Source: Aurantiacibacter spongiae
GTDB taxonomy: Bacteria > Pseudomonadota > Alphaproteobacteria > Sphingomonadales > Sphingomonadaceae
Reading direction: 5' to 3'
Assembly: GCF_003815535.1 (NCBI RefSeq)
Contig: NZ_RPFZ01000001.1
Coordinates: forward strand, 992,001-1,056,000
DNA: 64,000 bases
Part shown: in pieces, positions 1 to 64,000 of the stretch
Numbering within the stretch: the first letter of the stretch is position 1
Layout of the letters: every line of letters begins with the position of its first letter
Position numbers and translations under genes: made by a program
The notes under the pieces: generated by a model
What the model was told of the DNA's origin: nothing
What the model saw: the letters and a program-made list of their open reading frames with translations, nothing else
Database searches by the model: none

Positions 1-799
1 GATACAGGTCCGCCTCTAACTCGAAGAGATAAGGCGCAAGACCTTGTATTCCCGCATCGATATAGGTTCGCGTCGGCCCGGTCAGATCCCGGCGCAAGCC
101 AACTCGCGCATCGAACCACGGAGATACCGCACGCCCGTAAAGCACGGTCACAAAGGCGTGCTCCAGATCGCCCGAGGCACGGCCCTCGCCTTCCGATTTC
201 AGCCATATCCTGTCGAGATCTCCGCCGTACCACCCGCTGGCATCCCAAAGGTACCCGTCTTCGCCCTCTCGTGATCGATATTCCAGGCGATCGACGAACA
301 GACCGGCGGTCATCATCCGACCGTTCTCCCGCGCCAGCGCTCCGCGGCTGTCGTGCATCGCTTCGGCCCCCCATATCGCATCGGCGGCGACAGGCGGACC
401 GAAACCGGCCTCGGGCGGCGGCGGCAGGATCGGAATTAGCGCGCTCTCGCGCTCGCTGACGGAGTGACCCATCGCCGTGTGGTCCACCGCCGCGTGATTC
501 ATCGCCGAATGATCCATCGCGCCATCGCCCGAAGCGGTGTCCTCCACCGTGCCGGGTTCCATCGCACCGTGGGCCATCGACCCATGATCCATAGCATGAT
601 GGTCCGCCTGATCGCTTCGAACGGCGGGCGCGCTGGCAGCTTCGGCGGTATCCTCCCCTGCGCGGCTCTCTTCGTCCTGAAGATCGTCTTTTCCGGTCTC
701 GGCAGATGTCTGCTGATTACCGTGCGCGGAATGGCCTTGTGCCAGAACTGGCGTCGCGGTGGCGCCCAGCAAAAATGCGGAAAAGATCGAGGTTCGCAT
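1..799 (-). CDS. copB: Copper resistance protein B (CopB/PcoB), 3' end beyond window
   Basis: The reverse strand encodes a signal peptide (MRTSIFSAFLLGATATPVLAQ) and then a long Met/His-rich stretch with repeated MDH, MNH and MAHG units (roughly residues 20-130), typical of the copper-binding N-terminus of CopB. After a proline-rich linker comes the CopB outer-membrane barrel, with motifs such as WDASGWYGGDLDRIWLKSEG. CopB is an outer-membrane protein acting with the CopA oxidase in copper sequestration or export. The ATG overlaps the copA stop codon by one base (TAATG), so the two are translationally coupled. The gene runs off the left edge; about 266 codons are visible. Confidence 0.93.
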   Translation of the reverse strand, partial: MRTSIFSAFLLGATATPVLAQGHSAHGNQQTSAETGKDDLQDEESRAGEDTAEAASAPAVRSDQADHHAMDHGSMAHGAMEPGTVEDTASGDGAMDHSAMNHAAVDHTAMGHSVSERESALIPILPPPPEAGFGPPVAADAIWGAEAMHDSRGALARENGRMMTAGLFVDRLEYRSREGEDGYLWDASGWYGGDLDRIWLKSEGEGRASGDLEHAFVTVLYGRAVSPWFDARVGLRRDLTGPTRTYIDAGIQGLAPYLFELEADLY

Positions 800-2574
800 T
801 ACCCGACCCCTCCCGGTTCCGCGACGCTGACGACCTGGAACATCCCCGAATGCATGTGGTAGAGAAGGTGGCAGTGAAACGCCCAGTCGCCGGGCTCATC
901 GGCCGTGAGATCGAACTGCACGAATCCGCCCGGCTGAACGATGACCGTGTGCTTTTGTGGCTGAAACCCCTCGGGAGCACCGTTTACGAGTTCGAAGAAA
1001 TGGCCGTGCAGGTGGATGGGGTGAGCCATCATGGTGTCGTTCACCAGCTTGACCCGCACGCGCTCATCGTAGGCGAAGCGAATGGGATCGTCGCTGACGG
1101 CGGAGTATTTCTTTCCGTCGAACGACCACATGTACCGTTCCATGTTGCCGGTGAGGTGAATTTCCAGCATCCGCGAAGGGGTGCGCGGATCGTCATTACG
1201 GACAAGCGAGACGAGGTCGTTGTAGGTCAGCACCCGGTGGCCCACCCTGTCGAGCCCGATACCCGGATCGCCCATGCGATCGACAGGGTTCATGGCCACC
1301 ATGTCAATGCCCGGACCGACTTTTACGGTTGGCGGCAGCAGCGAGGTATCGCGCATGGACATGCCCCCCATATCCATGCCGCCCATCGGTTCCGGCGCAG
1401 TGGTCATCGCCGGCATGTCGTGCCCCATGGCGGCGTGATCCATGCCCTCCATATCGCCGGCGCCACTGCCGTGGTTCATTCCCATGTCGGCCACGGTCAG
1501 CAGTGGCGGTTCGCGCAGAGGCGGGATTGCCGCACGCGCACCGGGCCGCCTGGCGAGGGTCGCGACGGCCATGCCGGATCGGTCCATGGCCTCGGCGACG
1601 ATGGTCATGGCTTCGCCCACCGGTTCGACCACTATGTCGTAGGTTTCGGCCGTGCCAATCTGAAATTCTTCCACCGGAACGGGCCGTACGTTCTGCCCGT
1701 CGGCGGCAACGACGTGCATTACCGCGCCGGGTATTCGCACGTTGAAAAAGCTCATCGCGCTGCCGTTGATCACGCGAAGGCGAACCCTCTCTCCCGGAGA
1801 AAAGGCGAATTCCAGCCCCTCTTCGGGGCCGTGCCCGTTGGCGAGATAGGTGTAGGTCGATCCGGTGACGTCGAGGATGTCAGTCGCCATCATCCGCATC
1901 CGCCCCCACATCAGACGCTGCCCTGCATCCAGGGGATAGTCGTCGGTCCAGCTGGTCTGCTGGTAATTGAAATACCCCTCCCCCTTCTTGAGCTTCTTCA
2001 TGATCGTGTGCGGATCGAGCGGCGTGAACTCGCTCAGCAACAGCACATAGTCGCGATCCGCTTCGACCGGATCCGGCCCCGCGGGATCGACGACGATCGG
2101 GCCGTAATGACCGGCCTGCTCCTGTAAGGCCGAATGCGAGTGCCACCAATACGTACCGGCCTGCCGCACGGGGAATTCCGCGGTGAACGTTTCTCCCGGC
2201 GAAATCCCGGGGAAGCTGACGCCCGGCACGCCGTCGAGATAGAAGGGGACAAGCAAGCCGTGCCAGTGAACAGAACTGTCGTGATCGAGGGTATTGCGGA
2301 CGTTGAGGCGAACGCTCGTGCCTTCCTTGAGTCTGAGAAGCGGGCCAGGCACGCTGCCGTTGACCGCGATTCCGCGGCCGCGGCGACCCTGAACGGTCCG
2401 CATGCCCTCCCCGACGGTCAGATCGATGCTGGTACCGGAAACTTCGTCGAAGCCCGCGCGGATCGCGCTGTCGTTGATGGCACCCCCCCTCGCCCAGGCC
2501 GGCATCGCCAGCGCTCCGATACCGAAGGTTCCCGCTCCGAGAAGATGGCGGCGTGAAAGCGGTAAAGTGGACAT
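799..2574 (-). CDS. copA: Copper resistance multicopper oxidase CopA
   Basis: CopA is a periplasmic multicopper oxidase that binds copper and oxidises Cu(I). The N-terminus has a Tat signal (LSRRHLLGAG). All four copper-ligand motifs are visible: SVHWHG, YWWHSHS, HPIHLHGHFFEL and the C-terminal FHCHLLYHMHSGM, which supplies the type 1 Cys, His and Met. A Met/His-rich insertion (MNHGSG through GGMDMGGMSMRD) marks the CopA subfamily. I chose the ATG at 2574 because it follows a GAAGGAG ribosome site and starts just before the Tat motif; an ATG at 2604 would lie against the operator and predicted promoter. copB follows in the same operon. The protein is 591 residues from this start, normal for the family. 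Confidence 0.95.
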   Translation of the reverse strand: MSTLPLSRRHLLGAGTFGIGALAMPAWARGGAINDSAIRAGFDEVSGTSIDLTVGEGMRTVQGRRGRGIAVNGSVPGPLLRLKEGTSVRLNVRNTLDHDSSVHWHGLLVPFYLDGVPGVSFPGISPGETFTAEFPVRQAGTYWWHSHSALQEQAGHYGPIVVDPAGPDPVEADRDYVLLLSEFTPLDPHTIMKKLKKGEGYFNYQQTSWTDDYPLDAGQRLMWGRMRMMATDILDVTGSTYTYLANGHGPEEGLEFAFSPGERVRLRVINGSAMSFFNVRIPGAVMHVVAADGQNVRPVPVEEFQIGTAETYDIVVEPVGEAMTIVAEAMDRSGMAVATLARRPGARAAIPPLREPPLLTVADMGMNHGSGAGDMEGMDHAAMGHDMPAMTTAPEPMGGMDMGGMSMRDTSLLPPTVKVGPGIDMVAMNPVDRMGDPGIGLDRVGHRVLTYNDLVSLVRNDDPRTPSRMLEIHLTGNMERYMWSFDGKKYSAVSDDPIRFAYDERVRVKLVNDTMMAHPIHLHGHFFELVNGAPEGFQPQKHTVIVQPGGFVQFDLTADEPGDWAFHCHLLYHMHSGMFQVVSVAEPGGVG

Positions 2575-2606
2575 CAGCCTTGCAACTCCTTCGAAAAGCG
2601 ACATAT

Positions 2607-2623
2607 ATACCCCCTAGGGGTAT
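2607..2623. promoter_or_regulatory. CsoR-type copper operator in the copA/csoR divergent gap
   Basis: ATACCCCCTAGGGGTAT is a near-perfect palindrome of the AT-flanked C-run/G-run type bound by CsoR/FrmR-family repressors. It lies between divergent copA (minus) and csoR (plus). On the minus strand it falls between a TTGTAA (-35-like, 2630-2625) and a TATATG (-10-like) sequence, so a bound repressor would block copBA. One site could control both directions. Confidence 0.75.
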
Positions 2624-2662
2624 TACAAGGCGCCCGACCAGAGTTCAGACCCAAGGAGATAG

Positions 2663-2944
2663 ATGTCGGTGCCAACGACCGATCAGACCAAGATCGTAAA
2701 CCGTCTGCGCCGTATCGAGGGGCAGGTGCGCGGTGTCGCACAGATGGTCGAGGATGACCGGTACTGCATCGACATCCTTAACCAGCTTCAAGCCGTGAAG
2801 GCAGCCCTCGGCCGGGCGGAGAGCGAGATCCTGAAGCGCCATGCCAGCTGCTGCGTTGCAGAGGCGATTGCGAGCGGCGACCCCGCCGAGCAGCAGCAGA
2901 AATTCGGCGAACTGGTCGATCTTTTCGAACGCGCAAAGCGATGA
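2663..2944 (+). CDS. csoR: Copper-sensing repressor, CsoR/FrmR (DUF156) family
   Basis: This is a 93-residue all-helical metal-sensing repressor. The family hallmark NRLRRIEGQVRG is at residues 13-24. The Cys-His-Cys copper ligands are C35, H60 and C64, the spacing known for copper-type CsoR; an extra Cys at 63 gives HASCC. It probably represses copBA and its own operon through the palindrome at 2607-2623 and releases DNA on binding Cu(I). The ATG follows a strong AAGGAG ribosome site. Three copper-related genes and a lipoprotein gene follow on the same strand. The ligand set argues against a formaldehyde (FrmR) or nickel (RcnR) sensor. Confidence 0.92.
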   Translation: MSVPTTDQTKIVNRLRRIEGQVRGVAQMVEDDRYCIDILNQLQAVKAALGRAESEILKRHASCCVAEAIASGDPAEQQQKFGELVDLFERAKR

Positions 2945-2987
2945 GATCGGTTTTGCGCCGCAGTCAGAATATCATCAGGAGATCAGC

Positions 2988-3467
2988 ATGATCGGCACCA
3001 TCCGCGCGGCGCTTTTTCGACGCGCTATCGGCAGCGCCCTGCTGCTTGGCACGGGGTTGACGGCGTGCGCCGCGCAGGCGGCATCCGTCACCATGTATCG
3101 TGACCCCGGCTGTGGCTGCTGTCTCGGCTGGGCAGACCACATGGAACACGGCGGAAGGCACGACGTCGCAGCGGTCGACCATCCCGACATGGCCGCGATC
3201 AAGGCGGAACATGGCGTGCCGATCGAATTGCGATCCTGCCATACTGCCACTGTCGATGGCTACGTGATCGAGGGGCATGTTCCTGCTGCCGATGTCGAGC
3301 GTTTGCTCGACCGACGCCCTGCCGGGGTGACCGGTCTCGCCGTCGCCGGAATGCCCGTCGGATCGCCCGGAATGGAACAGGGCGGGCGTCATCAACCTTA
3401 TCAGGTCATAGCCTTTGGTCCCGCCGGGCGGGCCCTATGGGCCAGCTATCCGGAGACCGCAGCATGA
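2988..3467 (+). CDS. DUF411 family metal-associated exported protein
   Basis: The product is 159 residues from an ATG preceded by CAGGAGATCAGC; a longer upstream reading would overlap csoR and is less likely. A hydrophobic segment ending in LTACAAQA is a signal or lipoprotein-like sequence. The DUF411 core follows: YRDPGCGCCLGW, then IELRSCHTATVDGYVIEGHVPA. DUF411 proteins are small periplasmic Cys-rich proteins found in copper and cobalt-zinc-cadmium resistance clusters; a metal-binding role is likely but not established. The stop overlaps the next start (ATGA), so it is coupled to the glutaredoxin-MauE gene. Confidence 0.85.
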   Translation: MIGTIRAALFRRAIGSALLLGTGLTACAAQAASVTMYRDPGCGCCLGWADHMEHGGRHDVAAVDHPDMAAIKAEHGVPIELRSCHTATVDGYVIEGHVPAADVERLLDRRPAGVTGLAVAGMPVGSPGMEQGGRHQPYQVIAFGPAGRALWASYPETAA

Positions 3468-4231
3468 GCGACCGCCGCCAAACCAAGACTGCCACCGTCT
3501 ATCGGATGGTCATGCCCGACCACGTTTGCCCCTATGGGCTCAAGACCGTCGATCTGCTGAAGCGGGAAGGTTACGCGATCGAGGACCACCACCTCGAAAC
3601 GCGAGAGGAAACCGACGCCTTCAAGGAAAAGCACGGTGTCGCGACGACCCCGCAGACCTTCATCGGTGGCAAGCGCATCGGCGGCTATGACGATCTGCGC
3701 GAGCATTTCGGCAAATCGGTGCAGGCCGAAGACGAAACCACTTACCAACCGGTTATCGCGATCTTTGCGGTCGCCTTCCTTCTGGCCATGGCAATCACCT
3801 GGTACGTTTTCGATGCGCTGCTGACCGTGCAGACTCTCGAGTGGTTCGTCAGCTTGTCGATGGCGCTGCTCGCCCTCCAGAAATTGCAGGACGTGCGCAG
3901 CTTCTCGACGATGTTCCTGAATTACGATCTCCTGGCGCGTCGCTGGGTACGGTACGGCTTTGTCTATCCCTTCGGCGAGGCACTGGCAGGTATCCTGATG
4001 GTCGCTCATGCCTTGCCGATCATATCGGTCCCGGTTTCTCTGTTCATCGGAACGGTCGGCGCGATCAGCGTCTTCAAGGCGGTCTACATCGACAAGCGGG
4101 AACTGAAATGCGCCTGCGTCGGCGGCAGCTCGAACGTGCCGCTGGGCTTCGTGTCGCTGACCGAAAACCTGTTCATGATCGGCATGGGCCTGTGGATGGG
4201 TGCCAGAGCGCTTGGCTGGATCACCGTGTAA
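3464..4231 (+). CDS. Glutaredoxin domain fused to MauE/DoxX-type membrane domain
   Basis: The first ~80 residues are a glutaredoxin fold with CPYG at residues 22-25, the TTPQTFIGG cis-proline region and GGYDDLREHFG. Only the first Cys of the usual CPYC pair is present. The remainder is a four-to-five helix membrane domain of the MauE/DoxX type with a Cys pair (CAC) near the C-terminus. MauE-like proteins take part in disulfide or redox maturation in the periplasm. In this copper island it may reduce or protect thiols of the metal-binding proteins (inference). The start at 3464 forms an ATGA overlap with the DUF411 stop; an in-frame ATG at 3437 is less likely. 255 residues. Confidence 0.82.
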   Translation: MSDRRQTKTATVYRMVMPDHVCPYGLKTVDLLKREGYAIEDHHLETREETDAFKEKHGVATTPQTFIGGKRIGGYDDLREHFGKSVQAEDETTYQPVIAIFAVAFLLAMAITWYVFDALLTVQTLEWFVSLSMALLALQKLQDVRSFSTMFLNYDLLARRWVRYGFVYPFGEALAGILMVAHALPIISVPVSLFIGTVGAISVFKAVYIDKRELKCACVGGSSNVPLGFVSLTENLFMIGMGLWMGARALGWITV

Positions 4232-4248
4232 CCTTGGGGGATCGTGAA

Positions 4249-4827
4249 ATGGAAACGGCTGGAAGCAGAGATCGCAGTCGCGATGGCGGCAGTTATTGGC
4301 GCTTCATGGCCATGGTGGCGACGTCGACAGTCATCATGTTCTTCCTGATGTACACCAACACCTATGACGCCGATCAAATATTCTGGAGCGAGACGCGCTT
4401 CTGGATGATGTTCGTCATGGGCGCGATGATGATGGTCGTGATGCTGCTCTTCATGTGGGGCATGTATCGGGACCGAAAAAAGAACTTCATCATCCTGGCG
4501 GTAGCCGCGGTCGTCTTCGCCCTGGGTCTCTGGCTGGTCCGGAGCCAGACCACTGTGGATGACGAGGAGTACATGGCCGCGATGATACCGCACCATTCCA
4601 TTGCCATCATGACCAGCGAACGCGCGAGCCTGAAGGATCCGCGGGTACGCAAGCTCGCCCACGACATCATCCTCGCGCAGCGACGCGAAATCGCGCAGAT
4701 GAAATATTTGATCGCCGATATCGAGGAGAACGGCGTGCGAAGGTCGGAGCGGCTGCCCGCCGGTCTTGCGGGGGCGACATCCGCGTCCGATCCGGACCCG
4801 TCCTCTCGCGAAGGAGCGGCGCAATGA
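4249..4827 (+). CDS. DUF305 family membrane protein of the copper island
   Basis: The 192-residue product starts at METAGS after a GGGGGA ribosome site. It has three predicted membrane helices (about residues 20-110, rich in Met and Phe), then an extracytoplasmic DUF305 ferritin-like segment with the signature EYMAAMIPHHSIAIMTSE and RKLAHDIILAQRREIAQM. The paired His residues after MIP are the likely metal-binding feature. DUF305 proteins recur in copper resistance loci, but their biochemical activity is not settled. The stop overlaps the next ATG (ATGA). Reading further upstream in frame would run through the preceding gene and is rejected. Confidence 0.85.
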   Translation: METAGSRDRSRDGGSYWRFMAMVATSTVIMFFLMYTNTYDADQIFWSETRFWMMFVMGAMMMVVMLLFMWGMYRDRKKNFIILAVAAVVFALGLWLVRSQTTVDDEEYMAAMIPHHSIAIMTSERASLKDPRVRKLAHDIILAQRREIAQMKYLIADIEENGVRRSERLPAGLAGATSASDPDPSSREGAAQ

Positions 4828-5312
4828 AGATTTCGCACCTGATCGCCGTCAGCGGCACGCTTGCCCTGGCGGCCTGCAACCAGAACACCGCGATCGGCAA
4901 CGACCGGGAAGCGGCGCTTGACCCGCCGGCAGCGGCCGCACCAATCGAGCCGGCGGAAACCGCTCTGGCGAACATCGCGACCGCGCTCGTCAAACCCGAA
5001 ACCATGACCGATGCAGACATCGCCGCCCTTGGTGGAACCTCGGGACGGTGTGTGTTCACTTTCACCGAGGTCGGCTTTCCAGCTTTCGTCTATCGTCCGG
5101 GCGAACAGGGTTTCCTGAAGCTCAACGGAAGGATCATCCCGCTATCCGCCACGGGCGCGGATCGCTTCGTCAGCGGCGGGCTTGTCGTCGCTACGCGTTT
5201 CGTTGACGAAACCGGCAATGCCGGATTGCAGGCGATGGAAATCCTCGTCGTTCCTCCGCAAGCGGGCGACGAGCTGGGCTATCGCGGCTACACGACCTGT
5301 GCCAAACCCTGA
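4824..5312 (+). CDS. Small lipoprotein of the copper island, function unknown
   Basis: This is a 162-residue exported protein with a lipobox (LALAAC, Cys near residue 18). An Ala/Pro-rich linker is followed by a compact domain carrying GRCVFTFTEVGFPAFVY and ending in YRGYTTCAKP; its two Cys residues may form a disulfide. I do not recognise a named family. It is translationally coupled (ATGA) to the DUF305 gene and is the last gene of the csoR operon, so it probably belongs to periplasmic metal or redox handling. No terminator with a clear U-run follows. Confidence 0.7.
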   Translation: MKISHLIAVSGTLALAACNQNTAIGNDREAALDPPAAAAPIEPAETALANIATALVKPETMTDADIAALGGTSGRCVFTFTEVGFPAFVYRPGEQGFLKLNGRIIPLSATGADRFVSGGLVVATRFVDETGNAGLQAMEILVVPPQAGDELGYRGYTTCAKP

Positions 5313-5685
5313 CACCTGTCAGCCCCCCATACCTTGATTGGTTTTGGATATTACGCGGTCATTCCCGGCTTTCCCGATGTCGTTCTGCTTCCTGATAGGA
5401 TTAGCGGCGCCTATCCTGCTGTGGGCTAGGACGTATCGCGGGCGCGTCCTGACTCGCTGCGAAGGCGGCTGGCCTCGGCGGCAGCAGCATCGCACTTTCC
5501 AGCGCGCGGCTGTTTATCCTCGGACTTCCTGTCCGCCGTGATCTTAGTCGCCGCGATGCTAGGCGGGATGGGCGTGGTTGCCTTTTTCGAACGGCGGACC
5601 CGATAATTCGCGCGAATGCGTTGGGCTCCCAAACGCAGGGCTCCAGATGATCGGAGCATCTCCCGTTCGAGCGGTGTCGCGGAAG
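5313..5685. other. 373-bp gap with possible gene remnant
   Basis: No complete gene is supportable. On the plus strand a frame open from 5431 ends in a membrane-like segment (SAVILVAAMLGGMGVVAFFERR, interrupted by no stop, TAA near 5602) but lacks a proper start and ribosome site; its only ATG lies inside the helix. This looks like the tail of a decayed membrane protein gene or chance. A minus-strand frame through the same bases has an unconvincing composition. Confidence 0.3.
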
Positions 5686-6453
5686 CTAGCGGCGTTTCCA
5701 TTCGGGTTTGCGCTTTTCCGCAAAGGCACGCGGGCCTTCCTGCGCGTCTTCGCTGGTATAGGTTATCTCATGCACGGCACGGGCAGCCTGCAGGGCGGCG
5801 CTGCGCCCCATCTCCGTCGCCAACATCACCGTCTCGCGCCCGGCCTTCACCGATAGCGGCGCACCCTCCAGCACTTCGTGGGCGAGCGTGATTGCGGCGG
5901 TCATCAGTTCCGCCGGTTCGGCCAGTCTGTTGACGAGTCCGATTTCGTAGGCGCGCTGGGCGGTAATCGGTTTTCCGGTCAGGATGATTTCCATCATGAT
6001 CCGCTGTGGAATCATGTGGATAAGCGGAGCTGCCCAAGGAGAACCGCGCCCCACCTTTACCTCGGTGATGCCAAACTTCGCCCCGGTACTCGCGACGCAA
6101 AGGTCGCAGGCCTGGGCAATCATCCAGCCGCCGGCCAGGGCCGCGCCGTTGACCGCCGCGATGGTGGGCTTGGTCAATTCGATATTGTCGTAGGGTACGG
6201 GAAACATGTCCCGCGGGGGAACCCGCAGTTTCGTCTCCACCATCTCCTTCAGATCCCCACCGGCACAAAAAGCCTTGTCGCCCGCCCCCGTGAGGATAGC
6301 TATGCGCGCGCGATCGTCCTTCTCGAACCGGTCCCACGCCGCGAACAGCCCTTCGCGCACCTCCCGGCCCAGCGCATTGCGCTGCTCGGGGCGGTCAATC
6401 GTGATGATGGCTATCGCGTCATCGCGGGCTTGATATTTTACGGCATCGGACAT
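5686..6453 (-). CDS. Enoyl-CoA hydratase/isomerase family protein (crotonase fold)
   Basis: The 255-residue product has the usual crotonase length. The oxyanion-hole segments are visible as AFCAGGDLKEM and AAVNGAALAGGWMIAQACDLCVAS, and the region around FGITEVKVGRGSPWAAPL follows. Such enzymes hydrate or isomerise enoyl-CoA esters. It is the last gene of a three-gene operon, 3 nt after the CoA-transferase gene, so it probably supplies the hydration step between CoA activation and the lyase. The exact substrate cannot be read from sequence. Confidence 0.88.
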   Translation of the reverse strand: MSDAVKYQARDDAIAIITIDRPEQRNALGREVREGLFAAWDRFEKDDRARIAILTGAGDKAFCAGGDLKEMVETKLRVPPRDMFPVPYDNIELTKPTIAAVNGAALAGGWMIAQACDLCVASTGAKFGITEVKVGRGSPWAAPLIHMIPQRIMMEIILTGKPITAQRAYEIGLVNRLAEPAELMTAAITLAHEVLEGAPLSVKAGRETVMLATEMGRSAALQAARAVHEITYTSEDAQEGPRAFAEKRKPEWKRR

Positions 6454-6456
6454 GGT

Positions 6457-7725
6457 TCAGTATCCCCTCCTCTCGATGTCGCGCGCGGCGCGCGACAGGT
6501 CTTCGCGAAAGTCGGGATGCGCAATCGCGACGAGCCGCCTCGCACGCTCGGCAAGCGTCTGGCCCTTGAGTTCCGCCCGGCCGAATTCCGTGACGACGAC
6601 ATCCACCTCGCTACGCGCGGTAGTCACGGGACCGTCGAACTTCTCGACGATCTTGCTGAGAGTGCCATTTCTGGCGGTAGCGCCCAGGGCAGTGATGGCC
6701 GCTCCGCCGCTGGACCGTGCTCCGGCGCGCACGAAGTCCACCTGCCCACCCGTACCGCCGAGATAGGCGGAGCCGGCCTGCTCTGCATTCACCTGTCCTG
6801 TCAGATCGATCTCGACGGCGGAATTGATGGTGACCAGCCGTGACAGTTTTCCCAACACCGCCGCGTCGTGGGTATAGTTCGTCGCGCACATCCGGATCGT
6901 ATTGTTGCGATGCGCCCAGTCAAACAGCTTTCGCGAACCGATAAGCGCGCCATTGATCGACACGCCCCGATCGATTTCCTTGCGCGCATTCGTCACGATA
7001 CCCGCCTCTGCCAGATCGACGATACCGTCTCCGAGCATTCCCGAATGTACGCCGAGATCCTTCCGGTCGCCCAGCAGACGCAGGACCGCATCGGGGATAC
7101 CACCCACACCGATCTGGATCACCGAGCCGTCCCCGATATACTCGGCGCAGTGCCTTGCAATCGCCTGATCGGCTTGTGTTATCGTCGTTCCTTGCACCTC
7201 CACCGGAGCGCGATCGCTTTCAACAAGCACGTCGATATCCGAAGCGGCCACGCTCTCTCCGCACGTGAAGGGCACCCGCGAATTGACCTCGGCCACGACC
7301 AACCGCGCTTTCGCGACCGCCGCGGTGACGTAATCGCTTATCAGGCCGCAACTGTGCCGCCCGGTCTCGTCCGCCGGGCTCAGTTGCACCATGGCGACAT
7401 CGCAGGGGAGTATGCCGGCGGTGATGAGCGGCGCGACCTGGCTGACATGCACGGGAATGATCTGAAGCCGCCCGGTCTTCGCCAAGTTCCGCAAAGCGCC
7501 GATCGCGCCCATGCTCGACACGCCGATTCGAGCCGCGAAATCGGGCGTGAGGTCGCCGGAAAAGCTCGTGGCGATGAACAGCGTTATGCCGGTGAGCTCC
7601 TCCGCCTGCCGGATCAGCGCCTCAACCAGGTCGCCCGGCTCCCCGCAGGCTTGCCCCATGACGATGGCATCCCCCGGTTTGAGAACGCAGGTCAGGTCGA
7701 GTTCGGCCGCCGACTTCGCGTTCAC
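6457..7725 (-). CDS. Acetyl-CoA hydrolase / 4-hydroxybutyrate CoA-transferase family protein
   Basis: The 422-residue product covers both halves of the family. The catalytic Glu lies in INSAVEIDLTGQVNAE, and a glycine-rich CoA-binding region is in GGTGGQVDFVRAGARSSGG. IQIGVGGIPDAV and GVHSGMLGDGIVDL are also typical. The enzyme would move CoA from acetyl- or succinyl-CoA to a carboxylic acid. The same family includes RipA of Yersinia, an itaconate CoA-transferase that works with a CitE-like lyase, and a CitE-like gene sits just upstream here with a 4-nt overlap. The substrate is therefore likely a short, possibly branched dicarboxylate, but this is inference. Confidence 0.87.
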   Translation of the reverse strand: MNAKSAAELDLTCVLKPGDAIVMGQACGEPGDLVEALIRQAEELTGITLFIATSFSGDLTPDFAARIGVSSMGAIGALRNLAKTGRLQIIPVHVSQVAPLITAGILPCDVAMVQLSPADETGRHSCGLISDYVTAAVAKARLVVAEVNSRVPFTCGESVAASDIDVLVESDRAPVEVQGTTITQADQAIARHCAEYIGDGSVIQIGVGGIPDAVLRLLGDRKDLGVHSGMLGDGIVDLAEAGIVTNARKEIDRGVSINGALIGSRKLFDWAHRNNTIRMCATNYTHDAAVLGKLSRLVTINSAVEIDLTGQVNAEQAGSAYLGGTGGQVDFVRAGARSSGGAAITALGATARNGTLSKIVEKFDGPVTTARSEVDVVVTEFGRAELKGQTLAERARRLVAIAHPDFREDLSRAARDIERRGY

Positions 7726-8609
7726 CGACTTTCTGCCGTTGCCAGAAGGTGCCGCGCGCGAGCGAGGTGCGGCCGGTCGAGCATCCGGCCCTTGTAGCCG
7801 ATTGCGCCCGCCCCCGGATTCGCGTCGAACAGGGCGACGATCTCATGTGCTTCGGCAATTTCGTCTGCGCCCGGGGTGAAGGCCTCGTTGATGACGGCGA
7901 CCTGCGCCGGATGGATGGCGAGCATTCCGCGAAAGCCGTCGCGTCTCACGCGCTCGGCACGTTTGCGCAGACCCTCGAGATCGCGGAAATTGCCCTCGAT
8001 GGTTTCGACAGGTGCTATATTCGCGCTCGATGCGCCAAGCAGGCACAGGCTTCGAGCCATCTCATAGGTGTGGGAGTATCCGCCGCTCTCGTCGCGATTG
8101 GAACTCGCTCCGATAGCGTCGGCAAGATCTTCCGCCCCCCAGGTCATCGCCACGAGGCGCGGCGCATCCTTGAAGTCACCGCAGCGGAACATGCTTTCGG
8201 CAGTCTCCGTCACGAGCACGATAACCGGCGTGGTACCGCGTTCGATGTCGTTCGCGACCTCGAGGGCCTCGAGATACTTGTCCAGCGTCTCGACATCATG
8301 CCTGCCTTGGGCCTTCGGCAGCATGATGCCACCGGGCTTCGCCGGCATGATCGCAGCGAGGTCGAGCAAGGCATAAGGTCCGTCAAGCGGATTGATGCGC
8401 ACGAAGATACGGTTGGCGTCGCCTTCGTAGCCGGAAAGGAAATCATGCACCATCTGCCGCGCGGCAGCCTTGTTCTCGATGGAGACGGCGTCTTCCAGAT
8501 CGAAGATCGCGATATCGGCAGCGCTCTTGGCGCACTTCGTCATTTTCCTTTCGCTGTCGCCGGGAGAGAACAACCAAGAGCGCATCGGCCGTTGTTTCAG
8601 ATCGGTCAT
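7722..8609 (-). CDS. HpcH/HpaI aldolase / citrate lyase beta-like CoA-ester lyase
   Basis: The 295-residue product is a CitE-type TIM barrel. Motifs seen are RSWLFSPGDSERKM (CoA and phosphate binding), IFDLEDAVS (metal-binding Glu/Asp), IFVRINPLDG, GGIMLPKAQ and MTWGAEDLADAIGA near the active site, then GMLAIHPAQVAVINEAF. Family members cleave malyl-, citramalyl- or similar CoA esters. It overlaps the CoA-transferase gene by 4 nt. With the hydratase this makes an activate, hydrate, cleave route. The ATG is preceded by only a weak GAGAGG. Confidence 0.87.
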   Translation of the reverse strand: MTDLKQRPMRSWLFSPGDSERKMTKCAKSAADIAIFDLEDAVSIENKAAARQMVHDFLSGYEGDANRIFVRINPLDGPYALLDLAAIMPAKPGGIMLPKAQGRHDVETLDKYLEALEVANDIERGTTPVIVLVTETAESMFRCGDFKDAPRLVAMTWGAEDLADAIGASSNRDESGGYSHTYEMARSLCLLGASSANIAPVETIEGNFRDLEGLRKRAERVRRDGFRGMLAIHPAQVAVINEAFTPGADEIAEAHEIVALFDANPGAGAIGYKGRMLDRPHLARARHLLATAESR

Positions 8610-8740
8610 TGTCGACGTTGTGCCTCTCGGGTCAGCTCGGGAAGGTCAGGCATTCTCTCGGCGAGGACGTTCACCACCCCCGCGATGTCCCGAAGCGGTG
8701 GGCGGAAATCGAAACTTGTGCAAGCGCGGTGCGACACCAT
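8606..8740 (-). other. Short coupled ORF or gene remnant upstream of the lyase
   Basis: A 44-codon frame (MVSHRACTSF to LTREAQRRQ) ends in a TGA that overlaps the lyase ATG as ATGA, the arrangement used for coupled genes here. The frame stays open further upstream but there it overlaps the uxuB-like gene. No good ribosome site precedes the ATG. It may be the 3' scar of a gene lost when the two operons were joined, or chance. I recognise no family. Confidence 0.2.
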
Positions 8741-8763
8741 CGGCAAGGCATTCCGGTCGATTC

Positions 8764-10143
8764 CTACAACGAGCTTTCGGACAGAAGGACGCCGCGGATC
8801 GTTTCCGCCTCGATCCGATCGGGCTGCCACTGCGATGCAAGAAGCCCGCCGCGCCCGAAGATCGCATTGACAATACCGCCCACTCCGGCCTGCCGCCACA
8901 ATGCCCGCATACGGTCTGCCAGGGGATCTTCGACCGGCCTCCGATCCCCTCTTACATGCAACAGCCAGTGGCCGATTCCCTGCAGGATGACCGGGCATCG
9001 GCGACCACGTTCACGCTGGATCGCAAGCGTTTCCAGCCAGCGCTGCGGAATCTTCTGGCTACCGTCCATCGCGATCTGGAATAGCCGGTGATCGAGCCCC
9101 GGATTTTCGAACCGCGCAATGAGCGCGTCGGCATAGCCAGTCAGATTCTGGCCTTCTCCGGCTGCGATCGTGGGGGCGGCCTCCTCTCGCATGAGAGCCA
9201 GGGTTTGCCCGCGCAGGACCGGATTGGCAATCGCCTGGTGGACGAATTTGTGCCCCGCATCGAGGCCGGCATAGGCGAGCAACGAATGCGCACCGTTCAG
9301 CATCCGCAGCTTCGCGGTCTCGTAGGGCGTAACGTCGGTAACGATTTTTGCCCCATGATCGTCCCAACGCGGCCGCGCCCCGGCGAAATCGTCCGCGATG
9401 ATCCACTGGCTGAACGGTTCGGTGAAAACCGCCCCTTCGTCGCGAAGGCCGATACGGTCCTCGAGCGAGGCGATGTCGCGCTCGGTCGTCGCTGGAACGA
9501 TGCGATCGACCATGCTGTCAGGCGTGCTGCAATTGGCATCAAACCAGTCCACCATGCCCGGGGCTTCGCCAGCAAGCCAGTCGCGCATTAGCCGGCCCAG
9601 TTGCGATCCGTTACCCGAAAGATTGTCGCAACTCAGCAGGGTAAGCCCGCTTCGGCCTGCCTGCCGGCGCTGCATCAGCGCATCTGTGAGGAGCGGATAG
9701 AACCCCGCTCGCGCCAGTTCGCGATCGAGCGAGCCGTCGGACGCTCTGCAATAGCCCTTTTCGGTTACGGTGAAGCTCGCGACATGACATTCGGGCCGAG
9801 CCAGTCGCTGCGCGATCGCTGACCGGTCTCGCCCCGCGATCAGAACGCCCTGCACTGCCCCGATCGCGCGGGTTTCCTCTCCATCGCGAGACCGTTCGGT
9901 CAGCGTGAACAGGCCGCCCTGCGGATTGAGTTGGTTCGCCACCCGCGCCGAGCGCATGGAAACACCGGTTGTCATCCAGTCGCGCTCCCCCGCGGCGAGG
10001 CACGCGTCGGTGTACCACGCCTGATGCGCGCGGTGGAACGCGCCAATGCCGAAATGGACGATGCCCGCGTTCTGGGAGCGATCATAGGAAGGTTGCGTCG
10101 CCACGCCGCCCCGGCCGGCGAGCGTATCGGGAGACAATCTCAC
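8764..10143 (-). CDS. uxuB: Mannitol dehydrogenase family, fructuronate reductase (UxuB-type)
   Basis: The 459-residue protein has the family N-terminus IVHFGIGAFHRAHQAWYTD (NAD-binding), the central LLSCDNLSGNGSQLG, VDRIVPATT, and the catalytic-domain region AKLRMLNGAHSLLAYAG with the conserved Lys and Asn-Gly-His. These enzymes reduce fructuronate to mannonate with NADH. UxaC upstream and ManD nearby both fit a fructuronate rather than tagaturonate substrate. I chose GTG at 10143 because it overlaps the uxaC stop as GTGA; a longer reading to 10251 would lie inside uxaC. Assignment within the mannitol/fructuronate/tagaturonate family rests on context. Confidence 0.87.
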   Translation of the reverse strand: MRLSPDTLAGRGGVATQPSYDRSQNAGIVHFGIGAFHRAHQAWYTDACLAAGERDWMTTGVSMRSARVANQLNPQGGLFTLTERSRDGEETRAIGAVQGVLIAGRDRSAIAQRLARPECHVASFTVTEKGYCRASDGSLDRELARAGFYPLLTDALMQRRQAGRSGLTLLSCDNLSGNGSQLGRLMRDWLAGEAPGMVDWFDANCSTPDSMVDRIVPATTERDIASLEDRIGLRDEGAVFTEPFSQWIIADDFAGARPRWDDHGAKIVTDVTPYETAKLRMLNGAHSLLAYAGLDAGHKFVHQAIANPVLRGQTLALMREEAAPTIAAGEGQNLTGYADALIARFENPGLDHRLFQIAMDGSQKIPQRWLETLAIQRERGRRCPVILQGIGHWLLHVRGDRRPVEDPLADRMRALWRQAGVGGIVNAIFGRGGLLASQWQPDRIEAETIRGVLLSESSL

Positions 10144-11555
10144 AACCGATAGGCCGTCTTGGCGAAATCGTAGGCGAGCCCCCGGGCCAGTTCCGCGGCT
10201 TCCCATTCTTCGAGACGGTGTTCGACAACAAGCTCGGCGAGGAACCCGCAATCGATCCTCCGCGCAAGGTCGTGCCGCGCCGGAATGGACAGAAACGCGC
10301 GCGTATCGTCGTTGAAGCCGACGGTGTTATAAAACCCGGCCGTCTCGGTCGTCCGGCGGCGGAAGCGGCGCATCCCCTCCGGACTGTCGTGAAACCACCA
10401 GGCCGGCCCGAGCTTGAGGCACGGATAATGTCCGGCAAGCGGGGCCAGTTCGCGCGAATACGCCGTCTCATCCAACGTGAAGAGGATAATCGACAGATCG
10501 CGTGCGTTGCCGTGGCGCGAAAGGAGCGGCCGCAGTGCGTCGACATATTCGGTCTGGACCGGTATGTCGGCGCCCTTGTCGCGACCGAACCGGTCGAACA
10601 GCTGGCGATTGTGGTTCCGGAAGGAACCGGGATGAATCTGCATGACCAATCCGTCGTCCCTACTCATTCCGGCCATTTCGGTCAGCATCTGCGCGCGGAA
10701 CAGTTCGGCATCGGCGCTACTCGCATCACCACCCTTCACCCGGTCAAACAAAGCCGCCGCATCGGTATCGGGAAGATCGGCCGTGCGCGGTGTCGGGTGT
10801 CCGTGGTCGCTCGATGTCGCGCCCATCTTCTTGAAGAAGGCGCGCCGTTGCCGGTGGGCGTCAAGATAGCCGCGCCAGGTTCCGCAATCTTCTCCCGTCA
10901 GGTCGGAAAGCGCGCCAAGATTATCGGCAAACCCCTCGAATTCGGGGTCGACGACCGCATCGGGTCGGTAGGCTGTAATGACGCGCCCGGTCCATTCGCT
11001 ATCGCGTATGGCGGCATGGTGTTCCAACGTATCGAGCGGTCCCTCCGTCGTGGCGATGACCTCGATTCCGAAACGGTCGAACAGCGCACGCGGACGAAAT
11101 GCGTCGGTCGCGAGCTTGGCAGTTATCGTCTCGAAGTAGAAATCCGCTGTTTCTCCGTCGAGCCGCACATCGATACCGAAGGTCTCGGCGAACACCCAAT
11201 CGAGCCAGATCCGCGAAGGAGTTCCACGGAACAGGTGATAGTTTTCGGCGAATGTCCTCCATGCGGTGCGCGGATCGGCGCTCGATCGGCCCGTCGCGTC
11301 GGGCACACCCAGTTCCTCCAGCCGGACGCCTTGCGAGTAGAGCATCCGGAACAGATAATGGTCGGGCACCAGCAACAGATCGGTGGCATTGGCGAAGCAA
11401 TCATTTCGCGCCCACCAGCGGGGGTCGGTATGACCGTGAGGGCTGACGATGGGCAGATCCCTGACACTATCGTAAAGCCCTCGCGCAATGGTCCGGACGG
11501 TAGCGTTCGCCGGCAGAAGGCGATCGGGATGAAGATGAAGCGGACGGGTCGTCAT
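10140..11555 (-). CDS. uxaC: Glucuronate (uronate) isomerase
   Basis: The 471-residue product has normal UxaC length. Diagnostic motifs are LPIVSPHGHTDPRWWA (metal-binding His pair), YLFRMLYSQGV, TEGPLDTLEHH, QIHPGSFRNHN and AGFYNTVGFNDDTRAF. It converts D-glucuronate to D-fructuronate (or galacturonate to tagaturonate). The ATG at 11555 is preceded by GAAAGAGAAC; upstream in-frame codons run through intergenic DNA and are rejected. It is the first gene of the minus-strand operon and is transcribed divergently from manD, so one regulator may control both. Confidence 0.95.
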   Translation of the reverse strand: MTTRPLHLHPDRLLPANATVRTIARGLYDSVRDLPIVSPHGHTDPRWWARNDCFANATDLLLVPDHYLFRMLYSQGVRLEELGVPDATGRSSADPRTAWRTFAENYHLFRGTPSRIWLDWVFAETFGIDVRLDGETADFYFETITAKLATDAFRPRALFDRFGIEVIATTEGPLDTLEHHAAIRDSEWTGRVITAYRPDAVVDPEFEGFADNLGALSDLTGEDCGTWRGYLDAHRQRRAFFKKMGATSSDHGHPTPRTADLPDTDAAALFDRVKGGDASSADAELFRAQMLTEMAGMSRDDGLVMQIHPGSFRNHNRQLFDRFGRDKGADIPVQTEYVDALRPLLSRHGNARDLSIILFTLDETAYSRELAPLAGHYPCLKLGPAWWFHDSPEGMRRFRRRTTETAGFYNTVGFNDDTRAFLSIPARHDLARRIDCGFLAELVVEHRLEEWEAAELARGLAYDFAKTAYRL

Positions 11556-11867
11556 GTTCTCTTTCGGCCGGTCATGCAGAACACATTTTTCGGTAAATAT
11601 TCGATCGACTGGCGGCAGGGGCGCGATGCAGGGCAAAATGCGACAGGTCCAAGGCCTGCTTCGGATGATTGCCCATGGCTTGCCAAACTGCTGCGAGATG
11701 GGGATTGCACAAGGGTGGGGAAGCTCCTTTACCAATTGCAACCAGAACGAAGTGCCTGTCCGGCGATGCCGATGCGGAAGGGGACAGGACTGTTTGCGAG
11801 AAGTTGACAGGCCGATACGGGATGTCAAGAATTTGCCGGCCAGAGTGGTTTGTAGAGGTAACACCCT
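11556..11867. promoter_or_regulatory. 312-bp divergent promoter region between uxaC and manD
   Basis: No gene is visible. For manD a TTGACA at 11804-11809 is followed after 17 nt by AAGAAT (11827-11832), a plausible promoter, and an AGAGGT ribosome site precedes the GTG. For uxaC the start-proximal GAAAGAG site is clear but I cannot name a -10. I found no convincing long palindrome for a GntR or LacI operator. Confidence 0.45.
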
Positions 11868-13076
11868 GTGAAAATTACCGGTGCGCGCGTCATCGTCTGT
11901 TCTCCGGGTCGCAATTTCACGACGCTGAAGATCGAGACCGACCAGGGCATTCACGGCATCGGCGACGCCACGCTGAACGGGCGGGAGTTGGCCGTGGTAT
12001 CCTACCTGCAGGATCACGTAATCCCCTGCATCCTCGGCATGGACCCGCGCCGGATCGAGGATATCTGGCAATATCTGTATCGCGGTGCCTACTGGCGGGG
12101 CGGGCCGGTAACGATGCGCGCCATCGCTGCCGTCGACGTGGCGTTATGGGACATCAAGGCAAAGTTGGCCGGGATGCCCCTTTACGATCTCCTCGGTGGG
12201 AAAAGCCGGGAGCGGGTCATGGTCTATGGCCATGCCAACGGCTCCGACATCTCCGAGACGGTCGACGCCGTGGGGGCCTATATCGACATGGGTTATCGCG
12301 CGATCCGGGCGCAAACCGGCATACCCGGGGTCGAGGATGCGTACGGTGTAGGCCGGGGCAAGCTGCAATACGAACCGGCCGATACGCGCCTGCCAAGCGT
12401 GGGCGGGTGGGACACGCGCAAGGCGCTCAACACGGTGCCCCGTTTGTTCGAAAAGCTGCGCGATACCTATGGTTTCGAGCATCATCTGCTGCACGACGGC
12501 CACCACCGATACACGCCGCAGGAAGCCGCCAACCTCGGCCAGATGCTGGAACCTTACCAATTGTTCTGGCTGGAAGACGTAACACCGGCTGAAAATCCGC
12601 AAGGATTCGAACTCGTGCGCCAGCACACGACGACGCCGCTAGCCGTGGGCGAAATATTCAATACGATCTGGCAGGCCCGTGGCCTCATCGAGAGCCAGTC
12701 GATCGATTTCATTCGCGCAACGGTGGTCGGGGCGGGCGGCATAACCCACCTGCGACGGATCGCCGATCTGGCGGCGCTCTATCAGGTCCGCACCGGTTGT
12801 CATGGCGCCACGGACCTGTCCCCCGTGACGATGGGCGCGGCGCTTCACTTCGACAGCTGGGTTCCCAATTTCGGCATTCAGGAATACATGCGTCATTCGC
12901 AAGAAACCGACGCAGTCTTCCCTCACGATTACCGCTTCGAGGATGGTTACCTCATCTGCGGAAACACACCGGGGCACGGTGTCGACATCGACGAGGATCT
13001 GGCTGCGAAATATCCGTATGACCAGAAATGCCTTCCCGTAGCCCGGCTCGACGACGGCACGATGTGGAATTGGTAG
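11868..13076 (+). CDS. manD: D-mannonate dehydratase, enolase superfamily (ManD/RspA type)
   Basis: The 402-residue protein matches the characterised Novosphingobium ManD in length and active-site numbering: R147, Y159, D210, H212, E236 and E262 all fall in the expected motifs (RAIRAQ, DAYG, LLHDGHH, WLEDV, VGEIF). It dehydrates D-mannonate to 2-keto-3-deoxygluconate, completing the route started by UxaC and the UxuB-type reductase. The start is GTG at 11868, 8 nt after AGAGG. Some members of this subgroup are slow or inactive; the complete ligand set and linked genes argue for the high-activity type. Confidence 0.94.
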
Positions 13077-13192
13077 CCCCGCGCATTTCGGCCTTCGATA
13101 CGGTGGCCGCGTAGCAGGCCGTCAAATACCCAAACGTGCGAAACTACGTTGGGACGAGGTGTTACCGTTATCGTTCGCCGATCGGTTCAACA

Positions 13193-13915
13193 CTACGCAA
13201 CGGCCGGGAACAGACCGAACGCGCGTTCAAGTTCGGGATCGACATGGTTCAGCACGAAGTCGCGATCTTCCGGTTCGAGTTCGGGGTATCGCGACGGAAT
13301 GAACGGTCGGTTGTTCTGCCCCTTGTAACTGGCCACTGGAGTGAATTGGGCGGGGGGCGATATACCCGCCGCCCTGGCGATGTCCGCCACGAGCCCCTTC
13401 TGATCGCCTACCACCCGGCTATGGGAAACCAGGAAAGAAGCACCCGCGCGCTGAGCCGCGCTGCGCCAGTTTTCCAGCTTCGCCCGTCGCTTGAGCAAGA
13501 CATTGCCGAACCGCTCCCCCGTTTTCGGGCACAGTTCTTCCGCGATCGGTCTGCCGTGCAGGGGATGATCCGCGTCGATGCCCCAGAAATGCGTATCCCA
13601 GACGCTGTTCCATTCGGCGCGAATGAAGTCCGCAAAGGACATCGCTTTCAGATCGGGATGGGCATGCCACGGATTGCGGAACAAGCTTTGCAGCCAGTCG
13701 CTCGCTTCACGCGCGACAGCGATTACCATCACGTCTGCCGGAATGTCTGTGCAGTCAGGTACGAACCAGTGCTTGAAACCGAATTCCTCGGTGAACTGCA
13801 GTGACGGAAAATTCGCTTCTATCAAACTGATCAGGGCGTTTGTTCCGCTGCAACGCTGGCCATAGACCTGCACGCGTCTGATCGTCTCGGCTCTTTCGGT
13901 TCTGCGCTTTCTCAT
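13193..13915 (-). CDS. Sulfotransferase-like P-loop protein
   Basis: The 240-residue product begins with a strand-loop-helix VQVYGQRCSGTNALISLIEAN, resembling the PAPS-phosphate-binding loop of sulfotransferases (GxRxSGT). A later SHSRVVGDQKGLV may be the 3'-phosphate region. VIAVAREASDWLQSLFRNPWHA is also typical of sulfotransferase-like proteins. Its substrate is unknown. It is transcribed away from the adjacent glycosyltransferase genes and may modify a glycan or lipid made by them (inference). It could instead be a non-catalytic P-loop protein. Confidence 0.6.
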   Translation of the reverse strand: MRKRRTERAETIRRVQVYGQRCSGTNALISLIEANFPSLQFTEEFGFKHWFVPDCTDIPADVMVIAVAREASDWLQSLFRNPWHAHPDLKAMSFADFIRAEWNSVWDTHFWGIDADHPLHGRPIAEELCPKTGERFGNVLLKRRAKLENWRSAAQRAGASFLVSHSRVVGDQKGLVADIARAAGISPPAQFTPVASYKGQNNRPFIPSRYPELEPEDRDFVLNHVDPELERAFGLFPAVA

Positions 13916-13970
13916 TCTGGCCGCGCCTAAGCACGATTTACGGAAAATCGATACAATCTATATTGCGTCG

Positions 13971-15125
13971 ATGAAACGAACCGCTCCCTCTTTCGTCTCC
14001 CAGGGCATGACGACCCGATCCGGGCCGCGGCCCCTCGTATTCTTCGCGCACCATCAGGGGCGTGGCCATGCCAACCGCATCATGGCCATCGCTCAGCATA
14101 TTCCGGAGAACCGCCCGTTAGTCGTGCTCACCGCAAAGCCGTCGCAGTTCGATGCAATTTCCAGAGATGCGAAGATCGTTAGGTTGCCCGACATGATCGG
14201 AGCACCTTCGCACAGTGCCGCGCTGCACGATCAGCCGACACCATCGGTCATGCATTGCGTCCCTCTCGGCGTGCCGGAAGTTCGCGAACATATGGGTATC
14301 ATCGCCGAAACCTTGCGGCACGTCGACCCGGCGCTGTTCGTGATAGATGTATCCGCAGAGATCGCGCTGCTCGCCCGGATCATGAGCGTTCCCGCCATCA
14401 CGATCCGGATGCATGGCGCGCGTAGCGATGCGGGTCATCTTGCGGGTTACGAAGCGTCCGTTGCAATGCTGGCCCCGTTCGACGAGGCGCTGGAGCAAAG
14501 CGACTATCCGGAGCGATTGCGCGCGCGCACTTTCTACACAGGCGGCTTGTGCACGACGAAGGATGCGATCGAAGCGAAGCAGAAGGCGCGCGAGCGTCTC
14601 GATCTGGACCCTGACCGGTCTGTAACCCTGGTCATTGCCGGCGGTGGCGGATCGGGAACGCCGTACGCTCCGCTGACAGTGGCAGCCAGGGCCGAACCCG
14701 ATGCACTATGGCTTGTCGCCGGCCCCGTTCACCGCGAAGGACACGAGACCGATTTCGGCAATCTTCGTGAACTCGGCTGGATCGACAATCTGACTGCCTA
14801 CCTGTGCGCTGCGGACCGGGTGGTGGCTTCGGCAGGAGACAATACCGTGCACGAAATAGCACGGGCGCGAAAACCGTTTCTGTGCATCCCGGAATGGCGC
14901 TATTTCGACGAGCAGCGAGCCAAGGCGCGGGAACTCGAACGACTGAGTGCGGCAGTAACCTGCGAAACCTGGCCAGCCTCGATTCCCGAATGGCAAGATG
15001 TCCTCGCCCGGACCGATGCGCTCGATACCGACAAGCTTGCTGCCCTGCACGACGAGGGGGCGGCTCGAAACGCCGCTCGTTGGCTGGAGGCTCAGGCCAA
15101 TCGGCTGTGGGCCGATCAGCTGTAG
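13971..15125 (+). CDS. Glycosyltransferase, GT-B fold (MurG/GT28-like)
   Basis: The 384-residue product begins with FFAHHQGRGHANRIMAIA, the N-terminal glycine/His loop of GT28-type enzymes. The C-terminal half has VTLVIAGGGGSG and a donor-binding region ADRVVASAGDNTVHEIARARKPFLCIPE, the usual nucleotide-sugar site. It probably transfers a sugar from a nucleotide donor. A TACAAT sits only 14 nt upstream of the ATG at 13971 and there is no Shine-Dalgarno sequence, so the mRNA may be leaderless or translation may start at 14007. The 3' end overlaps the convergent GT2 gene by 10 nt. Confidence 0.78.
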   Translation: MKRTAPSFVSQGMTTRSGPRPLVFFAHHQGRGHANRIMAIAQHIPENRPLVVLTAKPSQFDAISRDAKIVRLPDMIGAPSHSAALHDQPTPSVMHCVPLGVPEVREHMGIIAETLRHVDPALFVIDVSAEIALLARIMSVPAITIRMHGARSDAGHLAGYEASVAMLAPFDEALEQSDYPERLRARTFYTGGLCTTKDAIEAKQKARERLDLDPDRSVTLVIAGGGGSGTPYAPLTVAARAEPDALWLVAGPVHREGHETDFGNLRELGWIDNLTAYLCAADRVVASAGDNTVHEIARARKPFLCIPEWRYFDEQRAKARELERLSAAVTCETWPASIPEWQDVLARTDALDTDKLAALHDEGAARNAARWLEAQANRLWADQL

Positions 15126-15997
15126 AGAACGTCCGCCCCCTGCTTGGTAGCGGCAATCTCGTCCGGGTTCGGGGCGCGCAATACTGTCAGTTCGTCCGCA
15201 TCGAAGCGGACCAGGCCGCGCCGGGCGAAATCGTCGATCCAGTACTGCATGCACCATTCGCCCCACCGTTCGCGAAAGAGGCGGGCATTGCGAATTATCG
15301 AGCTGAAATGTTGCAGGGGCGGTTTGTGGACGCGGTGATGCTGGTGGAAACAGACCGTCCCTCCGACCCAGTGCAGACGGGCATCGCTTGCCCGCAATCG
15401 CCTGCCGAAGTCGGTTTCTTCCGCACCGTAACCGATGTAGGCCTCGTCCATCCCGCCAGCGTCGCTCCAGGTCGAGGCCGAGAGGATGAAGGCAAGCCCC
15501 CAAAGCTCGCCGAAATCGTCAATTGGCAGCGTATCCGCATGCGCTATGGCGGGCTTCGCCGGATGTCGCCGGGCTGATGCGAGCAACCGATGATAATCGG
15601 GCAAGCCGTCCCCCTCCAACCAGCCCGCCTCGCAGCCAGGCAGGTAGCGCACCTCGGGAAGAAAGACGCCGTTCGCGTCCATCCACGCCACGTCCTCCGC
15701 GCGGCGCACGAACCGCTGGTCTGGGATGCAGTCGACGTCGAGAAACGCCAGGATGTCGCCCCGCGCCCCGGCAGCGGCAGCGTTGCGGGCCCGCGCCAGC
15801 GGCATCGTCTCTCCCGGAACCTGCACGGTCCTAACCGGAAAGGGAAGATCTTCGCGTACCGCAGGCGGGTGATCCTGCATGTAGGCAACAACCAGCTCCA
15901 GCGGTAGTTGATCCTGCGCTGCGAGCCCCGCCAGAAGATGATCGAAATGCCGCTGCCGCCCCCGGATCAGGGTCAGGACGGATACCGCGCTCACCAA
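15116..15997 (-). CDS. Glycosyltransferase family 2 with galactosyltransferase-type C-terminal domain
   Basis: The 293-residue GT-A protein has SVLTLIRGRQRHFDHLLAGL, the acidic metal motif LAFLDVDCIPD, and a GT27-like C-terminal region GMDEAYIGYGAEETDFGRRL with a later HQHHRVHKPP. It overlaps the downstream end of the sucrose-phosphate-synthase-like gene by 7 nt on the same strand, so the two are translationally linked. Donor and acceptor sugars cannot be deduced. Confidence 0.82.
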   Translation of the reverse strand: MVSAVSVLTLIRGRQRHFDHLLAGLAAQDQLPLELVVAYMQDHPPAVREDLPFPVRTVQVPGETMPLARARNAAAAGARGDILAFLDVDCIPDQRFVRRAEDVAWMDANGVFLPEVRYLPGCEAGWLEGDGLPDYHRLLASARRHPAKPAIAHADTLPIDDFGELWGLAFILSASTWSDAGGMDEAYIGYGAEETDFGRRLRASDARLHWVGGTVCFHQHHRVHKPPLQHFSSIIRNARLFRERWGEWCMQYWIDDFARRGLVRFDADELTVLRAPNPDEIAATKQGADVLYS

Positions 15998-18066
15998 CTT
16001 CCCTGCGCTCGAAAGTGCTTGACCCCCTCGAGCACGCCTGCGGCGTGGCTGGCCGACGCGATATAGGCGTGGGAAAGGGCAGGATCGTCGGCCAGGCCAT
16101 CGCTCCAGTTACCGACGACGATCGGATGCGGGCAGGACCGCAACATGGCCCGGTCGTTACCGCTGTCGCCGGCGACGACGACCCGCGACAGGAGCAGACC
16201 AAGACGTTCGGCGACATGCATCACCGCCGCATCCTTGCCGACGCCGCCGGGAAGCACGTCGAGATAGCGGGAGTGGCTGGCGATGACTTCCACTGGCAGA
16301 TCGGCGTCCCGAAAGGCACGCCGAACGTCTGCCTCGTCATGGTCATCGAGAAAGAAGCTGGTCTTTCCGGTCTTCTGTTCGAGAAGCGATTGCGGGCGAA
16401 GGCCGATCGTCTGCGCGATTTGGGCGATCCTGGCCGGATTCCAGTCCTTCGCCATGCGCTGCGCCCAATCTGCATCCTCGATGTAGCGACGCGTTGCGCG
16501 ATCGTACCAGTGAATTTGCGTACCCACACCGGAGACGATAACGTCGGGCGTCGGCACGCCTTCGGCTGCCAGTATCGCCTGGGCGCTGTTGAAACTTCGT
16601 CCGGTCGCGATCCCGAGGGCCATCTTCCCCGCCTGTTCGCTTTGCCAGTCGAGGAAATCGCGCAACGCTTCGCGGTCCCCCAGCAGGGTGTTGTCGATGT
16701 CGCATACCAGCAGTCGCTTCCAGCGCGGTGTGGCGGTCGGGATCGCTGTCAGATCGCCTATAAGACGATGATAGATCTCGGCATGGCCGGCCCAGTCATA
16801 CGCCGCAACCGCGCCCGCCCCTGCATTCGAGAAGCGTAGCCACTGCCGACGATCCTTGATGATGCTCTTGCAGGCATGCGCGATGGCATTGCTGTCTGTG
16901 GGCGGAACGAGCAGTCCATTGCGACACCGCTCGATGATGTCGTTCGGCCCCCCGCTGTCGGTGGCAACGACCGGCAGCCGCGCTGCCGCTGCTTCCAGCA
17001 GGGTAAGTCCGAAAGGTTCGTTGAGCGCGGGGTTGACGAAGACCCCGCCGCTTTCGCGCGCGAGCGCATAATAGGCCGGAATGTCGTCCGGTTCGTGTCG
17101 TTTGGGATAGGCGACGCGGCCGTAGAGGTCGTGCTTCTCGACCGCCAGTATCAATTCCTCGAGAACCTCGCGGCACTCTACCTCCAGATCGGTCAGAAGA
17201 CCGCGGCATCCGGCAACAAGGACGAGATTGGCGGCGTTCTGAAGGGCCTTGTCGCCGGCATACGCATCGACCAGGGCGAGAAGGTTCTTCTTTCGCACCG
17301 GTCTGGCGATGGCAAGGAGGATCGGCTTGTCGGGATCGGTGAGAAAGCGTCCTACATCCTTGCGCACTTTCGCCGTCGGCTTAGCGGCCTGGTAGGAAGA
17401 GAGTTCGCAACCGGGAGGAATGACCCTGATCCGTCCGACCTCGGCATTCGCATAATGAGCGTATTGCGCTTCCGCCTCATCCCTAGAACTGGCGATTATT
17501 GCGTCCGCGCTTTCCAGCACACGCTCTTCGATGGCTATTCGCTCGTCGAGAATCGCATCGCCGCCGCCATTCGCCGCCTTCTTGACCGCGCCCAGCGAAT
17601 GAGCGGTGAAAATCATCGGGATATCGTATCGCTCCTTCGCCGCCGCGCCCAGGATCCCCGCATCCGCGTAGTGGCAATGAATGACGTCCGGCAACCGGGG
17701 CAGATCAGCGAGATAGGCGAGAAAGGCATCGCATAAGGCAGCGTGGCGGGATGCCAGTTCTTCCTTCGGGAGATAGGTCGGATCGCCGTCGTCGAGCCGT
17801 ACGAGGTTGATCTTTCCGTCTCGTTCGCTGCATCCGGGAGCGAAACGATCTCCGGTCATCTCGTCCACGAAACCGCGCGTCACCAGATCGACCCGCATTA
17901 TTGCCTCGTCTTCCGCATTGGCCTGCGCGAGTTCCAGAAGGTATTTGATATGTCCGCCCGTATCCGCGGTCAGTCCGTATGGCACGTTGCGCAAAGTCAG
18001 GCATCCCTGCAAAGCGACATGGCAGATGAACATGAATGGCTTCCCTTCTACGGGATGACGATTCAT
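15991..18066 (-). CDS. Fused sucrose-phosphate synthase-like glycosyltransferase and HAD phosphatase
   Basis: The 691-residue protein is a GT4-type synthase (about residues 10-440) joined to a HAD-IIB phosphatase (about 450-690). Synthase motifs are DTGGHIKYLLELA, FTAHSLG, and the donor-site NEPFGLTLLEAAAARLPVVAT. Phosphatase motifs are CDIDNTLLGD (nucleophile DxDxT), ATGRSF and VVAGDSGNDRAML. Plants and cyanobacteria use the same arrangement to make sucrose-6-phosphate and dephosphorylate it; in alphaproteobacteria related enzymes can make mannosylfructose. Both active sites look intact, so a bifunctional compatible-solute enzyme is likely. Confidence 0.85.
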   Translation of the reverse strand: MNRHPVEGKPFMFICHVALQGCLTLRNVPYGLTADTGGHIKYLLELAQANAEDEAIMRVDLVTRGFVDEMTGDRFAPGCSERDGKINLVRLDDGDPTYLPKEELASRHAALCDAFLAYLADLPRLPDVIHCHYADAGILGAAAKERYDIPMIFTAHSLGAVKKAANGGGDAILDERIAIEERVLESADAIIASSRDEAEAQYAHYANAEVGRIRVIPPGCELSSYQAAKPTAKVRKDVGRFLTDPDKPILLAIARPVRKKNLLALVDAYAGDKALQNAANLVLVAGCRGLLTDLEVECREVLEELILAVEKHDLYGRVAYPKRHEPDDIPAYYALARESGGVFVNPALNEPFGLTLLEAAAARLPVVATDSGGPNDIIERCRNGLLVPPTDSNAIAHACKSIIKDRRQWLRFSNAGAGAVAAYDWAGHAEIYHRLIGDLTAIPTATPRWKRLLVCDIDNTLLGDREALRDFLDWQSEQAGKMALGIATGRSFNSAQAILAAEGVPTPDVIVSGVGTQIHWYDRATRRYIEDADWAQRMAKDWNPARIAQIAQTIGLRPQSLLEQKTGKTSFFLDDHDEADVRRAFRDADLPVEVIASHSRYLDVLPGGVGKDAAVMHVAERLGLLLSRVVVAGDSGNDRAMLRSCPHPIVVGNWSDGLADDPALSHAYIASASHAAGVLEGVKHFRAQGSW

Positions 18067-18113
18067 TTCCGCTCTCGCCGTTCCTGAATAATTGGACGAT
18101 CTTTGTTATAAAC

Positions 18114-19163
18114 ATGCATATAGGTCACGTTGCGCCCGTTATTTATCCCGTTCCGCCTCGCCATTACGGCGGGACCGAAAGGGTCATTGCCGACCTTGCC
18201 CGGGAGCAGGTTGCAGCAGGACACGAGGTTACGCTGTTCGCCGCTGCGGACAGCAGTCTGGACCAGGTTCATCGGGTGGGAGACTATCATTCGATCGCCT
18301 GGCATCGGCGGCAGGCTGAAGGAGACTTGCCCCCGGGCCTTCCGGCAGAACTGGAAGCGCAGCAGCTGCGCGACCTGCTGAAGCGGGCCGGGTCGTGCGA
18401 CGTGCTGCATGTTCACGGCAGCGCCCACGCAAGTGCGGTGGCCGCATCGCTCGGTCTGCCGGCCTTTCGCACTATTCACTGGCGCGCCGACGAAGCCGAC
18501 CACCGCGAACACTTCGCAGGCTTTCCGCAAGAACGCGTGATCGCAATTTCAAACGCGCAAGCGAGCGATGTCCCTCCCTCCAGCCTGGCCGGAGTCGTTC
18601 ATCACGGCATCCCGGTCGATCGCCTGTCGTTCGGATCGGGCAGCGGCGGCTATCTGGCTTTTCTCGGGCGGATGACAGACCAGAAGCGGCCCGACCGGGC
18701 CATCAGCCTTGCCCAGGCGACCGGCCTCGATCTGAAGCTCGCCGGTCCGGTCGATCCCGGCAATCCCGGGTATTTCGCGCGGGTCGTAGAGCCAGAACTC
18801 GACCATTCGATCACGCACATCGGCCTGGTCGACGAGCGGGGCAAGCAGACCCTGCTGGGCGGTGCGCTGGCGCTGGTTTTTCCGATCGACTGGCCCGAAC
18901 CTTTCGGTCTGGTCATGATCGAGGCGATGGCCTGTGGTACGCCCGTCATCGCCTGGCGGCGCGGTAGCGCCGCGGAAATTGTGGATAACGGTCTGACGGG
19001 CTTCGTGGTTGATAGCATGGCGGAGGCGCTTGAAAGGATGAACGACATCCGATTGCTCGACCGCAAGGCGATCAGGGCGACATTCGAACGTCGTTTCGGC
19101 GCGGATCGCATGGCGCGGGAGACACTTGCCCTCTATCGGCGGGCGTTAACTGGGGCGTCGTAG
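18114..19163 (+). CDS. Glycosyltransferase family 4
   Basis: The 349-residue GT-B protein starts at MHIGHVAPVIYPVPP, with RHYGGTERVIADLA (donor/acceptor loop), YLAFLGRMTDQKRPDRAI and the catalytic DWPEPFGLVMIEAMACGTPVIAWRRGSAAEIV. The gene diverges from the synthase/phosphatase gene by 47 nt. I chose ATG 18114 because the family N-terminus begins there; no Shine-Dalgarno is visible and an in-frame ATG at 18036 would overlap the divergent gene. Its 3' end overlaps the convergent Crp/Fnr gene by 31 nt. The product sugar is unknown. Confidence 0.85.
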   Translation: MHIGHVAPVIYPVPPRHYGGTERVIADLAREQVAAGHEVTLFAAADSSLDQVHRVGDYHSIAWHRRQAEGDLPPGLPAELEAQQLRDLLKRAGSCDVLHVHGSAHASAVAASLGLPAFRTIHWRADEADHREHFAGFPQERVIAISNAQASDVPPSSLAGVVHHGIPVDRLSFGSGSGGYLAFLGRMTDQKRPDRAISLAQATGLDLKLAGPVDPGNPGYFARVVEPELDHSITHIGLVDERGKQTLLGGALALVFPIDWPEPFGLVMIEAMACGTPVIAWRRGSAAEIVDNGLTGFVVDSMAEALERMNDIRLLDRKAIRATFERRFGADRMARETLALYRRALTGAS

Positions 19164-19894
19164 AGACCATCGAGCGCGAGATCCCCCTCGCCGTACAGGT
19201 AGCTTCCATCGAACTGAGCGAGACGGCGCAGGCCGTCTTCGTCCAGTACGGTCACCCGGCCATCTCCGTGCGTTTCGAGAATGCCGCGATCGCGTAGGTT
19301 CTTGAAGCTGCGATTGGCATGGACCGGCGTGATACCGCAGGCTTCGGCATAGTCGCGCTGAAGAAGAAGCATAGGCAAGTTTTGGCCATCGTAGAGATTT
19401 ACGAAACGCAGGCGCGTGATGATCTCGCAGATCAGATGGGCAATACGCCCTTCCGCATTCAGGCGCCCGATGCGGAAGATCCATTCGCGGTGCATGGCCG
19501 CGTCAAGAAGCGTGGAGAACCACATCGCGCGGGCAAGGTGTGGCCATCGATCGAGAAGTTCGGCGATGCGTTTGTGCGGCACCTGCGCCAATTTTACGGG
19601 ACCGAGCGATTCGACATGGTGATCGAGGCGCTTCATGGCGAAGCCGTGCAGATCGACGAAGTCACCAGCGATGTTGAGGCCGACGAGTTGCCGGTTGCCC
19701 TTGTTGTCCTGGAGATGCCGCAGCATCGTGCCTTCGATGATGTAGTACGAATTCTCCAGCCGGTCGCCGCGCGTCACCAGTGTCTTTCTCGGACCGAGAT
19801 CGAGCGTCTGGGAGACGGCATCGGACAGCGCGCCCTTTTCGGCATCGGTCAGATCGTGGCGCAGGCGTCCTTTCAGGAACAATTCGGTCTTCAC
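19133..19894 (-). CDS. Crp/Fnr family transcriptional regulator
   Basis: The 253-residue protein has an N-terminal cyclic-nucleotide-binding-like beta barrel (GDRLENSYYIIEGTMLRHLQ), a dimer helix, and a C-terminal winged helix with YAEACGITPVHANRSFKNLR and LETHGDGRVTVLD. There is no Cys cluster for an FNR iron-sulfur centre, so the signal is unknown. The start is GTG, after GGGAGAAGC. It lies 91 nt downstream of the YdeP-type oxidoreductase on the same strand, so redox or stress control is plausible. Similar regulators in sphingomonads often have short unlinked regulons. Confidence 0.88.
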   Translation of the reverse strand: MKTELFLKGRLRHDLTDAEKGALSDAVSQTLDLGPRKTLVTRGDRLENSYYIIEGTMLRHLQDNKGNRQLVGLNIAGDFVDLHGFAMKRLDHHVESLGPVKLAQVPHKRIAELLDRWPHLARAMWFSTLLDAAMHREWIFRIGRLNAEGRIAHLICEIITRLRFVNLYDGQNLPMLLLQRDYAEACGITPVHANRSFKNLRDRGILETHGDGRVTVLDEDGLRRLAQFDGSYLYGEGDLALDGLYDAPVNARR

Positions 19895-19985
19895 GTCTCA
19901 GCTTCTCCCGCGCTGTTCGCTCTAGCCCGGTAGTTTCGCCCGCACCTCTTGTCAAAAGCGGCGCGGGGGGTGTTGTCATCGCCGG

Positions 19986-22280
19986 TCAGCCACGCTCGAT
20001 CCGGACCGGAATGCCCTTGCTCGCTGGCGTCTGCGACAACTCCTCGTGATACCAGAGGGGGACCAGGGGATTGAGTTCGGGAAAATACCCCGCCAGCGTT
20101 CCGCCCGGCAGGTCGTAGGGGACGATCTTCAATCCGGTGACCGCCCGGCGCATGTCGCCCTCACGTCCGTCATTATCGGTTGCCAGCGTCACCTGATCGC
20201 CCTCGATCAGATCGTTCGCGCGCATGTCCTCCGGGCTCATCAGCACGATCATGCGACTGCCCGAAAGACCCCGCAGGCGATCTGAATGACCGTAGATCGT
20301 GGTATTGAACTGATCGTTCGATCGCAGGGTGACGAGATGAAAGCGTCCGTCCGCATCGCCTATGCCGCAAGCATTGAGGACGGTCGGATCGGTGAATTCG
20401 GCCTTGCCGCTGTCGGTTTTCCAGTTCCGCTCGTGCGCCGGATTGCCTCGCCAGAAGCCGCCCGGCTCGTTCATCCGGGCGTTCATGTCGTGAAATTCCT
20501 CCGGATAGGTTGCGGCGATCAGATCGCGGATGCGCGAATAGTCGGCTGTCCAGCCGTCCCAGTCGAGCTTGGGATTGCTGCCGTCGAGCGTCGCCTTGGC
20601 GAGGCCGCAGACGATCGCCGTCTCGCTTTTCAGATGAGGGCTGGCGGGCCTGCGCGAGGACCGGCTGCCGTAGATGTGGCTGAAGGAATCCTCGATGCTT
20701 ACCCATTGCTTGCCGCTGGCCTGTTCATCCTCCTCCGCCCGGACGAGGCAGGGCAGGATCCAGCTCGTCTTCCCGGGCAGGCAGTGCGTGGTGTTGAGGC
20801 GGGTCGCGACATGAACGGTGATGTCCAGGTCTCGCCACTTCTCGTGCACGCGCGCATGATCGGGAACAGCGTTCGCGAGGTTGCCGCCCAGACCGACAAA
20901 CCCTTTCTGCGAACCGTCAAGCACGCCTTCGACAAAATGGACCGTATTGTGACCGTCCTCCTGCGGCGTTTCGAGATCGAGCAGTTCGCGATATTTCTCG
21001 ACCGGCGCCAGCTTCACCTTTTCCGTGATACCGACGGTGCGCTGGCCCTGGACGTTGGAATGACCGCGAATGGGCGAACATCCTGCCCCCTTGCGCCCGA
21101 TATTGCCGCCCAGCAGCAGCAGGTTGACCAGCATCCCTATCGATTGTGACCCGTGCACGTGCTGGGTCAAGCCCATGCCGTAAATGCCCATCACGTTGCT
21201 CGAGGTGGCGTAGACGTCGCCCGCCTGTTCCATCTGGAACCTTGAGAGGCCGCTCGCTGTCTCGAGTTCGCCCCAGCTGGTGTCGGTAAGCGTTTTCAGG
21301 AACGCACCGATACCGTTGGTGTGCTGCTCTATGAACTTGAGGTCCAGCACGCGCTGCCGACCGAGGCGCTGGGCTTCGGCGTCGCGTTCCAGCACCCGCT
21401 TGCAAACCCCCATGAGGGCGGCGATGTCTCCGCCCGGCCTTACCTGGCAATACAGGTGGTCGATCCGGGTCGGCTTGCCGACGGTCATCTGCACCGGGTC
21501 TTGCGGACTGACGAATTCGCGAAGGCCTTTTTCGCGCAGGGGGTTGAACACGACAATACGGCAGCCGCGCTCCACGACCTCTTGCAACGTGCTCAGGATG
21601 CGCGGACTGTTGGTGCCCGGATTCTGACCCAGATAGAAGATCGCATCGACGTGGTCGAAATCCTCCATCTGGCATGTGCCCACGGATGACCCCGTGACCT
21701 TCTTCAGTCCGACCGACGTCGTCTCGTGGCACATGTTGGAACTGTCGGGGAGGTTGTTGTGACCGTATGCGCGTGCGAACACGGCATAGAGGTAGGATGG
21801 CTCGAGCGCCGCCTTCCCGCTGGCGTAGAAAGTGACCGATTTGGGATCGAGCTCGCGCAGCTTCGCGCCGATAGCGCTGAACGCCTCGTCCCAGCTGGTG
21901 CGTTCGTACTTGTCGGTATCGGGATTGTAACGCAGCGGTTCGGTCAGTCTCCCGGCCTTTTCGAGACGGTAGTCGCCCCATTCGCGCAGTTCGGTCACGG
22001 TTCGGGTTTCGAAGAACTCCGGCTCGCAGCGCGAGGTCGTGAGATCCCAGAAGGTGGCCTTCGCGCCATTCTCGCAAAATTCGAAGGCGTGCGGGTCTTC
22101 AGGTTTGGTCCATGCGCAGGAGGAACACATGTAACCGCCGGGCTTGTTCTGTTCCTTGAGGGTCAAGGTAGCGCCGGGGCCGGCTCTCGCGCTCAATTCG
22201 ATCCGGGTCATGCCGCGCAGCGAACCCCAGCCGCCGGTAGGGCCGTCATATCCCTTCGGCTCGCGTCCGTCCTCTGCCAT
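19986..22280 (-). CDS. FdhF/YdeP family molybdopterin oxidoreductase
   Basis: The 764-residue protein has normal YdeP length. A Cys motif near the N-terminus (C52, C55, C69) could hold an iron-sulfur cluster. The molybdenum ligand region is PDSSNMCHETTSVGLKKVTG with a Cys where FdhF has selenocysteine. Bis-MGD-binding stretches include YLGQNPGTNSPRI, GMGLTQHVHGSQSIGMLVN and the C-terminal RSNDQFNTTIYGHSDRLRG. No Tat signal is seen, so it is cytoplasmic. The reaction is not known; YdeP is linked to acid tolerance in enterobacteria. An AAAGGATCGAAGG site precedes the ATG. Confidence 0.9.
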   Translation of the reverse strand: MAEDGREPKGYDGPTGGWGSLRGMTRIELSARAGPGATLTLKEQNKPGGYMCSSCAWTKPEDPHAFEFCENGAKATFWDLTTSRCEPEFFETRTVTELREWGDYRLEKAGRLTEPLRYNPDTDKYERTSWDEAFSAIGAKLRELDPKSVTFYASGKAALEPSYLYAVFARAYGHNNLPDSSNMCHETTSVGLKKVTGSSVGTCQMEDFDHVDAIFYLGQNPGTNSPRILSTLQEVVERGCRIVVFNPLREKGLREFVSPQDPVQMTVGKPTRIDHLYCQVRPGGDIAALMGVCKRVLERDAEAQRLGRQRVLDLKFIEQHTNGIGAFLKTLTDTSWGELETASGLSRFQMEQAGDVYATSSNVMGIYGMGLTQHVHGSQSIGMLVNLLLLGGNIGRKGAGCSPIRGHSNVQGQRTVGITEKVKLAPVEKYRELLDLETPQEDGHNTVHFVEGVLDGSQKGFVGLGGNLANAVPDHARVHEKWRDLDITVHVATRLNTTHCLPGKTSWILPCLVRAEEDEQASGKQWVSIEDSFSHIYGSRSSRRPASPHLKSETAIVCGLAKATLDGSNPKLDWDGWTADYSRIRDLIAATYPEEFHDMNARMNEPGGFWRGNPAHERNWKTDSGKAEFTDPTVLNACGIGDADGRFHLVTLRSNDQFNTTIYGHSDRLRGLSGSRMIVLMSPEDMRANDLIEGDQVTLATDNDGREGDMRRAVTGLKIVPYDLPGGTLAGYFPELNPLVPLWYHEELSQTPASKGIPVRIERG

Positions 22281-22463
22281 CCTTCGATCCTTTCATGACA
22301 CCATCGAACCCGAACCCGAGCCCACTCTACGAGTGTAACGGGATTTTCGGCCCGGTGTCGATTATCGAAAGCGAAAGCCGCGTGCATTGGCGATTGACCG
22401 GTGGCGTAGATTACGCGAAACCGGCGCCATGTCTGTCGAACGATGTCCGCACCGTTCGGCCAG

Positions 22464-22673
22464 GCGCGCGGGAGAGTCCGGCAGCCCCCTTCGAAGGGTG
22501 ACGGACGCCGAAGGAGCAACCGCCCCGGAAACTCTCAGGCCAAAAGGACCGCGCACTTGGTCAGGCACTCTGGAAAGCGTGCGTTCGCAAGTGTTTGCGG
22601 GCCACCACCGAAGGGGTAAGCGTTGTCCGGGACGGGCGGCGTCAAGTCTCTCAGGTTTCCCGACAGAGGGGGC
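22464..22673 (+). promoter_or_regulatory. Tandem glycine riboswitch upstream of gcvT
   Basis: Two glycine aptamers stand in series. The first (about 22464-22554) has GGAGAG pairing with CTCTCAGG, the internal GCCGAAGGAGCAA and AAAAGGACCGCGC closing P1. The second (about 22564-22673) has TCTGGAAAG, CCACCGAAGGGGTAAGC, TCTCTCAGGTTTCC and CCGACAGAGGGG. These are the conserved core sequences of the class. Glycine binding is expected to turn on the gcv genes. About 60 nt separate the second aptamer from the gcvT start. The other 180 nt of this gap (22281-22463) hold the divergent promoters and no gene. Confidence 0.95.
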
Positions 22674-22732
22674 ATGGCACAAGGCATCCGCACGGCGCGG
22701 GGGCATTGCCAGGCCGATTCGGGGATTCGCGA

Positions 22733-23869
22733 ATGAGTGACGAGAACGAAGAGCAGCCGCCGATCCAAACCCTGCCGCTCGACGCCTGGCATCGCCGGCA
22801 CGGCGCACGCATGGTCGAATTCGCCGGCTATCGCATGCCCATCCAGTACACCGGCGAACACGGCGGGATCGTCGCCGAGCACGACTGGACGCGCAACGCG
22901 GCGAGCCTGTTCGACGTCAGCCATATGGGCCAGCTTTCGATCAGCGGAGCAAACGCCGCAACGGAACTGGAGAAGCTGCTGCCCGGAGCGATCGCCTCGC
23001 TGAAAGAAGGGCGGATGCGCTACTCGCTGCTGCTGGACGAGGATGGTGGCATTCTCGACGATCTCATCGTGACCAATACCGGCCCGAACCTGGCCATGGT
23101 GGTGAACGGCGCATGCAAGTGGGACGATATCGCCCATCTGCGCGAGCATCTGCCCGATTCCATCACCCTGACCCATTACGACGATCAGGCGCTGCTCGCA
23201 TTGCAGGGGCCCAAAGCAGCCGAGGTTCTCGGCAGCATCATTCCGGGCGTGGCCGATCTCTCGTTCATGACCGGCGGTTCCTTCGAATTCGATGGAACCC
23301 CGATCTGGGTCGCGCGCGCCGGCTATACCGGAGAGGACGGGTTCGAGATTTCGATTCACGAGAGCGGTGTTTCGGCGCTTGCCGATGCTCTCGTGGCGGA
23401 CGAGCGGGTGCATCCCGCCGGGCTTGGTGCCCGCGACAGCCTGCGGCTCGAGGCCGGGCTACCTCTCTACGGTCACGATCTCACGACCGACACCAACCCG
23501 GTCAACGCCGGCCTCGGCTTCGCGCTCAGCAAGAAACGCCGCGAGGAAGGCGGCTATCTTGGCCACGCGGCCTGCATCGCCAGGCTGGAGGACGGCGGCT
23601 GCGCCGACACGCGCGTCGGGTTGGTGCTCGAAGGTCGCCAGCCCGCGCGAGAGGGGGCGAAGATCTACTCTGGCGACAAACTGGTCGGCAAGGTCACGAG
23701 TGGCGGTCATTCGCCCACGCTCGGCCATCCGGTCGCGATGGGGTATGTCGACACCCGCCATGCGCCCGACGGTACGCAGCTGACCATCGACGTTCGCGGC
23801 AAGCGGCTGCCGACGCGCGTCGTGCCGCTGCCCTTCGTCCCGCACAAATATCACCGCAAAGGAGCCTGA
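22733..23869 (+). CDS. gcvT: Aminomethyltransferase, glycine cleavage T-protein
   Basis: The 378-residue protein has the T-protein hallmarks: [42 protein letters not shown] and [19 protein letters not shown] near the folate site. It transfers the methylene group from lipoyl-bound aminomethyl to tetrahydrofolate and releases ammonia. ATG 22733 follows a GGGGATTCGCGA and lies after the riboswitch; an upstream in-frame ATG would start within the second aptamer and is rejected. gcvH follows after 5 nt. Confidence 0.97.
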
Positions 23870-23874
23870 CGCCT

Positions 23875-24249
23875 ATGTCCCGCTACTTCACCGAAGAACA
23901 TGAATGGATCGACGTCGAAGGCGATACCGCGACTATCGGCATCACCGACTACGCCCAGGAACAACTGGGCGACGTGGTGTTCGTGGAGGTTCCCGACGAG
24001 GGCACCGAAGTCGCCAAGGGCAAGGAAGCGGCCGTGGTGGAAAGCGTCAAGGCGGCGAGCGATGTCTATGCCCCCATCGGTGGCACGGTGACCGAAGGCA
24101 ATTCCGCGCTGGAAGACGATCCGGCGCTCGTCAATTCCAGCCCCGAGGAAGATGGCTGGTTCTTCCGGCTGACCATCGCCGACCGCTCCGAGCTCGAGGG
24201 GCTCATGGACGAAAAAGCCTACAAGGCCTTCGTCGATACATTGGACTGA
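23875..24249 (+). CDS. gcvH: Glycine cleavage H-protein
   Basis: The 124-residue protein has the lipoyl domain with the lipoylation site K59 in [15 protein letters not shown], and the N-terminal [13 protein letters not shown]. It carries the aminomethyl group between P, T and L proteins. AAAGGAGCC, which overlaps the gcvT stop, is the ribosome site, so expression follows gcvT. A longer upstream frame is an artefact of reading through gcvT. Confidence 0.97.
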
Positions 24250-24256
24250 TTGCCCC

Positions 24257-25618
24257 ATGCGCTATCTCCCCCATACCGACATCGATCGCGCTGCCATGCT
24301 CGATACGATCGGCGCGGACAGCGTCGACGCGTTGTTCTCGGATGTGCCTTCGGATCTCTATCTCGACGGTCCGGTCGAGGGGCTGCCCCTCCATGCCAGC
24401 GAGATGGCGGTGGAAAGGCACATGCGCCGGTTGTCGAAGAAGAACCTGGCAGCCGCCGACACCCCGTTCTTCCTGGGGGCGGGTGCCTATCGCCATCATG
24501 TTCCCGCAACGGTCGACCACATCATCCAGCGCGGCGAATTCCTGACTGCCTACACGCCCTACCAGCCGGAAATCGCCCAGGGCACCTTGCAGATGCTGTT
24601 CGAGTTTCAGACCCAGGTGGCGCGCCTCTATGGCTGTGCGATCGCCAACGCTTCCATGTACGACGGCTCGACCGCCTGCTGGGAAGCGATGGTAATGGCG
24701 GAACGCATTACCAAGCGCACCCGCGTGGTCTGCGCCGCCGGACTGCATCCGCACTACGTTTCCGTCGCGACGACGCTGGCGCGTTTCACTCGCGCGAGCG
24801 TCGATACTGCCGTCCCCGTGCTGGAGGCCGGTGCCGGGGAAGACGCGATCATCGATCGGATCGATGAGGAAACGTCATGTGTCGTGGTGCAGTATCCCGA
24901 CATCCTCGGTCGCATCCCCGACCTACAGCGCATCGCCGATGCCGCGCACGACAAGGGCGCGCTGCTGATTGCGGTCAATACCGAACCCGTGGCACTGGGC
25001 GCGCTGGAGGCTCCCGGCGATCTGGGTGCGGACATCGTGGTGGGCGAAGGCCAGGCAATCGGCGTCGGCCTTCAGTTCGGCGGCCCGTATCTCGGCCTCT
25101 TTGCCATCGCCAACCCCAGGCATGTGCGCCAGATGCCCGGCCGGTTGTGCGGCGAAACCATCGACGCCGACGGGAAGCGCGGCTTCGTCCTGACGCTTTC
25201 GACGCGCGAGCAGCATATCCGGCGGGAGAAGGCAACCAGCAACATCTGCACCAATTCCGGCCTGTGTGCGCTGGCCTTTTCGGTCCACATGACCTTGCTG
25301 GGCGATGCCGGACTGAGCCGCCTCGCCGCCGTCAATCACGCGCTGGCCTGCAAGGCGGCGGACCGGCTGGGAAGGGTTCCCGGCCTGAAGGTATTGAACG
25401 ACACGTTTTTCAACGAATTCACCGTGACCTTCGACCGCGACGCGCGGCAGCTGGTGCGCGATCTGGCGGACAAGGGCATCCTTGCGGGCATTTCGCTCGG
25501 CCGCCTGTTCCCCGATGAAGCCTCTCTTTCGGGCGGGTTGCTCGTCACGGTAACGGAAACGTCCACCGAAGAGGACATCGAGGCGCTCGCCAACGCGCTT
25601 CAGGAGGCGCTGTCATGA
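24257..25618 (+). CDS. gcvPA: Glycine dehydrogenase (decarboxylating) subunit 1
   Basis: The 453-residue protein is the N-terminal half of the P-protein, with MRYLPHTDIDRAAML, FFLGAGAYRHHVPATVDHI, TAYTPYQPEIAQGTLQMLFEFQ (split here from the rest of the conserved region) and CGETIDADGKRGFVLTLSTREQHIRREKATSNICTN in its C-terminal part. With GcvPB it forms the PLP enzyme that decarboxylates glycine. It starts 7 nt after gcvH and overlaps gcvPB by 4 nt, fitting stoichiometric synthesis of the two subunits. Confidence 0.96.
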   Translation: MRYLPHTDIDRAAMLDTIGADSVDALFSDVPSDLYLDGPVEGLPLHASEMAVERHMRRLSKKNLAAADTPFFLGAGAYRHHVPATVDHIIQRGEFLTAYTPYQPEIAQGTLQMLFEFQTQVARLYGCAIANASMYDGSTACWEAMVMAERITKRTRVVCAAGLHPHYVSVATTLARFTRASVDTAVPVLEAGAGEDAIIDRIDEETSCVVVQYPDILGRIPDLQRIADAAHDKGALLIAVNTEPVALGALEAPGDLGADIVVGEGQAIGVGLQFGGPYLGLFAIANPRHVRQMPGRLCGETIDADGKRGFVLTLSTREQHIRREKATSNICTNSGLCALAFSVHMTLLGDAGLSRLAAVNHALACKAADRLGRVPGLKVLNDTFFNEFTVTFDRDARQLVRDLADKGILAGISLGRLFPDEASLSGGLLVTVTETSTEEDIEALANALQEALS

Positions 25619-27177
25619 ACATCAACCAGTCCGGATGGAGGCCCGGCACGCCCGTCGCAGCCGACGAAGCGATCGCCTACCCGACCGCTACCGGCAACCG
25701 GGCCCTCATGCTGGAAGAGCCGTTGATCTTCGAGATCGGCACCGACCAGACCTCCGGCGTCGACCTGCCAGAACCCGACGCCGATGCGCCCAACCGCCTC
25801 GGCTCGTTCGCGCGTACGAAGCCGACCGGCCTGCCCGGCCTGTCCGAACCCGAAACCGTTCGTCACTACACCCGGCTCAGCCGGCAGAACTACGCCATCG
25901 ATCTCGGCCTGTTTCCGCTCGGCAGCTGCACCATGAAGCATAATCCGCGGCTGAACGAGAAGGTCGCGCGAATGCCCGGTTTCGCCGATGTTCATCCGTT
26001 GCAGCCAACCGACACGGTTCAGGGCGCGCTGGAAGTGATCGACCAGCTTTCGCACTGGCTGATCGCGCTGACCGGGATGAGCGCCGTTGCCATGAGCCCC
26101 AAGGCAGGCGCCCATGGCGAGTTATGCGGCATCCTGTGTATCCGGGCCGCGCTGGAAGCGCGCGGCGATCCGCGCAGCGTGGTGCTCGTTCCCGAAAGCG
26201 CGCACGGCACGAATCCCGCAACCGCCGCTTTTGCCGGTTACGAGGTAGAGGGTATTCCCGCCGACAGTGACGGGCGCGTCGATCTCGCCGCGCTCAAGAA
26301 CCGGTTGGGACCGGACGTTGCCGGTGTCATGATTACCAATCCCAACACCTGCGGTCTGTTCGAACGCGACATGAAGACCATCTCGGAAGCGGTCCACGCG
26401 GCGGGGGGCCTGGTCTATTGCGACGGGGCGAACTTCAACGCGATAATGGGCCGGGTGCGGCCGGGCGACCTCGGCATCGATGCGATGCACATCAACCTGC
26501 ACAAGACCTTCTCCACGCCGCATGGCGGCGGCGGGCCCGGCTCGGGGCCGGTGGTGCTATCGGAGGCGCTTGCACCCTTCGCCCCGCTTCCCTTCGTCAC
26601 GAAGCATGCCGACGGTTCGATGCACCTGGTCGAGGAAGAGAACGCGGGGGCGGAATTTCCCGACAGTTTCGGCCGCATGACCGCCTTTCACGGGCAGATG
26701 GGCATGTTCACCCGGGCGCTGACCTACATCCTCAGCCACGGGGCGGACGGACTGCGCCAGGCCTCTGGCGACGCGGTTCTGAATGCCAACTACGTCCTGC
26801 GATCACTCGATGACGTGCTGGATGCACCCTTCGGCGCGGCGGGACCGTGCATGCACGAGGCGCTGTTCGGCGACGATGGCTTTGCCGACGGTCTTTCGAC
26901 ACTGGATTTCTCCAAGGGACTGATCGACGAGGGCTTCCATCCGATGACCATGTATTTCCCGTTGGTCGTCCACGGCGCGATGCTGGTCGAGCCGACCGAG
27001 ACCGAAAGCAAGGGTGCGCTCGATCAGTTCGTGATGGCCATGCGCTCGCTCGCCCGGCGGGCGCGGGATGGGGACGAGACGCTGAAGACCGCCCCTCACC
27101 ACGCTCCGCGTGCCCGACTTGACGAGGCCCTGGCAGCTCGAAAGCCGACGCTGACATGGAGCGAACCCGGCGGCTGA
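25615..27177 (+). CDS. gcvPB: Glycine dehydrogenase (decarboxylating) subunit 2
   Basis: The 520-residue protein is the PLP-binding half of the split P-protein. The Schiff-base Lys is in HINLHKTFSTPHGGGGPGSG. LGSCTMKHNPRLNE and YCDGANFNAIMG are also characteristic. It binds glycine, releases CO2 and passes the aminomethyl group to GcvH. The start overlaps the gcvPA stop as ATGA. No lpd (L-protein) gene is in the window, as is usual because L-protein is shared with other complexes. Confidence 0.97.
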   Translation: MNINQSGWRPGTPVAADEAIAYPTATGNRALMLEEPLIFEIGTDQTSGVDLPEPDADAPNRLGSFARTKPTGLPGLSEPETVRHYTRLSRQNYAIDLGLFPLGSCTMKHNPRLNEKVARMPGFADVHPLQPTDTVQGALEVIDQLSHWLIALTGMSAVAMSPKAGAHGELCGILCIRAALEARGDPRSVVLVPESAHGTNPATAAFAGYEVEGIPADSDGRVDLAALKNRLGPDVAGVMITNPNTCGLFERDMKTISEAVHAAGGLVYCDGANFNAIMGRVRPGDLGIDAMHINLHKTFSTPHGGGGPGSGPVVLSEALAPFAPLPFVTKHADGSMHLVEEENAGAEFPDSFGRMTAFHGQMGMFTRALTYILSHGADGLRQASGDAVLNANYVLRSLDDVLDAPFGAAGPCMHEALFGDDGFADGLSTLDFSKGLIDEGFHPMTMYFPLVVHGAMLVEPTETESKGALDQFVMAMRSLARRARDGDETLKTAPHHAPRARLDEALAARKPTLTWSEPGG

Positions 27178-27266
27178 AAACAGTGGCGCGTTAACGAACC
27201 TGCACTAAGATGACCCTCGCAAGCGCGACTGGCGTGTAACGGGGTCAACTTGGGGGTTACACTTTT

Positions 27267-29891
27267 ATGCGTACACTATTGCTGCGTTCGACCTGTCTTG
27301 CGGCGCTGGCCTGTTTCGCAAGCGCGCCGGCAATCGCTCAGAGCGAACTGACCGAGGCGGGCGAACTTGCCGCTGGCGACGAACAGCTCGAGACCGGGGA
27401 ATATTCGGATACCTACACGATCGAGGGCGCCGAGGGTCAGCTGCTCGAAGTCGAGGCGATGTCGGACGATTTCGACGCGTTTCTAATGGTTCGGGGCCCG
27501 GGCGGCGCCCAGTTCGACAACGACGACGCGCGCGACGGGACGACCAATGCGGCCATCATGCAGCGACTACCGGCGAGCGGTACCTATGCGATAACCGTCA
27601 CCAGCTTCGAGAACGGCGAGACGGGCCGCTATCTTCTGCGCGCCGCAACGAGCGAAGCGGCGGACGCCAGCGGGATCTCGACGCAGCAGGCCGGTACGCT
27701 CGAGAACGGGGACGAGCAACTGAACTCCGGCGAATTTGCCGACGCTTATACCTTCGACGGCCGACGCGGTACCGCAGTCCATCTGACGGCCCTGTCCGAC
27801 GACTTCGATACCTATTTGATGTTGTCCGGTCCCGACGGCGCGGTCGCTCAGAACGACGATCCGGAAGCGGGCGGAAGCGACGCGGTGATCGACGCGGTCC
27901 TGCCGGCGGACGGAATGTATTCGGTAACCGTCACGTCCTTCGAGCCGGGAGAGAATGGAGCCTACGTTCTGGAAGCGGAAGGTGTGGCATCGCTTGTCGC
28001 CAAGGTCGGTCCTGCCGCCACGATTCGCGCTGGCGGTGCCGGAGACACGTTGACACTCGGCACCCCCGTCGCCGGCATGCTCGAAGAAAGCGATCCGGTG
28101 CTCGAGGAAGGTGAGCATTTCGACGTCTGGACGGTTTCCGCCGACCCCGGCACGCGCATCGCCGTACGGATGCAGTCCGGCGCGTTCGACTCCTTCCTGC
28201 TAGCGATGGATGAGGACGGCGTGCTCGGCAGCAACGACGACGCGACCGACGACAGCACGGACAGCGCGCTGGACGTCGTGGTGCCGGCGTCGGGGCGGTT
28301 CACCGTCGCCGCAACCAGTTACGCCGGCGACGAGACGGGCCGCTACACGCTTAGCGCGGATACCGTGGAAGGGGGCGGCGCGGTCGACGTATCGCAGGCC
28401 GAACCACTGGTTCTCGGCCAGTCGGTCGACGGCGTGCTGAGCGCGCCGCAGACCTACGCCTTCACCATCGACGACGAACGCGACGTCGAATTCCTGCTGA
28501 CATCGGATGCATTCGATCCGGTCCTCCGGATCGACGGACCGGGCGGCTTCAGCCAGGAAAACGACGACGACGACCGCGGTGGATCGCGCAACAGCCGCAT
28601 CCGCACCACACTGACCGCCCCGGGCACATATCGTCTCACCGTATCGTCCTATCGTCCTGCGGAGACTGGTTCGTTCCGCCTTGCCGCGCGCGAAGGCGGG
28701 TCGGGCGATGCGGCTTCCGCCGCGGCCGTCGGAACGCTGGCGCTGGGCCAGAGTGTAACGGGTACTCTGGCGGCAGGCGACGCGACGTTCGACGATGGAT
28801 CGTACGGCGATGTCTATACGTTCGAAGGCCACCGGGGCGAACGGGTCGCGTTCACCATGCAGTCGGAAGATCTCGACACCTATCTCGTCCTGACCCTGCC
28901 AGGCGGAGAGCGGGAGGTAAACGACGACCGTATCGGCGAAGGCGACAGCACCGATAGCCAGCTTGCGGTAACGCTGCCCGAGGACGGCACTTACCGCATC
29001 ACGGCCAGCAGTTACGGCAGCGGAGAGGCGGGGGATTATACCCTCAGCATGGCAGAGCCCGATCCGCACACCCGCACGATCACGCCCACTGGCCCGGCGG
29101 CACGCATCTACGCGCTGAGCGTCGGCGTTGCGGATTACGAACGCGCAAGTCCGCTGACCATGACCGACGAGGACGCACAAAAGCTGACCGAACTGCTCCG
29201 CCGGGAAGGTCGGCTTGCCCCGGAAAGCGTCACGCTGGTGAATGCGGACGCGACGCGGGAGAACTTCGTCGCGGCCTTCGATGCGATCGCATCGGCGATC
29301 AAGCCCGACGACCTGTTCCTGCTGTTCTTTTCCGGCCACGGCGACAAGATCGAAGGTGTCACCACGGAGATGGACGGCAGCAGCGAGACGATCGAACTGT
29401 TCGACACGCCCCTCCACGATTACGAACTGCGCGAGATGTTCGCCGATGTCGACGCTCGGGTGTTGCTCGTGCTCGATTCATGCTTCTCGGGAGGTTTCGA
29501 CGACGTGATCGACGCACGGGTGGACCGCATGGGAATCTTCTCGTCGGACAGTGACGTGCTGAGCCTGGTGGCCGCGAAGTTCAAGGCCGGTGGCTACGTT
29601 TCTCCGCTGCTGCGCGAAGCGCTTTCGGGCGATGCCGATGCCAATGCCGACAATGCCATCAGCGCGGGTGAGTTGTCGGAATACATGCGCCGGGGCTTCT
29701 ACCGCGTGGCCCTCGATTCCCCGCTCGAAACAGAAGGGCGCGACTTTCTCGGCCAGCGGGCGATGAGCTATCAGCATCTGGTGGTGGATCGCGGCGGCGA
29801 CGGAATGCCCTATTCGCAGGTACTCCTGCAACTTGGCGAACCGGAAACCGCAGGTGTCCAAATGGAGAGCGTGGCGGTGGCCGCGAACTGA
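27267..29891 (+). CDS. Exported caspase-like (C14) peptidase with five PPC-type repeats
   Basis: The 874-residue protein has a Sec signal (about residues 1-25, ending APAIAQ). Five beta-sandwich repeats of about 95-115 residues follow, each with a DDFDxxLxxxGPxG-like core and a G-T-Y-xVTxSSF/Y strand, as in bacterial pre-peptidase C-terminal (PPC) domains. The C-terminal region, about residue 605 on, is a caspase-hemoglobinase fold: RIYALSVGVADYERA, catalytic His H691 in FFSGHGDK and catalytic Cys C739 in LVLDSCFSGG. It should act in the periplasm or outside the cell. The target is unknown. A GGGGGT ribosome site lies 10 nt upstream, and a strong terminator follows. Confidence 0.88.
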   Translation: MRTLLLRSTCLAALACFASAPAIAQSELTEAGELAAGDEQLETGEYSDTYTIEGAEGQLLEVEAMSDDFDAFLMVRGPGGAQFDNDDARDGTTNAAIMQRLPASGTYAITVTSFENGETGRYLLRAATSEAADASGISTQQAGTLENGDEQLNSGEFADAYTFDGRRGTAVHLTALSDDFDTYLMLSGPDGAVAQNDDPEAGGSDAVIDAVLPADGMYSVTVTSFEPGENGAYVLEAEGVASLVAKVGPAATIRAGGAGDTLTLGTPVAGMLEESDPVLEEGEHFDVWTVSADPGTRIAVRMQSGAFDSFLLAMDEDGVLGSNDDATDDSTDSALDVVVPASGRFTVAATSYAGDETGRYTLSADTVEGGGAVDVSQAEPLVLGQSVDGVLSAPQTYAFTIDDERDVEFLLTSDAFDPVLRIDGPGGFSQENDDDDRGGSRNSRIRTTLTAPGTYRLTVSSYRPAETGSFRLAAREGGSGDAASAAAVGTLALGQSVTGTLAAGDATFDDGSYGDVYTFEGHRGERVAFTMQSEDLDTYLVLTLPGGEREVNDDRIGEGDSTDSQLAVTLPEDGTYRITASSYGSGEAGDYTLSMAEPDPHTRTITPTGPAARIYALSVGVADYERASPLTMTDEDAQKLTELLRREGRLAPESVTLVNADATRENFVAAFDAIASAIKPDDLFLLFFSGHGDKIEGVTTEMDGSSETIELFDTPLHDYELREMFADVDARVLLVLDSCFSGGFDDVIDARVDRMGIFSSDSDVLSLVAAKFKAGGYVSPLLREALSGDADANADNAISAGELSEYMRRGFYRVALDSPLETEGRDFLGQRAMSYQHLVVDRGGDGMPYSQVLLQLGEPETAGVQMESVAVAAN

Positions 29892-29899
29892 ACGGGAAC

Positions 29900-29936
29900 G
29901 AGGGGCAGCGGTTCATCGCGCCGCTGCCCCTCTTTT
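29900..29936 (+). terminator. Rho-independent terminator of the caspase-like gene
   Basis: GAGGGGCAGCGG (29900-29911) pairs perfectly with CCGCTGCCCCTC (29921-29932) across a 9-nt loop and is followed by TTTTC. It lies 8 nt past the stop codon. The U-run is on the plus strand only, so it ends the plus-strand transcript. Confidence 0.85.
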
Positions 29937-29948
29937 CAAACGCCTTTC

Positions 29949-31232
29949 TCAGTGGAAGGCGGCGACCTCGGCGCCCTTGTGCACCGGCCGGGCCCGCCCC
30001 GCCGAAACGGCGAACAGGCAGAGCAGCGCGTAACAAAGAGCGGGAACGATAAAGGCCACGGTATAGCTGCTCGCGCCCGAGACCGTACCCACGATCACCG
30101 GGATAGCCGCCCCGCCAACGATGCCGGTGCACAGCATGGCCGACGTCGCCTCCTCGCTGGCGGTGGAACGCTCCAGCGTGAGGGTGAAGATGACCGGGAA
30201 CATGATCGAGTTGAACAACCCGATGGCGAGCGCGACATAACCGGCGCTTACGCCGCCGACCGTGAAGACGTAGAGACACATCAGCGCAGCGATAGCGGTG
30301 AATGCGGTCAGCAGGCGATGCGCCTTGAAGCGGTATAGCAGGAACGATCCGATCAACCGACCGACGAACGCACCCCCCCAGTAATATGAGACGAGCGAGC
30401 CGGCCCGTTGGAGGCTGATACCCCAGGTGTTGTCGCTGTTGAGGAACAGTGCCATCTGCGCACCAATGGACACTTCCGCACCGACATAGAGGAAGATCGC
30501 ACCTGCACCGATGAGAGCCCACTTCGCGGAGAAGGCATCCCCGATAAGTTGCACCAGGTTCTTTCCCGAACCGATAACCGGCGCCGCGCCCGACACCGTC
30601 TTGCGCAGGAGAAAGAAGAAGGCGAGCAGCGCGATCAGGAGACCGCAGATCCAGAAATAGGCCGTATCGATACCGGCCAGCGCGTTGGACCTTACCTCGT
30701 CGGTAAGCGCGACACCCTCGACGACCTCCACGCCGCCGAGGAACAGCAGCGAGCCGAGCCAGGGGCCGATGATGGTACCGAAACTGTTGAAGGTCTGCGC
30801 CAGCGTAAGCCGGAAATGGCTCTTCTCAGGATCGCCTAGCGCGGCGGCAAGCGGGTTCGCGGCAACCTGCAGGATGGTGATTCCGCTTGCCAGAACGAAC
30901 AATCCGAGAAGAACCAGGTTGTAGTTGGCGACGTTGGCTGCGCCCAGCATGATAAGGCAGGCAAGGACCATCATCACCAGCGCGATCAGGATGGACGGGA
31001 CCGCTCTCCACCTCGCGATGATGGCGGCAGCGGGGAAGCTGATGAGACCGTATGCGATAAAGAAGGCCGAGGCGGACAGCATCGCCTGACTGTCGCTGAG
31101 GGTGAAGATACCCTTCACCGCCGCGACCAGCGGGTCGATGAGCGAGGTGATGAAACCCCATGCGAAGAAAAGCGTCGTGACCGCGATGAACGCGGCGCGC
31201 ACGGCGGTGCGCGGTTCGCTTCCTGAATTCAT
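29949..31232 (-). CDS. MFS sugar permease, FucP/GluP-like
   Basis: The 427-residue protein has 12 predicted membrane helices. TTLFFAWGFITSLIDPLVAAVK and AFFIAYGLISFPAAAIIA and the LAQTFNSFGTIIGPWLGS segment place it with the FucP-type sugar:H+ symporters. The start at MNSGSEPRT (31232) is chosen because GAGGGAG lies 10 nt upstream; an ATG at 31241 is too close to that site. It follows the GH3 gene by 32 nt on the same strand, so released monosaccharide is probably its substrate. Confidence 0.88.
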   Translation of the reverse strand: MNSGSEPRTAVRAAFIAVTTLFFAWGFITSLIDPLVAAVKGIFTLSDSQAMLSASAFFIAYGLISFPAAAIIARWRAVPSILIALVMMVLACLIMLGAANVANYNLVLLGLFVLASGITILQVAANPLAAALGDPEKSHFRLTLAQTFNSFGTIIGPWLGSLLFLGGVEVVEGVALTDEVRSNALAGIDTAYFWICGLLIALLAFFFLLRKTVSGAAPVIGSGKNLVQLIGDAFSAKWALIGAGAIFLYVGAEVSIGAQMALFLNSDNTWGISLQRAGSLVSYYWGGAFVGRLIGSFLLYRFKAHRLLTAFTAIAALMCLYVFTVGGVSAGYVALAIGLFNSIMFPVIFTLTLERSTASEEATSAMLCTGIVGGAAIPVIVGTVSGASSYTVAFIVPALCYALLCLFAVSAGRARPVHKGAEVAAFH

Positions 31233-31264
31233 GTGTGTCATGCTCCCTCGATGCGACCCGCTTC

Positions 31265-33703
31265 TTAGAACGGTCCCGTGCACTCCGTTTCACCGGTGTG
31301 GCTCACCAGTGTCATTCCGGCAATCACCAATTGCGCGGGCCCATCCGCGGAAAGCGTGATTGCGTCGATATCTCCCTCTCCGAGGCAGGAAAGCGGTACA
31401 CGGGCGGTGCGCACACCCTTGCCCTGCCCGCGGACCAGCGTGCTGGTGAGATCGACCGTACGCCCCTCGGCCCGGAGAGTGACATTGCCCGTCGGTCGGT
31501 CGCTGACGAGATAGGTCAGATCGAGCACCGCATCGGGCGGGACGCGGCCGACGTCCGCGAAGTCGAAAGTTATCGAGGCCGGGACGGTAAAGGTGATCCC
31601 GCGCGCATCCTCCTGTGCGTTCAGATCGACGCCGGTCGCGCTGAGGGCGCCGTCGGCGCTTTCCCCGCGAAGGCCCGGAAGATCCGTCCGCACACCGCCC
31701 GCCAACGCTGTCGCGTTTACGCCCCGCACGAGACCGCGTTCGAAGATCGCGAGCGTATTTCCGGACCCCCGCGACAGCTCGGCGCAATCGGTCGCGACAT
31801 CGAGCTGCATCGGGCTGTCCGCGTAGCTCAACCCCGCGCCGCGTCCGAGAAGGGAGCTGGCCCCCGCCGTGCAGTCTGCCGGCCAGGCGAACGGCAGGCG
31901 CCCGGAGAAATCGGTCCGCGCCCGGCCCTCGGCATCGCCGATCAGGACATCCGCCACGCCAGCGCCCTCGCTTCCCGGCAGCCACGCGGCAACGAAAGCG
32001 TCGGCCATCGCGATCTCGCGGTTCATCCAGAGCGGACGCCCGCTCAAGAGCACGGCAACGGTCGGAATGCCCGCCTCGCGGTATCGGGTCAGCAATGCCA
32101 GACCATCGGTGCCTTCCATCAGATTGTCGGGCCGGTCGCCCTCGAACTCCGCATACGGGTCTTCGCCAAACACGACGATGGCGACATCGGGCCGCCGCGC
32201 GTAGTCGCCGCTTGCCGAAAGCGTCGCCTCGCCGCCGCCCCGGGCCATTGCCTCGGCGATGCCATCATAGATGGACGTCGCGCCCGGCAGGTTGGCTTCG
32301 GTCAGATCGCCGCCTCCCTGCCAGGTCACCGTCCAGCCACCCGATTGCTGCACGACGTTGTCCGCCGCCTCGCCCGCGACGAGGACGCGCACACCGGATC
32401 CGATGGGCAGGACGCCGTTGTTTTCGAGCAGAACCAAGGATTTTCTTACCGCCTCGCGCGCGACGGCGCGGTGAGCCCCGCTACCGAGTCGATCAAACTT
32501 TCCGCCCAGTTCTCGCTGCGAAGGTGCGGGCTTGTCAAAGGCACCGTAGGCCATCTTCAACCGCAGCATCCGGCCCGCCGCCTCGTTCAGCCGCCACATC
32601 GGGATCGTGCCGTCGCGAACCTGCGCAATGGTGGTATCGTAAAGCGCGCGCCACTGTTCGGGGACCATGAACACGTCAAGGCCGGCCATCAGCGCAGCCG
32701 CACAATCGGAATCGGTGCAGCCCTCGACCTGACCGTGCCCGTTCCAGTCGCCAACGGTAACACCGTCGAAGCCCATGGAATCGCGCAGCAATCCGTCCAG
32801 CAACCTGCCATTGCCATGCATCTTTTTCCCGTTGATCGAACTGAAGGACGCCATGACACTCGCCACGCCGGCGTCGAAGGCCGGCGCATAGGGCGCCGCG
32901 TGCAGCGCGATCAGATCGGACAGGTCGCCCGTCGTATCGCCCTGATCGAGGCCGCCGGTGCCGCCATCGCCGAACCAGTGCTTCGCGGTGGCGATCACGT
33001 GACTTTGATCGAGGAATTCCGCGCTGCCTGTCTCACCCTGAAGGCCGGTAATCATGGCCGCACCCAGGCTTCCGACGATCGCCGGGTCGCTCGAAAAGCT
33101 CTCGTAAGTCCGGCCCCACCGCGTATCGGTGACGACTGCGAGAGTGGGGGCGAAGGTCCAGTCGATGCCGGTCACGGTGATTTCGGCCGCGGTGGCCGCG
33201 CCGATCCGGCGCATGAGCTCGGGATCGTTGGCCGCGCCGAGGCCGATATTGTGGGGAAAGACCGTTGCCCCGGGCACGTTGGCGTGCCCATGCACGGCAT
33301 CGGTCGCCCACAAGGTGGGGATGACGGGTTCGCCATCGGTTCGCGCGCGCGTAGAGGCTGCCCACATCGCGTCCGCCAGTTCGAGATAGTCCCGCGCCGG
33401 GGCAAGGTCGTCGCCACCCGGGCCGCTATTGCCGCCGTTGAGATACATGCCGAAGCGATACCGCTCCATGTCCGCGGGCGTGATGGTAGAGATGTCGGGC
33501 ATGATGATCTGCGCGACCTTGCTTTCTATCGACATGCGCGAAAGCAGGTCGGTAACAGCCGTATCGAAGCGATCACCACTCGCCGCGGCCTGATCGACAT
33601 GGCCCGTTTCGGCAGGAACTGTGGCGCACCCGGTCAGCCCGGTTCCCACCCCCAACATCATGGCCATGGCCGCAATTCTGCCCCTACCCGAGCGCGCAAT
33701 CAT
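31265..33703 (-). CDS. Glycoside hydrolase family 3 beta-glucosidase-type lipoprotein
   Basis: The 812-residue protein begins with a lipobox (GVGTGLTGCA), so it is a lipoprotein of the outer membrane or periplasm. The GH3 N-domain has MSIESKVAQIIMPDI, VIPTLWATDAVHGHANV, ATAKHWFGDG and the nucleophile Asp in DGVTVGDWNGHGQV. A GH3 C-domain (VLVAGEAADNV) and an extra C-terminal beta domain as in ExoP-type exo-glucosidases follow. It cleaves terminal beta-linked glucose or related sugars. A GGGAGAG site precedes the ATG. The 5' region carries a LacI-type half operator. Confidence 0.92.
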   Translation of the reverse strand: MIARSGRGRIAAMAMMLGVGTGLTGCATVPAETGHVDQAAASGDRFDTAVTDLLSRMSIESKVAQIIMPDISTITPADMERYRFGMYLNGGNSGPGGDDLAPARDYLELADAMWAASTRARTDGEPVIPTLWATDAVHGHANVPGATVFPHNIGLGAANDPELMRRIGAATAAEITVTGIDWTFAPTLAVVTDTRWGRTYESFSSDPAIVGSLGAAMITGLQGETGSAEFLDQSHVIATAKHWFGDGGTGGLDQGDTTGDLSDLIALHAAPYAPAFDAGVASVMASFSSINGKKMHGNGRLLDGLLRDSMGFDGVTVGDWNGHGQVEGCTDSDCAAALMAGLDVFMVPEQWRALYDTTIAQVRDGTIPMWRLNEAAGRMLRLKMAYGAFDKPAPSQRELGGKFDRLGSGAHRAVAREAVRKSLVLLENNGVLPIGSGVRVLVAGEAADNVVQQSGGWTVTWQGGGDLTEANLPGATSIYDGIAEAMARGGGEATLSASGDYARRPDVAIVVFGEDPYAEFEGDRPDNLMEGTDGLALLTRYREAGIPTVAVLLSGRPLWMNREIAMADAFVAAWLPGSEGAGVADVLIGDAEGRARTDFSGRLPFAWPADCTAGASSLLGRGAGLSYADSPMQLDVATDCAELSRGSGNTLAIFERGLVRGVNATALAGGVRTDLPGLRGESADGALSATGVDLNAQEDARGITFTVPASITFDFADVGRVPPDAVLDLTYLVSDRPTGNVTLRAEGRTVDLTSTLVRGQGKGVRTARVPLSCLGEGDIDAITLSADGPAQLVIAGMTLVSHTGETECTGPF

Positions 33704-33733
33704 TACCGTTCTCTCCCACCGCGTCCCCGTTTT

Positions 33734-33745
33734 GGGAACGTTATC
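33734..33745. promoter_or_regulatory. LacI-type operator upstream of the GH3 gene
   Basis: GGGAACGTTATC holds the palindromic core AACGTT with a central CG, 31-42 nt upstream of the GH3 start. It resembles the two sites in front of the TonB receptor at 39561-39593. The outer arms are imperfect here, so binding would be weaker or asymmetric. Confidence 0.4.
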
Positions 33746-33787
33746 ATTTCGGGTTTTGTGGCACGGCGTTTCGTGTGAAGCAAGCGC

Positions 33788-35002
33788 CTATCGGGGGCGC
33801 GCGGCGCCCAGCAGGAGAAGCGCGGCAATGGCCGCGAGCACGCAGAGCAGGACGAACAGCCCGGAAAAACCGAACACGGGAACCATCGCGAGCGTCAGGC
33901 CCGGCATGATGAGCGAGGGCACGGTATTGGTCAGGTTGAACAGGCCGAGATCGCGCCCGCGGCGAAGCGGCCGCGGAAGCACACGCAGCGTCTGCGCGGT
34001 ATGCAGCGCAAGGAACACCGAAGCTGCGAGACCGAACATGGCATAACCGGCCATGGCCGCCTTCAAACCGTTGGCCCCCGCCATCAGCAGCAGCGCGAGC
34101 GCGCAAATTCCGGCAGAGAGCGACAGGGGCATGATCGGCCGGTCCGTCCTGTCCGCCCAGCGCCCTATCAACAGCGCCAGCGGGACCGCCACCAGCAAGG
34201 TCGCGCCGAAGACCTTGGCGGTACCGTTGTCGGTGATCCCGGGCGCGATGGTGCGAAACCACAGATAGAGATAGGCGAACAGGGCCGCTTCCGAGATCTG
34301 TACCAGCAGGCGCGCGAGCCACATGCGCACGACCAGCGCGCGGGCCCGGCGGGATTCCCGAACATCGACGGAGAAATCGGGTTCGGACGGTCGCATCAAT
34401 TCGGGAAAGGTGACGGGCCGCCCGACGAAAAGCACCGGTAAGACGAGAGCCACGACGATGACGACAACGAGCGTGAGACGGGTGTCGGCTCCCGCAAGGC
34501 CCGGTATCGTGACCAGGGTGCCCGATAGGGCGCCAAGGGCAGGCGCGAAGGCGAGCAAACCCCCCAGAGTGCCCTTCTGCCGGTCGGGCACGACGTCTCC
34601 CGCCCAGGCTGACAGCGGACCGAGCATCATGTTGAGGCACAATTGCCAGGCGACCAGCATCCAGATCAGCCCCGGCAGGGAATCGATCCGCGTCAAGGCC
34701 AGCAGCAACGCGCTGCTCAATACAAGGCCGCCGACGATCCAGCCGCGCCGGTTGCCTGTTATATCCGACAACCAGCCGAAAAGGATGTTTCCCAGGCTCG
34801 CCGAAACGGCGCCGAAGAATGCGCAATAGGCCAACCAGCGGACGCTTTCCTCTCCTGCCATCGCTTCCACCCGGACGGGCAGCAGGATCGTTAGCAACGG
34901 AACATAGGCAATCGCACCGCCCGCCGACGCCAGCGCATAAAGGATCAGGAACCTTGTATCCTGTCGCCTCGCAGAAGCCGGCTCGACGATCCCCTCAGCC
35001 AT
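33788..35002 (-). CDS. MFS transporter, sugar-type, linked to the LacI gene
   Basis: The 404-residue protein has about 12 membrane helices. GNILFGWLSDITGNRRGW is a typical MFS loop between helices 2 and 3, and IGRWADRTDRP its counterpart in the second half. It overlaps the LacI gene by 8 nt on the same strand, so the two are co-transcribed. Substrate is unknown; a glycoside or oligosaccharide fits the locus. The predicted partner permease at 29949-31232 belongs to a different MFS subfamily. Confidence 0.86.
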   Translation of the reverse strand: MAEGIVEPASARRQDTRFLILYALASAGGAIAYVPLLTILLPVRVEAMAGEESVRWLAYCAFFGAVSASLGNILFGWLSDITGNRRGWIVGGLVLSSALLLALTRIDSLPGLIWMLVAWQLCLNMMLGPLSAWAGDVVPDRQKGTLGGLLAFAPALGALSGTLVTIPGLAGADTRLTLVVVIVVALVLPVLFVGRPVTFPELMRPSEPDFSVDVRESRRARALVVRMWLARLLVQISEAALFAYLYLWFRTIAPGITDNGTAKVFGATLLVAVPLALLIGRWADRTDRPIMPLSLSAGICALALLLMAGANGLKAAMAGYAMFGLAASVFLALHTAQTLRVLPRPLRRGRDLGLFNLTNTVPSLIMPGLTLAMVPVFGFSGLFVLLCVLAAIAALLLLGAARPR

Positions 35003-36074
35003 TCGCGCGGGCGGCGGCCAACTGGCTGGGCGGGCGGGAAACGGATTGCCGTTCGATCAGTTCGCCTTCCACCACCACCGGCATGGGGGGTAGTTCGTCC
35101 CCGTTCTTCGCCGCGATCAGCAGTTCCACCGCTCGGGCCACCGTCTCGGCGATCGGCTGGTCGATTGCGGTCAGCGGCGGCTGCACGAAGCGTACGACCG
35201 GGGTGTTGTCGAAGCTGACGAGCGACAAATCACCCGGCACCCGCAACCCCATGTCGTGCGCCACGGCATTCGCCGCCATCGCCATCTGATCGTTGCTGGC
35301 GATGATCGCGGTCGGTCTCTCGCGGCGTTCGAGCAGCTTGCGTGCTGCGCGTTCGCCCGACGCAAAACCGAAGTCGCCCCGCTCGCAAAGCTTGTCGGTA
35401 CGAAGACCCGCCTCCGCCATCGCCTCCATCCAGCCGGCCTTGCGCCAGTCGCTGATGGCATAGTCCTTCGGTCCGGCGATGAAACCGATCCTTCGGTGCC
35501 CCTTCTCGACAAGGTGGCGCACGGCGCGCTTCGCCAGCCGGTCGTCACCCATAGTAAGGGCGATCGCGTCATCCTGAACGCGCGAGCCGATCCGGGCAAA
35601 CGGGATTTTCGCGTCTTCCAGAAGATCGGTGATCAGCCGGTTGTCCGAGTGCGGCGGGGTCAGCAAAACGCCATCGGGCTGCAACGCGGCTATCGCCGCG
35701 CGCAACTCGCGCTGCACATGGTCGGAATGGGTATCGACGAGCTCTACCATAAGGCGATAGCCGTGCTCGGCGCATTTGAGCATTCCGCCCAGCAGCATCT
35801 GATCGACCCAGTCGGACCCTTCGCGCGCGCGCCAGTCGGCAATGGTCCGCTCGCGATCGTTGAGCGCGAGTATCAGGTAGGATCGCGACCCGCTCATCCG
35901 ACGCGCGGCGATGGAGGGTACGTAGCCAAGCTTGTCTATCGACTTCTGAACGCGCTCCTTCATTTGGGGCCGCACGTTCGCTTCGTTGTTGATCACGCGG
36001 CTGACCGTCTGCAGCGATACGCCCGCATCAGCGGCGACGTGCTTGATGGTCACGGACTGGCGACGTCTGGGCAC
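34995..36074 (-). CDS. LacI family transcriptional regulator
   Basis: The 359-residue protein has the LacI helix-turn-helix VTIKHVAADAGVSLQTVSRVIN and hinge helix KLGYVPSIAARRMSG, then a periplasmic-binding-protein-like core ending in VSFDNTPVVRFVQPPLTAIDQP. It starts at GTG after AAGGGAAAG. It is upstream of and overlaps the MFS gene. The AACGTT-cored palindromes before the GH3 gene and TonB receptor/halogenase genes are the likely operators. Effector is probably a sugar released by the GH3 enzyme. Confidence 0.93.
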   Translation of the reverse strand: MPRRRQSVTIKHVAADAGVSLQTVSRVINNEANVRPQMKERVQKSIDKLGYVPSIAARRMSGSRSYLILALNDRERTIADWRAREGSDWVDQMLLGGMLKCAEHGYRLMVELVDTHSDHVQRELRAAIAALQPDGVLLTPPHSDNRLITDLLEDAKIPFARIGSRVQDDAIALTMGDDRLAKRAVRHLVEKGHRRIGFIAGPKDYAISDWRKAGWMEAMAEAGLRTDKLCERGDFGFASGERAARKLLERRERPTAIIASNDQMAMAANAVAHDMGLRVPGDLSLVSFDNTPVVRFVQPPLTAIDQPIAETVARAVELLIAAKNGDELPPMPVVVEGELIERQSVSRPPSQLAAARANG

Positions 36075-36134
36075 GAGACTTTCCCTTGCTGGCTGCCCTT
36101 CCCGGCATGGCCGCTGAGGCGGGCCGATGCTGAA

Positions 36135-36167
36135 CGGGCCCCGGCGTAGGGCATACGCCGGGGCCCG
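36135..36167 (-). terminator. Strong GC hairpin downstream of the TonB receptor gene
   Basis: CGGGCCCCGGCGTA (36135-36148) pairs perfectly with TACGCCGGGGCCCG (36154-36167) around a 5-nt loop. It lies 41 nt after the TonB receptor stop and before the LacI gene on the same strand. The minus-strand tail (TTCAGC) is U-poor; the plus-strand side has TTTTT. It probably separates the two transcripts. Confidence 0.55.
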
Positions 36168-36207
36168 TCGATAATCAGTTTTTCATGGGGCGAAAAGTTT
36201 ATCCGCC

Positions 36208-39200
36208 CTAGAAATCCACCCGGACGAGGAAGGTGTATCGCCGGTCGTTGCGGAATGCCGATCGGGTCACTCGAGTACCGTCAAAATCGAACACCTGGCT
36301 CGTGACCGTCACCTCGTCGAGAAGATTCACACCCTGCACGCCGATCTTGATGTTGGGCGTCAGGTCGTAAAACAGCGATGCGTCCAGCTGACCCGTGCTC
36401 TCGTTGAAGATCGGCTGGAACGGGAAGATCACGTCCCGCGTCGTCAGCAGGTAATCGTCTCGCCAGTTATACGCCGCACGCGCGCTGAAGCCGTATTTCT
36501 CGTAGAACAGTACCGCGTTGACGGTATGCTTGGAAATACCGGTCAGCGGCAGGTTGTTGGCGAACGGACTGCGCTCGGCACCGATATTGTTGTTCGAGAA
36601 CGATCCCGCATCGACATAGGTATAGGTCAGCTGCGAACCGAAACCCGACAACGGCCCGGGGAGGAAATCGTAGACCTGCTGATAGGCCAGTTCCGCGCCA
36701 TAAAGTGTGCTGCTGTCCGAATTGACAGGGCCATTGATGATGACGTTGACAGTATTGCCCTGAGGGCTTGTGATCGGTTGCAGTGATGCTCCCGAAATCT
36801 CCTGATTGGAGATATCCTTCGCGAAGAACGCCGCCGTCAGCGATCCGACCGCGTCGAAATACCATTCGGCGGAAAGGTCGTAGTTCCAGCTTTCGACCGG
36901 ACGCAGGCTGCGATTGCCCGTGGTGAGCCCGAACAGCGCGCCGGTATCCTCGGTACCGCCCTGCACTAGATTGTTGGTGTTATCGTAGACGAAACCACCG
37001 GTGCGGAAGGCTGCCAGGTCGGGGCGGAAGATACCCTTGGAGATCGCCGCTCGCAGAACGACGCCATTGGTGAAGTTCAACCGCGCGTTGAAGCTCGGAA
37101 GCCAATGGTCGTAAGTCTCGTCCGACTGGTCCAGGAACACGTCGCCGGTCAGACCCGCGACGAACTCGGCCTGACGCTCGGGAGAGAGGTTGCAGTAGCC
37201 CGGGCCCTGCTGGCCCGTCGAAATATTGGCGCAGCGGTTCTGCAGGTCGGACACTTCGGCAACGCCGTTCCCGTTACCGCCGGCGTTGACGCCCCCCATG
37301 TCGACCGGATCGTCGACGTAATCGGGCGCGATGAAACCGACGAGGCCGCGCGAGCGGACGTTGGTGCGCACGTAGCGCACGCCGACATTGCCCGAGAACT
37401 CCAGACCGCTATCGAAATCGTGCCCGAAGTCCAGCCGGACGTAGCCGGCATCCGTCGTCTCCTCGATCGGTACGATTTCCGACGGACAGAACGGATCACA
37501 GGCCACGACTGTGCCGCCGGGCTGCTGCTGCGTGCGACCGCCGATGAGCGGGCGGCCCTCTGTCGTAAGGGTGAAATCCTTGATCGCCTGCAGGTCATCG
37601 CCGAGTTCGCCGGACAGGTAGGCGTCGACCAGATCGTCACCGCCATAGTAGATGGCGGAGCCATTGCCGGTCGGCGCGGGCGCGTTGCCCCGCTGGAAAT
37701 TATCGCCGAAGGGCGAGAACACGCCGGCGCTGTCGGGGAAGTCCTTGGCGTAGGCGCCGCCGCAGCCATAGACCTGCGGGTCCGCGCAGTTCCAGTTGCC
37801 GCCACGCCCGGTCCAGGGCGCGCCGAGGTTCGACCAGTTCGAATAATTGGCGTTGCGCGTCGTGCGTCCACGCTCCGACCAGCGCGCTCCGAAGCGGGCC
37901 TTGCGAAAGAAGCCGGAGTCGGAAACGTCGTATTCGAAATCGCTGCGCAGAGAGTAGAGGTCGCCCTCGTTGTCGATCTGGTTGTCGAGATGGAACCAGA
38001 AATAGGTGAGGTCCGGATCGGTGAAGTACCCCGCCGGCGATTCCTGCGTTCCGGGCTGGAGGAAGCGAACCTGGGGCGTCTGCGTCGAGGCATCGAGGAA
38101 GATGTCCGCGTAGGTCTGCATGTTGAGGATGATGCCGGCCGCGTTCAGCGTCGAGTTGATGTACTGGCCTTCGAAATTCGCGCGGAAACGATCGGTGAAT
38201 TCGATATCGACGTCGAGCGAGAAGTCCTCGGTCTTCGTTTCGCTTTCCTGCTGAAACCGCAGGTTCTCCGTCGAGATGCCAGGTATACCGCCTTCCGAGG
38301 TCTGCGTGATATAGCCGGTCTGGAACTGCCCGCTCTCGTCGAAAGTGATGCTGGTCCCGGGCTGGGGAATGGGGAAGAAGGCGTCGTTGTTGACGAGCGC
38401 CAGCATGGCGAATTCTTCCAGCGACCCCTGCGTTTCGGCGCGTAGATATTCAGCGGTCAGGAGGAAGCGGCGGTCGCTGCTCTCGAACTGGCCGACGGCG
38501 GAATAGGCCTGCCGATCACGGCTGAGCGTGGTGGTGCGAACGCCCGCGCCCTTCGGAACGACGACACTCCCTTCCGGAGGAAAATTGGTCTGGTCGAAAT
38601 TACCGTCCCCGGCAAAACCGCCCGATCCCACGTCGCGGGCGCGCAGACAGCCACCGGAATTGAGGTCGCTGGGGCGATAGCAGGGGTCAGTGATCTGCGA
38701 CGCATCGGTGCGCGTCACCAGTTCCTGCTGGGCGTAAGCCAGTTGCAGGCCGAACGTGCCCATTCCGGTTTCGAAGGTGTTCGAACCGAGCACCGAAAAA
38801 CCGGGCGACCATTCCTGCGCCAAGTCGCCGTAATTGACCTCTGCCGTGCCGCCGATGTGGAAACCGAGTTCGTCCAGCGGCTTGCGAGTGACCAGGTTGA
38901 CGGTACCCGAGATACCGCCATCGACCATGTCGGCAGTGGTGTTCTTGTACACTTCAACCCGGCCAAGAAGTTCGGGCGAGACGTCGTTGAAGCTGAGGAC
39001 CCGGCCGCCGTCTGCGGAAAAGATGTCGCGCCCGTTCAACTCCGAGCGCACGAAGGAAAGGCCGCGAATGATGACGCCCGAACCCTCGACGCTGAAGCGG
39101 TCGGGATCGTCGGGCGACGCGAAACGAGAGATGTTGACGCCCGGTACGCGCTGCAAGGCCTCGGCGACGGAACGATCGGGCAACGCTCCGATGTCCTCGG

Positions 39201-39465
39201 CCGTGATGACGTCGACCACGGTATCGGCGCGTTCCTTGAAATCCTGCGCACTTTCCAGTGAGGCGCGAAAACCGCTGACGACGATGACGTTAGGCGATTC
39301 GTCGACGATGTCGTTATCCGCCTCCTGCTCCTGCTCCTCCTCCAGCGTATCCTGCGCATGGGCGAGCTGGGCGCTCCCCAGACTTACGGCAAGCAGGGAT
39401 ACGGTGCCAAGCACGCGCAGGCGGTTGGCAAGCGTGAAATCGGATTCGCGGCTGGACTTGGACAC
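36208..39465 (-). CDS. TonB-dependent receptor of the glycoside locus
   Basis: The 1085-residue product is an outer-membrane receptor of the sphingomonad carbohydrate type. It starts at GTG 39465 after GGGAGGAAG; the signal peptide ends near AQLAHAQ. VIVVSGFRASLESAQDFK is the TonB-box/plug start, and the plug has DVITAEDIGALPDRSVAEALQRVPG and GLSFVRSELNGRDIFS. The barrel has long Asn/Gly-rich loops and ends in FLVRVDF. It is the last gene of its transcript and probably brings in the glycoside used by the GH3 and MFS genes. Confidence 0.94.
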   Translation of the reverse strand: MSKSSRESDFTLANRLRVLGTVSLLAVSLGSAQLAHAQDTLEEEQEQEADNDIVDESPNVIVVSGFRASLESAQDFKERADTVVDVITAEDIGALPDRSVAEALQRVPGVNISRFASPDDPDRFSVEGSGVIIRGLSFVRSELNGRDIFSADGGRVLSFNDVSPELLGRVEVYKNTTADMVDGGISGTVNLVTRKPLDELGFHIGGTAEVNYGDLAQEWSPGFSVLGSNTFETGMGTFGLQLAYAQQELVTRTDASQITDPCYRPSDLNSGGCLRARDVGSGGFAGDGNFDQTNFPPEGSVVVPKGAGVRTTTLSRDRQAYSAVGQFESSDRRFLLTAEYLRAETQGSLEEFAMLALVNNDAFFPIPQPGTSITFDESGQFQTGYITQTSEGGIPGISTENLRFQQESETKTEDFSLDVDIEFTDRFRANFEGQYINSTLNAAGIILNMQTYADIFLDASTQTPQVRFLQPGTQESPAGYFTDPDLTYFWFHLDNQIDNEGDLYSLRSDFEYDVSDSGFFRKARFGARWSERGRTTRNANYSNWSNLGAPWTGRGGNWNCADPQVYGCGGAYAKDFPDSAGVFSPFGDNFQRGNAPAPTGNGSAIYYGGDDLVDAYLSGELGDDLQAIKDFTLTTEGRPLIGGRTQQQPGGTVVACDPFCPSEIVPIEETTDAGYVRLDFGHDFDSGLEFSGNVGVRYVRTNVRSRGLVGFIAPDYVDDPVDMGGVNAGGNGNGVAEVSDLQNRCANISTGQQGPGYCNLSPERQAEFVAGLTGDVFLDQSDETYDHWLPSFNARLNFTNGVVLRAAISKGIFRPDLAAFRTGGFVYDNTNNLVQGGTEDTGALFGLTTGNRSLRPVESWNYDLSAEWYFDAVGSLTAAFFAKDISNQEISGASLQPITSPQGNTVNVIINGPVNSDSSTLYGAELAYQQVYDFLPGPLSGFGSQLTYTYVDAGSFSNNNIGAERSPFANNLPLTGISKHTVNAVLFYEKYGFSARAAYNWRDDYLLTTRDVIFPFQPIFNESTGQLDASLFYDLTPNIKIGVQGVNLLDEVTVTSQVFDFDGTRVTRSAFRNDRRYTFLVRVDF

Positions 39466-39560
39466 AGGCTTCCTCCCATTGAATCCCGCCAGCTTGTCGC
39501 GGCGCGGATGCACTAAACGTCGGTCCCGTTACCGGGCTCCACGTCTCGTCTAACACCGAT

Positions 39561-39593
39561 GTGATCGTTCACAAGCGCAAATATGAACGTTCA
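39561..39593. promoter_or_regulatory. Pair of LacI-type operators between TonB receptor and halogenase genes
   Basis: TGATCGTTCA (39562-39571) is one base from palindromic, and TGAACGTTCA (39584-39593) is a perfect palindrome. Their centres are 22 nt apart, two DNA turns. Both sit in the divergent promoter gap. The same AACGTT core precedes the GH3 gene. They are good candidates for the LacI regulator at 34995-36074. Confidence 0.6.
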
Positions 39594-39677
39594 CAACGCG
39601 GGACGTCTTGTGTAACATTTTTGCATTACTCGGCGCATCGAGGCATGAACGCGGCGGATAGGGAGAGCGGTTTCGGC

Positions 39678-41183
39678 ATGACAATCGAGCACATCGTCAT
39701 CGTCGGCGGGGGGACGGCAGGCTGGATGGCCGCGGCCGCGCTCTCGCGTCTTCGCGCCGGGCGCGAACTGGCGATTACCCTGGTTGAATCGGAATCGATC
39801 GGTACGGTCGGGGTGGGGGAGGCCACGATCCCCCCCTTCGTGGAATTCAACCAGTTACTCGAGATCGACGAGGCGGAGATGCTCGCCGCCGTCCAAGGCA
39901 CGTTCAAGCTCGGCATCCAGTTTCGCAACTGGGGACGGCAGGGTGACAGCTACATCCATCCGTTCGGCAATTACGGCTACCAGATCGGCTCGGTCGGGTT
40001 CCATCATGTCTGGCACCACGCCCGCGCACATGGCGACAAAAGGCCGATCCAGGTATTCAATGCCGAAACGATGGCCGCCTATTTCGGCCGCTTCCAGCGC
40101 ACCCAGGGCATGGACCGCGACGACTTGCCGCCGATCAACTACGCCTACCATATCGACGCCTCACGCTACGCCGGCTTCCTGCGCCGCTACGCCGAGAAAC
40201 GGGGCGTGGTTCGTCAGGAGGGGCGTGTCGAGGACGTGGCGCTACATGGCGATCGCGGCGACGTCGTTTCCATCAGGCTGGAAAGCGGAGAGGTCGTCGC
40301 GGGCGACCTCTTCGTGGATTGCACGGGTTTTCGCGGACTGTTGATCGAACAGGCGCTGGAAACGGGATACGAGGACTGGACGCACTGGCTTCCGTGCAAC
40401 CGGGCGGTTGCCCTCCCCTGCCATCGGGACGACGGGAGCGGTCCGCCGCCCTTCACGGTTGCTACCGCTCACGCCGCAGGCTGGCAATGGCAGGTGCCCC
40501 TGCAGCATCGCAACGGCAACGGCCATGTCTATTGCGACGCCTATATGGACGCGGACGAGGCGACCGACATTCTGATGGCGAACATGGCGGGGAAGCCGAC
40601 CGCCGAGCCGAACCACCTGCGGTTCGTGACGGGGCGGCGCAGGCTGTTCTGGAACCGCAACGTGGTGGCGCTGGGCCTTTCGGCGGGGTTCATGGAGCCG
40701 CTGGAATCGACATCGATCCACCTGATCAATACCGGCGTCACCAAGTTGATCGCGACGCTTTCGCTCGACGGTATCACGGACGCGCAGCGCAACACCTTCA
40801 ACCGGATCACGGGCCGCGAATACGAGAAGATCCGCGATTTCCTGATCCTGCATTACCACGCGACGGCGCGCGACGATTCAGAGTTCTGGAACTATTGCCG
40901 CACGATGTCCGTCCCCGACAGCCTGACCGAGAAGATCGCGTTGTTCCGCGATACCGGACAGATCTTCAGGGAGGAGGACGAATTGTTCACCGAAACGAGC
41001 TGGGCGGCGGTGATGATGGGGCAGGGTATCGCCATGCGGGGCCACAACGCCCTGGCCGATACGCTCGATCCGGCGAAGACCCGCAAGGAACTCGACGAAA
41101 TAGAGAAGAGCATCCGTTTTCTCGTGCAGCACATGCCCGCACATGCTGATTTCCTCGCGGGGTACTGCCCGGGAACGCCGTAA
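39678..41183 (+). CDS. Flavin-dependent tryptophan halogenase family protein
   Basis: The 501-residue protein has the FAD loop IVGGGTAGWMAA, the PrnA-like catalytic Lys as K77 in GTFKLGIQF, and the halogenase motif GWQWQVP (WxWxxP). It starts after AGGGAGAGC at 39678. Many of these proteins in sphingomonads sit next to TonB receptors for carbohydrates and lack proof of tryptophan halogenation, so the substrate is open. It diverges from the TonB receptor gene across the operator pair, so it is likely in the LacI regulon. Confidence 0.87.
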   Translation: MTIEHIVIVGGGTAGWMAAAALSRLRAGRELAITLVESESIGTVGVGEATIPPFVEFNQLLEIDEAEMLAAVQGTFKLGIQFRNWGRQGDSYIHPFGNYGYQIGSVGFHHVWHHARAHGDKRPIQVFNAETMAAYFGRFQRTQGMDRDDLPPINYAYHIDASRYAGFLRRYAEKRGVVRQEGRVEDVALHGDRGDVVSIRLESGEVVAGDLFVDCTGFRGLLIEQALETGYEDWTHWLPCNRAVALPCHRDDGSGPPPFTVATAHAAGWQWQVPLQHRNGNGHVYCDAYMDADEATDILMANMAGKPTAEPNHLRFVTGRRRLFWNRNVVALGLSAGFMEPLESTSIHLINTGVTKLIATLSLDGITDAQRNTFNRITGREYEKIRDFLILHYHATARDDSEFWNYCRTMSVPDSLTEKIALFRDTGQIFREEDELFTETSWAAVMMGQGIAMRGHNALADTLDPAKTRKELDEIEKSIRFLVQHMPAHADFLAGYCPGTP

Positions 41184-41199
41184 GACACACACCACAATC

Positions 41200-41217
41200 C
41201 TGTCACGGGGAAGTCAT
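41200..41217 (+). promoter_or_regulatory. Pho-box-like sequence at the start of the response regulator gene
   Basis: CTGTCACGGGGAAGTCAT fits two 7-mers like CTGTCAY with a 4-nt spacer (second unit AAGTCAT, 5 of 7). It overlaps the ATG at 41216 and its GGGGAAG ribosome site. If it is an operator, the true start may be ATG 41267. Confidence 0.3.
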
Positions 41218-41941
41218 GCTTCCGCGCCAGAGTGCCCTGACGAAAGACAGGGGGCCGCCCGGCACGATGGATCGCGTAACGATATTCGCAACCGACAGGG
41301 AAGTGGCACAATTCGACGAATTCGATCAGGGCGAAGTCGTCATACGCTTCGCGCTGATAGGACCGCACGGACCCGGCGGGCTCGTCGAACAGCCCTGCTG
41401 GTTCTTCGTCGACTGGGTGATGGACACGATGAGCGGTCTGGAGATGGTCCGGCGGCTTCGCGCGGACCCCCGCTTCGCGGAAAGCCACATCACGATGGTG
41501 CTGGACGAGGATGATCCGGACGAGCGGCGCCGTTCGCTGAAGGCCGGGGCCGACGATTACATGGTCGGCCCCCTGAAACGCAACGCCATGCTCGATCGCG
41601 TCCTCGCCCTGTTTGGCAGCGCTGTTCGCCCGGCAGCCCGGACGGCCTTGGCGCTGGGCGATCTTTCCATCAATCCCGCGGCAGAGCAGGCGCGCTGGCG
41701 GGGCCGCCCGGTGGTCCTGCGCCCCAACGAATTTCGCCTGCTGCGCTTCATGGCGGAAAATCCGGACCGGGTGCTGTCGCGGCAGGAACTCGTGGAGGCG
41801 CTCGGCAAGGCAGGCGATCCGAATTACCTGCGCACGGTGGATGTCTGGATCAAACGGCTGCGCATGGGCCTGCGCGATGTCGATGCCGGCCACCTGCTGC
41901 GCACGGTTCACGGCAAGGGCTACGTTCTCGACCGCCCCTGA
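41216..41941 (+). CDS. PhoB/OmpR-type response regulator with atypical receiver
   Basis: The 241-residue protein has a receiver domain and a PhoB-type winged helix (about 140-240: LSINPAAEQARWRGRPVVL, YLRTVDVWIKRLRMGL, VHGKGYVLD). The putative phosphoacceptor is D66 in FFVDWVMDTMSG. The receiver lacks the usual acidic pair (VTIFATDRE), the Thr/Ser switch is replaced (MVLDEDD) and the conserved Lys is G118 (MVGPL), so it may not be phosphorylated normally. ATG 41216 has a GGGGAAG site; M18 at 41267 is an alternative start. No histidine kinase is adjacent. It lies between the halogenase and a convergent TonB receptor. Confidence 0.83.
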   Translation: MLPRQSALTKDRGPPGTMDRVTIFATDREVAQFDEFDQGEVVIRFALIGPHGPGGLVEQPCWFFVDWVMDTMSGLEMVRRLRADPRFAESHITMVLDEDDPDERRRSLKAGADDYMVGPLKRNAMLDRVLALFGSAVRPAARTALALGDLSINPAAEQARWRGRPVVLRPNEFRLLRFMAENPDRVLSRQELVEALGKAGDPNYLRTVDVWIKRLRMGLRDVDAGHLLRTVHGKGYVLDRP

Positions 41942-41947
41942 GAGGCT

Positions 41948-41986
41948 GCCGGGCGGCAACGGACCCGGTATCCGATGCCGCCCGGC
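41948..41986. terminator. Long hairpin between convergent regulator and TonB receptor genes
   Basis: GCCGGGCGGCA (41948-41958) pairs with TGCCGCCCGGC (41976-41986) over a 17-nt loop, between the regulator stop and the receptor stop. There is no U-run on either side, so efficiency is uncertain. Confidence 0.45.
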
Positions 41987-41993
41987 GTCCCGT

Positions 41994-44777
41994 TCAGAAA
42001 GTCAGCGCCAGCGATGCGCCCAGGGTGGTGCCCACATCGTAGGTGTTGATCTCGGCGCGCTGCGTTCCGTCGGTCTGGTATTCCTCGTGCCGGCGGCCGA
42101 GGATGTTGCGCGCTTCCAGCTTGAATTCCGCGTTCAGTCCGCGAAATTCGAAGCCCTGACGCGCGACGAGATCAAGGCGGAAGCCGGGATCTTCGATAAT
42201 GTCCGGCAAACCGGCCGTACCGCGGCTCGTTACCCGCTTGCTCGCATAGCTTCCAAGGACGGTCAGCTGTTGCAGCTTATCTGTGTCCTGCAGGCTCAAC
42301 TGAAGGTTGGCGAGATGGTCGGACTGGCCGGTAAGCGGCACGCCGTCATTGAACAGGTTGCTGGCAGGCGTTGCCCCGCCGGGGAAGAGCAGGGTCGTAT
42401 CCCCGTCCGAAACCGATATCGCGGAATCGGTGTAGGTATAGTTGGCGAACAGGGCCAGTTCCTTTGTCTGGAAGAAACCGCCGACGTCGTAGAGGCCGAT
42501 CGTGTACTGCGCATCGACCTCCACACCCTTCAGGGTGGCGCTGGGGGCGTTGGCAAAGCTCGTCAACTGCGCGTTGTCGGAAAAGCTCGAGAACGCCTCG
42601 ATCGGATTTTCGATATCCTTCCAGAACCCTGCGACCGACACCCGGTCGCCGCCGCCGAAGTAGTATTCTGCACGCACTTCGTAATTCGTCAGTTCGCTGT
42701 CGATCAGCAGCGGATTGCCGTTGAACTGACGGTTGGTTTCGGGATCGTAGTAGGTCTGGAAGATAAGTTCTCGAAACTGGGGTCGTGCCAGCGTGCGCGA
42801 GGCGCTCGCACGCAGTTGCAAGTCGTCGATCGGTTCAAAGGTGACGGTCGCGGCGGGCAGCCAATAATCGTTCTCGAGTAGCGTGGAGGCGTTCGAAGTC
42901 AGGGAATCGGCGAACAGCTCGACCGGATTGACCGTCTGCTTCGCATCCTCGTAGCGCACGCCTGCATCAATCTGGACGCGGTCGAGGATCTGCCAGTTGA
43001 TCTTGCCGTAGCCGCCATGAATTTTCAGCGCGGCCGCGAACGCCGGATTGGCTTCCGTCGATTCGATGAGGCCGATATCGTAATATTCGATCACCGCATC
43101 GCCAAGCAGAAGGTCCGGTCGGAACAGGCCGATGCCGTCGGGAAAGCTGGTTGGCGCGTTGAACAGGAATTCGCGGCGCTCCGAATAGCGATCAGTGTCG
43201 CTGTAGGCATAACCGACCGTTGCGGTCAGGGTGTCCAGCACGGGATAGGAGATATCGATGCCCGCCGAATACAGTTCTTCCTGCAGGTCCGAGAACACGA
43301 CGCTCGCATCGCCCGTCTGGCGATCGAGTACGTTGATGAACTGATCCGACAACGGACCGTTGGCGTTGTCGCGGACGTAGGTGAAGGTATATTCGTAGGG
43401 TGCCTCGCGATCGGTGCGCGCATAGCCGCCCCGCAGATCGACACCGAGATCGCCGAATTCGAGTTCCGCCACCAGTTGACTGTCGATCAGCTGGCGTTCG
43501 AACCAGCCGGTCTGCTGCTGCTGGATGGAATCATCATCCTGGAAATCTTCTCCCTGCGACAAGGTGGCCTGCTTTACCGTGTCGCGGATGAACAGGTTGG
43601 TCCACCGGATACGGCTGTCGCCGAACTCGAGTCCGAAGCCGAGCAGACCGTTCACGAGAATGCGGTTGTCGGTCACCAGGTCGTTGAAGTCGGTATCGAG
43701 CGAGAAATCCGCGAGGATGGACTGTGACGTGATATCGCGCGTGCGCCATTTGTTGCTGATCGAAGCGGTGGCGATGACCCCCAGCTGGCCGTCGGAAAAC
43801 ACGTCGAAGGACGTACCGGCGGTTATCCCGCCCGAGAAGTTGACCGGCAGATCGCCGATTTTCTGGAGCAGCACGAGGTTCGGGTTGCCCAGCTGGAATG
43901 CGATGTCGGCTTGGGTAAAGGGCGTACCGTCGACGTTCTGGGCCGAATCCAGCGGCACCTGACTGAGCCGCAATCCGCTGTTGAAATAGGTCTGCAGGGC
44001 AGGCGGTACGTCACGCGTGCCGTCGTCGAAGCCGAACCAGTCATAGTCGCTGCCGTAATAGGCAAGGCCGTTGTGGAAGGTGGTTTCGGTGTCGGCGCTG
44101 ATTCCGCCGCTGATCGTGACGAAGCTTTCGTCCGGCACGGCGCTGGTGGTCAGGTTGATGACACCGCCGCCGAATTCGCCGGGGAAGTTCGCCGAATAGG
44201 TTTTCTGCACCAGGCTCGAGGCGACCACGTTGGTCGGGAAGATGTCCAGCGGGACGACGCGGCTGAGGGGTTGCGGAGAAGGCAGCGGCAGGCCGTTCAG
44301 CAGCGCGAGCGAGTAACGATCGCCCAGACCGCGAACATAGACGAAGCCCTGCCCCTGCACCGAAAGGCCGGTCACACGGCTCAACGCGCCGGCGATATCG
44401 CCCTCACCGGTGCGTGCAATGTCCTCGGTCGACAGGACGCTTATGACCTGGCTGGAATTGCGTGTGGGGTCGCGGTTGATGCGACCGGTGACGACGATCG
44501 CGCCCCCGGGGATGGAAACGTCGGGATCCTCGTAACCCTCGTCGGGCAGCTGCGCGTCGGCGGGCGTCTGTTCATCCGGATTGGGTCCGGGTATCGACTG
44601 CTCGTTCTCGGCATTGCGCTCGGCCTCCTCCTCGGTCGGGGCCTGCGCGCCCCCGGCCCCGGTCTGTCCCGCGCCCTGTGTGCCCTGCGCCAGCGCGGCA
44701 ACGGGCATGGTGAGCGCGGTGGTCAGCGCGAATGCGGCAAGCAGCCGCCGGGAAATCCTGGACGTTCTATCAAGCAT
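41994..44777 (-). CDS. TonB-dependent receptor (putative phosphate-linked locus)
   Basis: The 927-residue product has a signal peptide ending MPVAALAQ, an acidic linker (about 30-90), TonB-box region GGAIVVTGRINRD and plug STEDIARTGEGDIAGALSRVTGLS, then VYVRGLGDRYSLALLNGLPLPS and a 22-strand-type barrel ending in GASLALTF. It follows the lipoprotein gene by about 98 nt on the same strand across a hairpin, which suggests a lipoprotein-receptor pair for a ligand. The ligand is unknown; phosphate-containing compounds are a guess based on Pho-like boxes upstream. Confidence 0.93.
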   Translation of the reverse strand: MLDRTSRISRRLLAAFALTTALTMPVAALAQGTQGAGQTGAGGAQAPTEEEAERNAENEQSIPGPNPDEQTPADAQLPDEGYEDPDVSIPGGAIVVTGRINRDPTRNSSQVISVLSTEDIARTGEGDIAGALSRVTGLSVQGQGFVYVRGLGDRYSLALLNGLPLPSPQPLSRVVPLDIFPTNVVASSLVQKTYSANFPGEFGGGVINLTTSAVPDESFVTISGGISADTETTFHNGLAYYGSDYDWFGFDDGTRDVPPALQTYFNSGLRLSQVPLDSAQNVDGTPFTQADIAFQLGNPNLVLLQKIGDLPVNFSGGITAGTSFDVFSDGQLGVIATASISNKWRTRDITSQSILADFSLDTDFNDLVTDNRILVNGLLGFGLEFGDSRIRWTNLFIRDTVKQATLSQGEDFQDDDSIQQQQTGWFERQLIDSQLVAELEFGDLGVDLRGGYARTDREAPYEYTFTYVRDNANGPLSDQFINVLDRQTGDASVVFSDLQEELYSAGIDISYPVLDTLTATVGYAYSDTDRYSERREFLFNAPTSFPDGIGLFRPDLLLGDAVIEYYDIGLIESTEANPAFAAALKIHGGYGKINWQILDRVQIDAGVRYEDAKQTVNPVELFADSLTSNASTLLENDYWLPAATVTFEPIDDLQLRASASRTLARPQFRELIFQTYYDPETNRQFNGNPLLIDSELTNYEVRAEYYFGGGDRVSVAGFWKDIENPIEAFSSFSDNAQLTSFANAPSATLKGVEVDAQYTIGLYDVGGFFQTKELALFANYTYTDSAISVSDGDTTLLFPGGATPASNLFNDGVPLTGQSDHLANLQLSLQDTDKLQQLTVLGSYASKRVTSRGTAGLPDIIEDPGFRLDLVARQGFEFRGLNAEFKLEARNILGRRHEEYQTDGTQRAEINTYDVGTTLGASLALTF

Positions 44778-44835
44778 TGTACGATCCCGCGTAAGGATGA
44801 CCGGCCCGCCCGTCGCGGGCCGCGACTATGGGAAA

Positions 44836-44860
44836 GGGGGCGCGGGGAAAACGCGCCCCC
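44836..44860 (-). terminator. Hairpin between lipoprotein and TonB receptor genes
   Basis: GGGGGCGCG (44836-44844) and CGCGCCCCC (44852-44860) form a 9-bp stem with a 7-nt loop. On the minus strand only TTTCC follows. It may be an attenuator that lowers receptor expression relative to the lipoprotein. Confidence 0.4.
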
Positions 44861-44875
44861 TCAACCAGCTCCGGA

Positions 44876-46453
44876 TCAGTAGACTGGCAGGGTCAGGCAG
44901 TTGCCGGTGTTGTTACCGAACGTGATCGCGGCCGAATCGCAGGTCCAGCCCTGGGTCCAGTCGTTCGATGCGGAAACCGCACCGATGAAGCTGGCCGATT
45001 CGAAGAAGCTGCTGAGCGAGGTGACATCGAAGATCGGCATGTAGCCATCCTCGTTCGCTCCGTTCAGATAGCCGTTCTGGATCGTGTTGTCGTAATCGAG
45101 CGTGTTTCCGGTCCCGGAAGTTAAGATGGCCTCCACATCGGCGACCGTCACACCGTCGCTGCCGGCTCGGAAATTGGTCTGGCAATCGAGCGCAACCGAA
45201 TTAAAGCGCGGCGGGCCGACGTCGTCGAGGCCGGCATTGGCGGCCCGGATCGTCTCCTGATCGTCGATCCGGATGCATGGCGTACCGGACGACGACTGAT
45301 CGATGACCACACCATTGTACAGACCGTAGTCGGTTCCGCCCCGCAGACGGATCACCTGGTCGCCCGATCGGCGCTGGATGAAGGTGAAGTTCGCTACCTG
45401 GGTGTTCTGACGCGGGGTCTGATCCTCCAACCCGTTGCTCGAATCCGCCTCGATCATCGTGTCGCCGACGCCGCTGCGCTGCGCGGCAAGGACGTACTGG
45501 AAGTTCGCCTTCACCCCGGTGTCGGTGTCGAGCGAATCGTCCTCCGCACCGGCGACGATGAGGTGGGAGAGATTGACGCGGCCGCCGAAGAACTCCGCGC
45601 CGTCGTCGGAACTGTTGACCGACTGGATGTAACTGAGGTCGGTCCCCGAGCCGACGCCACCGGTCGTCAGCGACTGCAGCTCGTTATCGCCCGAAAGCAC
45701 GAAGCCGGAGAAGCGTATCTGCACGTAGCTCATCGAACCCGAGCTGTCGTCGGGAGTGGCTCCGCCGAAGAAGTTCGGATCCGCCGCACCTTCGACCTGA
45801 CGTTCGCAGTTGACGGTACCCGGCGTCGCGCCCGGCTGGAAGCAGTCCGTCACCGGCGCGCGGCCCGACAGGACTACACCGCCCCACTGACCGGAAGAAT
45901 TGTCGTTGTTGAGACCCAGGATGTTGTCACGGCTGGTAAAGATGATCGGGCGATCTTCGGTGCCGTTGGCGTCGATCGAGTTGCCGCGCGTCACGTTGAG
46001 GAAAGACGAGCCGCTGGCATAGATGATGACTCCGGGCTCGATAGTTAGTTCGACATCGGTATCGTCGAAGCCATCGCTGTTGTCGGGAGCGGGACCGCCG
46101 TCGGTGCCCACGCTGACCTGGCCCGGCAGGCGATAGAGCAGTCCGGGAACGTAGGAGAGCGTGGACGAGCTGTTGAACCGGATCGGCGTGGCGCAGACGC
46201 GGTATTCGCCGGTGGGGCCGGAAATCGTTCCCTCGTCGGTCAATCCTTGCGCGTCGGCGATGGTCGGGCAACCGGCAGCGGCCGTCACGCCGCCACTCGT
46301 CGGAGTCGGCGTGGGTGTCGGGCTCGGCGTCGGGCTGGGATTGTTGATGATGATGTCGCCACCAGTGCCCGGCGAAGCGATCTCGTCGGGACCGCAGGCG
46401 CTCAACGCCAGCAAGGAGCACCCGAGAATAAGGTTACGAGAAATGTTGGTCAC
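44876..46453 (-). CDS. Surface lipoprotein with Pro/Thr linker and beta-helix-like body
   Basis: The 525-residue protein starts at GTG 46453 after GAGGGG; the lipobox is SLLALSAC. After acylation come a tract PSPTPSPTPTPTPT and a Gly/Asp/Asn-rich domain with ELTIEPGVIIYASGSSFLNV, SIDANGTEDRPIIFTS and GQWGGVVLSGRAPV. Such repeats occur in secreted right-handed beta-helix-like proteins paired with TonB receptors in several phyla. Four or more Cys suggest disulfides. Function is unknown. Two Pho-box-like sites lie upstream, and a TonB receptor gene follows. It may capture a ligand at the outer surface for that receptor (inference). Confidence 0.72.
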   Translation of the reverse strand: MTNISRNLILGCSLLALSACGPDEIASPGTGGDIIINNPSPTPSPTPTPTPTSGGVTAAAGCPTIADAQGLTDEGTISGPTGEYRVCATPIRFNSSSTLSYVPGLLYRLPGQVSVGTDGGPAPDNSDGFDDTDVELTIEPGVIIYASGSSFLNVTRGNSIDANGTEDRPIIFTSRDNILGLNNDNSSGQWGGVVLSGRAPVTDCFQPGATPGTVNCERQVEGAADPNFFGGATPDDSSGSMSYVQIRFSGFVLSGDNELQSLTTGGVGSGTDLSYIQSVNSSDDGAEFFGGRVNLSHLIVAGAEDDSLDTDTGVKANFQYVLAAQRSGVGDTMIEADSSNGLEDQTPRQNTQVANFTFIQRRSGDQVIRLRGGTDYGLYNGVVIDQSSSGTPCIRIDDQETIRAANAGLDDVGPPRFNSVALDCQTNFRAGSDGVTVADVEAILTSGTGNTLDYDNTIQNGYLNGANEDGYMPIFDVTSLSSFFESASFIGAVSASNDWTQGWTCDSAAITFGNNTGNCLTLPVY

Positions 46454-46527
46454 GGCTGACGGTCCCCTCAAAAACCGGTGAATGAATCGCGAATTGCGTG
46501 TCGCGACTCGCCAGCTAGGACCGTGGG

Positions 46528-46545
46528 GTGACAGTTTTCGGTCAG
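46528..46545 (-). promoter_or_regulatory. Pho-box-like site proximal to the lipoprotein gene
   Basis: Read on the minus strand it is CTGACCGAAAACTGTCAC: two 7-mers with an AAAA spacer, the second matching CTGTCAY fully. It lies about 75 nt upstream of the lipoprotein GTG. Confidence 0.4.
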
Positions 46546-46596
46546 TGTGACAGCGCGGTGTCGCTTTCCACAGGGTTTGCGGCGAGACGAGCCATT

Positions 46597-46614
46597 GTAT
46601 CAGTTTTGTGACAT
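46597..46614 (-). promoter_or_regulatory. Second Pho-box-like site in the lipoprotein/TPR gap
   Basis: Read on the minus strand it is ATGTCACAAAACTGATAC, with the same AAAA spacer as the site at 46528-46545 and 11 of 14 repeat positions matching CTGTCAY. It lies 69 nt upstream of the TPR gene on the other strand, so it could serve either direction. Confidence 0.4.
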
Positions 46615-46682
46615 TGTGACGCTTTTGTTGCGCCTCGCCCGGTACCGGTGCACACTTCATCGAACGCATTGGGAGAAAAGCG

Positions 46683-47048
46683 ATGAAGACGTCCCTGCTT
46701 CTGGGTGTGGCAGCCCTGCTTGGCAGCGCCGCCCCCGTCCTTGCCGCGCAGGCTGACCAGCACGAAGTGGCCTACGATCAGATCGCGGCCGGAGAAGCCC
46801 AGCAGGCGATCGCGCGCCTGGAAGCCGCGAGAGAGCGCATGCCGGATGACCCGGCGCTGCTGATCAATCTCGGCGCCGCCTACGCCGCGACGGGCAATTT
46901 CGAAAAGGCCGGTGAATGCTATCGCGCCGCAATCGCCAGCGACGACCGCTACGAGCTCGAACTCGCCAACGGCGAATGGATGGATCCGCGTAGCGCGGCA
47001 CGGCTCGCCCTGCGTGAACTCGAACGTGACATGGTGGCCATGCGCTAG
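46683..47048 (+). CDS. Small periplasmic tetratricopeptide repeat protein
   Basis: The 121-residue protein has a signal peptide (MKTSLLLGVAALLGSAAPVLAAQ) and two or three TPR helix pairs: EVAYDQIAAGEAQQAIARLEAA and LLINLGAAYAATGNFEKAGECYRAAI. The ATG follows GGGAGAAAAGCG. TPRs bind partner proteins. It lies between the lipoprotein and the T4SS genes and is transcribed towards the latter, 168 nt before virB1, so its partner may be the receptor system or the secretion system. Confidence 0.8.
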   Translation: MKTSLLLGVAALLGSAAPVLAAQADQHEVAYDQIAAGEAQQAIARLEAARERMPDDPALLINLGAAYAATGNFEKAGECYRAAIASDDRYELELANGEWMDPRSAARLALRELERDMVAMR

Positions 47049-47158
47049 GCCGGTGCCCCTCCAACGCTGAAGTCCTCTCGAACGATCCATCGCACGCGTC
47101 GTCCGTTCCAGCGGGAATGGACGACGTTACTGCGCGTTGCGAGTACCTGATCTCGGGA

Positions 47159-47176
47159 CTGTCACGCCTGTGTCAT
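47159..47176 (+). promoter_or_regulatory. Pho-box-like site upstream of the virB operon
   Basis: CTGTCACGCCTGTGTCAT consists of CTGTCAC and GTGTCAT separated by 4 nt; 13 of 14 repeat positions fit CTGTCAY. It ends 39 nt before the virB1 ATG, the distance expected when PhoB replaces the -35. No clear -10 follows. Confidence 0.5.
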
Positions 47177-47215
47177 TTCATGTAAGCAAGGCCCGGGCAT
47201 TGGAGGGTTGCACAG

Positions 47216-47863
47216 ATGATTCTGCGTGGTTTCACGTCTGCCGCCGCATTCGTGCTGGCAGTGCTCGGCGCTGGCAGCGCCCGGGCGGACGTGCTGGAAG
47301 TAGGTGACGATGGTGAGGCGCGCTGGATCGCCGGCGCGTCCGTCGCTGCACCGAGCTTCGCCATGACGAATGCACAGGCCGCCGCGCTGGAGGAAGTCCC
47401 GGTCGATGCGACGGCTCTCGTGCCCGAATCCGCCGTCGCCGATACCGCCTACCAGGCCCGCATCGTCCCAAGGGCCTATGCTGCCAAGGTAGCCGAACTG
47501 GCCGCCCGGTTCGACCTTTCCCCCGCCCTCATCGAGGCTTTGGTGTGGCAGGAAAGCCGCTGGCGCGCCGACGCCGTTTCCCCGGTCGGGGCCGTGGGCC
47601 TGGCGCAGCTGATGCCCGGTACCGCGCGCGAGCTCGGCGTCAATCCGCGCGATCCGTTCGCCAATCTCGAGGGCGGAGCGCGGTACCTGCGCGAACAGCT
47701 CGATCGCTTCGACGGCGATATCGAGCGTGCGCTGGCCGCCTACAACGCCGGACCCGGGCGGGTGATCCGTTCAGGCGGGGTTCCGGCGATCACTGAAACA
47801 CGCGGATACGTCGCGGCCGTCATGGGCCGCCTGTCCGACCACTCGCGGAGTTCCGACCGATAA
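47216..47863 (+). CDS. virB1: Lytic transglycosylase, VirB1-type
   Basis: The 215-residue protein has a signal peptide (ending GAGSARA) and a goose-lysozyme-type SLT domain: LIEALVWQESRW with the catalytic Glu, SPVGAVGLAQLMPGTAREL, and LAAYNAGPGRV. It opens peptidoglycan for the secretion channel. It is the first gene of the cluster and overlaps virB2 by one base (TAATG). A Pho-like box lies upstream. Confidence 0.87.
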   Translation: MILRGFTSAAAFVLAVLGAGSARADVLEVGDDGEARWIAGASVAAPSFAMTNAQAAALEEVPVDATALVPESAVADTAYQARIVPRAYAAKVAELAARFDLSPALIEALVWQESRWRADAVSPVGAVGLAQLMPGTARELGVNPRDPFANLEGGARYLREQLDRFDGDIERALAAYNAGPGRVIRSGGVPAITETRGYVAAVMGRLSDHSRSSDR

Positions 47864-48168
47864 TGCAAGTTCTTGCCCGTCTCGCCGCAGCTGCGACGCT
47901 GCTTTCAGCCGTGGCCTTCCCGTCCGGAGCGCTTGCGCAGGATCCCGCCGGTTCCGGCCCGATCAATGCCGCTCTGGGCTGGATGCAGGGTACGCTTCTG
48001 GGGACGGTCGCCACCACCGTGGCGGTGATGGCAGTGGCCGCCGTTGGCTTCATGATGCTGACGGGACGGATGAACTGGCGCTTTGGCGCGACCGTGATCC
48101 TTGGGGTCTTCATCATCTTCGGAGCCGGCTCGATCGTGGCGGGCATCCAGGGCGCGGCGGTGGGCTGA
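47863..48168 (+). CDS. virB2: Type IV secretion pilin-like subunit, TrbC/VirB2
   Basis: The 101-residue protein has a long signal sequence (residues 1-25, ending GALAQ) and two hydrophobic helices (LGTVATTVAVMAVAAVGFMML and FGATVILGVFIIFGAGSIVAG) around a short loop TGRMNW. This is the TrbC/VirB2 pilin plan. It may form a pilus or a channel stalk. It is 12 nt before virB3. Confidence 0.85.
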   Translation: MQVLARLAAAATLLSAVAFPSGALAQDPAGSGPINAALGWMQGTLLGTVATTVAVMAVAAVGFMMLTGRMNWRFGATVILGVFIIFGAGSIVAGIQGAAVG

Positions 48169-48180
48169 GGAAATACGCTC

Positions 48181-48462
48181 TTGCAACTTGTCCGCCACCC
48201 CGTCCACCGCGCGCTCACCCGACCGCAGATGTTCGCCGGGGTGACGCTGAATTTCTTCGTCATCAATGCACTGGTGACGGTGGAGGCGTTTCTCATCACG
48301 AAAAGCTGGTGGATCGTTCCAGTGCCATTCGTGATGCATGTCATCGGTTATTTCGCCTGCCTGCGCGAACCGCGCATCTTCGACCTGTGGCTGACGAAGG
48401 TCAGCAAGTGCCCGCGGGTAAAGAACTACAAGCGCTGGGGCTGCAACAGCTACGCCGCGTGA
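48181..48462 (+). CDS. virB3: Type IV secretion protein VirB3
   Basis: The 93-residue inner-membrane protein has the VirB3 pattern: LVRHPVHRALTRPQMFAGV, then two membrane helices, then FACLREPRIFDLWLTKVSK. The start is TTG at 48181, with GAGGAA 8 nt upstream, consistent with a low-expression start. It interacts with VirB4 in other systems. Confidence 0.85.
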   Translation: MQLVRHPVHRALTRPQMFAGVTLNFFVINALVTVEAFLITKSWWIVPVPFVMHVIGYFACLREPRIFDLWLTKVSKCPRVKNYKRWGCNSYAA

Positions 48463-48520
48463 CGCGCGTGGCCTACACGAATTTCCGCCGCGCCAATCGC
48501 AGCGGCGAGGGAGCAACGCG

Positions 48521-50953
48521 ATGAAGACCAAGTGGCTCGGAGCCGCCGGATGGAGCGCCAGGGAAGCGGTCGCCGGCGATCGCCTGCCCTACGCGCAGCT
48601 CGTCGATGCGAACATGCTGATGCTGCGCGATGGCTCGCTGATGGGTGCGTTGCAGGTACCCGGACTGCTGTTCGAGACCGAGGACACCGACGCGCTCAAC
48701 GCGCACGCCGCCACGCGCGAGGTCATGCTTCGCTCCAACCTCGATGCGCGTTTCGTCATGTATCATCACGTGATCCGCCGGCGGGTGGCGGTAACGCTCG
48801 ATGCGCGTTTCGACGATCCGTTGTCGGCCCATATCGATGCTCGCTGGCGCGAGAAGCTGTCGTCGGGATCGCTGTTCGTGAACGACCAGTTCGTGACATT
48901 GGTGCGCCGGCCGGCACGCGGCAAGGCCGGGCTGGCCGAACGCGCGGGCAAGATGCTCAAACGGCGCGGCAGGGATGCTGGCGATATCGACCCGAAAGAC
49001 GCTCGCAGCCTGCGGGCGGCGTTGCAGGCGCTGGCCGCCACCCTGGGCGATTACGGGGCGCAGCCGCTCGGCGATTACGTCGGACCTTCGGGCAACACCA
49101 ACAACGAGCTGCTGGAACTGCTTTCCGCGCTCTACAACGGGGAAATGCGCCCGGTGCGCCGACCCGACTTCGATACCGATATCGGGAACATGCTGCCCTA
49201 CCGCCGCGCCAGTTTCGGCATCGACGCGATGGAACTTCGCGGTAGTGGCGGAGCCGATTTCGCTTCGATGCTGTCGCTGAAGGACTATCCGGAGGCGACC
49301 AGCCCCGGCCTGCTCGACGCGATGCTGCGCCTGCCCTACGAGATGGTGGTTTCCGAAAGCTACGCGCCACAGGAACGGCAGACCGCCCGCGAGAAGATCG
49401 ACCTCGCCATCCGCCGCCTCAAGACCGCGGACGAAGAGGCGATGGCCGAACGGGGCGAGATGATGGCCGCGCGCGACGAGCTCGGTGCGGGCAGCGTGGG
49501 CTTCGGCGATCACCACATGACGGTGCTGGTGCGCGAGAGCAATCTGGACCGACTGGACGACGCCACCGCCGCCGTAGCCGCGACGCTGTCCGACACCGGC
49601 GCCATCGCGGTGCGAGAGGACACCAATCTCGAGCCTGCCTTCTGGGGTCAGTTCCCGGGAAACGAGCAGTATGTCGTGCGCCGGGCGATGATCTCCACCG
49701 CCAACATGGCGAGTTTCGGCAGCCTGCACGGGTTCGCGCTCGGCCAGGCGGAGGGCAATCACTGGGGCGAGGCGGTCACCTTGCTGCAGACGACTAGCGC
49801 GACGCCGTTCTTTTTCAACTTCCATCACGGTGATCTGGGCAATTTCTCGGTCATCGGACCGTCTGGTTCGGGCAAGACCGTGGTGATGAATTTCCTCGCC
49901 GCCCAGGCGCAGAAATTCTCGCCCCGCACCATCCTGTTCGACAAGGATCGCGGCGCGGAACTGTTCATCCGCGGGATCGGCGGCAATTACGACCGCATCC
50001 GTTCCGGCGAGCCGAGCGGCTTCAACCCGCTGGCCCTGCCCGACACGCCCGCAAACAGGGGCTTCCTGCGCGACTGGCTGGGCGTTCTGCTGCATGCCGA
50101 GGGACCGGAGGAAAGCGCGACGATCGCCACCGCGGTCGATGCCGCCTATGCCAACGATTCCTCGCTGCGGCGCCTGCGGCACTTTCGCGAACTCGTCTCC
50201 GGGGCCCGCCGACCGCAACCGGGCGACCTCGCCGATCGCCTGTCCGGCTGGATCGAAGACGGCGAGCATGGCTGGCTCTTCGATAATGCGGAGGACCGGC
50301 TCGACCTCACCACCCGCGTGATGGGCTTCGACATGACCGCGCTGCTGGAAAACCCCAAGCTGCGCACACCGACCATGATGTATCTGTTCCACCGCATAGA
50401 GGAACGGCTGGACGGGGATCCGACGATGATCCTGATCGACGAGGGCTGGAAGGCGCTGGATGACGAAGTCTTCGCCGCCCGCATTCGCGATTGGCTGAAA
50501 ACCCTGCGGAAGAGAAATGCGCTCGTCGGCTTCGCGACTCAGAGCGCGCGCGACGCGCTCGATTCGCGGATCGCTACCGCGCTGGTCGAACAGACCGCCA
50601 CGATGGTGTTCATGCCCAACGCCCGCGCCCGGGCGGAAGACTATTGCGAGGGCTTCGGCCTGACCGAACACGAACTGGCTCTTATCAGGTCGCTCCCCGC
50701 CCATTCCCGATGCTTCCTCGTCCGCCAACCCGACGCGAGTGTCGTCGTCCGGCTCGATCTGTCCGGCGCTCCCGAAGTCCTTACCATGCTGTCGGGCCGC
50801 GAAAGCAGCGTCCGCCGGCTCGATCTGCTGCGGGAGGCGGTGGGCGACAACCCCGCCGAATGGTATCCCGCGCTGACCAGCAGGGCGTGGCCGGGTGCGA
50901 CCAACGACGATGAAATACCGGGTGTGTTCCCGGATAGCGAGGCGGCGGAATGA
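48521..50953 (+). CDS. virB4: Type IV secretion ATPase VirB4
   Basis: The 810-residue protein has the TrbE/VirB4 N-terminal domain and a C-terminal AAA+ motor with Walker A GPSGSGKTVVM and Walker B MILIDEGWKALD. KTLRKRNALVGFATQSARD is a sensor-like region. It powers pilus assembly or substrate transport. GAGGGAG precedes the ATG. It overlaps virB6 by 4 nt. Confidence 0.95.
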   Translation: MKTKWLGAAGWSAREAVAGDRLPYAQLVDANMLMLRDGSLMGALQVPGLLFETEDTDALNAHAATREVMLRSNLDARFVMYHHVIRRRVAVTLDARFDDPLSAHIDARWREKLSSGSLFVNDQFVTLVRRPARGKAGLAERAGKMLKRRGRDAGDIDPKDARSLRAALQALAATLGDYGAQPLGDYVGPSGNTNNELLELLSALYNGEMRPVRRPDFDTDIGNMLPYRRASFGIDAMELRGSGGADFASMLSLKDYPEATSPGLLDAMLRLPYEMVVSESYAPQERQTAREKIDLAIRRLKTADEEAMAERGEMMAARDELGAGSVGFGDHHMTVLVRESNLDRLDDATAAVAATLSDTGAIAVREDTNLEPAFWGQFPGNEQYVVRRAMISTANMASFGSLHGFALGQAEGNHWGEAVTLLQTTSATPFFFNFHHGDLGNFSVIGPSGSGKTVVMNFLAAQAQKFSPRTILFDKDRGAELFIRGIGGNYDRIRSGEPSGFNPLALPDTPANRGFLRDWLGVLLHAEGPEESATIATAVDAAYANDSSLRRLRHFRELVSGARRPQPGDLADRLSGWIEDGEHGWLFDNAEDRLDLTTRVMGFDMTALLENPKLRTPTMMYLFHRIEERLDGDPTMILIDEGWKALDDEVFAARIRDWLKTLRKRNALVGFATQSARDALDSRIATALVEQTATMVFMPNARARAEDYCEGFGLTEHELALIRSLPAHSRCFLVRQPDASVVVRLDLSGAPEVLTMLSGRESSVRRLDLLREAVGDNPAEWYPALTSRAWPGATNDDEIPGVFPDSEAAE

Positions 50954-52155
50954 CCAATGCAGCGGCAACCTGCCAGCGCGCGATGGAAGGCGTGGGCTCG
51001 GGCATCGGCTCGTCCCTGCGCGGGGTTGACTGCGCCGCGTCCGAAATGGCGCAAGCCGCCTTCAACCGCCTGTTCAGCGCAGACGGCACATTCGGCCCCG
51101 CCTTGACCATCCTGCTGACATTGTGGATCGCTTTTCTGGGTTTCGGCCTCATCACCGGCCGTACCCGGCTGGGTCTGTCCACGCTCACGCCGCGCATGGT
51201 GACGCTGGTGCTGGTCCTGACCTTCGCCACGAGCTGGGTCGCCTTCCAGAGCGTGTTCTGGAACCTTGCCGTCGGCGCTCCGGACGAAATCGCCACTGTC
51301 CTTATGGGCACCGATGGCAGCGCCACCACGATCTTCGCGGACAAGCTCGACGTGGTGATGCTTTCGCTGATGCAGGCGTCGGGCGATGGGGCGATGGACG
51401 CCAATACCTCGTTCTTCTCTCCGCCGGGATTACTCTGGTCGGGCGGCACCATGCTGCTGCTGGGGACGGTAGGCGTGCTGGCGACCTGCAAGATCGCGCT
51501 TGCCATCCTCATGGGCCTGGGTCCGATCTTCATCGTCCTGGCTCTGTTCACCGCCACCCGCGGGCTGTTCACGGGCTGGTTAAAGGGCGTGGTGATGATG
51601 GCGCTCGCGCCGCTTTTCGCCGTGCTCGGCGGATCGCTGATGCTGGAACTAGCGGTCCCGGTCCTGTCCGGAATCAGCACGGTTGGCGGCAAGATCGACG
51701 TGCGGGCGGCCATGGCCTTCTTCATGATCGGAGCGGTTCATCTGGCGCTGATGTTCATGGTCCTCAAGGTAGCCGCTACCATGGTGAAGGGCTGGAGCGT
51801 GTTCGGCCTGGCTGCCAATGACAGGGCGGACGAACGCGGCGGTCCCGACTTCGCTGCGTCGCAGACCAGCGCGTTCGCGCGCGGTGCTTCTGACCCTCGC
51901 GGGCTCCCATTGCCTGCGTCGGAGCGGGCAGCGGGCGCCGCGTCCATCGCACGCCGCGACATCCGCGTGCCTGCCGCAACACCGGTTGCTGCCAACGACA
52001 GCGGGCCGGGTCATTCGACAAGTCGCGAAACGCGCCTTGTCAGCGCAGGGTCATCTCGAAACGGCGATAGCGATGCGAAAGCCGCCGTCAGCCGGGTGCG
52101 GGGGGTGGGCAGCCGCTTCAAGTCCGCGCCAGTCCGATCAACGGAGAAATTCTGA
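50950..52155 (+). CDS. virB6: Type IV secretion channel protein VirB6/TrbL
   Basis: The 401-residue protein has at least five membrane helices (for example ALTILLTLWIAFLGFGLITG and LLLGTVGVLATCKIALAIL) and a central large periplasmic loop, the VirB6 plan. The C-terminal ~100 residues are a hydrophilic Ser/Arg-rich tail. It overlaps virB4 and virB9 starts, so translation is coupled. Confidence 0.88.
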   Translation: MTNAAATCQRAMEGVGSGIGSSLRGVDCAASEMAQAAFNRLFSADGTFGPALTILLTLWIAFLGFGLITGRTRLGLSTLTPRMVTLVLVLTFATSWVAFQSVFWNLAVGAPDEIATVLMGTDGSATTIFADKLDVVMLSLMQASGDGAMDANTSFFSPPGLLWSGGTMLLLGTVGVLATCKIALAILMGLGPIFIVLALFTATRGLFTGWLKGVVMMALAPLFAVLGGSLMLELAVPVLSGISTVGGKIDVRAAMAFFMIGAVHLALMFMVLKVAATMVKGWSVFGLAANDRADERGGPDFAASQTSAFARGASDPRGLPLPASERAAGAASIARRDIRVPAATPVAANDSGPGHSTSRETRLVSAGSSRNGDSDAKAAVSRVRGVGSRFKSAPVRSTEKF

Positions 52156-52952
52156 TGCATCGCCAGTCCCTGTTCACCGCCTGCGCCGCCGTCGCGATGA
52201 TCGCGGGCCCGCTGGCCGCACCTGCCGCCGCGGACGATCCGCGCATGGTCGAACGTCTCTACGACCCGGGTCAGGTGGTGCGGGTGGAGGGCAAGGTGAA
52301 CGTGCAATCGACCATTCGCTTCGGCGAGGGCGAGGCGATCGAAAACGTCGCCATCGGCGATTCGACCGCCTGGCAAGTGACCCCCAACCGCCGCGCCAAT
52401 CTGTTGTTCGTCAAGCCGCTGGAACCGCGCGCCAGCACGAACATGACCGTCGTCACAAACCGCCGCACCTATCTGTTCGATCTGGTGGCGACGCCGAACA
52501 TGCGCAACCCGCTCTACATGCTGACCTTCACCTACCCGGTCGAGCTGCAGCCTGTTGAGGAACCCCGGATGGCCGAAGCGCGAAACCCCGGGGTGCTACC
52601 CAATGCGGTAGAGGTCGCCGCGGCGAACGACGACTACGCCGTGGTCGATCCTGCCAGCCTTAACTTCGACTGGTCCAGCGAGGGCGACGCTTCGCTCCTG
52701 CCCGAGGAAGTCTATGACGATGGCAACGCGACCTTCCTCGCCTGGCCGGTAGGCACGCCCATGCCTGCCATACTGGTGAAAGATCACGAGGGTACCGAGG
52801 GGCCTGTCAACTTCGCGGTGCGCGGGGACACGATCGTCCTCGACCTGGTGCCGCGGGAAATCATCCTGCGCAGCGGCGACAACGCCGCGACGCTCGTCAA
52901 CAACGGCACACCCAGCGCCACCACCGCCGACGGCACGGCCCGCGGCGCCTGA
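52155..52952 (+). CDS. virB9: Type IV secretion outer-membrane core protein VirB9/TrbG
   Basis: The 265-residue protein has a signal peptide (ending APAAA) and the VirB9 N-domain (RLYDPGQVVRVEGKVNVQST, TVVTNRRTYLFDL) and C-domain (ATFLAWPVGTPMPAILVKD and later VLDLVPREIILRSGD). VirB9 with VirB10 forms the core ring. No VirB7-like lipoprotein precedes it. It overlaps the virB6 stop (TGATG). Confidence 0.92.
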   Translation: MHRQSLFTACAAVAMIAGPLAAPAAADDPRMVERLYDPGQVVRVEGKVNVQSTIRFGEGEAIENVAIGDSTAWQVTPNRRANLLFVKPLEPRASTNMTVVTNRRTYLFDLVATPNMRNPLYMLTFTYPVELQPVEEPRMAEARNPGVLPNAVEVAAANDDYAVVDPASLNFDWSSEGDASLLPEEVYDDGNATFLAWPVGTPMPAILVKDHEGTEGPVNFAVRGDTIVLDLVPREIILRSGDNAATLVNNGTPSATTADGTARGA

Positions 52953-52976
52953 CAACGGCAAACGGAGCACAGCTTC

Positions 52977-54155
52977 ATGAAACTCGCAATGCGCCTTCCT
53001 GAGACGACGCGACAGGCCGCGGCGAACGATGCCGACCCGCGCGATAGCGAATCGACCGAGATCATAGATCTGGCCAGCCGCACGTCCTATCCGGCGGTCG
53101 CCAATCGCAAGGGCAGGTCCGACGCGCTTGGTCTTGCCGCCGGCGTTGGCTTCGTCGCCCTGCTCGGTGCGGCTACCTTGTGGGGACTGAACGCGAGCCG
53201 GATGAAGGAAGAGACCGCCCCGGGCGACGGCGCTGTGCAGACCGCGTCCGTCGACCATTCCGCGCAGACCCAGGCCGGGTACGCTCCGACGCTTATTGAC
53301 GATCTTCCGGGTGCAGACGAGGGCACCGCGGGGGGATACGGTCCCGTTGCCGACCCGGCGCCCAGCCCCGTGCTGGCGCGCGAACCCGGCGGTCAGCCCG
53401 GCTACAACCCGACCGCCAATCCCTATTCCTCGCCCACGCTGGTCTTCGACGGCGGGACCGCGCCGACCAGCGCGGCAAACGCTGCTGCAGCAGCCGAGCA
53501 AGCGATGGCCACGACGCCCGAAGGCAGCGTCGTTCCGGGCGGCGGCGCAGCAGGCGAGTTCGCGGCTCGCGTCGGCGGTGTCGGGGGCGGTCCCGCGATC
53601 GCACGACGCGACGTCAATCCCGCGACCACGGTGACGCAGGGAACGATGATCCCCGCCATTCTCGAAACCGCGATCAACACCGACGTGCCCGGGTTCGTCC
53701 GGGCGGTGGTCAGTCAGGATGTGCGCAGCTTCGACGGCAGCCGGGTTCTTATCCCGCGCTCCAGCCGTCTGGTCGGTCAGTACCAGTCCGGATTGCAGGC
53801 CGGTCAGCGCCGGGCCTACGTCATTTGGACGCGGGTCATCCGCCCGGACGGGGTTACAGTCAGCCTGCAGAGCCCCGCCACCAGTTTCGATGGCACCGCC
53901 GGGTTGCGGGGCGACGTCGACAGCCATTTCTTCTCGCGCTTTGGTTCGGCCATGCTGCTTTCGGTCATCGGCGGCCTGTCAAACCTTGCCACCGGCGGCG
54001 CGTCGGTGGTGCTGGGTGGCGGGCAGAGTGCCGCGAACACCGCGCTTCAGCAGGACGGTCAGCGTTCGCCGACAGTCCGCGTGCGGATGGGTGAACCGAT
54101 CCGCGTCTATACCGCCCGCGACCTCGACTTCGGGCAGGCGCCGCGCGCCCGCTGA
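52977..54155 (+). CDS. virB10: Type IV secretion core protein VirB10/TrbI
   Basis: The 392-residue protein has a short cytoplasmic N-terminus, one membrane helix (LGLAAGVGFVALLGAATLWG), a Pro/Ala/Gly-rich region and the C-terminal TrbI beta-barrel with QGTMIPAILETAINTDVPG, SRLVGQYQSGL and VWTRVIRPDG. It spans inner and outer membranes in known systems. It lies 7 nt before virB11. Confidence 0.94.
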   Translation: MKLAMRLPETTRQAAANDADPRDSESTEIIDLASRTSYPAVANRKGRSDALGLAAGVGFVALLGAATLWGLNASRMKEETAPGDGAVQTASVDHSAQTQAGYAPTLIDDLPGADEGTAGGYGPVADPAPSPVLAREPGGQPGYNPTANPYSSPTLVFDGGTAPTSAANAAAAAEQAMATTPEGSVVPGGGAAGEFAARVGGVGGGPAIARRDVNPATTVTQGTMIPAILETAINTDVPGFVRAVVSQDVRSFDGSRVLIPRSSRLVGQYQSGLQAGQRRAYVIWTRVIRPDGVTVSLQSPATSFDGTAGLRGDVDSHFFSRFGSAMLLSVIGGLSNLATGGASVVLGGGQSAANTALQQDGQRSPTVRVRMGEPIRVYTARDLDFGQAPRAR

Positions 54156-54162
54156 CCGGTCG

Positions 54163-55179
54163 ATGAGCGCCGGGGTCCATGAGCTGACGGAGGCGACGGT
54201 CGCCGAAGACTTGCCGCAGGTACCCAGCGGTTCGGTCTATCTCGACGCCTATCTCGCGCCGTTCCGCGAATGGCTCGACCGCGATACCGTTACCGAAATT
54301 CTGGTCAATCGGCCGGGCGAAATGTGGGTGGAGGACGCTGCCAGCCCCGGCATGACGCGAGTGGAATTGCCGGCGGTGGACGACAAGCTGGTCCAGCGTC
54401 TCGCAGAGCAGGTTGCCCGCATCAGCCATCAGGGTATCAATCGCGAACATCCGCTTCTCGGCGCGACCCTGCCCGACGGCGCGCGCATCCAGTTCTGCGG
54501 GCCGCCCGCCACGCGGCGACACTGGGCGATGGCGATACGCCGTCACCGCCGGCTCGACCTTCCCCTGGATGCCTACGATTCCGGTCCGCTGAAACCAAGG
54601 GACGAGGCGGAGATGCCCGATCCGGTGCAGCAACCCGTTCCCTTTCTCCGCGCCGCCATCGCAGCCCGCAAGACCATTCTCATTTCAGGCGGCACCAGTA
54701 CCGGGAAAACGACCTTCCTCAACGCAATGCTCGGTGAAATTCCTCGCGACGAACGTGTCGTGCTGGTCGAGGATACGCCCGAACTGCGGCTGCCGGGTGC
54801 CAATGGAGTCGGCCTGGTGGCGGTCAAGGGAGAGCTGGGAGAGGCCAAGGTCGGTCCGAACGAATTGCTGCAATCGGCCTTGCGCCTCAGGCCCGATCGT
54901 ATCGTTCTGGGGGAATTGCGCGGAGCGGAAAGCGTCAGCTTCCTGCGCGCCATCAATACCGGCCACCCGGGAAGTTTCTCCACGATCCACGCCAATTCGC
55001 TACGCGGGGCGCTGGAGCAGCTCTCGCTGATGGTCATGCAGACCGGAATCGGTCTGACCCGGAGCGACACCATCGCCTATGCCGCCAACGTCATAGACGT
55101 GATCGTACAGCTCGAACGCAACGATGGCAGGCGTGGGATAGCGGCGATCGCGCGCTCGGCAGACATCGCCGAGGCTTGA
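54163..55179 (+). CDS. virB11: Type IV secretion ATPase VirB11
   Basis: The 338-residue protein has the VirB11 N-domain (EWLDRDTVTEILVNRPGEMWVE) and a RecA-like C-domain with Walker A SGGTSTGKTTFLN, an Asp box VLVEDTPELRLP and the His-box region TGHPGSFSTIHANS. It forms hexamers at the inner membrane. ATG 54163 is chosen; the upstream frame overlaps virB10. It is the last T4SS gene here. Confidence 0.95.
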   Translation: MSAGVHELTEATVAEDLPQVPSGSVYLDAYLAPFREWLDRDTVTEILVNRPGEMWVEDAASPGMTRVELPAVDDKLVQRLAEQVARISHQGINREHPLLGATLPDGARIQFCGPPATRRHWAMAIRRHRRLDLPLDAYDSGPLKPRDEAEMPDPVQQPVPFLRAAIAARKTILISGGTSTGKTTFLNAMLGEIPRDERVVLVEDTPELRLPGANGVGLVAVKGELGEAKVGPNELLQSALRLRPDRIVLGELRGAESVSFLRAINTGHPGSFSTIHANSLRGALEQLSLMVMQTGIGLTRSDTIAYAANVIDVIVQLERNDGRRGIAAIARSADIAEA

Positions 55180-55260
55180 CCCGCGCGCCACATGGTTGTC
55201 ATCTGACGGGACCAAACGGTGACCAGACCCGTTGTCAGACGTCACCAGTCGAGCGTTCCG

Positions 55261-57426
55261 ATGAGCACCGTTCCCGTTCCCGCACCTGTTCCCACCAGCA
55301 CCGATCCCGACGCGCTCACGCTGCAACAGCGATACTTCAACCGCGAATTAAGCTGGCTCGCCTTCAACGACCGCGTATTGGAGGAGGCGACGCGACTCGA
55401 TTACCCGCCGCTCGAGCGGCTGCGCTTCCTGTCCATTTCGGGCAGCAATCTCGACGAGTTCATGATGATCCGCGTCGCCGGACTTGCGGGGCAGGTTCGT
55501 ACCGGCGTTGCGGAAACGTCGATCGATGGGCGTACCCCGCGCCAGCAGCTCGCTGCCATCAACCAGCGCTTGCGCGAGCTTGAGGCCAAGCAGCAAAGGG
55601 CCCTGCTCGACCTGTGCCCGCTGCTGGAAGAAGCCGGCATCCACATAAGGGGCGAGGACCGGATCGACGACGGGGCGGAGGAATGGCTGCGCCAGTACTT
55701 CATCGATTCGATCATGCCGGTCATAACTCCGCAGGCGATCGATCCCGGCCATCCCTTTCCCTTCGTTGCGAACATGGGAATCGGCGCGCTTTTCAACCTG
55801 ACGCGAGAGAGCGATGGCAGCGCGCTCGTTGAAATGGTGCTGATACCATCCGCCCTGCCGCGCTTCATCAGAATTCCGGGCGAAGATGCGACCTATGTCG
55901 CGATCGAGCGGCTGGTCTGTCGTTATGCCGAACTGCTCTTCCCTGGATTCCGCGTGAACGGCGACGGTGTGTTCCGCGTACTGCGCGATAGCGACATCGA
56001 GGTGGAAGAGGAGGCAGAGGATCTGGTGCGCTTCTTCCGTAGCGCGATCCAGCGCCGCCGCCGCGGCCAGGTCATCGCGCTGGAGATCGACGAGAGTTTC
56101 GATCCCGAAGCCGAGGAATTGCTGCGCGACAAGCTGGGGCTCGAACAGGCGTTCGTGACCAAAACCGAGGGGATGCTGGGTATCGCGGGCCTGGATTGCG
56201 TGGTCGCCGAAGATCGCCCCGACCTCAAGTTCACGTCCTACTCGCCGCGCTTTCCCGAACGCATCATGGAACACGATGGCGACGCATTTGCCGCCATCGG
56301 GGAAAAGGACATCGTCATCCACCACCCGTACGAAAGTTTCGAGGTGGTGGTCGATTTCCTCCGTCAGGCCGCCCGCGATCCCAAGGTCATTTCCATCAAG
56401 CAGACGCTCTATCGCGCGGGTCAGCAATCGCCTGTGATCAGCGCCCTGTGCGCCGCGGCGGAAGCGGGGAAGTCGGTGACGGCAGTCGTCGAACTGAAGG
56501 CTCGTTTCGACGAGGAGCAGAACCTTAAATGGGCGGGAGAGCTGGAACGCTCCGGCGTGCAGGTCATCTACGGTTTCGTCGACTGGAAGACCCATGCCAA
56601 GGTCTCCATGATCGTGCGCGAGGAAGAAGGCGGGTATCGCACCTACTGCCATTTCGGCACCGGCAACTACCATCCGCTTACCGCGAAAATCTATACCGAC
56701 CTGTCCTACTTCACCGCCGATCCGGCGGTGGGACGCGACGCGGCCAAGCTGTTCAATTTCGTTACCGGCTACGTCCGCCCGCAAAAGCTCGAACAGCTCG
56801 CGATCAGTCCGGTGAACATGCTGGAAGTCCTCCAGGCCGACATCGAGCGCGAAATCGGCTTCGCCCGCGAAGGCAGGCCCGCCGCGATCTGGGCAAAGAT
56901 GAACTCGCTCACCGAACAGGGCATGATCGATCTGCTGTACGATGCCAGCCAGGCGGGGGTGCAGATCACGCTTGTCGTGCGCGGCATCTGCTGCCTTCGT
57001 CCCGGCGTTCCCGGCCTGTCGGAGAACATCCGCGTGAAGTCGATCATCGGCCGTTTTCTCGAGCATAGCCGGATCTATGCGTTCGGCGGGGGGGAAGAAC
57101 TGCCCGGCGACAAGGCCCGTGTCTACATCTCGAGTGCCGACCTGATGGATCGCAACTTGCACCGGCGCGTCGAATACCTTCTCCCGATAGAGAATGCGAC
57201 CGTTCACGATCAGGTGCTGGAGCAGGTGTTGCTCGCCAATCTTCTCGATACCGGGCAGAGCTGGCTGCTGGACGGGGAAACGGGGGAATACGAGCGCATG
57301 ACGCATGACGCCGAAGGCTTCAACTGCCACGATTACTTCATGACCAACCCGTCACTCTCCGGGCGCGGCGATGCGTTGAAGGACAGCCGCGTGCCGGATC
57401 TGTCGCTACGCAAGGGAGCGATATGA
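55261..57426 (+). CDS. ppk: Polyphosphate kinase 1
   Basis: The 721-residue protein has PPK1 motifs: RYFNRELSWLAFNDRVLEEA, ISGSNLDEFMMIRVAGL, the two phospholipase-D-like His motifs IKQTLYRAG and THAKVSMIVREE/CHFGTGNYH (autophosphorylated His in the latter region) and SSADLMDRNLHRRVEYL. It makes polyphosphate from ATP. ATG 55261 is chosen over GTG 55219, though neither has a strong ribosome site. The stop overlaps ppx as ATGA. Confidence 0.97.
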   Translation: MSTVPVPAPVPTSTDPDALTLQQRYFNRELSWLAFNDRVLEEATRLDYPPLERLRFLSISGSNLDEFMMIRVAGLAGQVRTGVAETSIDGRTPRQQLAAINQRLRELEAKQQRALLDLCPLLEEAGIHIRGEDRIDDGAEEWLRQYFIDSIMPVITPQAIDPGHPFPFVANMGIGALFNLTRESDGSALVEMVLIPSALPRFIRIPGEDATYVAIERLVCRYAELLFPGFRVNGDGVFRVLRDSDIEVEEEAEDLVRFFRSAIQRRRRGQVIALEIDESFDPEAEELLRDKLGLEQAFVTKTEGMLGIAGLDCVVAEDRPDLKFTSYSPRFPERIMEHDGDAFAAIGEKDIVIHHPYESFEVVVDFLRQAARDPKVISIKQTLYRAGQQSPVISALCAAAEAGKSVTAVVELKARFDEEQNLKWAGELERSGVQVIYGFVDWKTHAKVSMIVREEEGGYRTYCHFGTGNYHPLTAKIYTDLSYFTADPAVGRDAAKLFNFVTGYVRPQKLEQLAISPVNMLEVLQADIEREIGFAREGRPAAIWAKMNSLTEQGMIDLLYDASQAGVQITLVVRGICCLRPGVPGLSENIRVKSIIGRFLEHSRIYAFGGGEELPGDKARVYISSADLMDRNLHRRVEYLLPIENATVHDQVLEQVLLANLLDTGQSWLLDGETGEYERMTHDAEGFNCHDYFMTNPSLSGRGDALKDSRVPDLSLRKGAI

Positions 57427-58955
57427 TCGCTTCGGCAAAGCGAGACCTTCGCCTGAAGCATGACGGACCGCAGCGGGCGGTCATCGATATCGGCTCCAAT
57501 ACCGTGCGCCTGGTGGTCTATTCCGGTCCGCCCCGGGCACCTGCGGTTTGGCTTAACGAAAAGGTCACCGCCCGCCTGGGGCGCGATCTCGCGACGACCG
57601 GACGAATACCGGAGGACGCGCGAGAGTTGGCGCTGGCCGGTCTTGCGCGCTTTGCTCTCATCTGCCGCGATATCGGCGTCGCCGATGTCCAGACCGTGGC
57701 CACCGCTGCTACGCGGGACGCCTGCAACGGTCCTGCCTTCGTCGAGTCGGTCGAGAAGCTGGGTCTCGATGTGCGAGTCCTTACCGGAGAGGAGGAGGCG
57801 GAAGCCAGCGCTTACGGTGTAATCGGCGGTTTCCCAGGCGCGCGCGGCGTTGTCGCTGACCTTGGCGGCGGCAGTCTGGAGCTTGTCGCCATCGAGAACG
57901 GTAAAACCTCACACGGCGTCAGCCTGCCGCTCGGCACGCTACGCCTGCCAGCACTCAGGGAACGCGGTCCAACCGAATTCCGCAAGGCGGTGAAGAAAGA
58001 CCTGACCCGCGCCGACTGGGCGCGACATCACGACGGTCCCCTCTACATGGTCGGCGGCACGTGGCGCGCCCTGGCAACCTTCGCCATGCACAAGTCTGCC
58101 TATCCCCTTACCGATCCGCAGGCGTTCACGCTGCGTGTGGACGAGGCCGAAAAAATCGCCCGCAAACTCGAGAAGGCGGACCCGAACAAGCTCGAGGACA
58201 TACCAGGCATCTCGTCCTCGCGCGCTGCCGGCCTGCCGGATGCCGCGGCCATGCTCCGCCCGCTGTTGAAGGCGCTTAGACCCGATGGGCTAGTCTTCTC
58301 TTCCTGGGGGCTGCGCGAGGGTCTGTTATACCGCTCTCTCGATCCGCTGGTAGCGCAACGCGACCCCCTGTTGGCCGCGATTGCTCATTTCACCGAACCG
58401 CGCGGGGCAAGCATGTCGCATGCTACCCAGATTGCCGCCTGGACGAGCGAGGCTGCTCGCGGTGGGGAGCGCACGCATGAAGGCGAGGAGCGGCTTCGAC
58501 TGGCGGCGATGATGCTGGCAATGGCCCAGATGCGGCTCGAGCCGAACATGCGGCTGGCGCACAGTTTCGACTGGGCCATGGAAAAGCGCTGGCTGGGCCT
58601 TTCTCACCGTGGTCGGGCCCTGATCGGCGCGGCCCTGCGCGGGGCGTGCGGCAACCCCGAGCCGACCGATGCGCTGAACCTGCTGGCCAGCGGCAAGTCC
58701 CTGCGCGAAGCCGCCGGCTGGGGACTCGCGTTCCGTTTGTGCCGCAGGCTTGGCGCGGGGTCGCGCGCCTCCTTGCTGACCAGCAGGCTCAATCGAAGTG
58801 ATGATGCGCTGACGTTGTGGATCGAGCCAGAGCGGATGGAACTCGTCTCGGACATTGTGAAAAGCGAACTGGCGACCCTTGCGGAGTGGCTCGACCTCGA
58901 CTGGCGGATCGAGGAAGGCGTGCCAGCGCATGGAGCGGAAGGTCAGAACCCGTAG
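57423..58955 (+). CDS. ppx: Exopolyphosphatase / Ppx-GppA family
   Basis: The 510-residue protein has the Ppx N-terminal ASKHA domain (AVIDIGSNTVRLVVY, TAATRDACNG, LTGEEEAEASAYG, VVADLGGGSLELVAI) and a C-terminal helical region with HD-like features. It degrades polyphosphate or hydrolyses pppGpp. It is translationally coupled to ppk (ATGA). The 3' end overlaps the convergent TonB receptor gene by 13 nt. Confidence 0.95.
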   Translation: MIASAKRDLRLKHDGPQRAVIDIGSNTVRLVVYSGPPRAPAVWLNEKVTARLGRDLATTGRIPEDARELALAGLARFALICRDIGVADVQTVATAATRDACNGPAFVESVEKLGLDVRVLTGEEEAEASAYGVIGGFPGARGVVADLGGGSLELVAIENGKTSHGVSLPLGTLRLPALRERGPTEFRKAVKKDLTRADWARHHDGPLYMVGGTWRALATFAMHKSAYPLTDPQAFTLRVDEAEKIARKLEKADPNKLEDIPGISSSRAAGLPDAAAMLRPLLKALRPDGLVFSSWGLREGLLYRSLDPLVAQRDPLLAAIAHFTEPRGASMSHATQIAAWTSEAARGGERTHEGEERLRLAAMMLAMAQMRLEPNMRLAHSFDWAMEKRWLGLSHRGRALIGAALRGACGNPEPTDALNLLASGKSLREAAGWGLAFRLCRRLGAGSRASLLTSRLNRSDDALTLWIEPERMELVSDIVKSELATLAEWLDLDWRIEEGVPAHGAEGQNP

Positions 58956-60910
58956 CGCAACCCTGCCCATACGGTACGAGGCGTGCCGAGATCGGTCTGG
59001 TCGCCACGGTTCAGCGTGATGATCTTCTCGTCGGTCAGATTTTCCACTCGCCCGACCAGAATCAGCGCCCTCGTAACCGGAATCTGTCCGAACAGGTCGA
59101 GGGTCGTGGCCGCGGGCAGCAGGTAGGTCTCCAGATCGTCTTCGAACTGCGCGCCGGTGTGGCGAAGCGTCGCGGAAACGGCGGTACGAGGCCCCGGCCT
59201 CCAGCCGAGAGTGGCGCTTGCCGCGACGCGAGGCGTCTGCGCGGGTCGCAGTCCGTTGAGGGCGGCGGCGAGGCCAGTGCCCTCGACCTCCGCGTCAGTC
59301 AGGGCCAGTGAAGCCGAGGCATCGAAATGATGCCGGGCGTAGCGACCACCAATTTCAATACCGCGCGCGTGGATAGCATCGAGATTGCGGCGCTGATTGG
59401 TGTCCTCGCCGATCGTGACGTTGGCGATGGCGTCTTTCACCCGGTTATCGAACGCGGTCAGCATCAGCGACGCGCCGGGGGCAGGGCGCCAGTCGATCCC
59501 TGCTTCGTATCCCTCCAGGCGTTCCGGCTTCAGTCGTGCATTGGCCAGGTAAGTGACCGGAAAAATCTGGTAGGGACGATAAAGCTCGTTAAGCGTCGGC
59601 TGGCGCAGACCGGTATAGACTGCGCCGCGCAGGGACACGGTGCGAGATGCCGCGTAAACCGCACCGCCGCGCCAGGAAAACAGCCAGTCGGTGCGATCGG
59701 GATAGAGCGTGCGTCCGTCAGCGATCGTCTCGAAATATCCGTCCCGGATGATCGAACGGTCGAGACGAATCCCGCCGGTCAGCTTGATATCGCCGCTTAC
59801 CCAGTCGTCTTCCACGAACAGGCCGGCGTCTTCGTTCACCCCGCCCGCCTGCCTCAGACCCGAAAAGGCGTTCACCTCTTCCAGATTGCCGCTCGCCCGG
59901 CGATAATCGAGGCCCATTCGCAACGTATGGGCGTCGGCTATGGGGGGCCGCAGTTCCAGCTTCCCCCCGAGTCCGGTCGACGGCGTATCACGCTGATTCA
60001 GAACCGGCTCGAAACTCGAAGACGAGATCACGACGTTGGTGAAGTTGCGCCACTGGGCATAGACGATCGCATCGGCTTGCCAGGAACCACGAGCAATCAG
60101 GCGTGCGGAGATATCCTGCCCGTCATTCGTGCTGTCCGCCCCTTCGAACCGCAAGGTACGGGAATCCCTGAACGACAGGCCGCGCAACTGCGCTTCCAAC
60201 CCGCTTCCCAGCGGCTGGACCAGCCGGGCGCTGACGGACCAGCTATCGAACCGCGCACGCACCGTTGCGGGAACGCGTTCGCCGACTGGCGTGGTGTAAA
60301 AGCCCCGGCCGCGATCCCATCTGCCCGACAAGACGGCGTATCCGTCGGCCAGGCTTTGTGCCAGCGTAGCGGAAGCCTGCGTTTCCGCGCGATCGTTAAC
60401 CAGCGACTGCGCGCTCAGTGGCCCGAGCGTCGCGGCATCGGCGCTATCGAGTTCCACGGTGCCCGCCAGCGCGCCCGCGCCGAACGGACCGGAGCCGCTG
60501 CCACGCGTTACGCGCACACTCGCCAGTCGTTCGGGTGCGACCGCATTGAAGGGAACGTAGCCGAAGAATGGATCGGTAAGCGGCACCCCATCGAGGAGGA
60601 CGAGCGTGCGCGTCGTCGCGTTGCCTCCGAGCGCGCGCAGCGTCAGTCCCTGTGCCGTCGGATTCGAAGCGCGGCTGTCAGAGCGGCGGAAGGTCTGTAT
60701 TCCCGCCACGTCCGCCAGTACATCCTCGAGCCGTCCGGAGGCGGTGGTGACAATCCGTTCTCGTGGAAGGGTCACGGTCGCGTATGCCGGCGTCGCCGGC
60801 GTTTCCTCCAGGCCATCGCCGAGCACAACGATCACGGGCGTCTGGTCATCATCCTGCGCGGCGGCGGGAACGGACAGACAAATGGCGAGTGTATAGAAGA
60901 CCTGGCGCAT
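58943..60910 (-). CDS. TonB-dependent receptor, BtuB-sized
   Basis: The 655-residue receptor begins with MRQVFYTLAICLSVPAAAQ, a signal peptide, at ATG 60910. A GTG at 60949 overlaps the previous stop (GTGA) and would add 13 residues; both starts have weak ribosome sites. The plug has VLADVAGIQTFRRSDSRASN and DGVPLTDPFFGYVPFNA, and the barrel ends in AGLRYGF. The size is of the BtuB/siderophore type rather than polysaccharide type. The ligand is unknown. It follows an unknown exported protein and a histidine kinase in one operon. Confidence 0.9.
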   Translation of the reverse strand: MRQVFYTLAICLSVPAAAQDDDQTPVIVVLGDGLEETPATPAYATVTLPRERIVTTASGRLEDVLADVAGIQTFRRSDSRASNPTAQGLTLRALGGNATTRTLVLLDGVPLTDPFFGYVPFNAVAPERLASVRVTRGSGSGPFGAGALAGTVELDSADAATLGPLSAQSLVNDRAETQASATLAQSLADGYAVLSGRWDRGRGFYTTPVGERVPATVRARFDSWSVSARLVQPLGSGLEAQLRGLSFRDSRTLRFEGADSTNDGQDISARLIARGSWQADAIVYAQWRNFTNVVISSSSFEPVLNQRDTPSTGLGGKLELRPPIADAHTLRMGLDYRRASGNLEEVNAFSGLRQAGGVNEDAGLFVEDDWVSGDIKLTGGIRLDRSIIRDGYFETIADGRTLYPDRTDWLFSWRGGAVYAASRTVSLRGAVYTGLRQPTLNELYRPYQIFPVTYLANARLKPERLEGYEAGIDWRPAPGASLMLTAFDNRVKDAIANVTIGEDTNQRRNLDAIHARGIEIGGRYARHHFDASASLALTDAEVEGTGLAAALNGLRPAQTPRVAASATLGWRPGPRTAVSATLRHTGAQFEDDLETYLLPAATTLDLFGQIPVTRALILVGRVENLTDEKIITLNRGDQTDLGTPRTVWAGLRYGF

Positions 60911-60945
60911 GGCGGAGCTCGCCCTAACGCCGCGCGAGCTTGGCG

Positions 60946-61524
60946 TCACGCGCGCATCATCACCCAGCCTGCTACCTCGTCGCTGCGATCAACCGGTTCG
61001 CTGATCTGCACTTCCGGTGGCACGCCGATCTGGAAACCGGTCGCCCATAACCCGAAAGCTTCAGGCCAGTACCCCCCGGCGCCTACGATCGCCCGGTTGA
61101 AGGCGTTCCATTCTGCCTGACAGGTGAAGGCTTCACACGAACCGTTCGAGGATGGCGACAGTTGCGCGGCAAGAGCGTATCCCGCCTCGCCGAGTTGCGC
61201 GATCACCGGGTTTGCGAGGCGATACGAAGCAAGGCCGGCGACGATGCGCGGTCGTGCGCGGAGTGTTGGTCGCACGGCCGCTGCGGCATCGCCGGTCAGC
61301 GCCAGAGACCGCGCACTTCCCTGTCTGACGGCTTCAGCGAACCGTACTCCGGCGGTTTGACCGGGATCGTGAAACAGTCCGGGCGCGACCTGGACCGTCG
61401 GCTTCCCGCGGCCGAGTTCCCACCAACCCGCCCCCGCAGCCACGGGCAAAGCGGCAACGGCAATCAAGACCGAGCGACGGGGAAATTCGGGAGACGTCCC
61501 GGAAAGAGCGAACGTTTTGGCCAT
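60946..61524 (-). CDS. Exported protein of unknown function, Tat-like signal
   Basis: The 192-residue protein begins FPRRSVLIAVAALPVAAGAGWW, with an RR before a hydrophobic core that looks like a Tat or membrane-anchor signal. The body has QTAGVRFAEAVRQGSARSLALTG and a Cys pair (CEAFTC). No family is recognised. It lies 31 nt after the histidine kinase gene and just before the TonB receptor, so a role in that receptor system is likely. Confidence 0.6.
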   Translation of the reverse strand: MAKTFALSGTSPEFPRRSVLIAVAALPVAAGAGWWELGRGKPTVQVAPGLFHDPGQTAGVRFAEAVRQGSARSLALTGDAAAAVRPTLRARPRIVAGLASYRLANPVIAQLGEAGYALAAQLSPSSNGSCEAFTCQAEWNAFNRAIVGAGGYWPEAFGLWATGFQIGVPPEVQISEPVDRSDEVAGWVMMRA

Positions 61525-61555
61525 GATTGAATGGACGAGCGCCCTTCCCGACTAC

Positions 61556-62584
61556 TCAGGCACCATCCGCGCTTGCCAGCACAAGCCTGCAACCCCCGTC
61601 GGTGAGGGAAATATCGCTTGTCGCGCAAGCCTGACGGGCGAACGCGTCCATGAGGCGCGTCCCCACGCCGCCTCCGTCCTTGCCGCGAAGTGCGTCGGGT
61701 GCCCCCGCAATGCCTACTCCGTCGTCAGAGATTTCCAGCGTCCAATCATCGGCCCTGCCGCGGAACGCCACCTCCACGCGCCCCTTGCGATCGTCGGGGA
61801 AGGCATATTTGGCACAATTGGTGAGCGCCTCGTTCGTGAAAAGGCCGATCGCGACGGCAATTTCGCGCGGCATATATATATTGGCCGCCTCGACATTTAC
61901 CGTGATCCCATCATGGAAAGCCCCGGCGCCGACACGGTCAACCACATCCTCGAGGTAGTCGCGCATGGCGACACGCGCACCCTCGCCCTGTGTCTGGGCC
62001 AGATTGGCGTAGGCTCCGGCGAAGGAATGAATGCGCGCTATGGCAGTGTCGAGCGCGTTCTCTACTTCCTGCGACCCGGCCCGCCGCTTCTGCATTTCCA
62101 GAAGACTGGCCGCGAGCGCGAAATTGTTCTTCGTACGGTGCTCGAGTTCCTGCATCAGAACGATGCGCCGTTCGATTTCTTCATCCCGTTCGGCCATCGC
62201 GGTTCGCACCGCGCGGCGGAAGCCTTCGGCAAAGACAACGACCACCAGAGCGGACGCGGCATTGATTGCCACGCGCGATGGATCGGTAGCGACTTCGAAC
62301 TGGAAAGACTGCGGAGCAGGCAGAACGAAGTACCATGCGTAGAGGAACGCTATGGTGAACGCGGTCAGGCCTCCGCGCCAGTGCCCGTATAGCGTCGCGA
62401 TGAGCACGGCCGGGTAGACCAGCGCGAACGGCCCGGCCAGTGCCGCTACCGTATCGAGCAAGGAACGTAGCGCAATCATGGCCAGTGCGGCGAGCACGCC
62501 GAACAGGATTTCGACCAGGTGCCGGCTGCTGCCGCGCGCGAAGCGGCGGCTAACGTCGAAACTGGCAAGCCGCTTCATTGCCAC
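61556..62584 (-). CDS. Sensor histidine kinase with DUF4118-type membrane domain
   Basis: The 342-residue protein has four predicted N-terminal membrane helices (DUF4118/KdpD-like, LFGVLAALAMIALRSLL and LIATLYGHWRGGLTAF), then an HisKA_2-type H-box ELEHRTKNNFALAASLLEMQ and an ATPase domain with LFTNEALTNCAKYAF, ISDDGVGI and GVGTRLMDAFARQ. It autophosphorylates on His. The start at GTG 62584 has GAGGGG 5 nt upstream; ATG 62578 is an alternative. No response regulator is adjacent. Confidence 0.9.
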   Translation of the reverse strand: MAMKRLASFDVSRRFARGSSRHLVEILFGVLAALAMIALRSLLDTVAALAGPFALVYPAVLIATLYGHWRGGLTAFTIAFLYAWYFVLPAPQSFQFEVATDPSRVAINAASALVVVVFAEGFRRAVRTAMAERDEEIERRIVLMQELEHRTKNNFALAASLLEMQKRRAGSQEVENALDTAIARIHSFAGAYANLAQTQGEGARVAMRDYLEDVVDRVGAGAFHDGITVNVEAANIYMPREIAVAIGLFTNEALTNCAKYAFPDDRKGRVEVAFRGRADDWTLEISDDGVGIAGAPDALRGKDGGGVGTRLMDAFARQACATSDISLTDGGCRLVLASADGA

Positions 62585-62815
62585 CCGAACCCCTCAAAGC
62601 GCCGCGTATGCCGGCCAACTGGGCCGATGTATTGCGATATCCCTCAAAAGCCTATGAAATATTCCGAGTGAGGCTCGCAAGATAGGCATGCCGGGCATGC
62701 AATTGAACACTGTCGGCGAAGCCGCGCCCGAATGGCCGGGAAACCACTGGCAAAGGGGTGCCATTCGCCACGTGCGCCCTTATAGGACGCAGCGAAACCG
62801 ATCGGAGGAGCGGCC

Positions 62816-63763
62816 ATGGCCGACATCATCGATGGTCGCGCTATCGCCGGCCGGCTCGACGAGGAAACCAGGACCAAGGTGGAGGAATTGGTCGCTGCGG
62901 GCTGCCAGCGTCCCGGGCTTGCGGTCATTCTGGTGGGAGATGATCCGGCCAGCGAAATCTACGTCCGGCACAAGATCCGCGCATGCGAAAGGGTTGGTAT
63001 CCGTTCGAGCAAATACGCGCTGCCCGCCGATACCGGTCAGGAAGAGCTCCTTGCGCTCATCGAAGCACTGAACGACGACGATACGGTTCACGGCATTCTC
63101 TGCCAGGTTCCCCTGCCCGACCAGATCGATACGAGGTTGGTTCTGGGCGCCATCGCTCCCGAAAAGGATGTCGACGGCTTTCATCCGGTCAATGTCGGAC
63201 GATTGTCGACTGGCACCGGGGGCATCGTGCCGTGTACGCCGCTGGGCGTAATGATGATGCTGGAAACCGTCATCGACCGGTTCGAGGGGCTGGATGCGGT
63301 GGTCATCGGCAAGTCCAACATCGTCGGCAAGCCCATCGCCAACCTGCTGCTCGATGCCGAATGTACCGTTACCGTTACGCATATTCATACCGCAGGCCTT
63401 CCCGAGATCGTGCGACAGGCCGATATCGTCGTCGCGGCCGCTGGCGCGCCCGAACTCGTGCGCGGCTTCTGGATCAAGGAAGGGGCGGTCATCATCGATG
63501 TCGGCATTACCCGCGTTCAGACGCCGGAAGGCAAGACCCGGCTTACGGGCGATGTCGCTTTCGACGAGGTGCAGCATGCGCGCGCCGTCTCGCCGGTGCC
63601 GGGCGGCGTCGGACCGATGACGATCGCCTGTCTCCTGTCGAACACGCAACGTGCCGCAAGGGCCATGATGCTGGGCGAGCGAAGCCGTGACCCGGGCATC
63701 GACTACGCAGATCTGCCGACGCGCAGCGTCCTGGCAGGCGGAGCCACGGCGGGCGAACGATGA
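62816..63763 (+). CDS. folD: Bifunctional methylenetetrahydrofolate dehydrogenase / cyclohydrolase
   Basis: The 315-residue protein has the FolD signatures EIYVRHKIRACERVGI (catalytic Lys region), HGILCQVPLP, PEKDVDGFHPVNVGRL and VIGKSNIVGKPIANLLL (NADP), and a C-terminal extension of about 20 residues. It interconverts methylene-, methenyl- and 10-formyl-tetrahydrofolate, which links to the GcvT product. A CGGAGGAGC site precedes the ATG. The stop overlaps the next ATG. Confidence 0.97.
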   Translation: MADIIDGRAIAGRLDEETRTKVEELVAAGCQRPGLAVILVGDDPASEIYVRHKIRACERVGIRSSKYALPADTGQEELLALIEALNDDDTVHGILCQVPLPDQIDTRLVLGAIAPEKDVDGFHPVNVGRLSTGTGGIVPCTPLGVMMMLETVIDRFEGLDAVVIGKSNIVGKPIANLLLDAECTVTVTHIHTAGLPEIVRQADIVVAAAGAPELVRGFWIKEGAVIIDVGITRVQTPEGKTRLTGDVAFDEVQHARAVSPVPGGVGPMTIACLLSNTQRAARAMMLGERSRDPGIDYADLPTRSVLAGGATAGER

Positions 63764-64000
63764 GCGGACCGGTACCTTCGCCCGATGTCGATATCCTGAT
63801 CGTTGGAGCCGGTATTTCCGGCATAGCGATGGCCGGGCATATCGCCCTGGAATGCCCACAGCGTAGCTACGCCATTCTGGAACGGCGCGCCAATATCGGC
63901 GGCACCTGGGATCTGTTCCGATATCCGGGCGTCCGTTCCGATTCCGACATGCATACGTTGGGCTTCGAATTCCAGCCTTGGACGCACGAAGACGCCATTG
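63760..64000 (+). CDS. Flavin-containing / Baeyer-Villiger monooxygenase, 3' end beyond window
   Basis: The first 80 codons read MSGPVPSPDVDILIVGAGIS, GIAMAGHIALECP, LERRANIGGTWDLFRYPGVRSDSDMHTLGFEFQPW. This is the FAD Rossmann motif GxGxxG and the GGTWDLFRYPGVRSDSDMHTLG region that marks class B flavin monooxygenases (FMO/BVMO). It would oxygenate ketones or heteroatoms. It is coupled to folD by ATGA. The rest is outside the window. Confidence 0.9.
   Translation, partial: MSGPVPSPDVDILIVGAGISGIAMAGHIALECPQRSYAILERRANIGGTWDLFRYPGVRSDSDMHTLGFEFQPWTHEDAI

Follow-up and report, generated by a model that had tools for sequence, protein, structure and literature searches.

A VirB-type type IV secretion system (T4SS) with predicted phosphate control, lacking VirB8 and the coupling protein VirD4, adjoins an ElpS-like lipoprotein and a TonB receptor; in related sphingomonads the same gene pair stands beside a type II secretion system (T2SS). 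Our preferred reading, to which we assign a probability of roughly 0.55, is that, in sphingomonads of the Erythrobacter group, the release of phosphate-scavenging proteins passed from the T2SS to this T4SS, which is Pho-regulated and independent of VirD4. The more specific proposal, that a T4SS without VirB8 or VirD4 non-orthologously replaced the T2SS as outer-membrane exporter of the Pho regulon and that a sister subclade switched back, is advanced tentatively, at slightly short of even odds.

Gene content and conservation of the locus

The window (the whole stretch of 64,000 nucleotides that was analysed) comes from Aurantiacibacter spongiae, a member of the Erythrobacter group of sphingomonads with a genome of 2.86 Mb in two contigs. 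The closest VirB4 matches are from Aurantiacibacter and other Erythrobacteraceae (78-90% identity, 80 relatives). The initial annotation had placed a regulator, a TonB receptor, a lipoprotein, a TPR protein, virB genes, ppk and ppx between 41200 and 58955. All are present with every reading frame intact, in the order given here together with the predicted promoter elements.

41200-41217, forward: Pho box CTGTCAC-GGGG-AAGTCAT upstream of the response regulator (16.7 bits; 49 bp before the start at 41267)
41267-41941, forward: PhoB-family response regulator with an atypical receiver (Trans_reg_C, Response_reg; alternative start 41216)
41994-44777, reverse: TonB-dependent receptor (tonB1), counterpart of Caulobacter CC0171 (plug and beta-barrel Pfam domains; TonB-Xanth-Caul)
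44876-46453, reverse: ElpS-like outer-membrane lipoprotein, predicted right-handed beta-helix (lipobox conserved in orthologues)
46517-46534, reverse: Pho box CTGTCAC-CCCA-CGGTCCT upstream of elpS (10.9 bits, weak alone, position conserved)
46683-47048, forward: small periplasmic TPR protein (TPR Pfam domains)
47159-47176, forward: Pho box CTGTCAC-GCCT-GTGTCAT of the virB operon (26.2 bits)
47178-47183, forward: putative -10 element adjoining the virB1 box (conserved positions in aligned promoters)
47216-47863, forward: virB1, lytic transglycosylase (SLT domain)
47863-48168, forward: virB2, pilin (TrbC/VirB2)
48181-48462, forward: virB3 (VirB3 Pfam domain)
48521-50953, forward: virB4 ATPase (CagE_TrbE_VirB)
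50950-52155, forward: virB6 (TrbL/VirB6)
52155-52952, forward: virB9, directly downstream of virB6 with no virB8 between (CagX, VirB9)
52977-54155, forward: virB10 (TrbI, VirB10)
54163-55179, forward: virB11 ATPase (TIGR02788 295.7 bits, cut-off 249.95)
55219-57426, forward: ppk, polyphosphate kinase, 40 bp past virB11 (PP_kinase domains)
57423-58955, forward: ppx, exopolyphosphatase (Ppx-GppA)

Conservation of the block was counted in 66 relatives with a full upstream flank and, on the downstream side, in 62. virB1 is found in 66/66, the TPR gene in 58/66, the lipoprotein and TonB receptor in 54/66 and the regulator in 47/66. The TPR gene also adjoins elpS in several T2SS-type loci. Synteny of virB with ppk had been put forward for checking; ppk-ppx is a looser neighbour and follows virB in only 40/62 relatives. 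A tryptophan halogenase (FAD-dependent, 39561-41183) just upstream of the regulator is outside the conserved block, occupying the same place in only 8/66 full-flank relatives. After ppx comes a second TonB receptor (58943-60949, reverse strand), found downstream in only 7/62.

The regulator had been described as PhoB-like. It belongs to the PhoB family but is not PhoB itself, scoring 122 bits against a TIGR02154 cut-off of 296; the true PhoB, encoded with phoU and pst at C1:262 kb, scores 342 bits. With RTVDVWIKRLR against RTVDVHIRRLR, its recognition helix nearly matches that of PhoB, and the regulator may therefore bind the same box. In the receiver the Asp site is kept in nearly all aligned orthologues, and the acidic pair and the beta-5 Lys are not kept. 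Judged by its sequence, the protein is a divergent PhoB paralogue whose recognition helix is of the PhoB type and whose receiver is altered. Its start is most likely 41267, as in the orthologues.

Predicted phosphate control

Each of the boxes listed above consists of two TGTCA-type half-sites at an 11-bp period upstream of a gene. The box at 47159 (26.2 bits) stands well clear of chance, with 0 shuffled 64-kb windows containing a site at 20 bits; for the box at 41200 (16.7 bits), 0.05 sites are expected per window at 16 bits or more. A perfect TGTCAY-N5-TGTCAY occurs once in the genome, at virB1 (47159). When one mismatch is allowed there are 16 genomic sites vs 2 for the reversed control. 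Two of these one-mismatch sites are placed before the phosphate-selective porin gene (oprO/P), the first of the pst-phoU-phoB operon, and before phoB. The motif is therefore the Pho box of this genome.

Conservation was assessed by counting sites of at least 11/14, with the expectation taken from shuffles. Such a box precedes virB1 in 84/93 related loci (1.0 expected), at a median of 36 bp from the start, and precedes the lipoprotein in 59/68 T4SS-type loci (1.9 expected). A box lies about 44 bp upstream of the regulator start in 42/60 relatives (1.1 expected) if the start equivalent to 41267 is used; with 41216 the count is 7/53. Control starts are nearly free of boxes at this threshold: tonB1 0/67 (1.4 expected), virB9 2/80, virB10 1/79 and virB11 1/75. 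Lack of conservation of the boxes in close relatives had been named as grounds for abandoning the idea of phosphate control, and the boxes on these three promoters are conserved. Of the four Pho boxes originally claimed, those at 47159 and 41200 stand with high scores. The one placed at 46528 moves to 46517-46534 on the reverse strand, upstream of the lipoprotein. The fourth, at 46597, scores 4.1 bits; the corresponding upstream regions of TPR genes show slight enrichment (6/64 vs 1.2 expected) and we did not retain it.

The virB1 promoter has further conserved positions past the box, a T at +19 and +24 and a CA at +28/29 (75 aligned promoters). This T....T and CA pattern looks like a core promoter. 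In two relatives (L076, L081) the virB1 box is lost, and the regulator gene with its own box lies directly upstream of virB1. In another (L277, 151-5089) pstB-phoU-phoB is immediately upstream of the regulator-tonB-elpS-TPR-virB block. In the window ppk-ppx has no Pho box of its own. In 24/46 relatives (e.g. L048:18801, L065:18917) the final part of ppk contains a Pho-box-like site 88-94 bp upstream of ppx, which could reflect coding conservation or an internal promoter.

These conserved boxes, together with the occurrence of the motif at the pst and phoB promoters of this genome, strongly support the original suggestion that the T4SS is under phosphate control. Pho control of the virB, elpS and regulator promoters is well supported as a prediction from the boxes, and PhoB binding and induction at low phosphate would follow. 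It could be argued that the boxes serve only the local PhoB paralogue and a signal other than phosphate, since the regulator is syntenic in 47/66 relatives, has its own box and has an atypical receiver. We judge this decidedly unlikely. The motif also occurs on the genome's pst/phoB promoters and on T2SS-type loci, few of which carry the regulator, and ElpS and the T2SS are phosphate-responsive in Caulobacter (PMC2996285, PMC11208175). In the T2SS-type loci boxes of at least 11/14 precede elpS in 21/25 and gspC in 16/23; the regions upstream of tonB1 and gspE have none above chance.

ElpS and the alternation of secretion systems

Homologues of the window lipoprotein occur in 157/248 sphingomonad genomes. 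Relatives of the T2SS type mostly have the arrangement (TPR)-lipoprotein-TonB-gspC-gspD-gspE-gspF (25 loci; Pfam-checked), and elpS is paired with a TonB receptor in both T2SS- and T4SS-type loci. As in the ElpS/CC0170 family, the lipoprotein and TonB receptor of the window stand beside secretion genes. The pair matches Caulobacter elpS-cc0171 by the arrangement it shares with the gspCDEF-linked sphingomonad homologues; the bridge for this assignment is the homologues beside gspC-F in sphingomonads rather than a direct sequence comparison with CC0170. The predicted ElpS structure (AlphaFold, pLDDT 85.7) is a beta-helix behind a disordered Pro/Thr linker. A fold search of the PDB gave weak beta-helix matches, none below E 0.001, and searches of PDB sequences, Pfam, NCBIfam and PHROGs gave no match. 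We note that outside the Erythrobacter group some families (L145, L146 and others) have an ElpS homologue of double length (about 900-1000 aa) in which the domain is present twice.

The distribution of the two systems was examined in 164 genomes of the window's GTDB family. A T2SS was scored as GspD over cut-off, and the VirB4 class to which the window belongs (class A) comprises sequences of at least 74% identity, set apart by a natural gap from the next value, 66%. The 123 ElpS-bearing genomes divide into 61 with a T2SS only, 61 with a class-A T4SS only, one with both and none with neither. All 23 genomes with neither system are without ElpS. A further 18 have one system and no ElpS, five of them of the T4SS type. 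The lipoprotein and VirB4 are no more than 15 kb apart in 54/62; for the lipoprotein and GspD this holds in 42/62. The one genome scored with both (G030) was discounted as a bearer of both systems, its T2SS being of a distant type. The window's own genome has a single secretin match to GspD (1.6e-33), which is far below the cut-off and was not accepted.

Mapped on a 100-genome rpoB tree, the alternation of T4SS and T2SS can be explained by about 2 changes and therefore does not amount to a large number of independent trials. Joint absence of the two systems has arisen 11 times on the tree, with no ElpS change running counter to it (median sign-test p 0.016). Within a genus that also includes T4SS-bearing genomes, a nested subclade with a T2SS keeps the regulator-tonB-elpS-TPR block; virB is gone and the T2SS is located elsewhere. 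The exchange may therefore also have run backwards in this subclade, the alternative being that an old T2SS was retained.

A Pho-regulated T4SS could have an unrelated job, such as attachment or cell contact through a VirB2 pilus, with the loss of the T2SS incidental. The retention of VirB1 and VirB2, the few events on which the exchange rests and the five genomes with the T4SS but without ElpS fit this explanation, which we hold to be unlikely. It would leave unaccounted for that 0/123 ElpS-bearing genomes lack both systems, that ElpS is lost along with the systems in independent lineages, and that both systems share a position beside the same gene pair with Pho boxes on both gspC and virB1.

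Composition of the secretion system

Of the subunits expected of a VirB/VirD4-type T4SS, the VirB4 ATPase, VirB6, VirB9, VirB10 and VirB11 are all present. No VirB8 is detected in the window's genome at E up to 10, and none over cut-off in 48/67 genomes with this T4SS. The virB6-virB9 gap is at most 54 nt in 94 loci, leaving no operon with room for VirB8. VirB5, VirB7 and VirD4 are also missing from the virB operon, and 38/67 of the T4SS genomes lack VirD4 genome-wide. A Gram-negative T4SS without VirB8 is unusual, and its function might be altered. More distant VirB8-less virB operons without Pho boxes are seen in other sphingomonads (L139, L141, L142, L143); in two of these (L141, L142) virB2 has genes for an OmpR-type regulator and a dioxygenase-like protein as neighbours.

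The window's genome does encode a TrwB-like coupling protein, found only on a separate TrwB/TrwC element (C1:1776 kb) away from virB, and we rejected it as a partner of the T4SS. At this element (L102, C1:1770000-1786000, 5930-11265) a TrwB-type coupling protein and a TrwC-type relaxase adjoin, without mating-pair genes. The pair is likely an integrated mobilizable element and might borrow a T4SS. Such an element, and the VirB8-containing clusters in the same family formed by VirB4 relatives at about 51-55% identity, would fit a T4SS that is a remnant of conjugation or a helper for mobilizable elements. We give this very little credence: the cluster is inherited vertically as part of the core genome in strict synteny, more than half of the T4SS genomes are without any VirD4, and the VirB8-containing relatives have no Pho box.

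The initial annotation favoured DNA uptake, in which a ComB-like VirB machine induced by phosphate limitation would bring in DNA as a phosphate source and ComEC would carry it across the inner membrane. DNA is plausible as a phosphate source, ComEC is present, the VirD4-less genomes are compatible with such a role, and DNA import was proposed earlier for the same incomplete cluster (PMC3338782, PMC4919336). ComEC is found in 59/60 genomes, with or without the T4SS; it does not vary with the presence of the system and as a discriminator is uninformative. Helicobacter ComB, also a VirB-type system without VirD4, has VirB7 and VirB8 and is not known to have VirB11. The window system differs in having no VirB8 and in keeping VirB11, as well as VirB1. 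Nor does DNA uptake explain why a T2SS alternates with this T4SS beside elpS. On these grounds (VirB8 missing and VirB11 kept, ComEC universal, T2SS alternation) DNA uptake is not supported over protein export, and we consider it unlikely.

Proposed function

Export of protein is proposed because the T4SS exchanges with the T2SS beside the same elpS-tonB pair and because VirD4 is missing. Gene content, the boxes and their conservation, the alternation and the absence of VirB8 and VirD4 are read from the sequence; the direction of transport and the substrates are what we infer. At low phosphate PhoR-PhoB, probably together with the local PhoB paralogue and its own Pho box, would switch on the regulator, elpS and virB promoters. 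The outer membrane would hold ElpS by its anchor. Sec or Tat would carry phosphate-releasing enzymes, or a protease that processes, across the inner membrane, and these periplasmic proteins would then exit through a VirB9/VirB10 channel powered by VirB4 and VirB11, a two-step route like that of pertussis Ptl. The TonB receptor would import the product and ppk-ppx would manage a polyphosphate store.

The Erythrobacter-type virB cluster is a core, vertically inherited feature that was previously without a known function; it can now be assigned a predicted regulon, a pair of partner genes and a machine that is its counterpart. If the T4SS does export phosphate-scavenging proteins, two unrelated secretion machines have been swapped for one job, which is unusual. 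It would also mean that VirB8 is dispensable to a Gram-negative T4SS, and would be relevant to the nutrition of abundant marine bacteria when phosphate is scarce.

Comparison with known systems

The virB2-3-4-6-9-10-11 cluster of Erythrobacter and Citromicrobium is the same cluster as that of the window. In PMC4919336 and PMC3338782 it is described as chromosomal, incomplete and co-inherited with the genome, with a TonB transporter near, and every Erythrobacter strain compared has it; a role in gene transfer or in importing DNA was suggested. A virB operon that is incomplete, passed on vertically and surmised to bring in DNA was to that extent already known. The portions of these papers that were consulted do not report Pho boxes, a link to ElpS or exchange with a T2SS. 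In the literature searched we found no description of the conserved Pho boxes, the ElpS partnership, the T2SS alternation or the consistent lack of VirB8.

Ptl of Bordetella pertussis is a VirB-type system without VirD4 that exports Sec-translocated periplasmic proteins (PMC8402538). The window system is alike in lacking VirD4 and keeping VirB11, with export here proposed from the genes. In Ptl, VirB8 and VirB7 are represented by PtlE and PtlI and VirB1 is missing, whereas the window system is the other way round, and the Ptl substrate is unrelated.

Another close parallel is the elpS-cc0171-T2SS locus of Caulobacter crescentus. There elpS (cc0170) encodes a surface lipoprotein that is made on phosphate starvation and is linked to extracellular alkaline phosphatase, and elpS and the TonB receptor gene cc0171 adjoin T2SS genes (PMC2996285); the T2SS lies within the PhoB regulon (PMC11208175). 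Both loci place a lipoprotein and a TonB receptor beside a secretion system with phosphate-starvation control, predicted from the boxes in the present case, and Caulobacter ElpS has an N-terminal lipid anchor, as the conserved lipobox predicts for the window lipoprotein. The window locus differs in having a T4SS rather than a T2SS, together with an atypical PhoB paralogue and a TPR gene, and often with ppk-ppx following.
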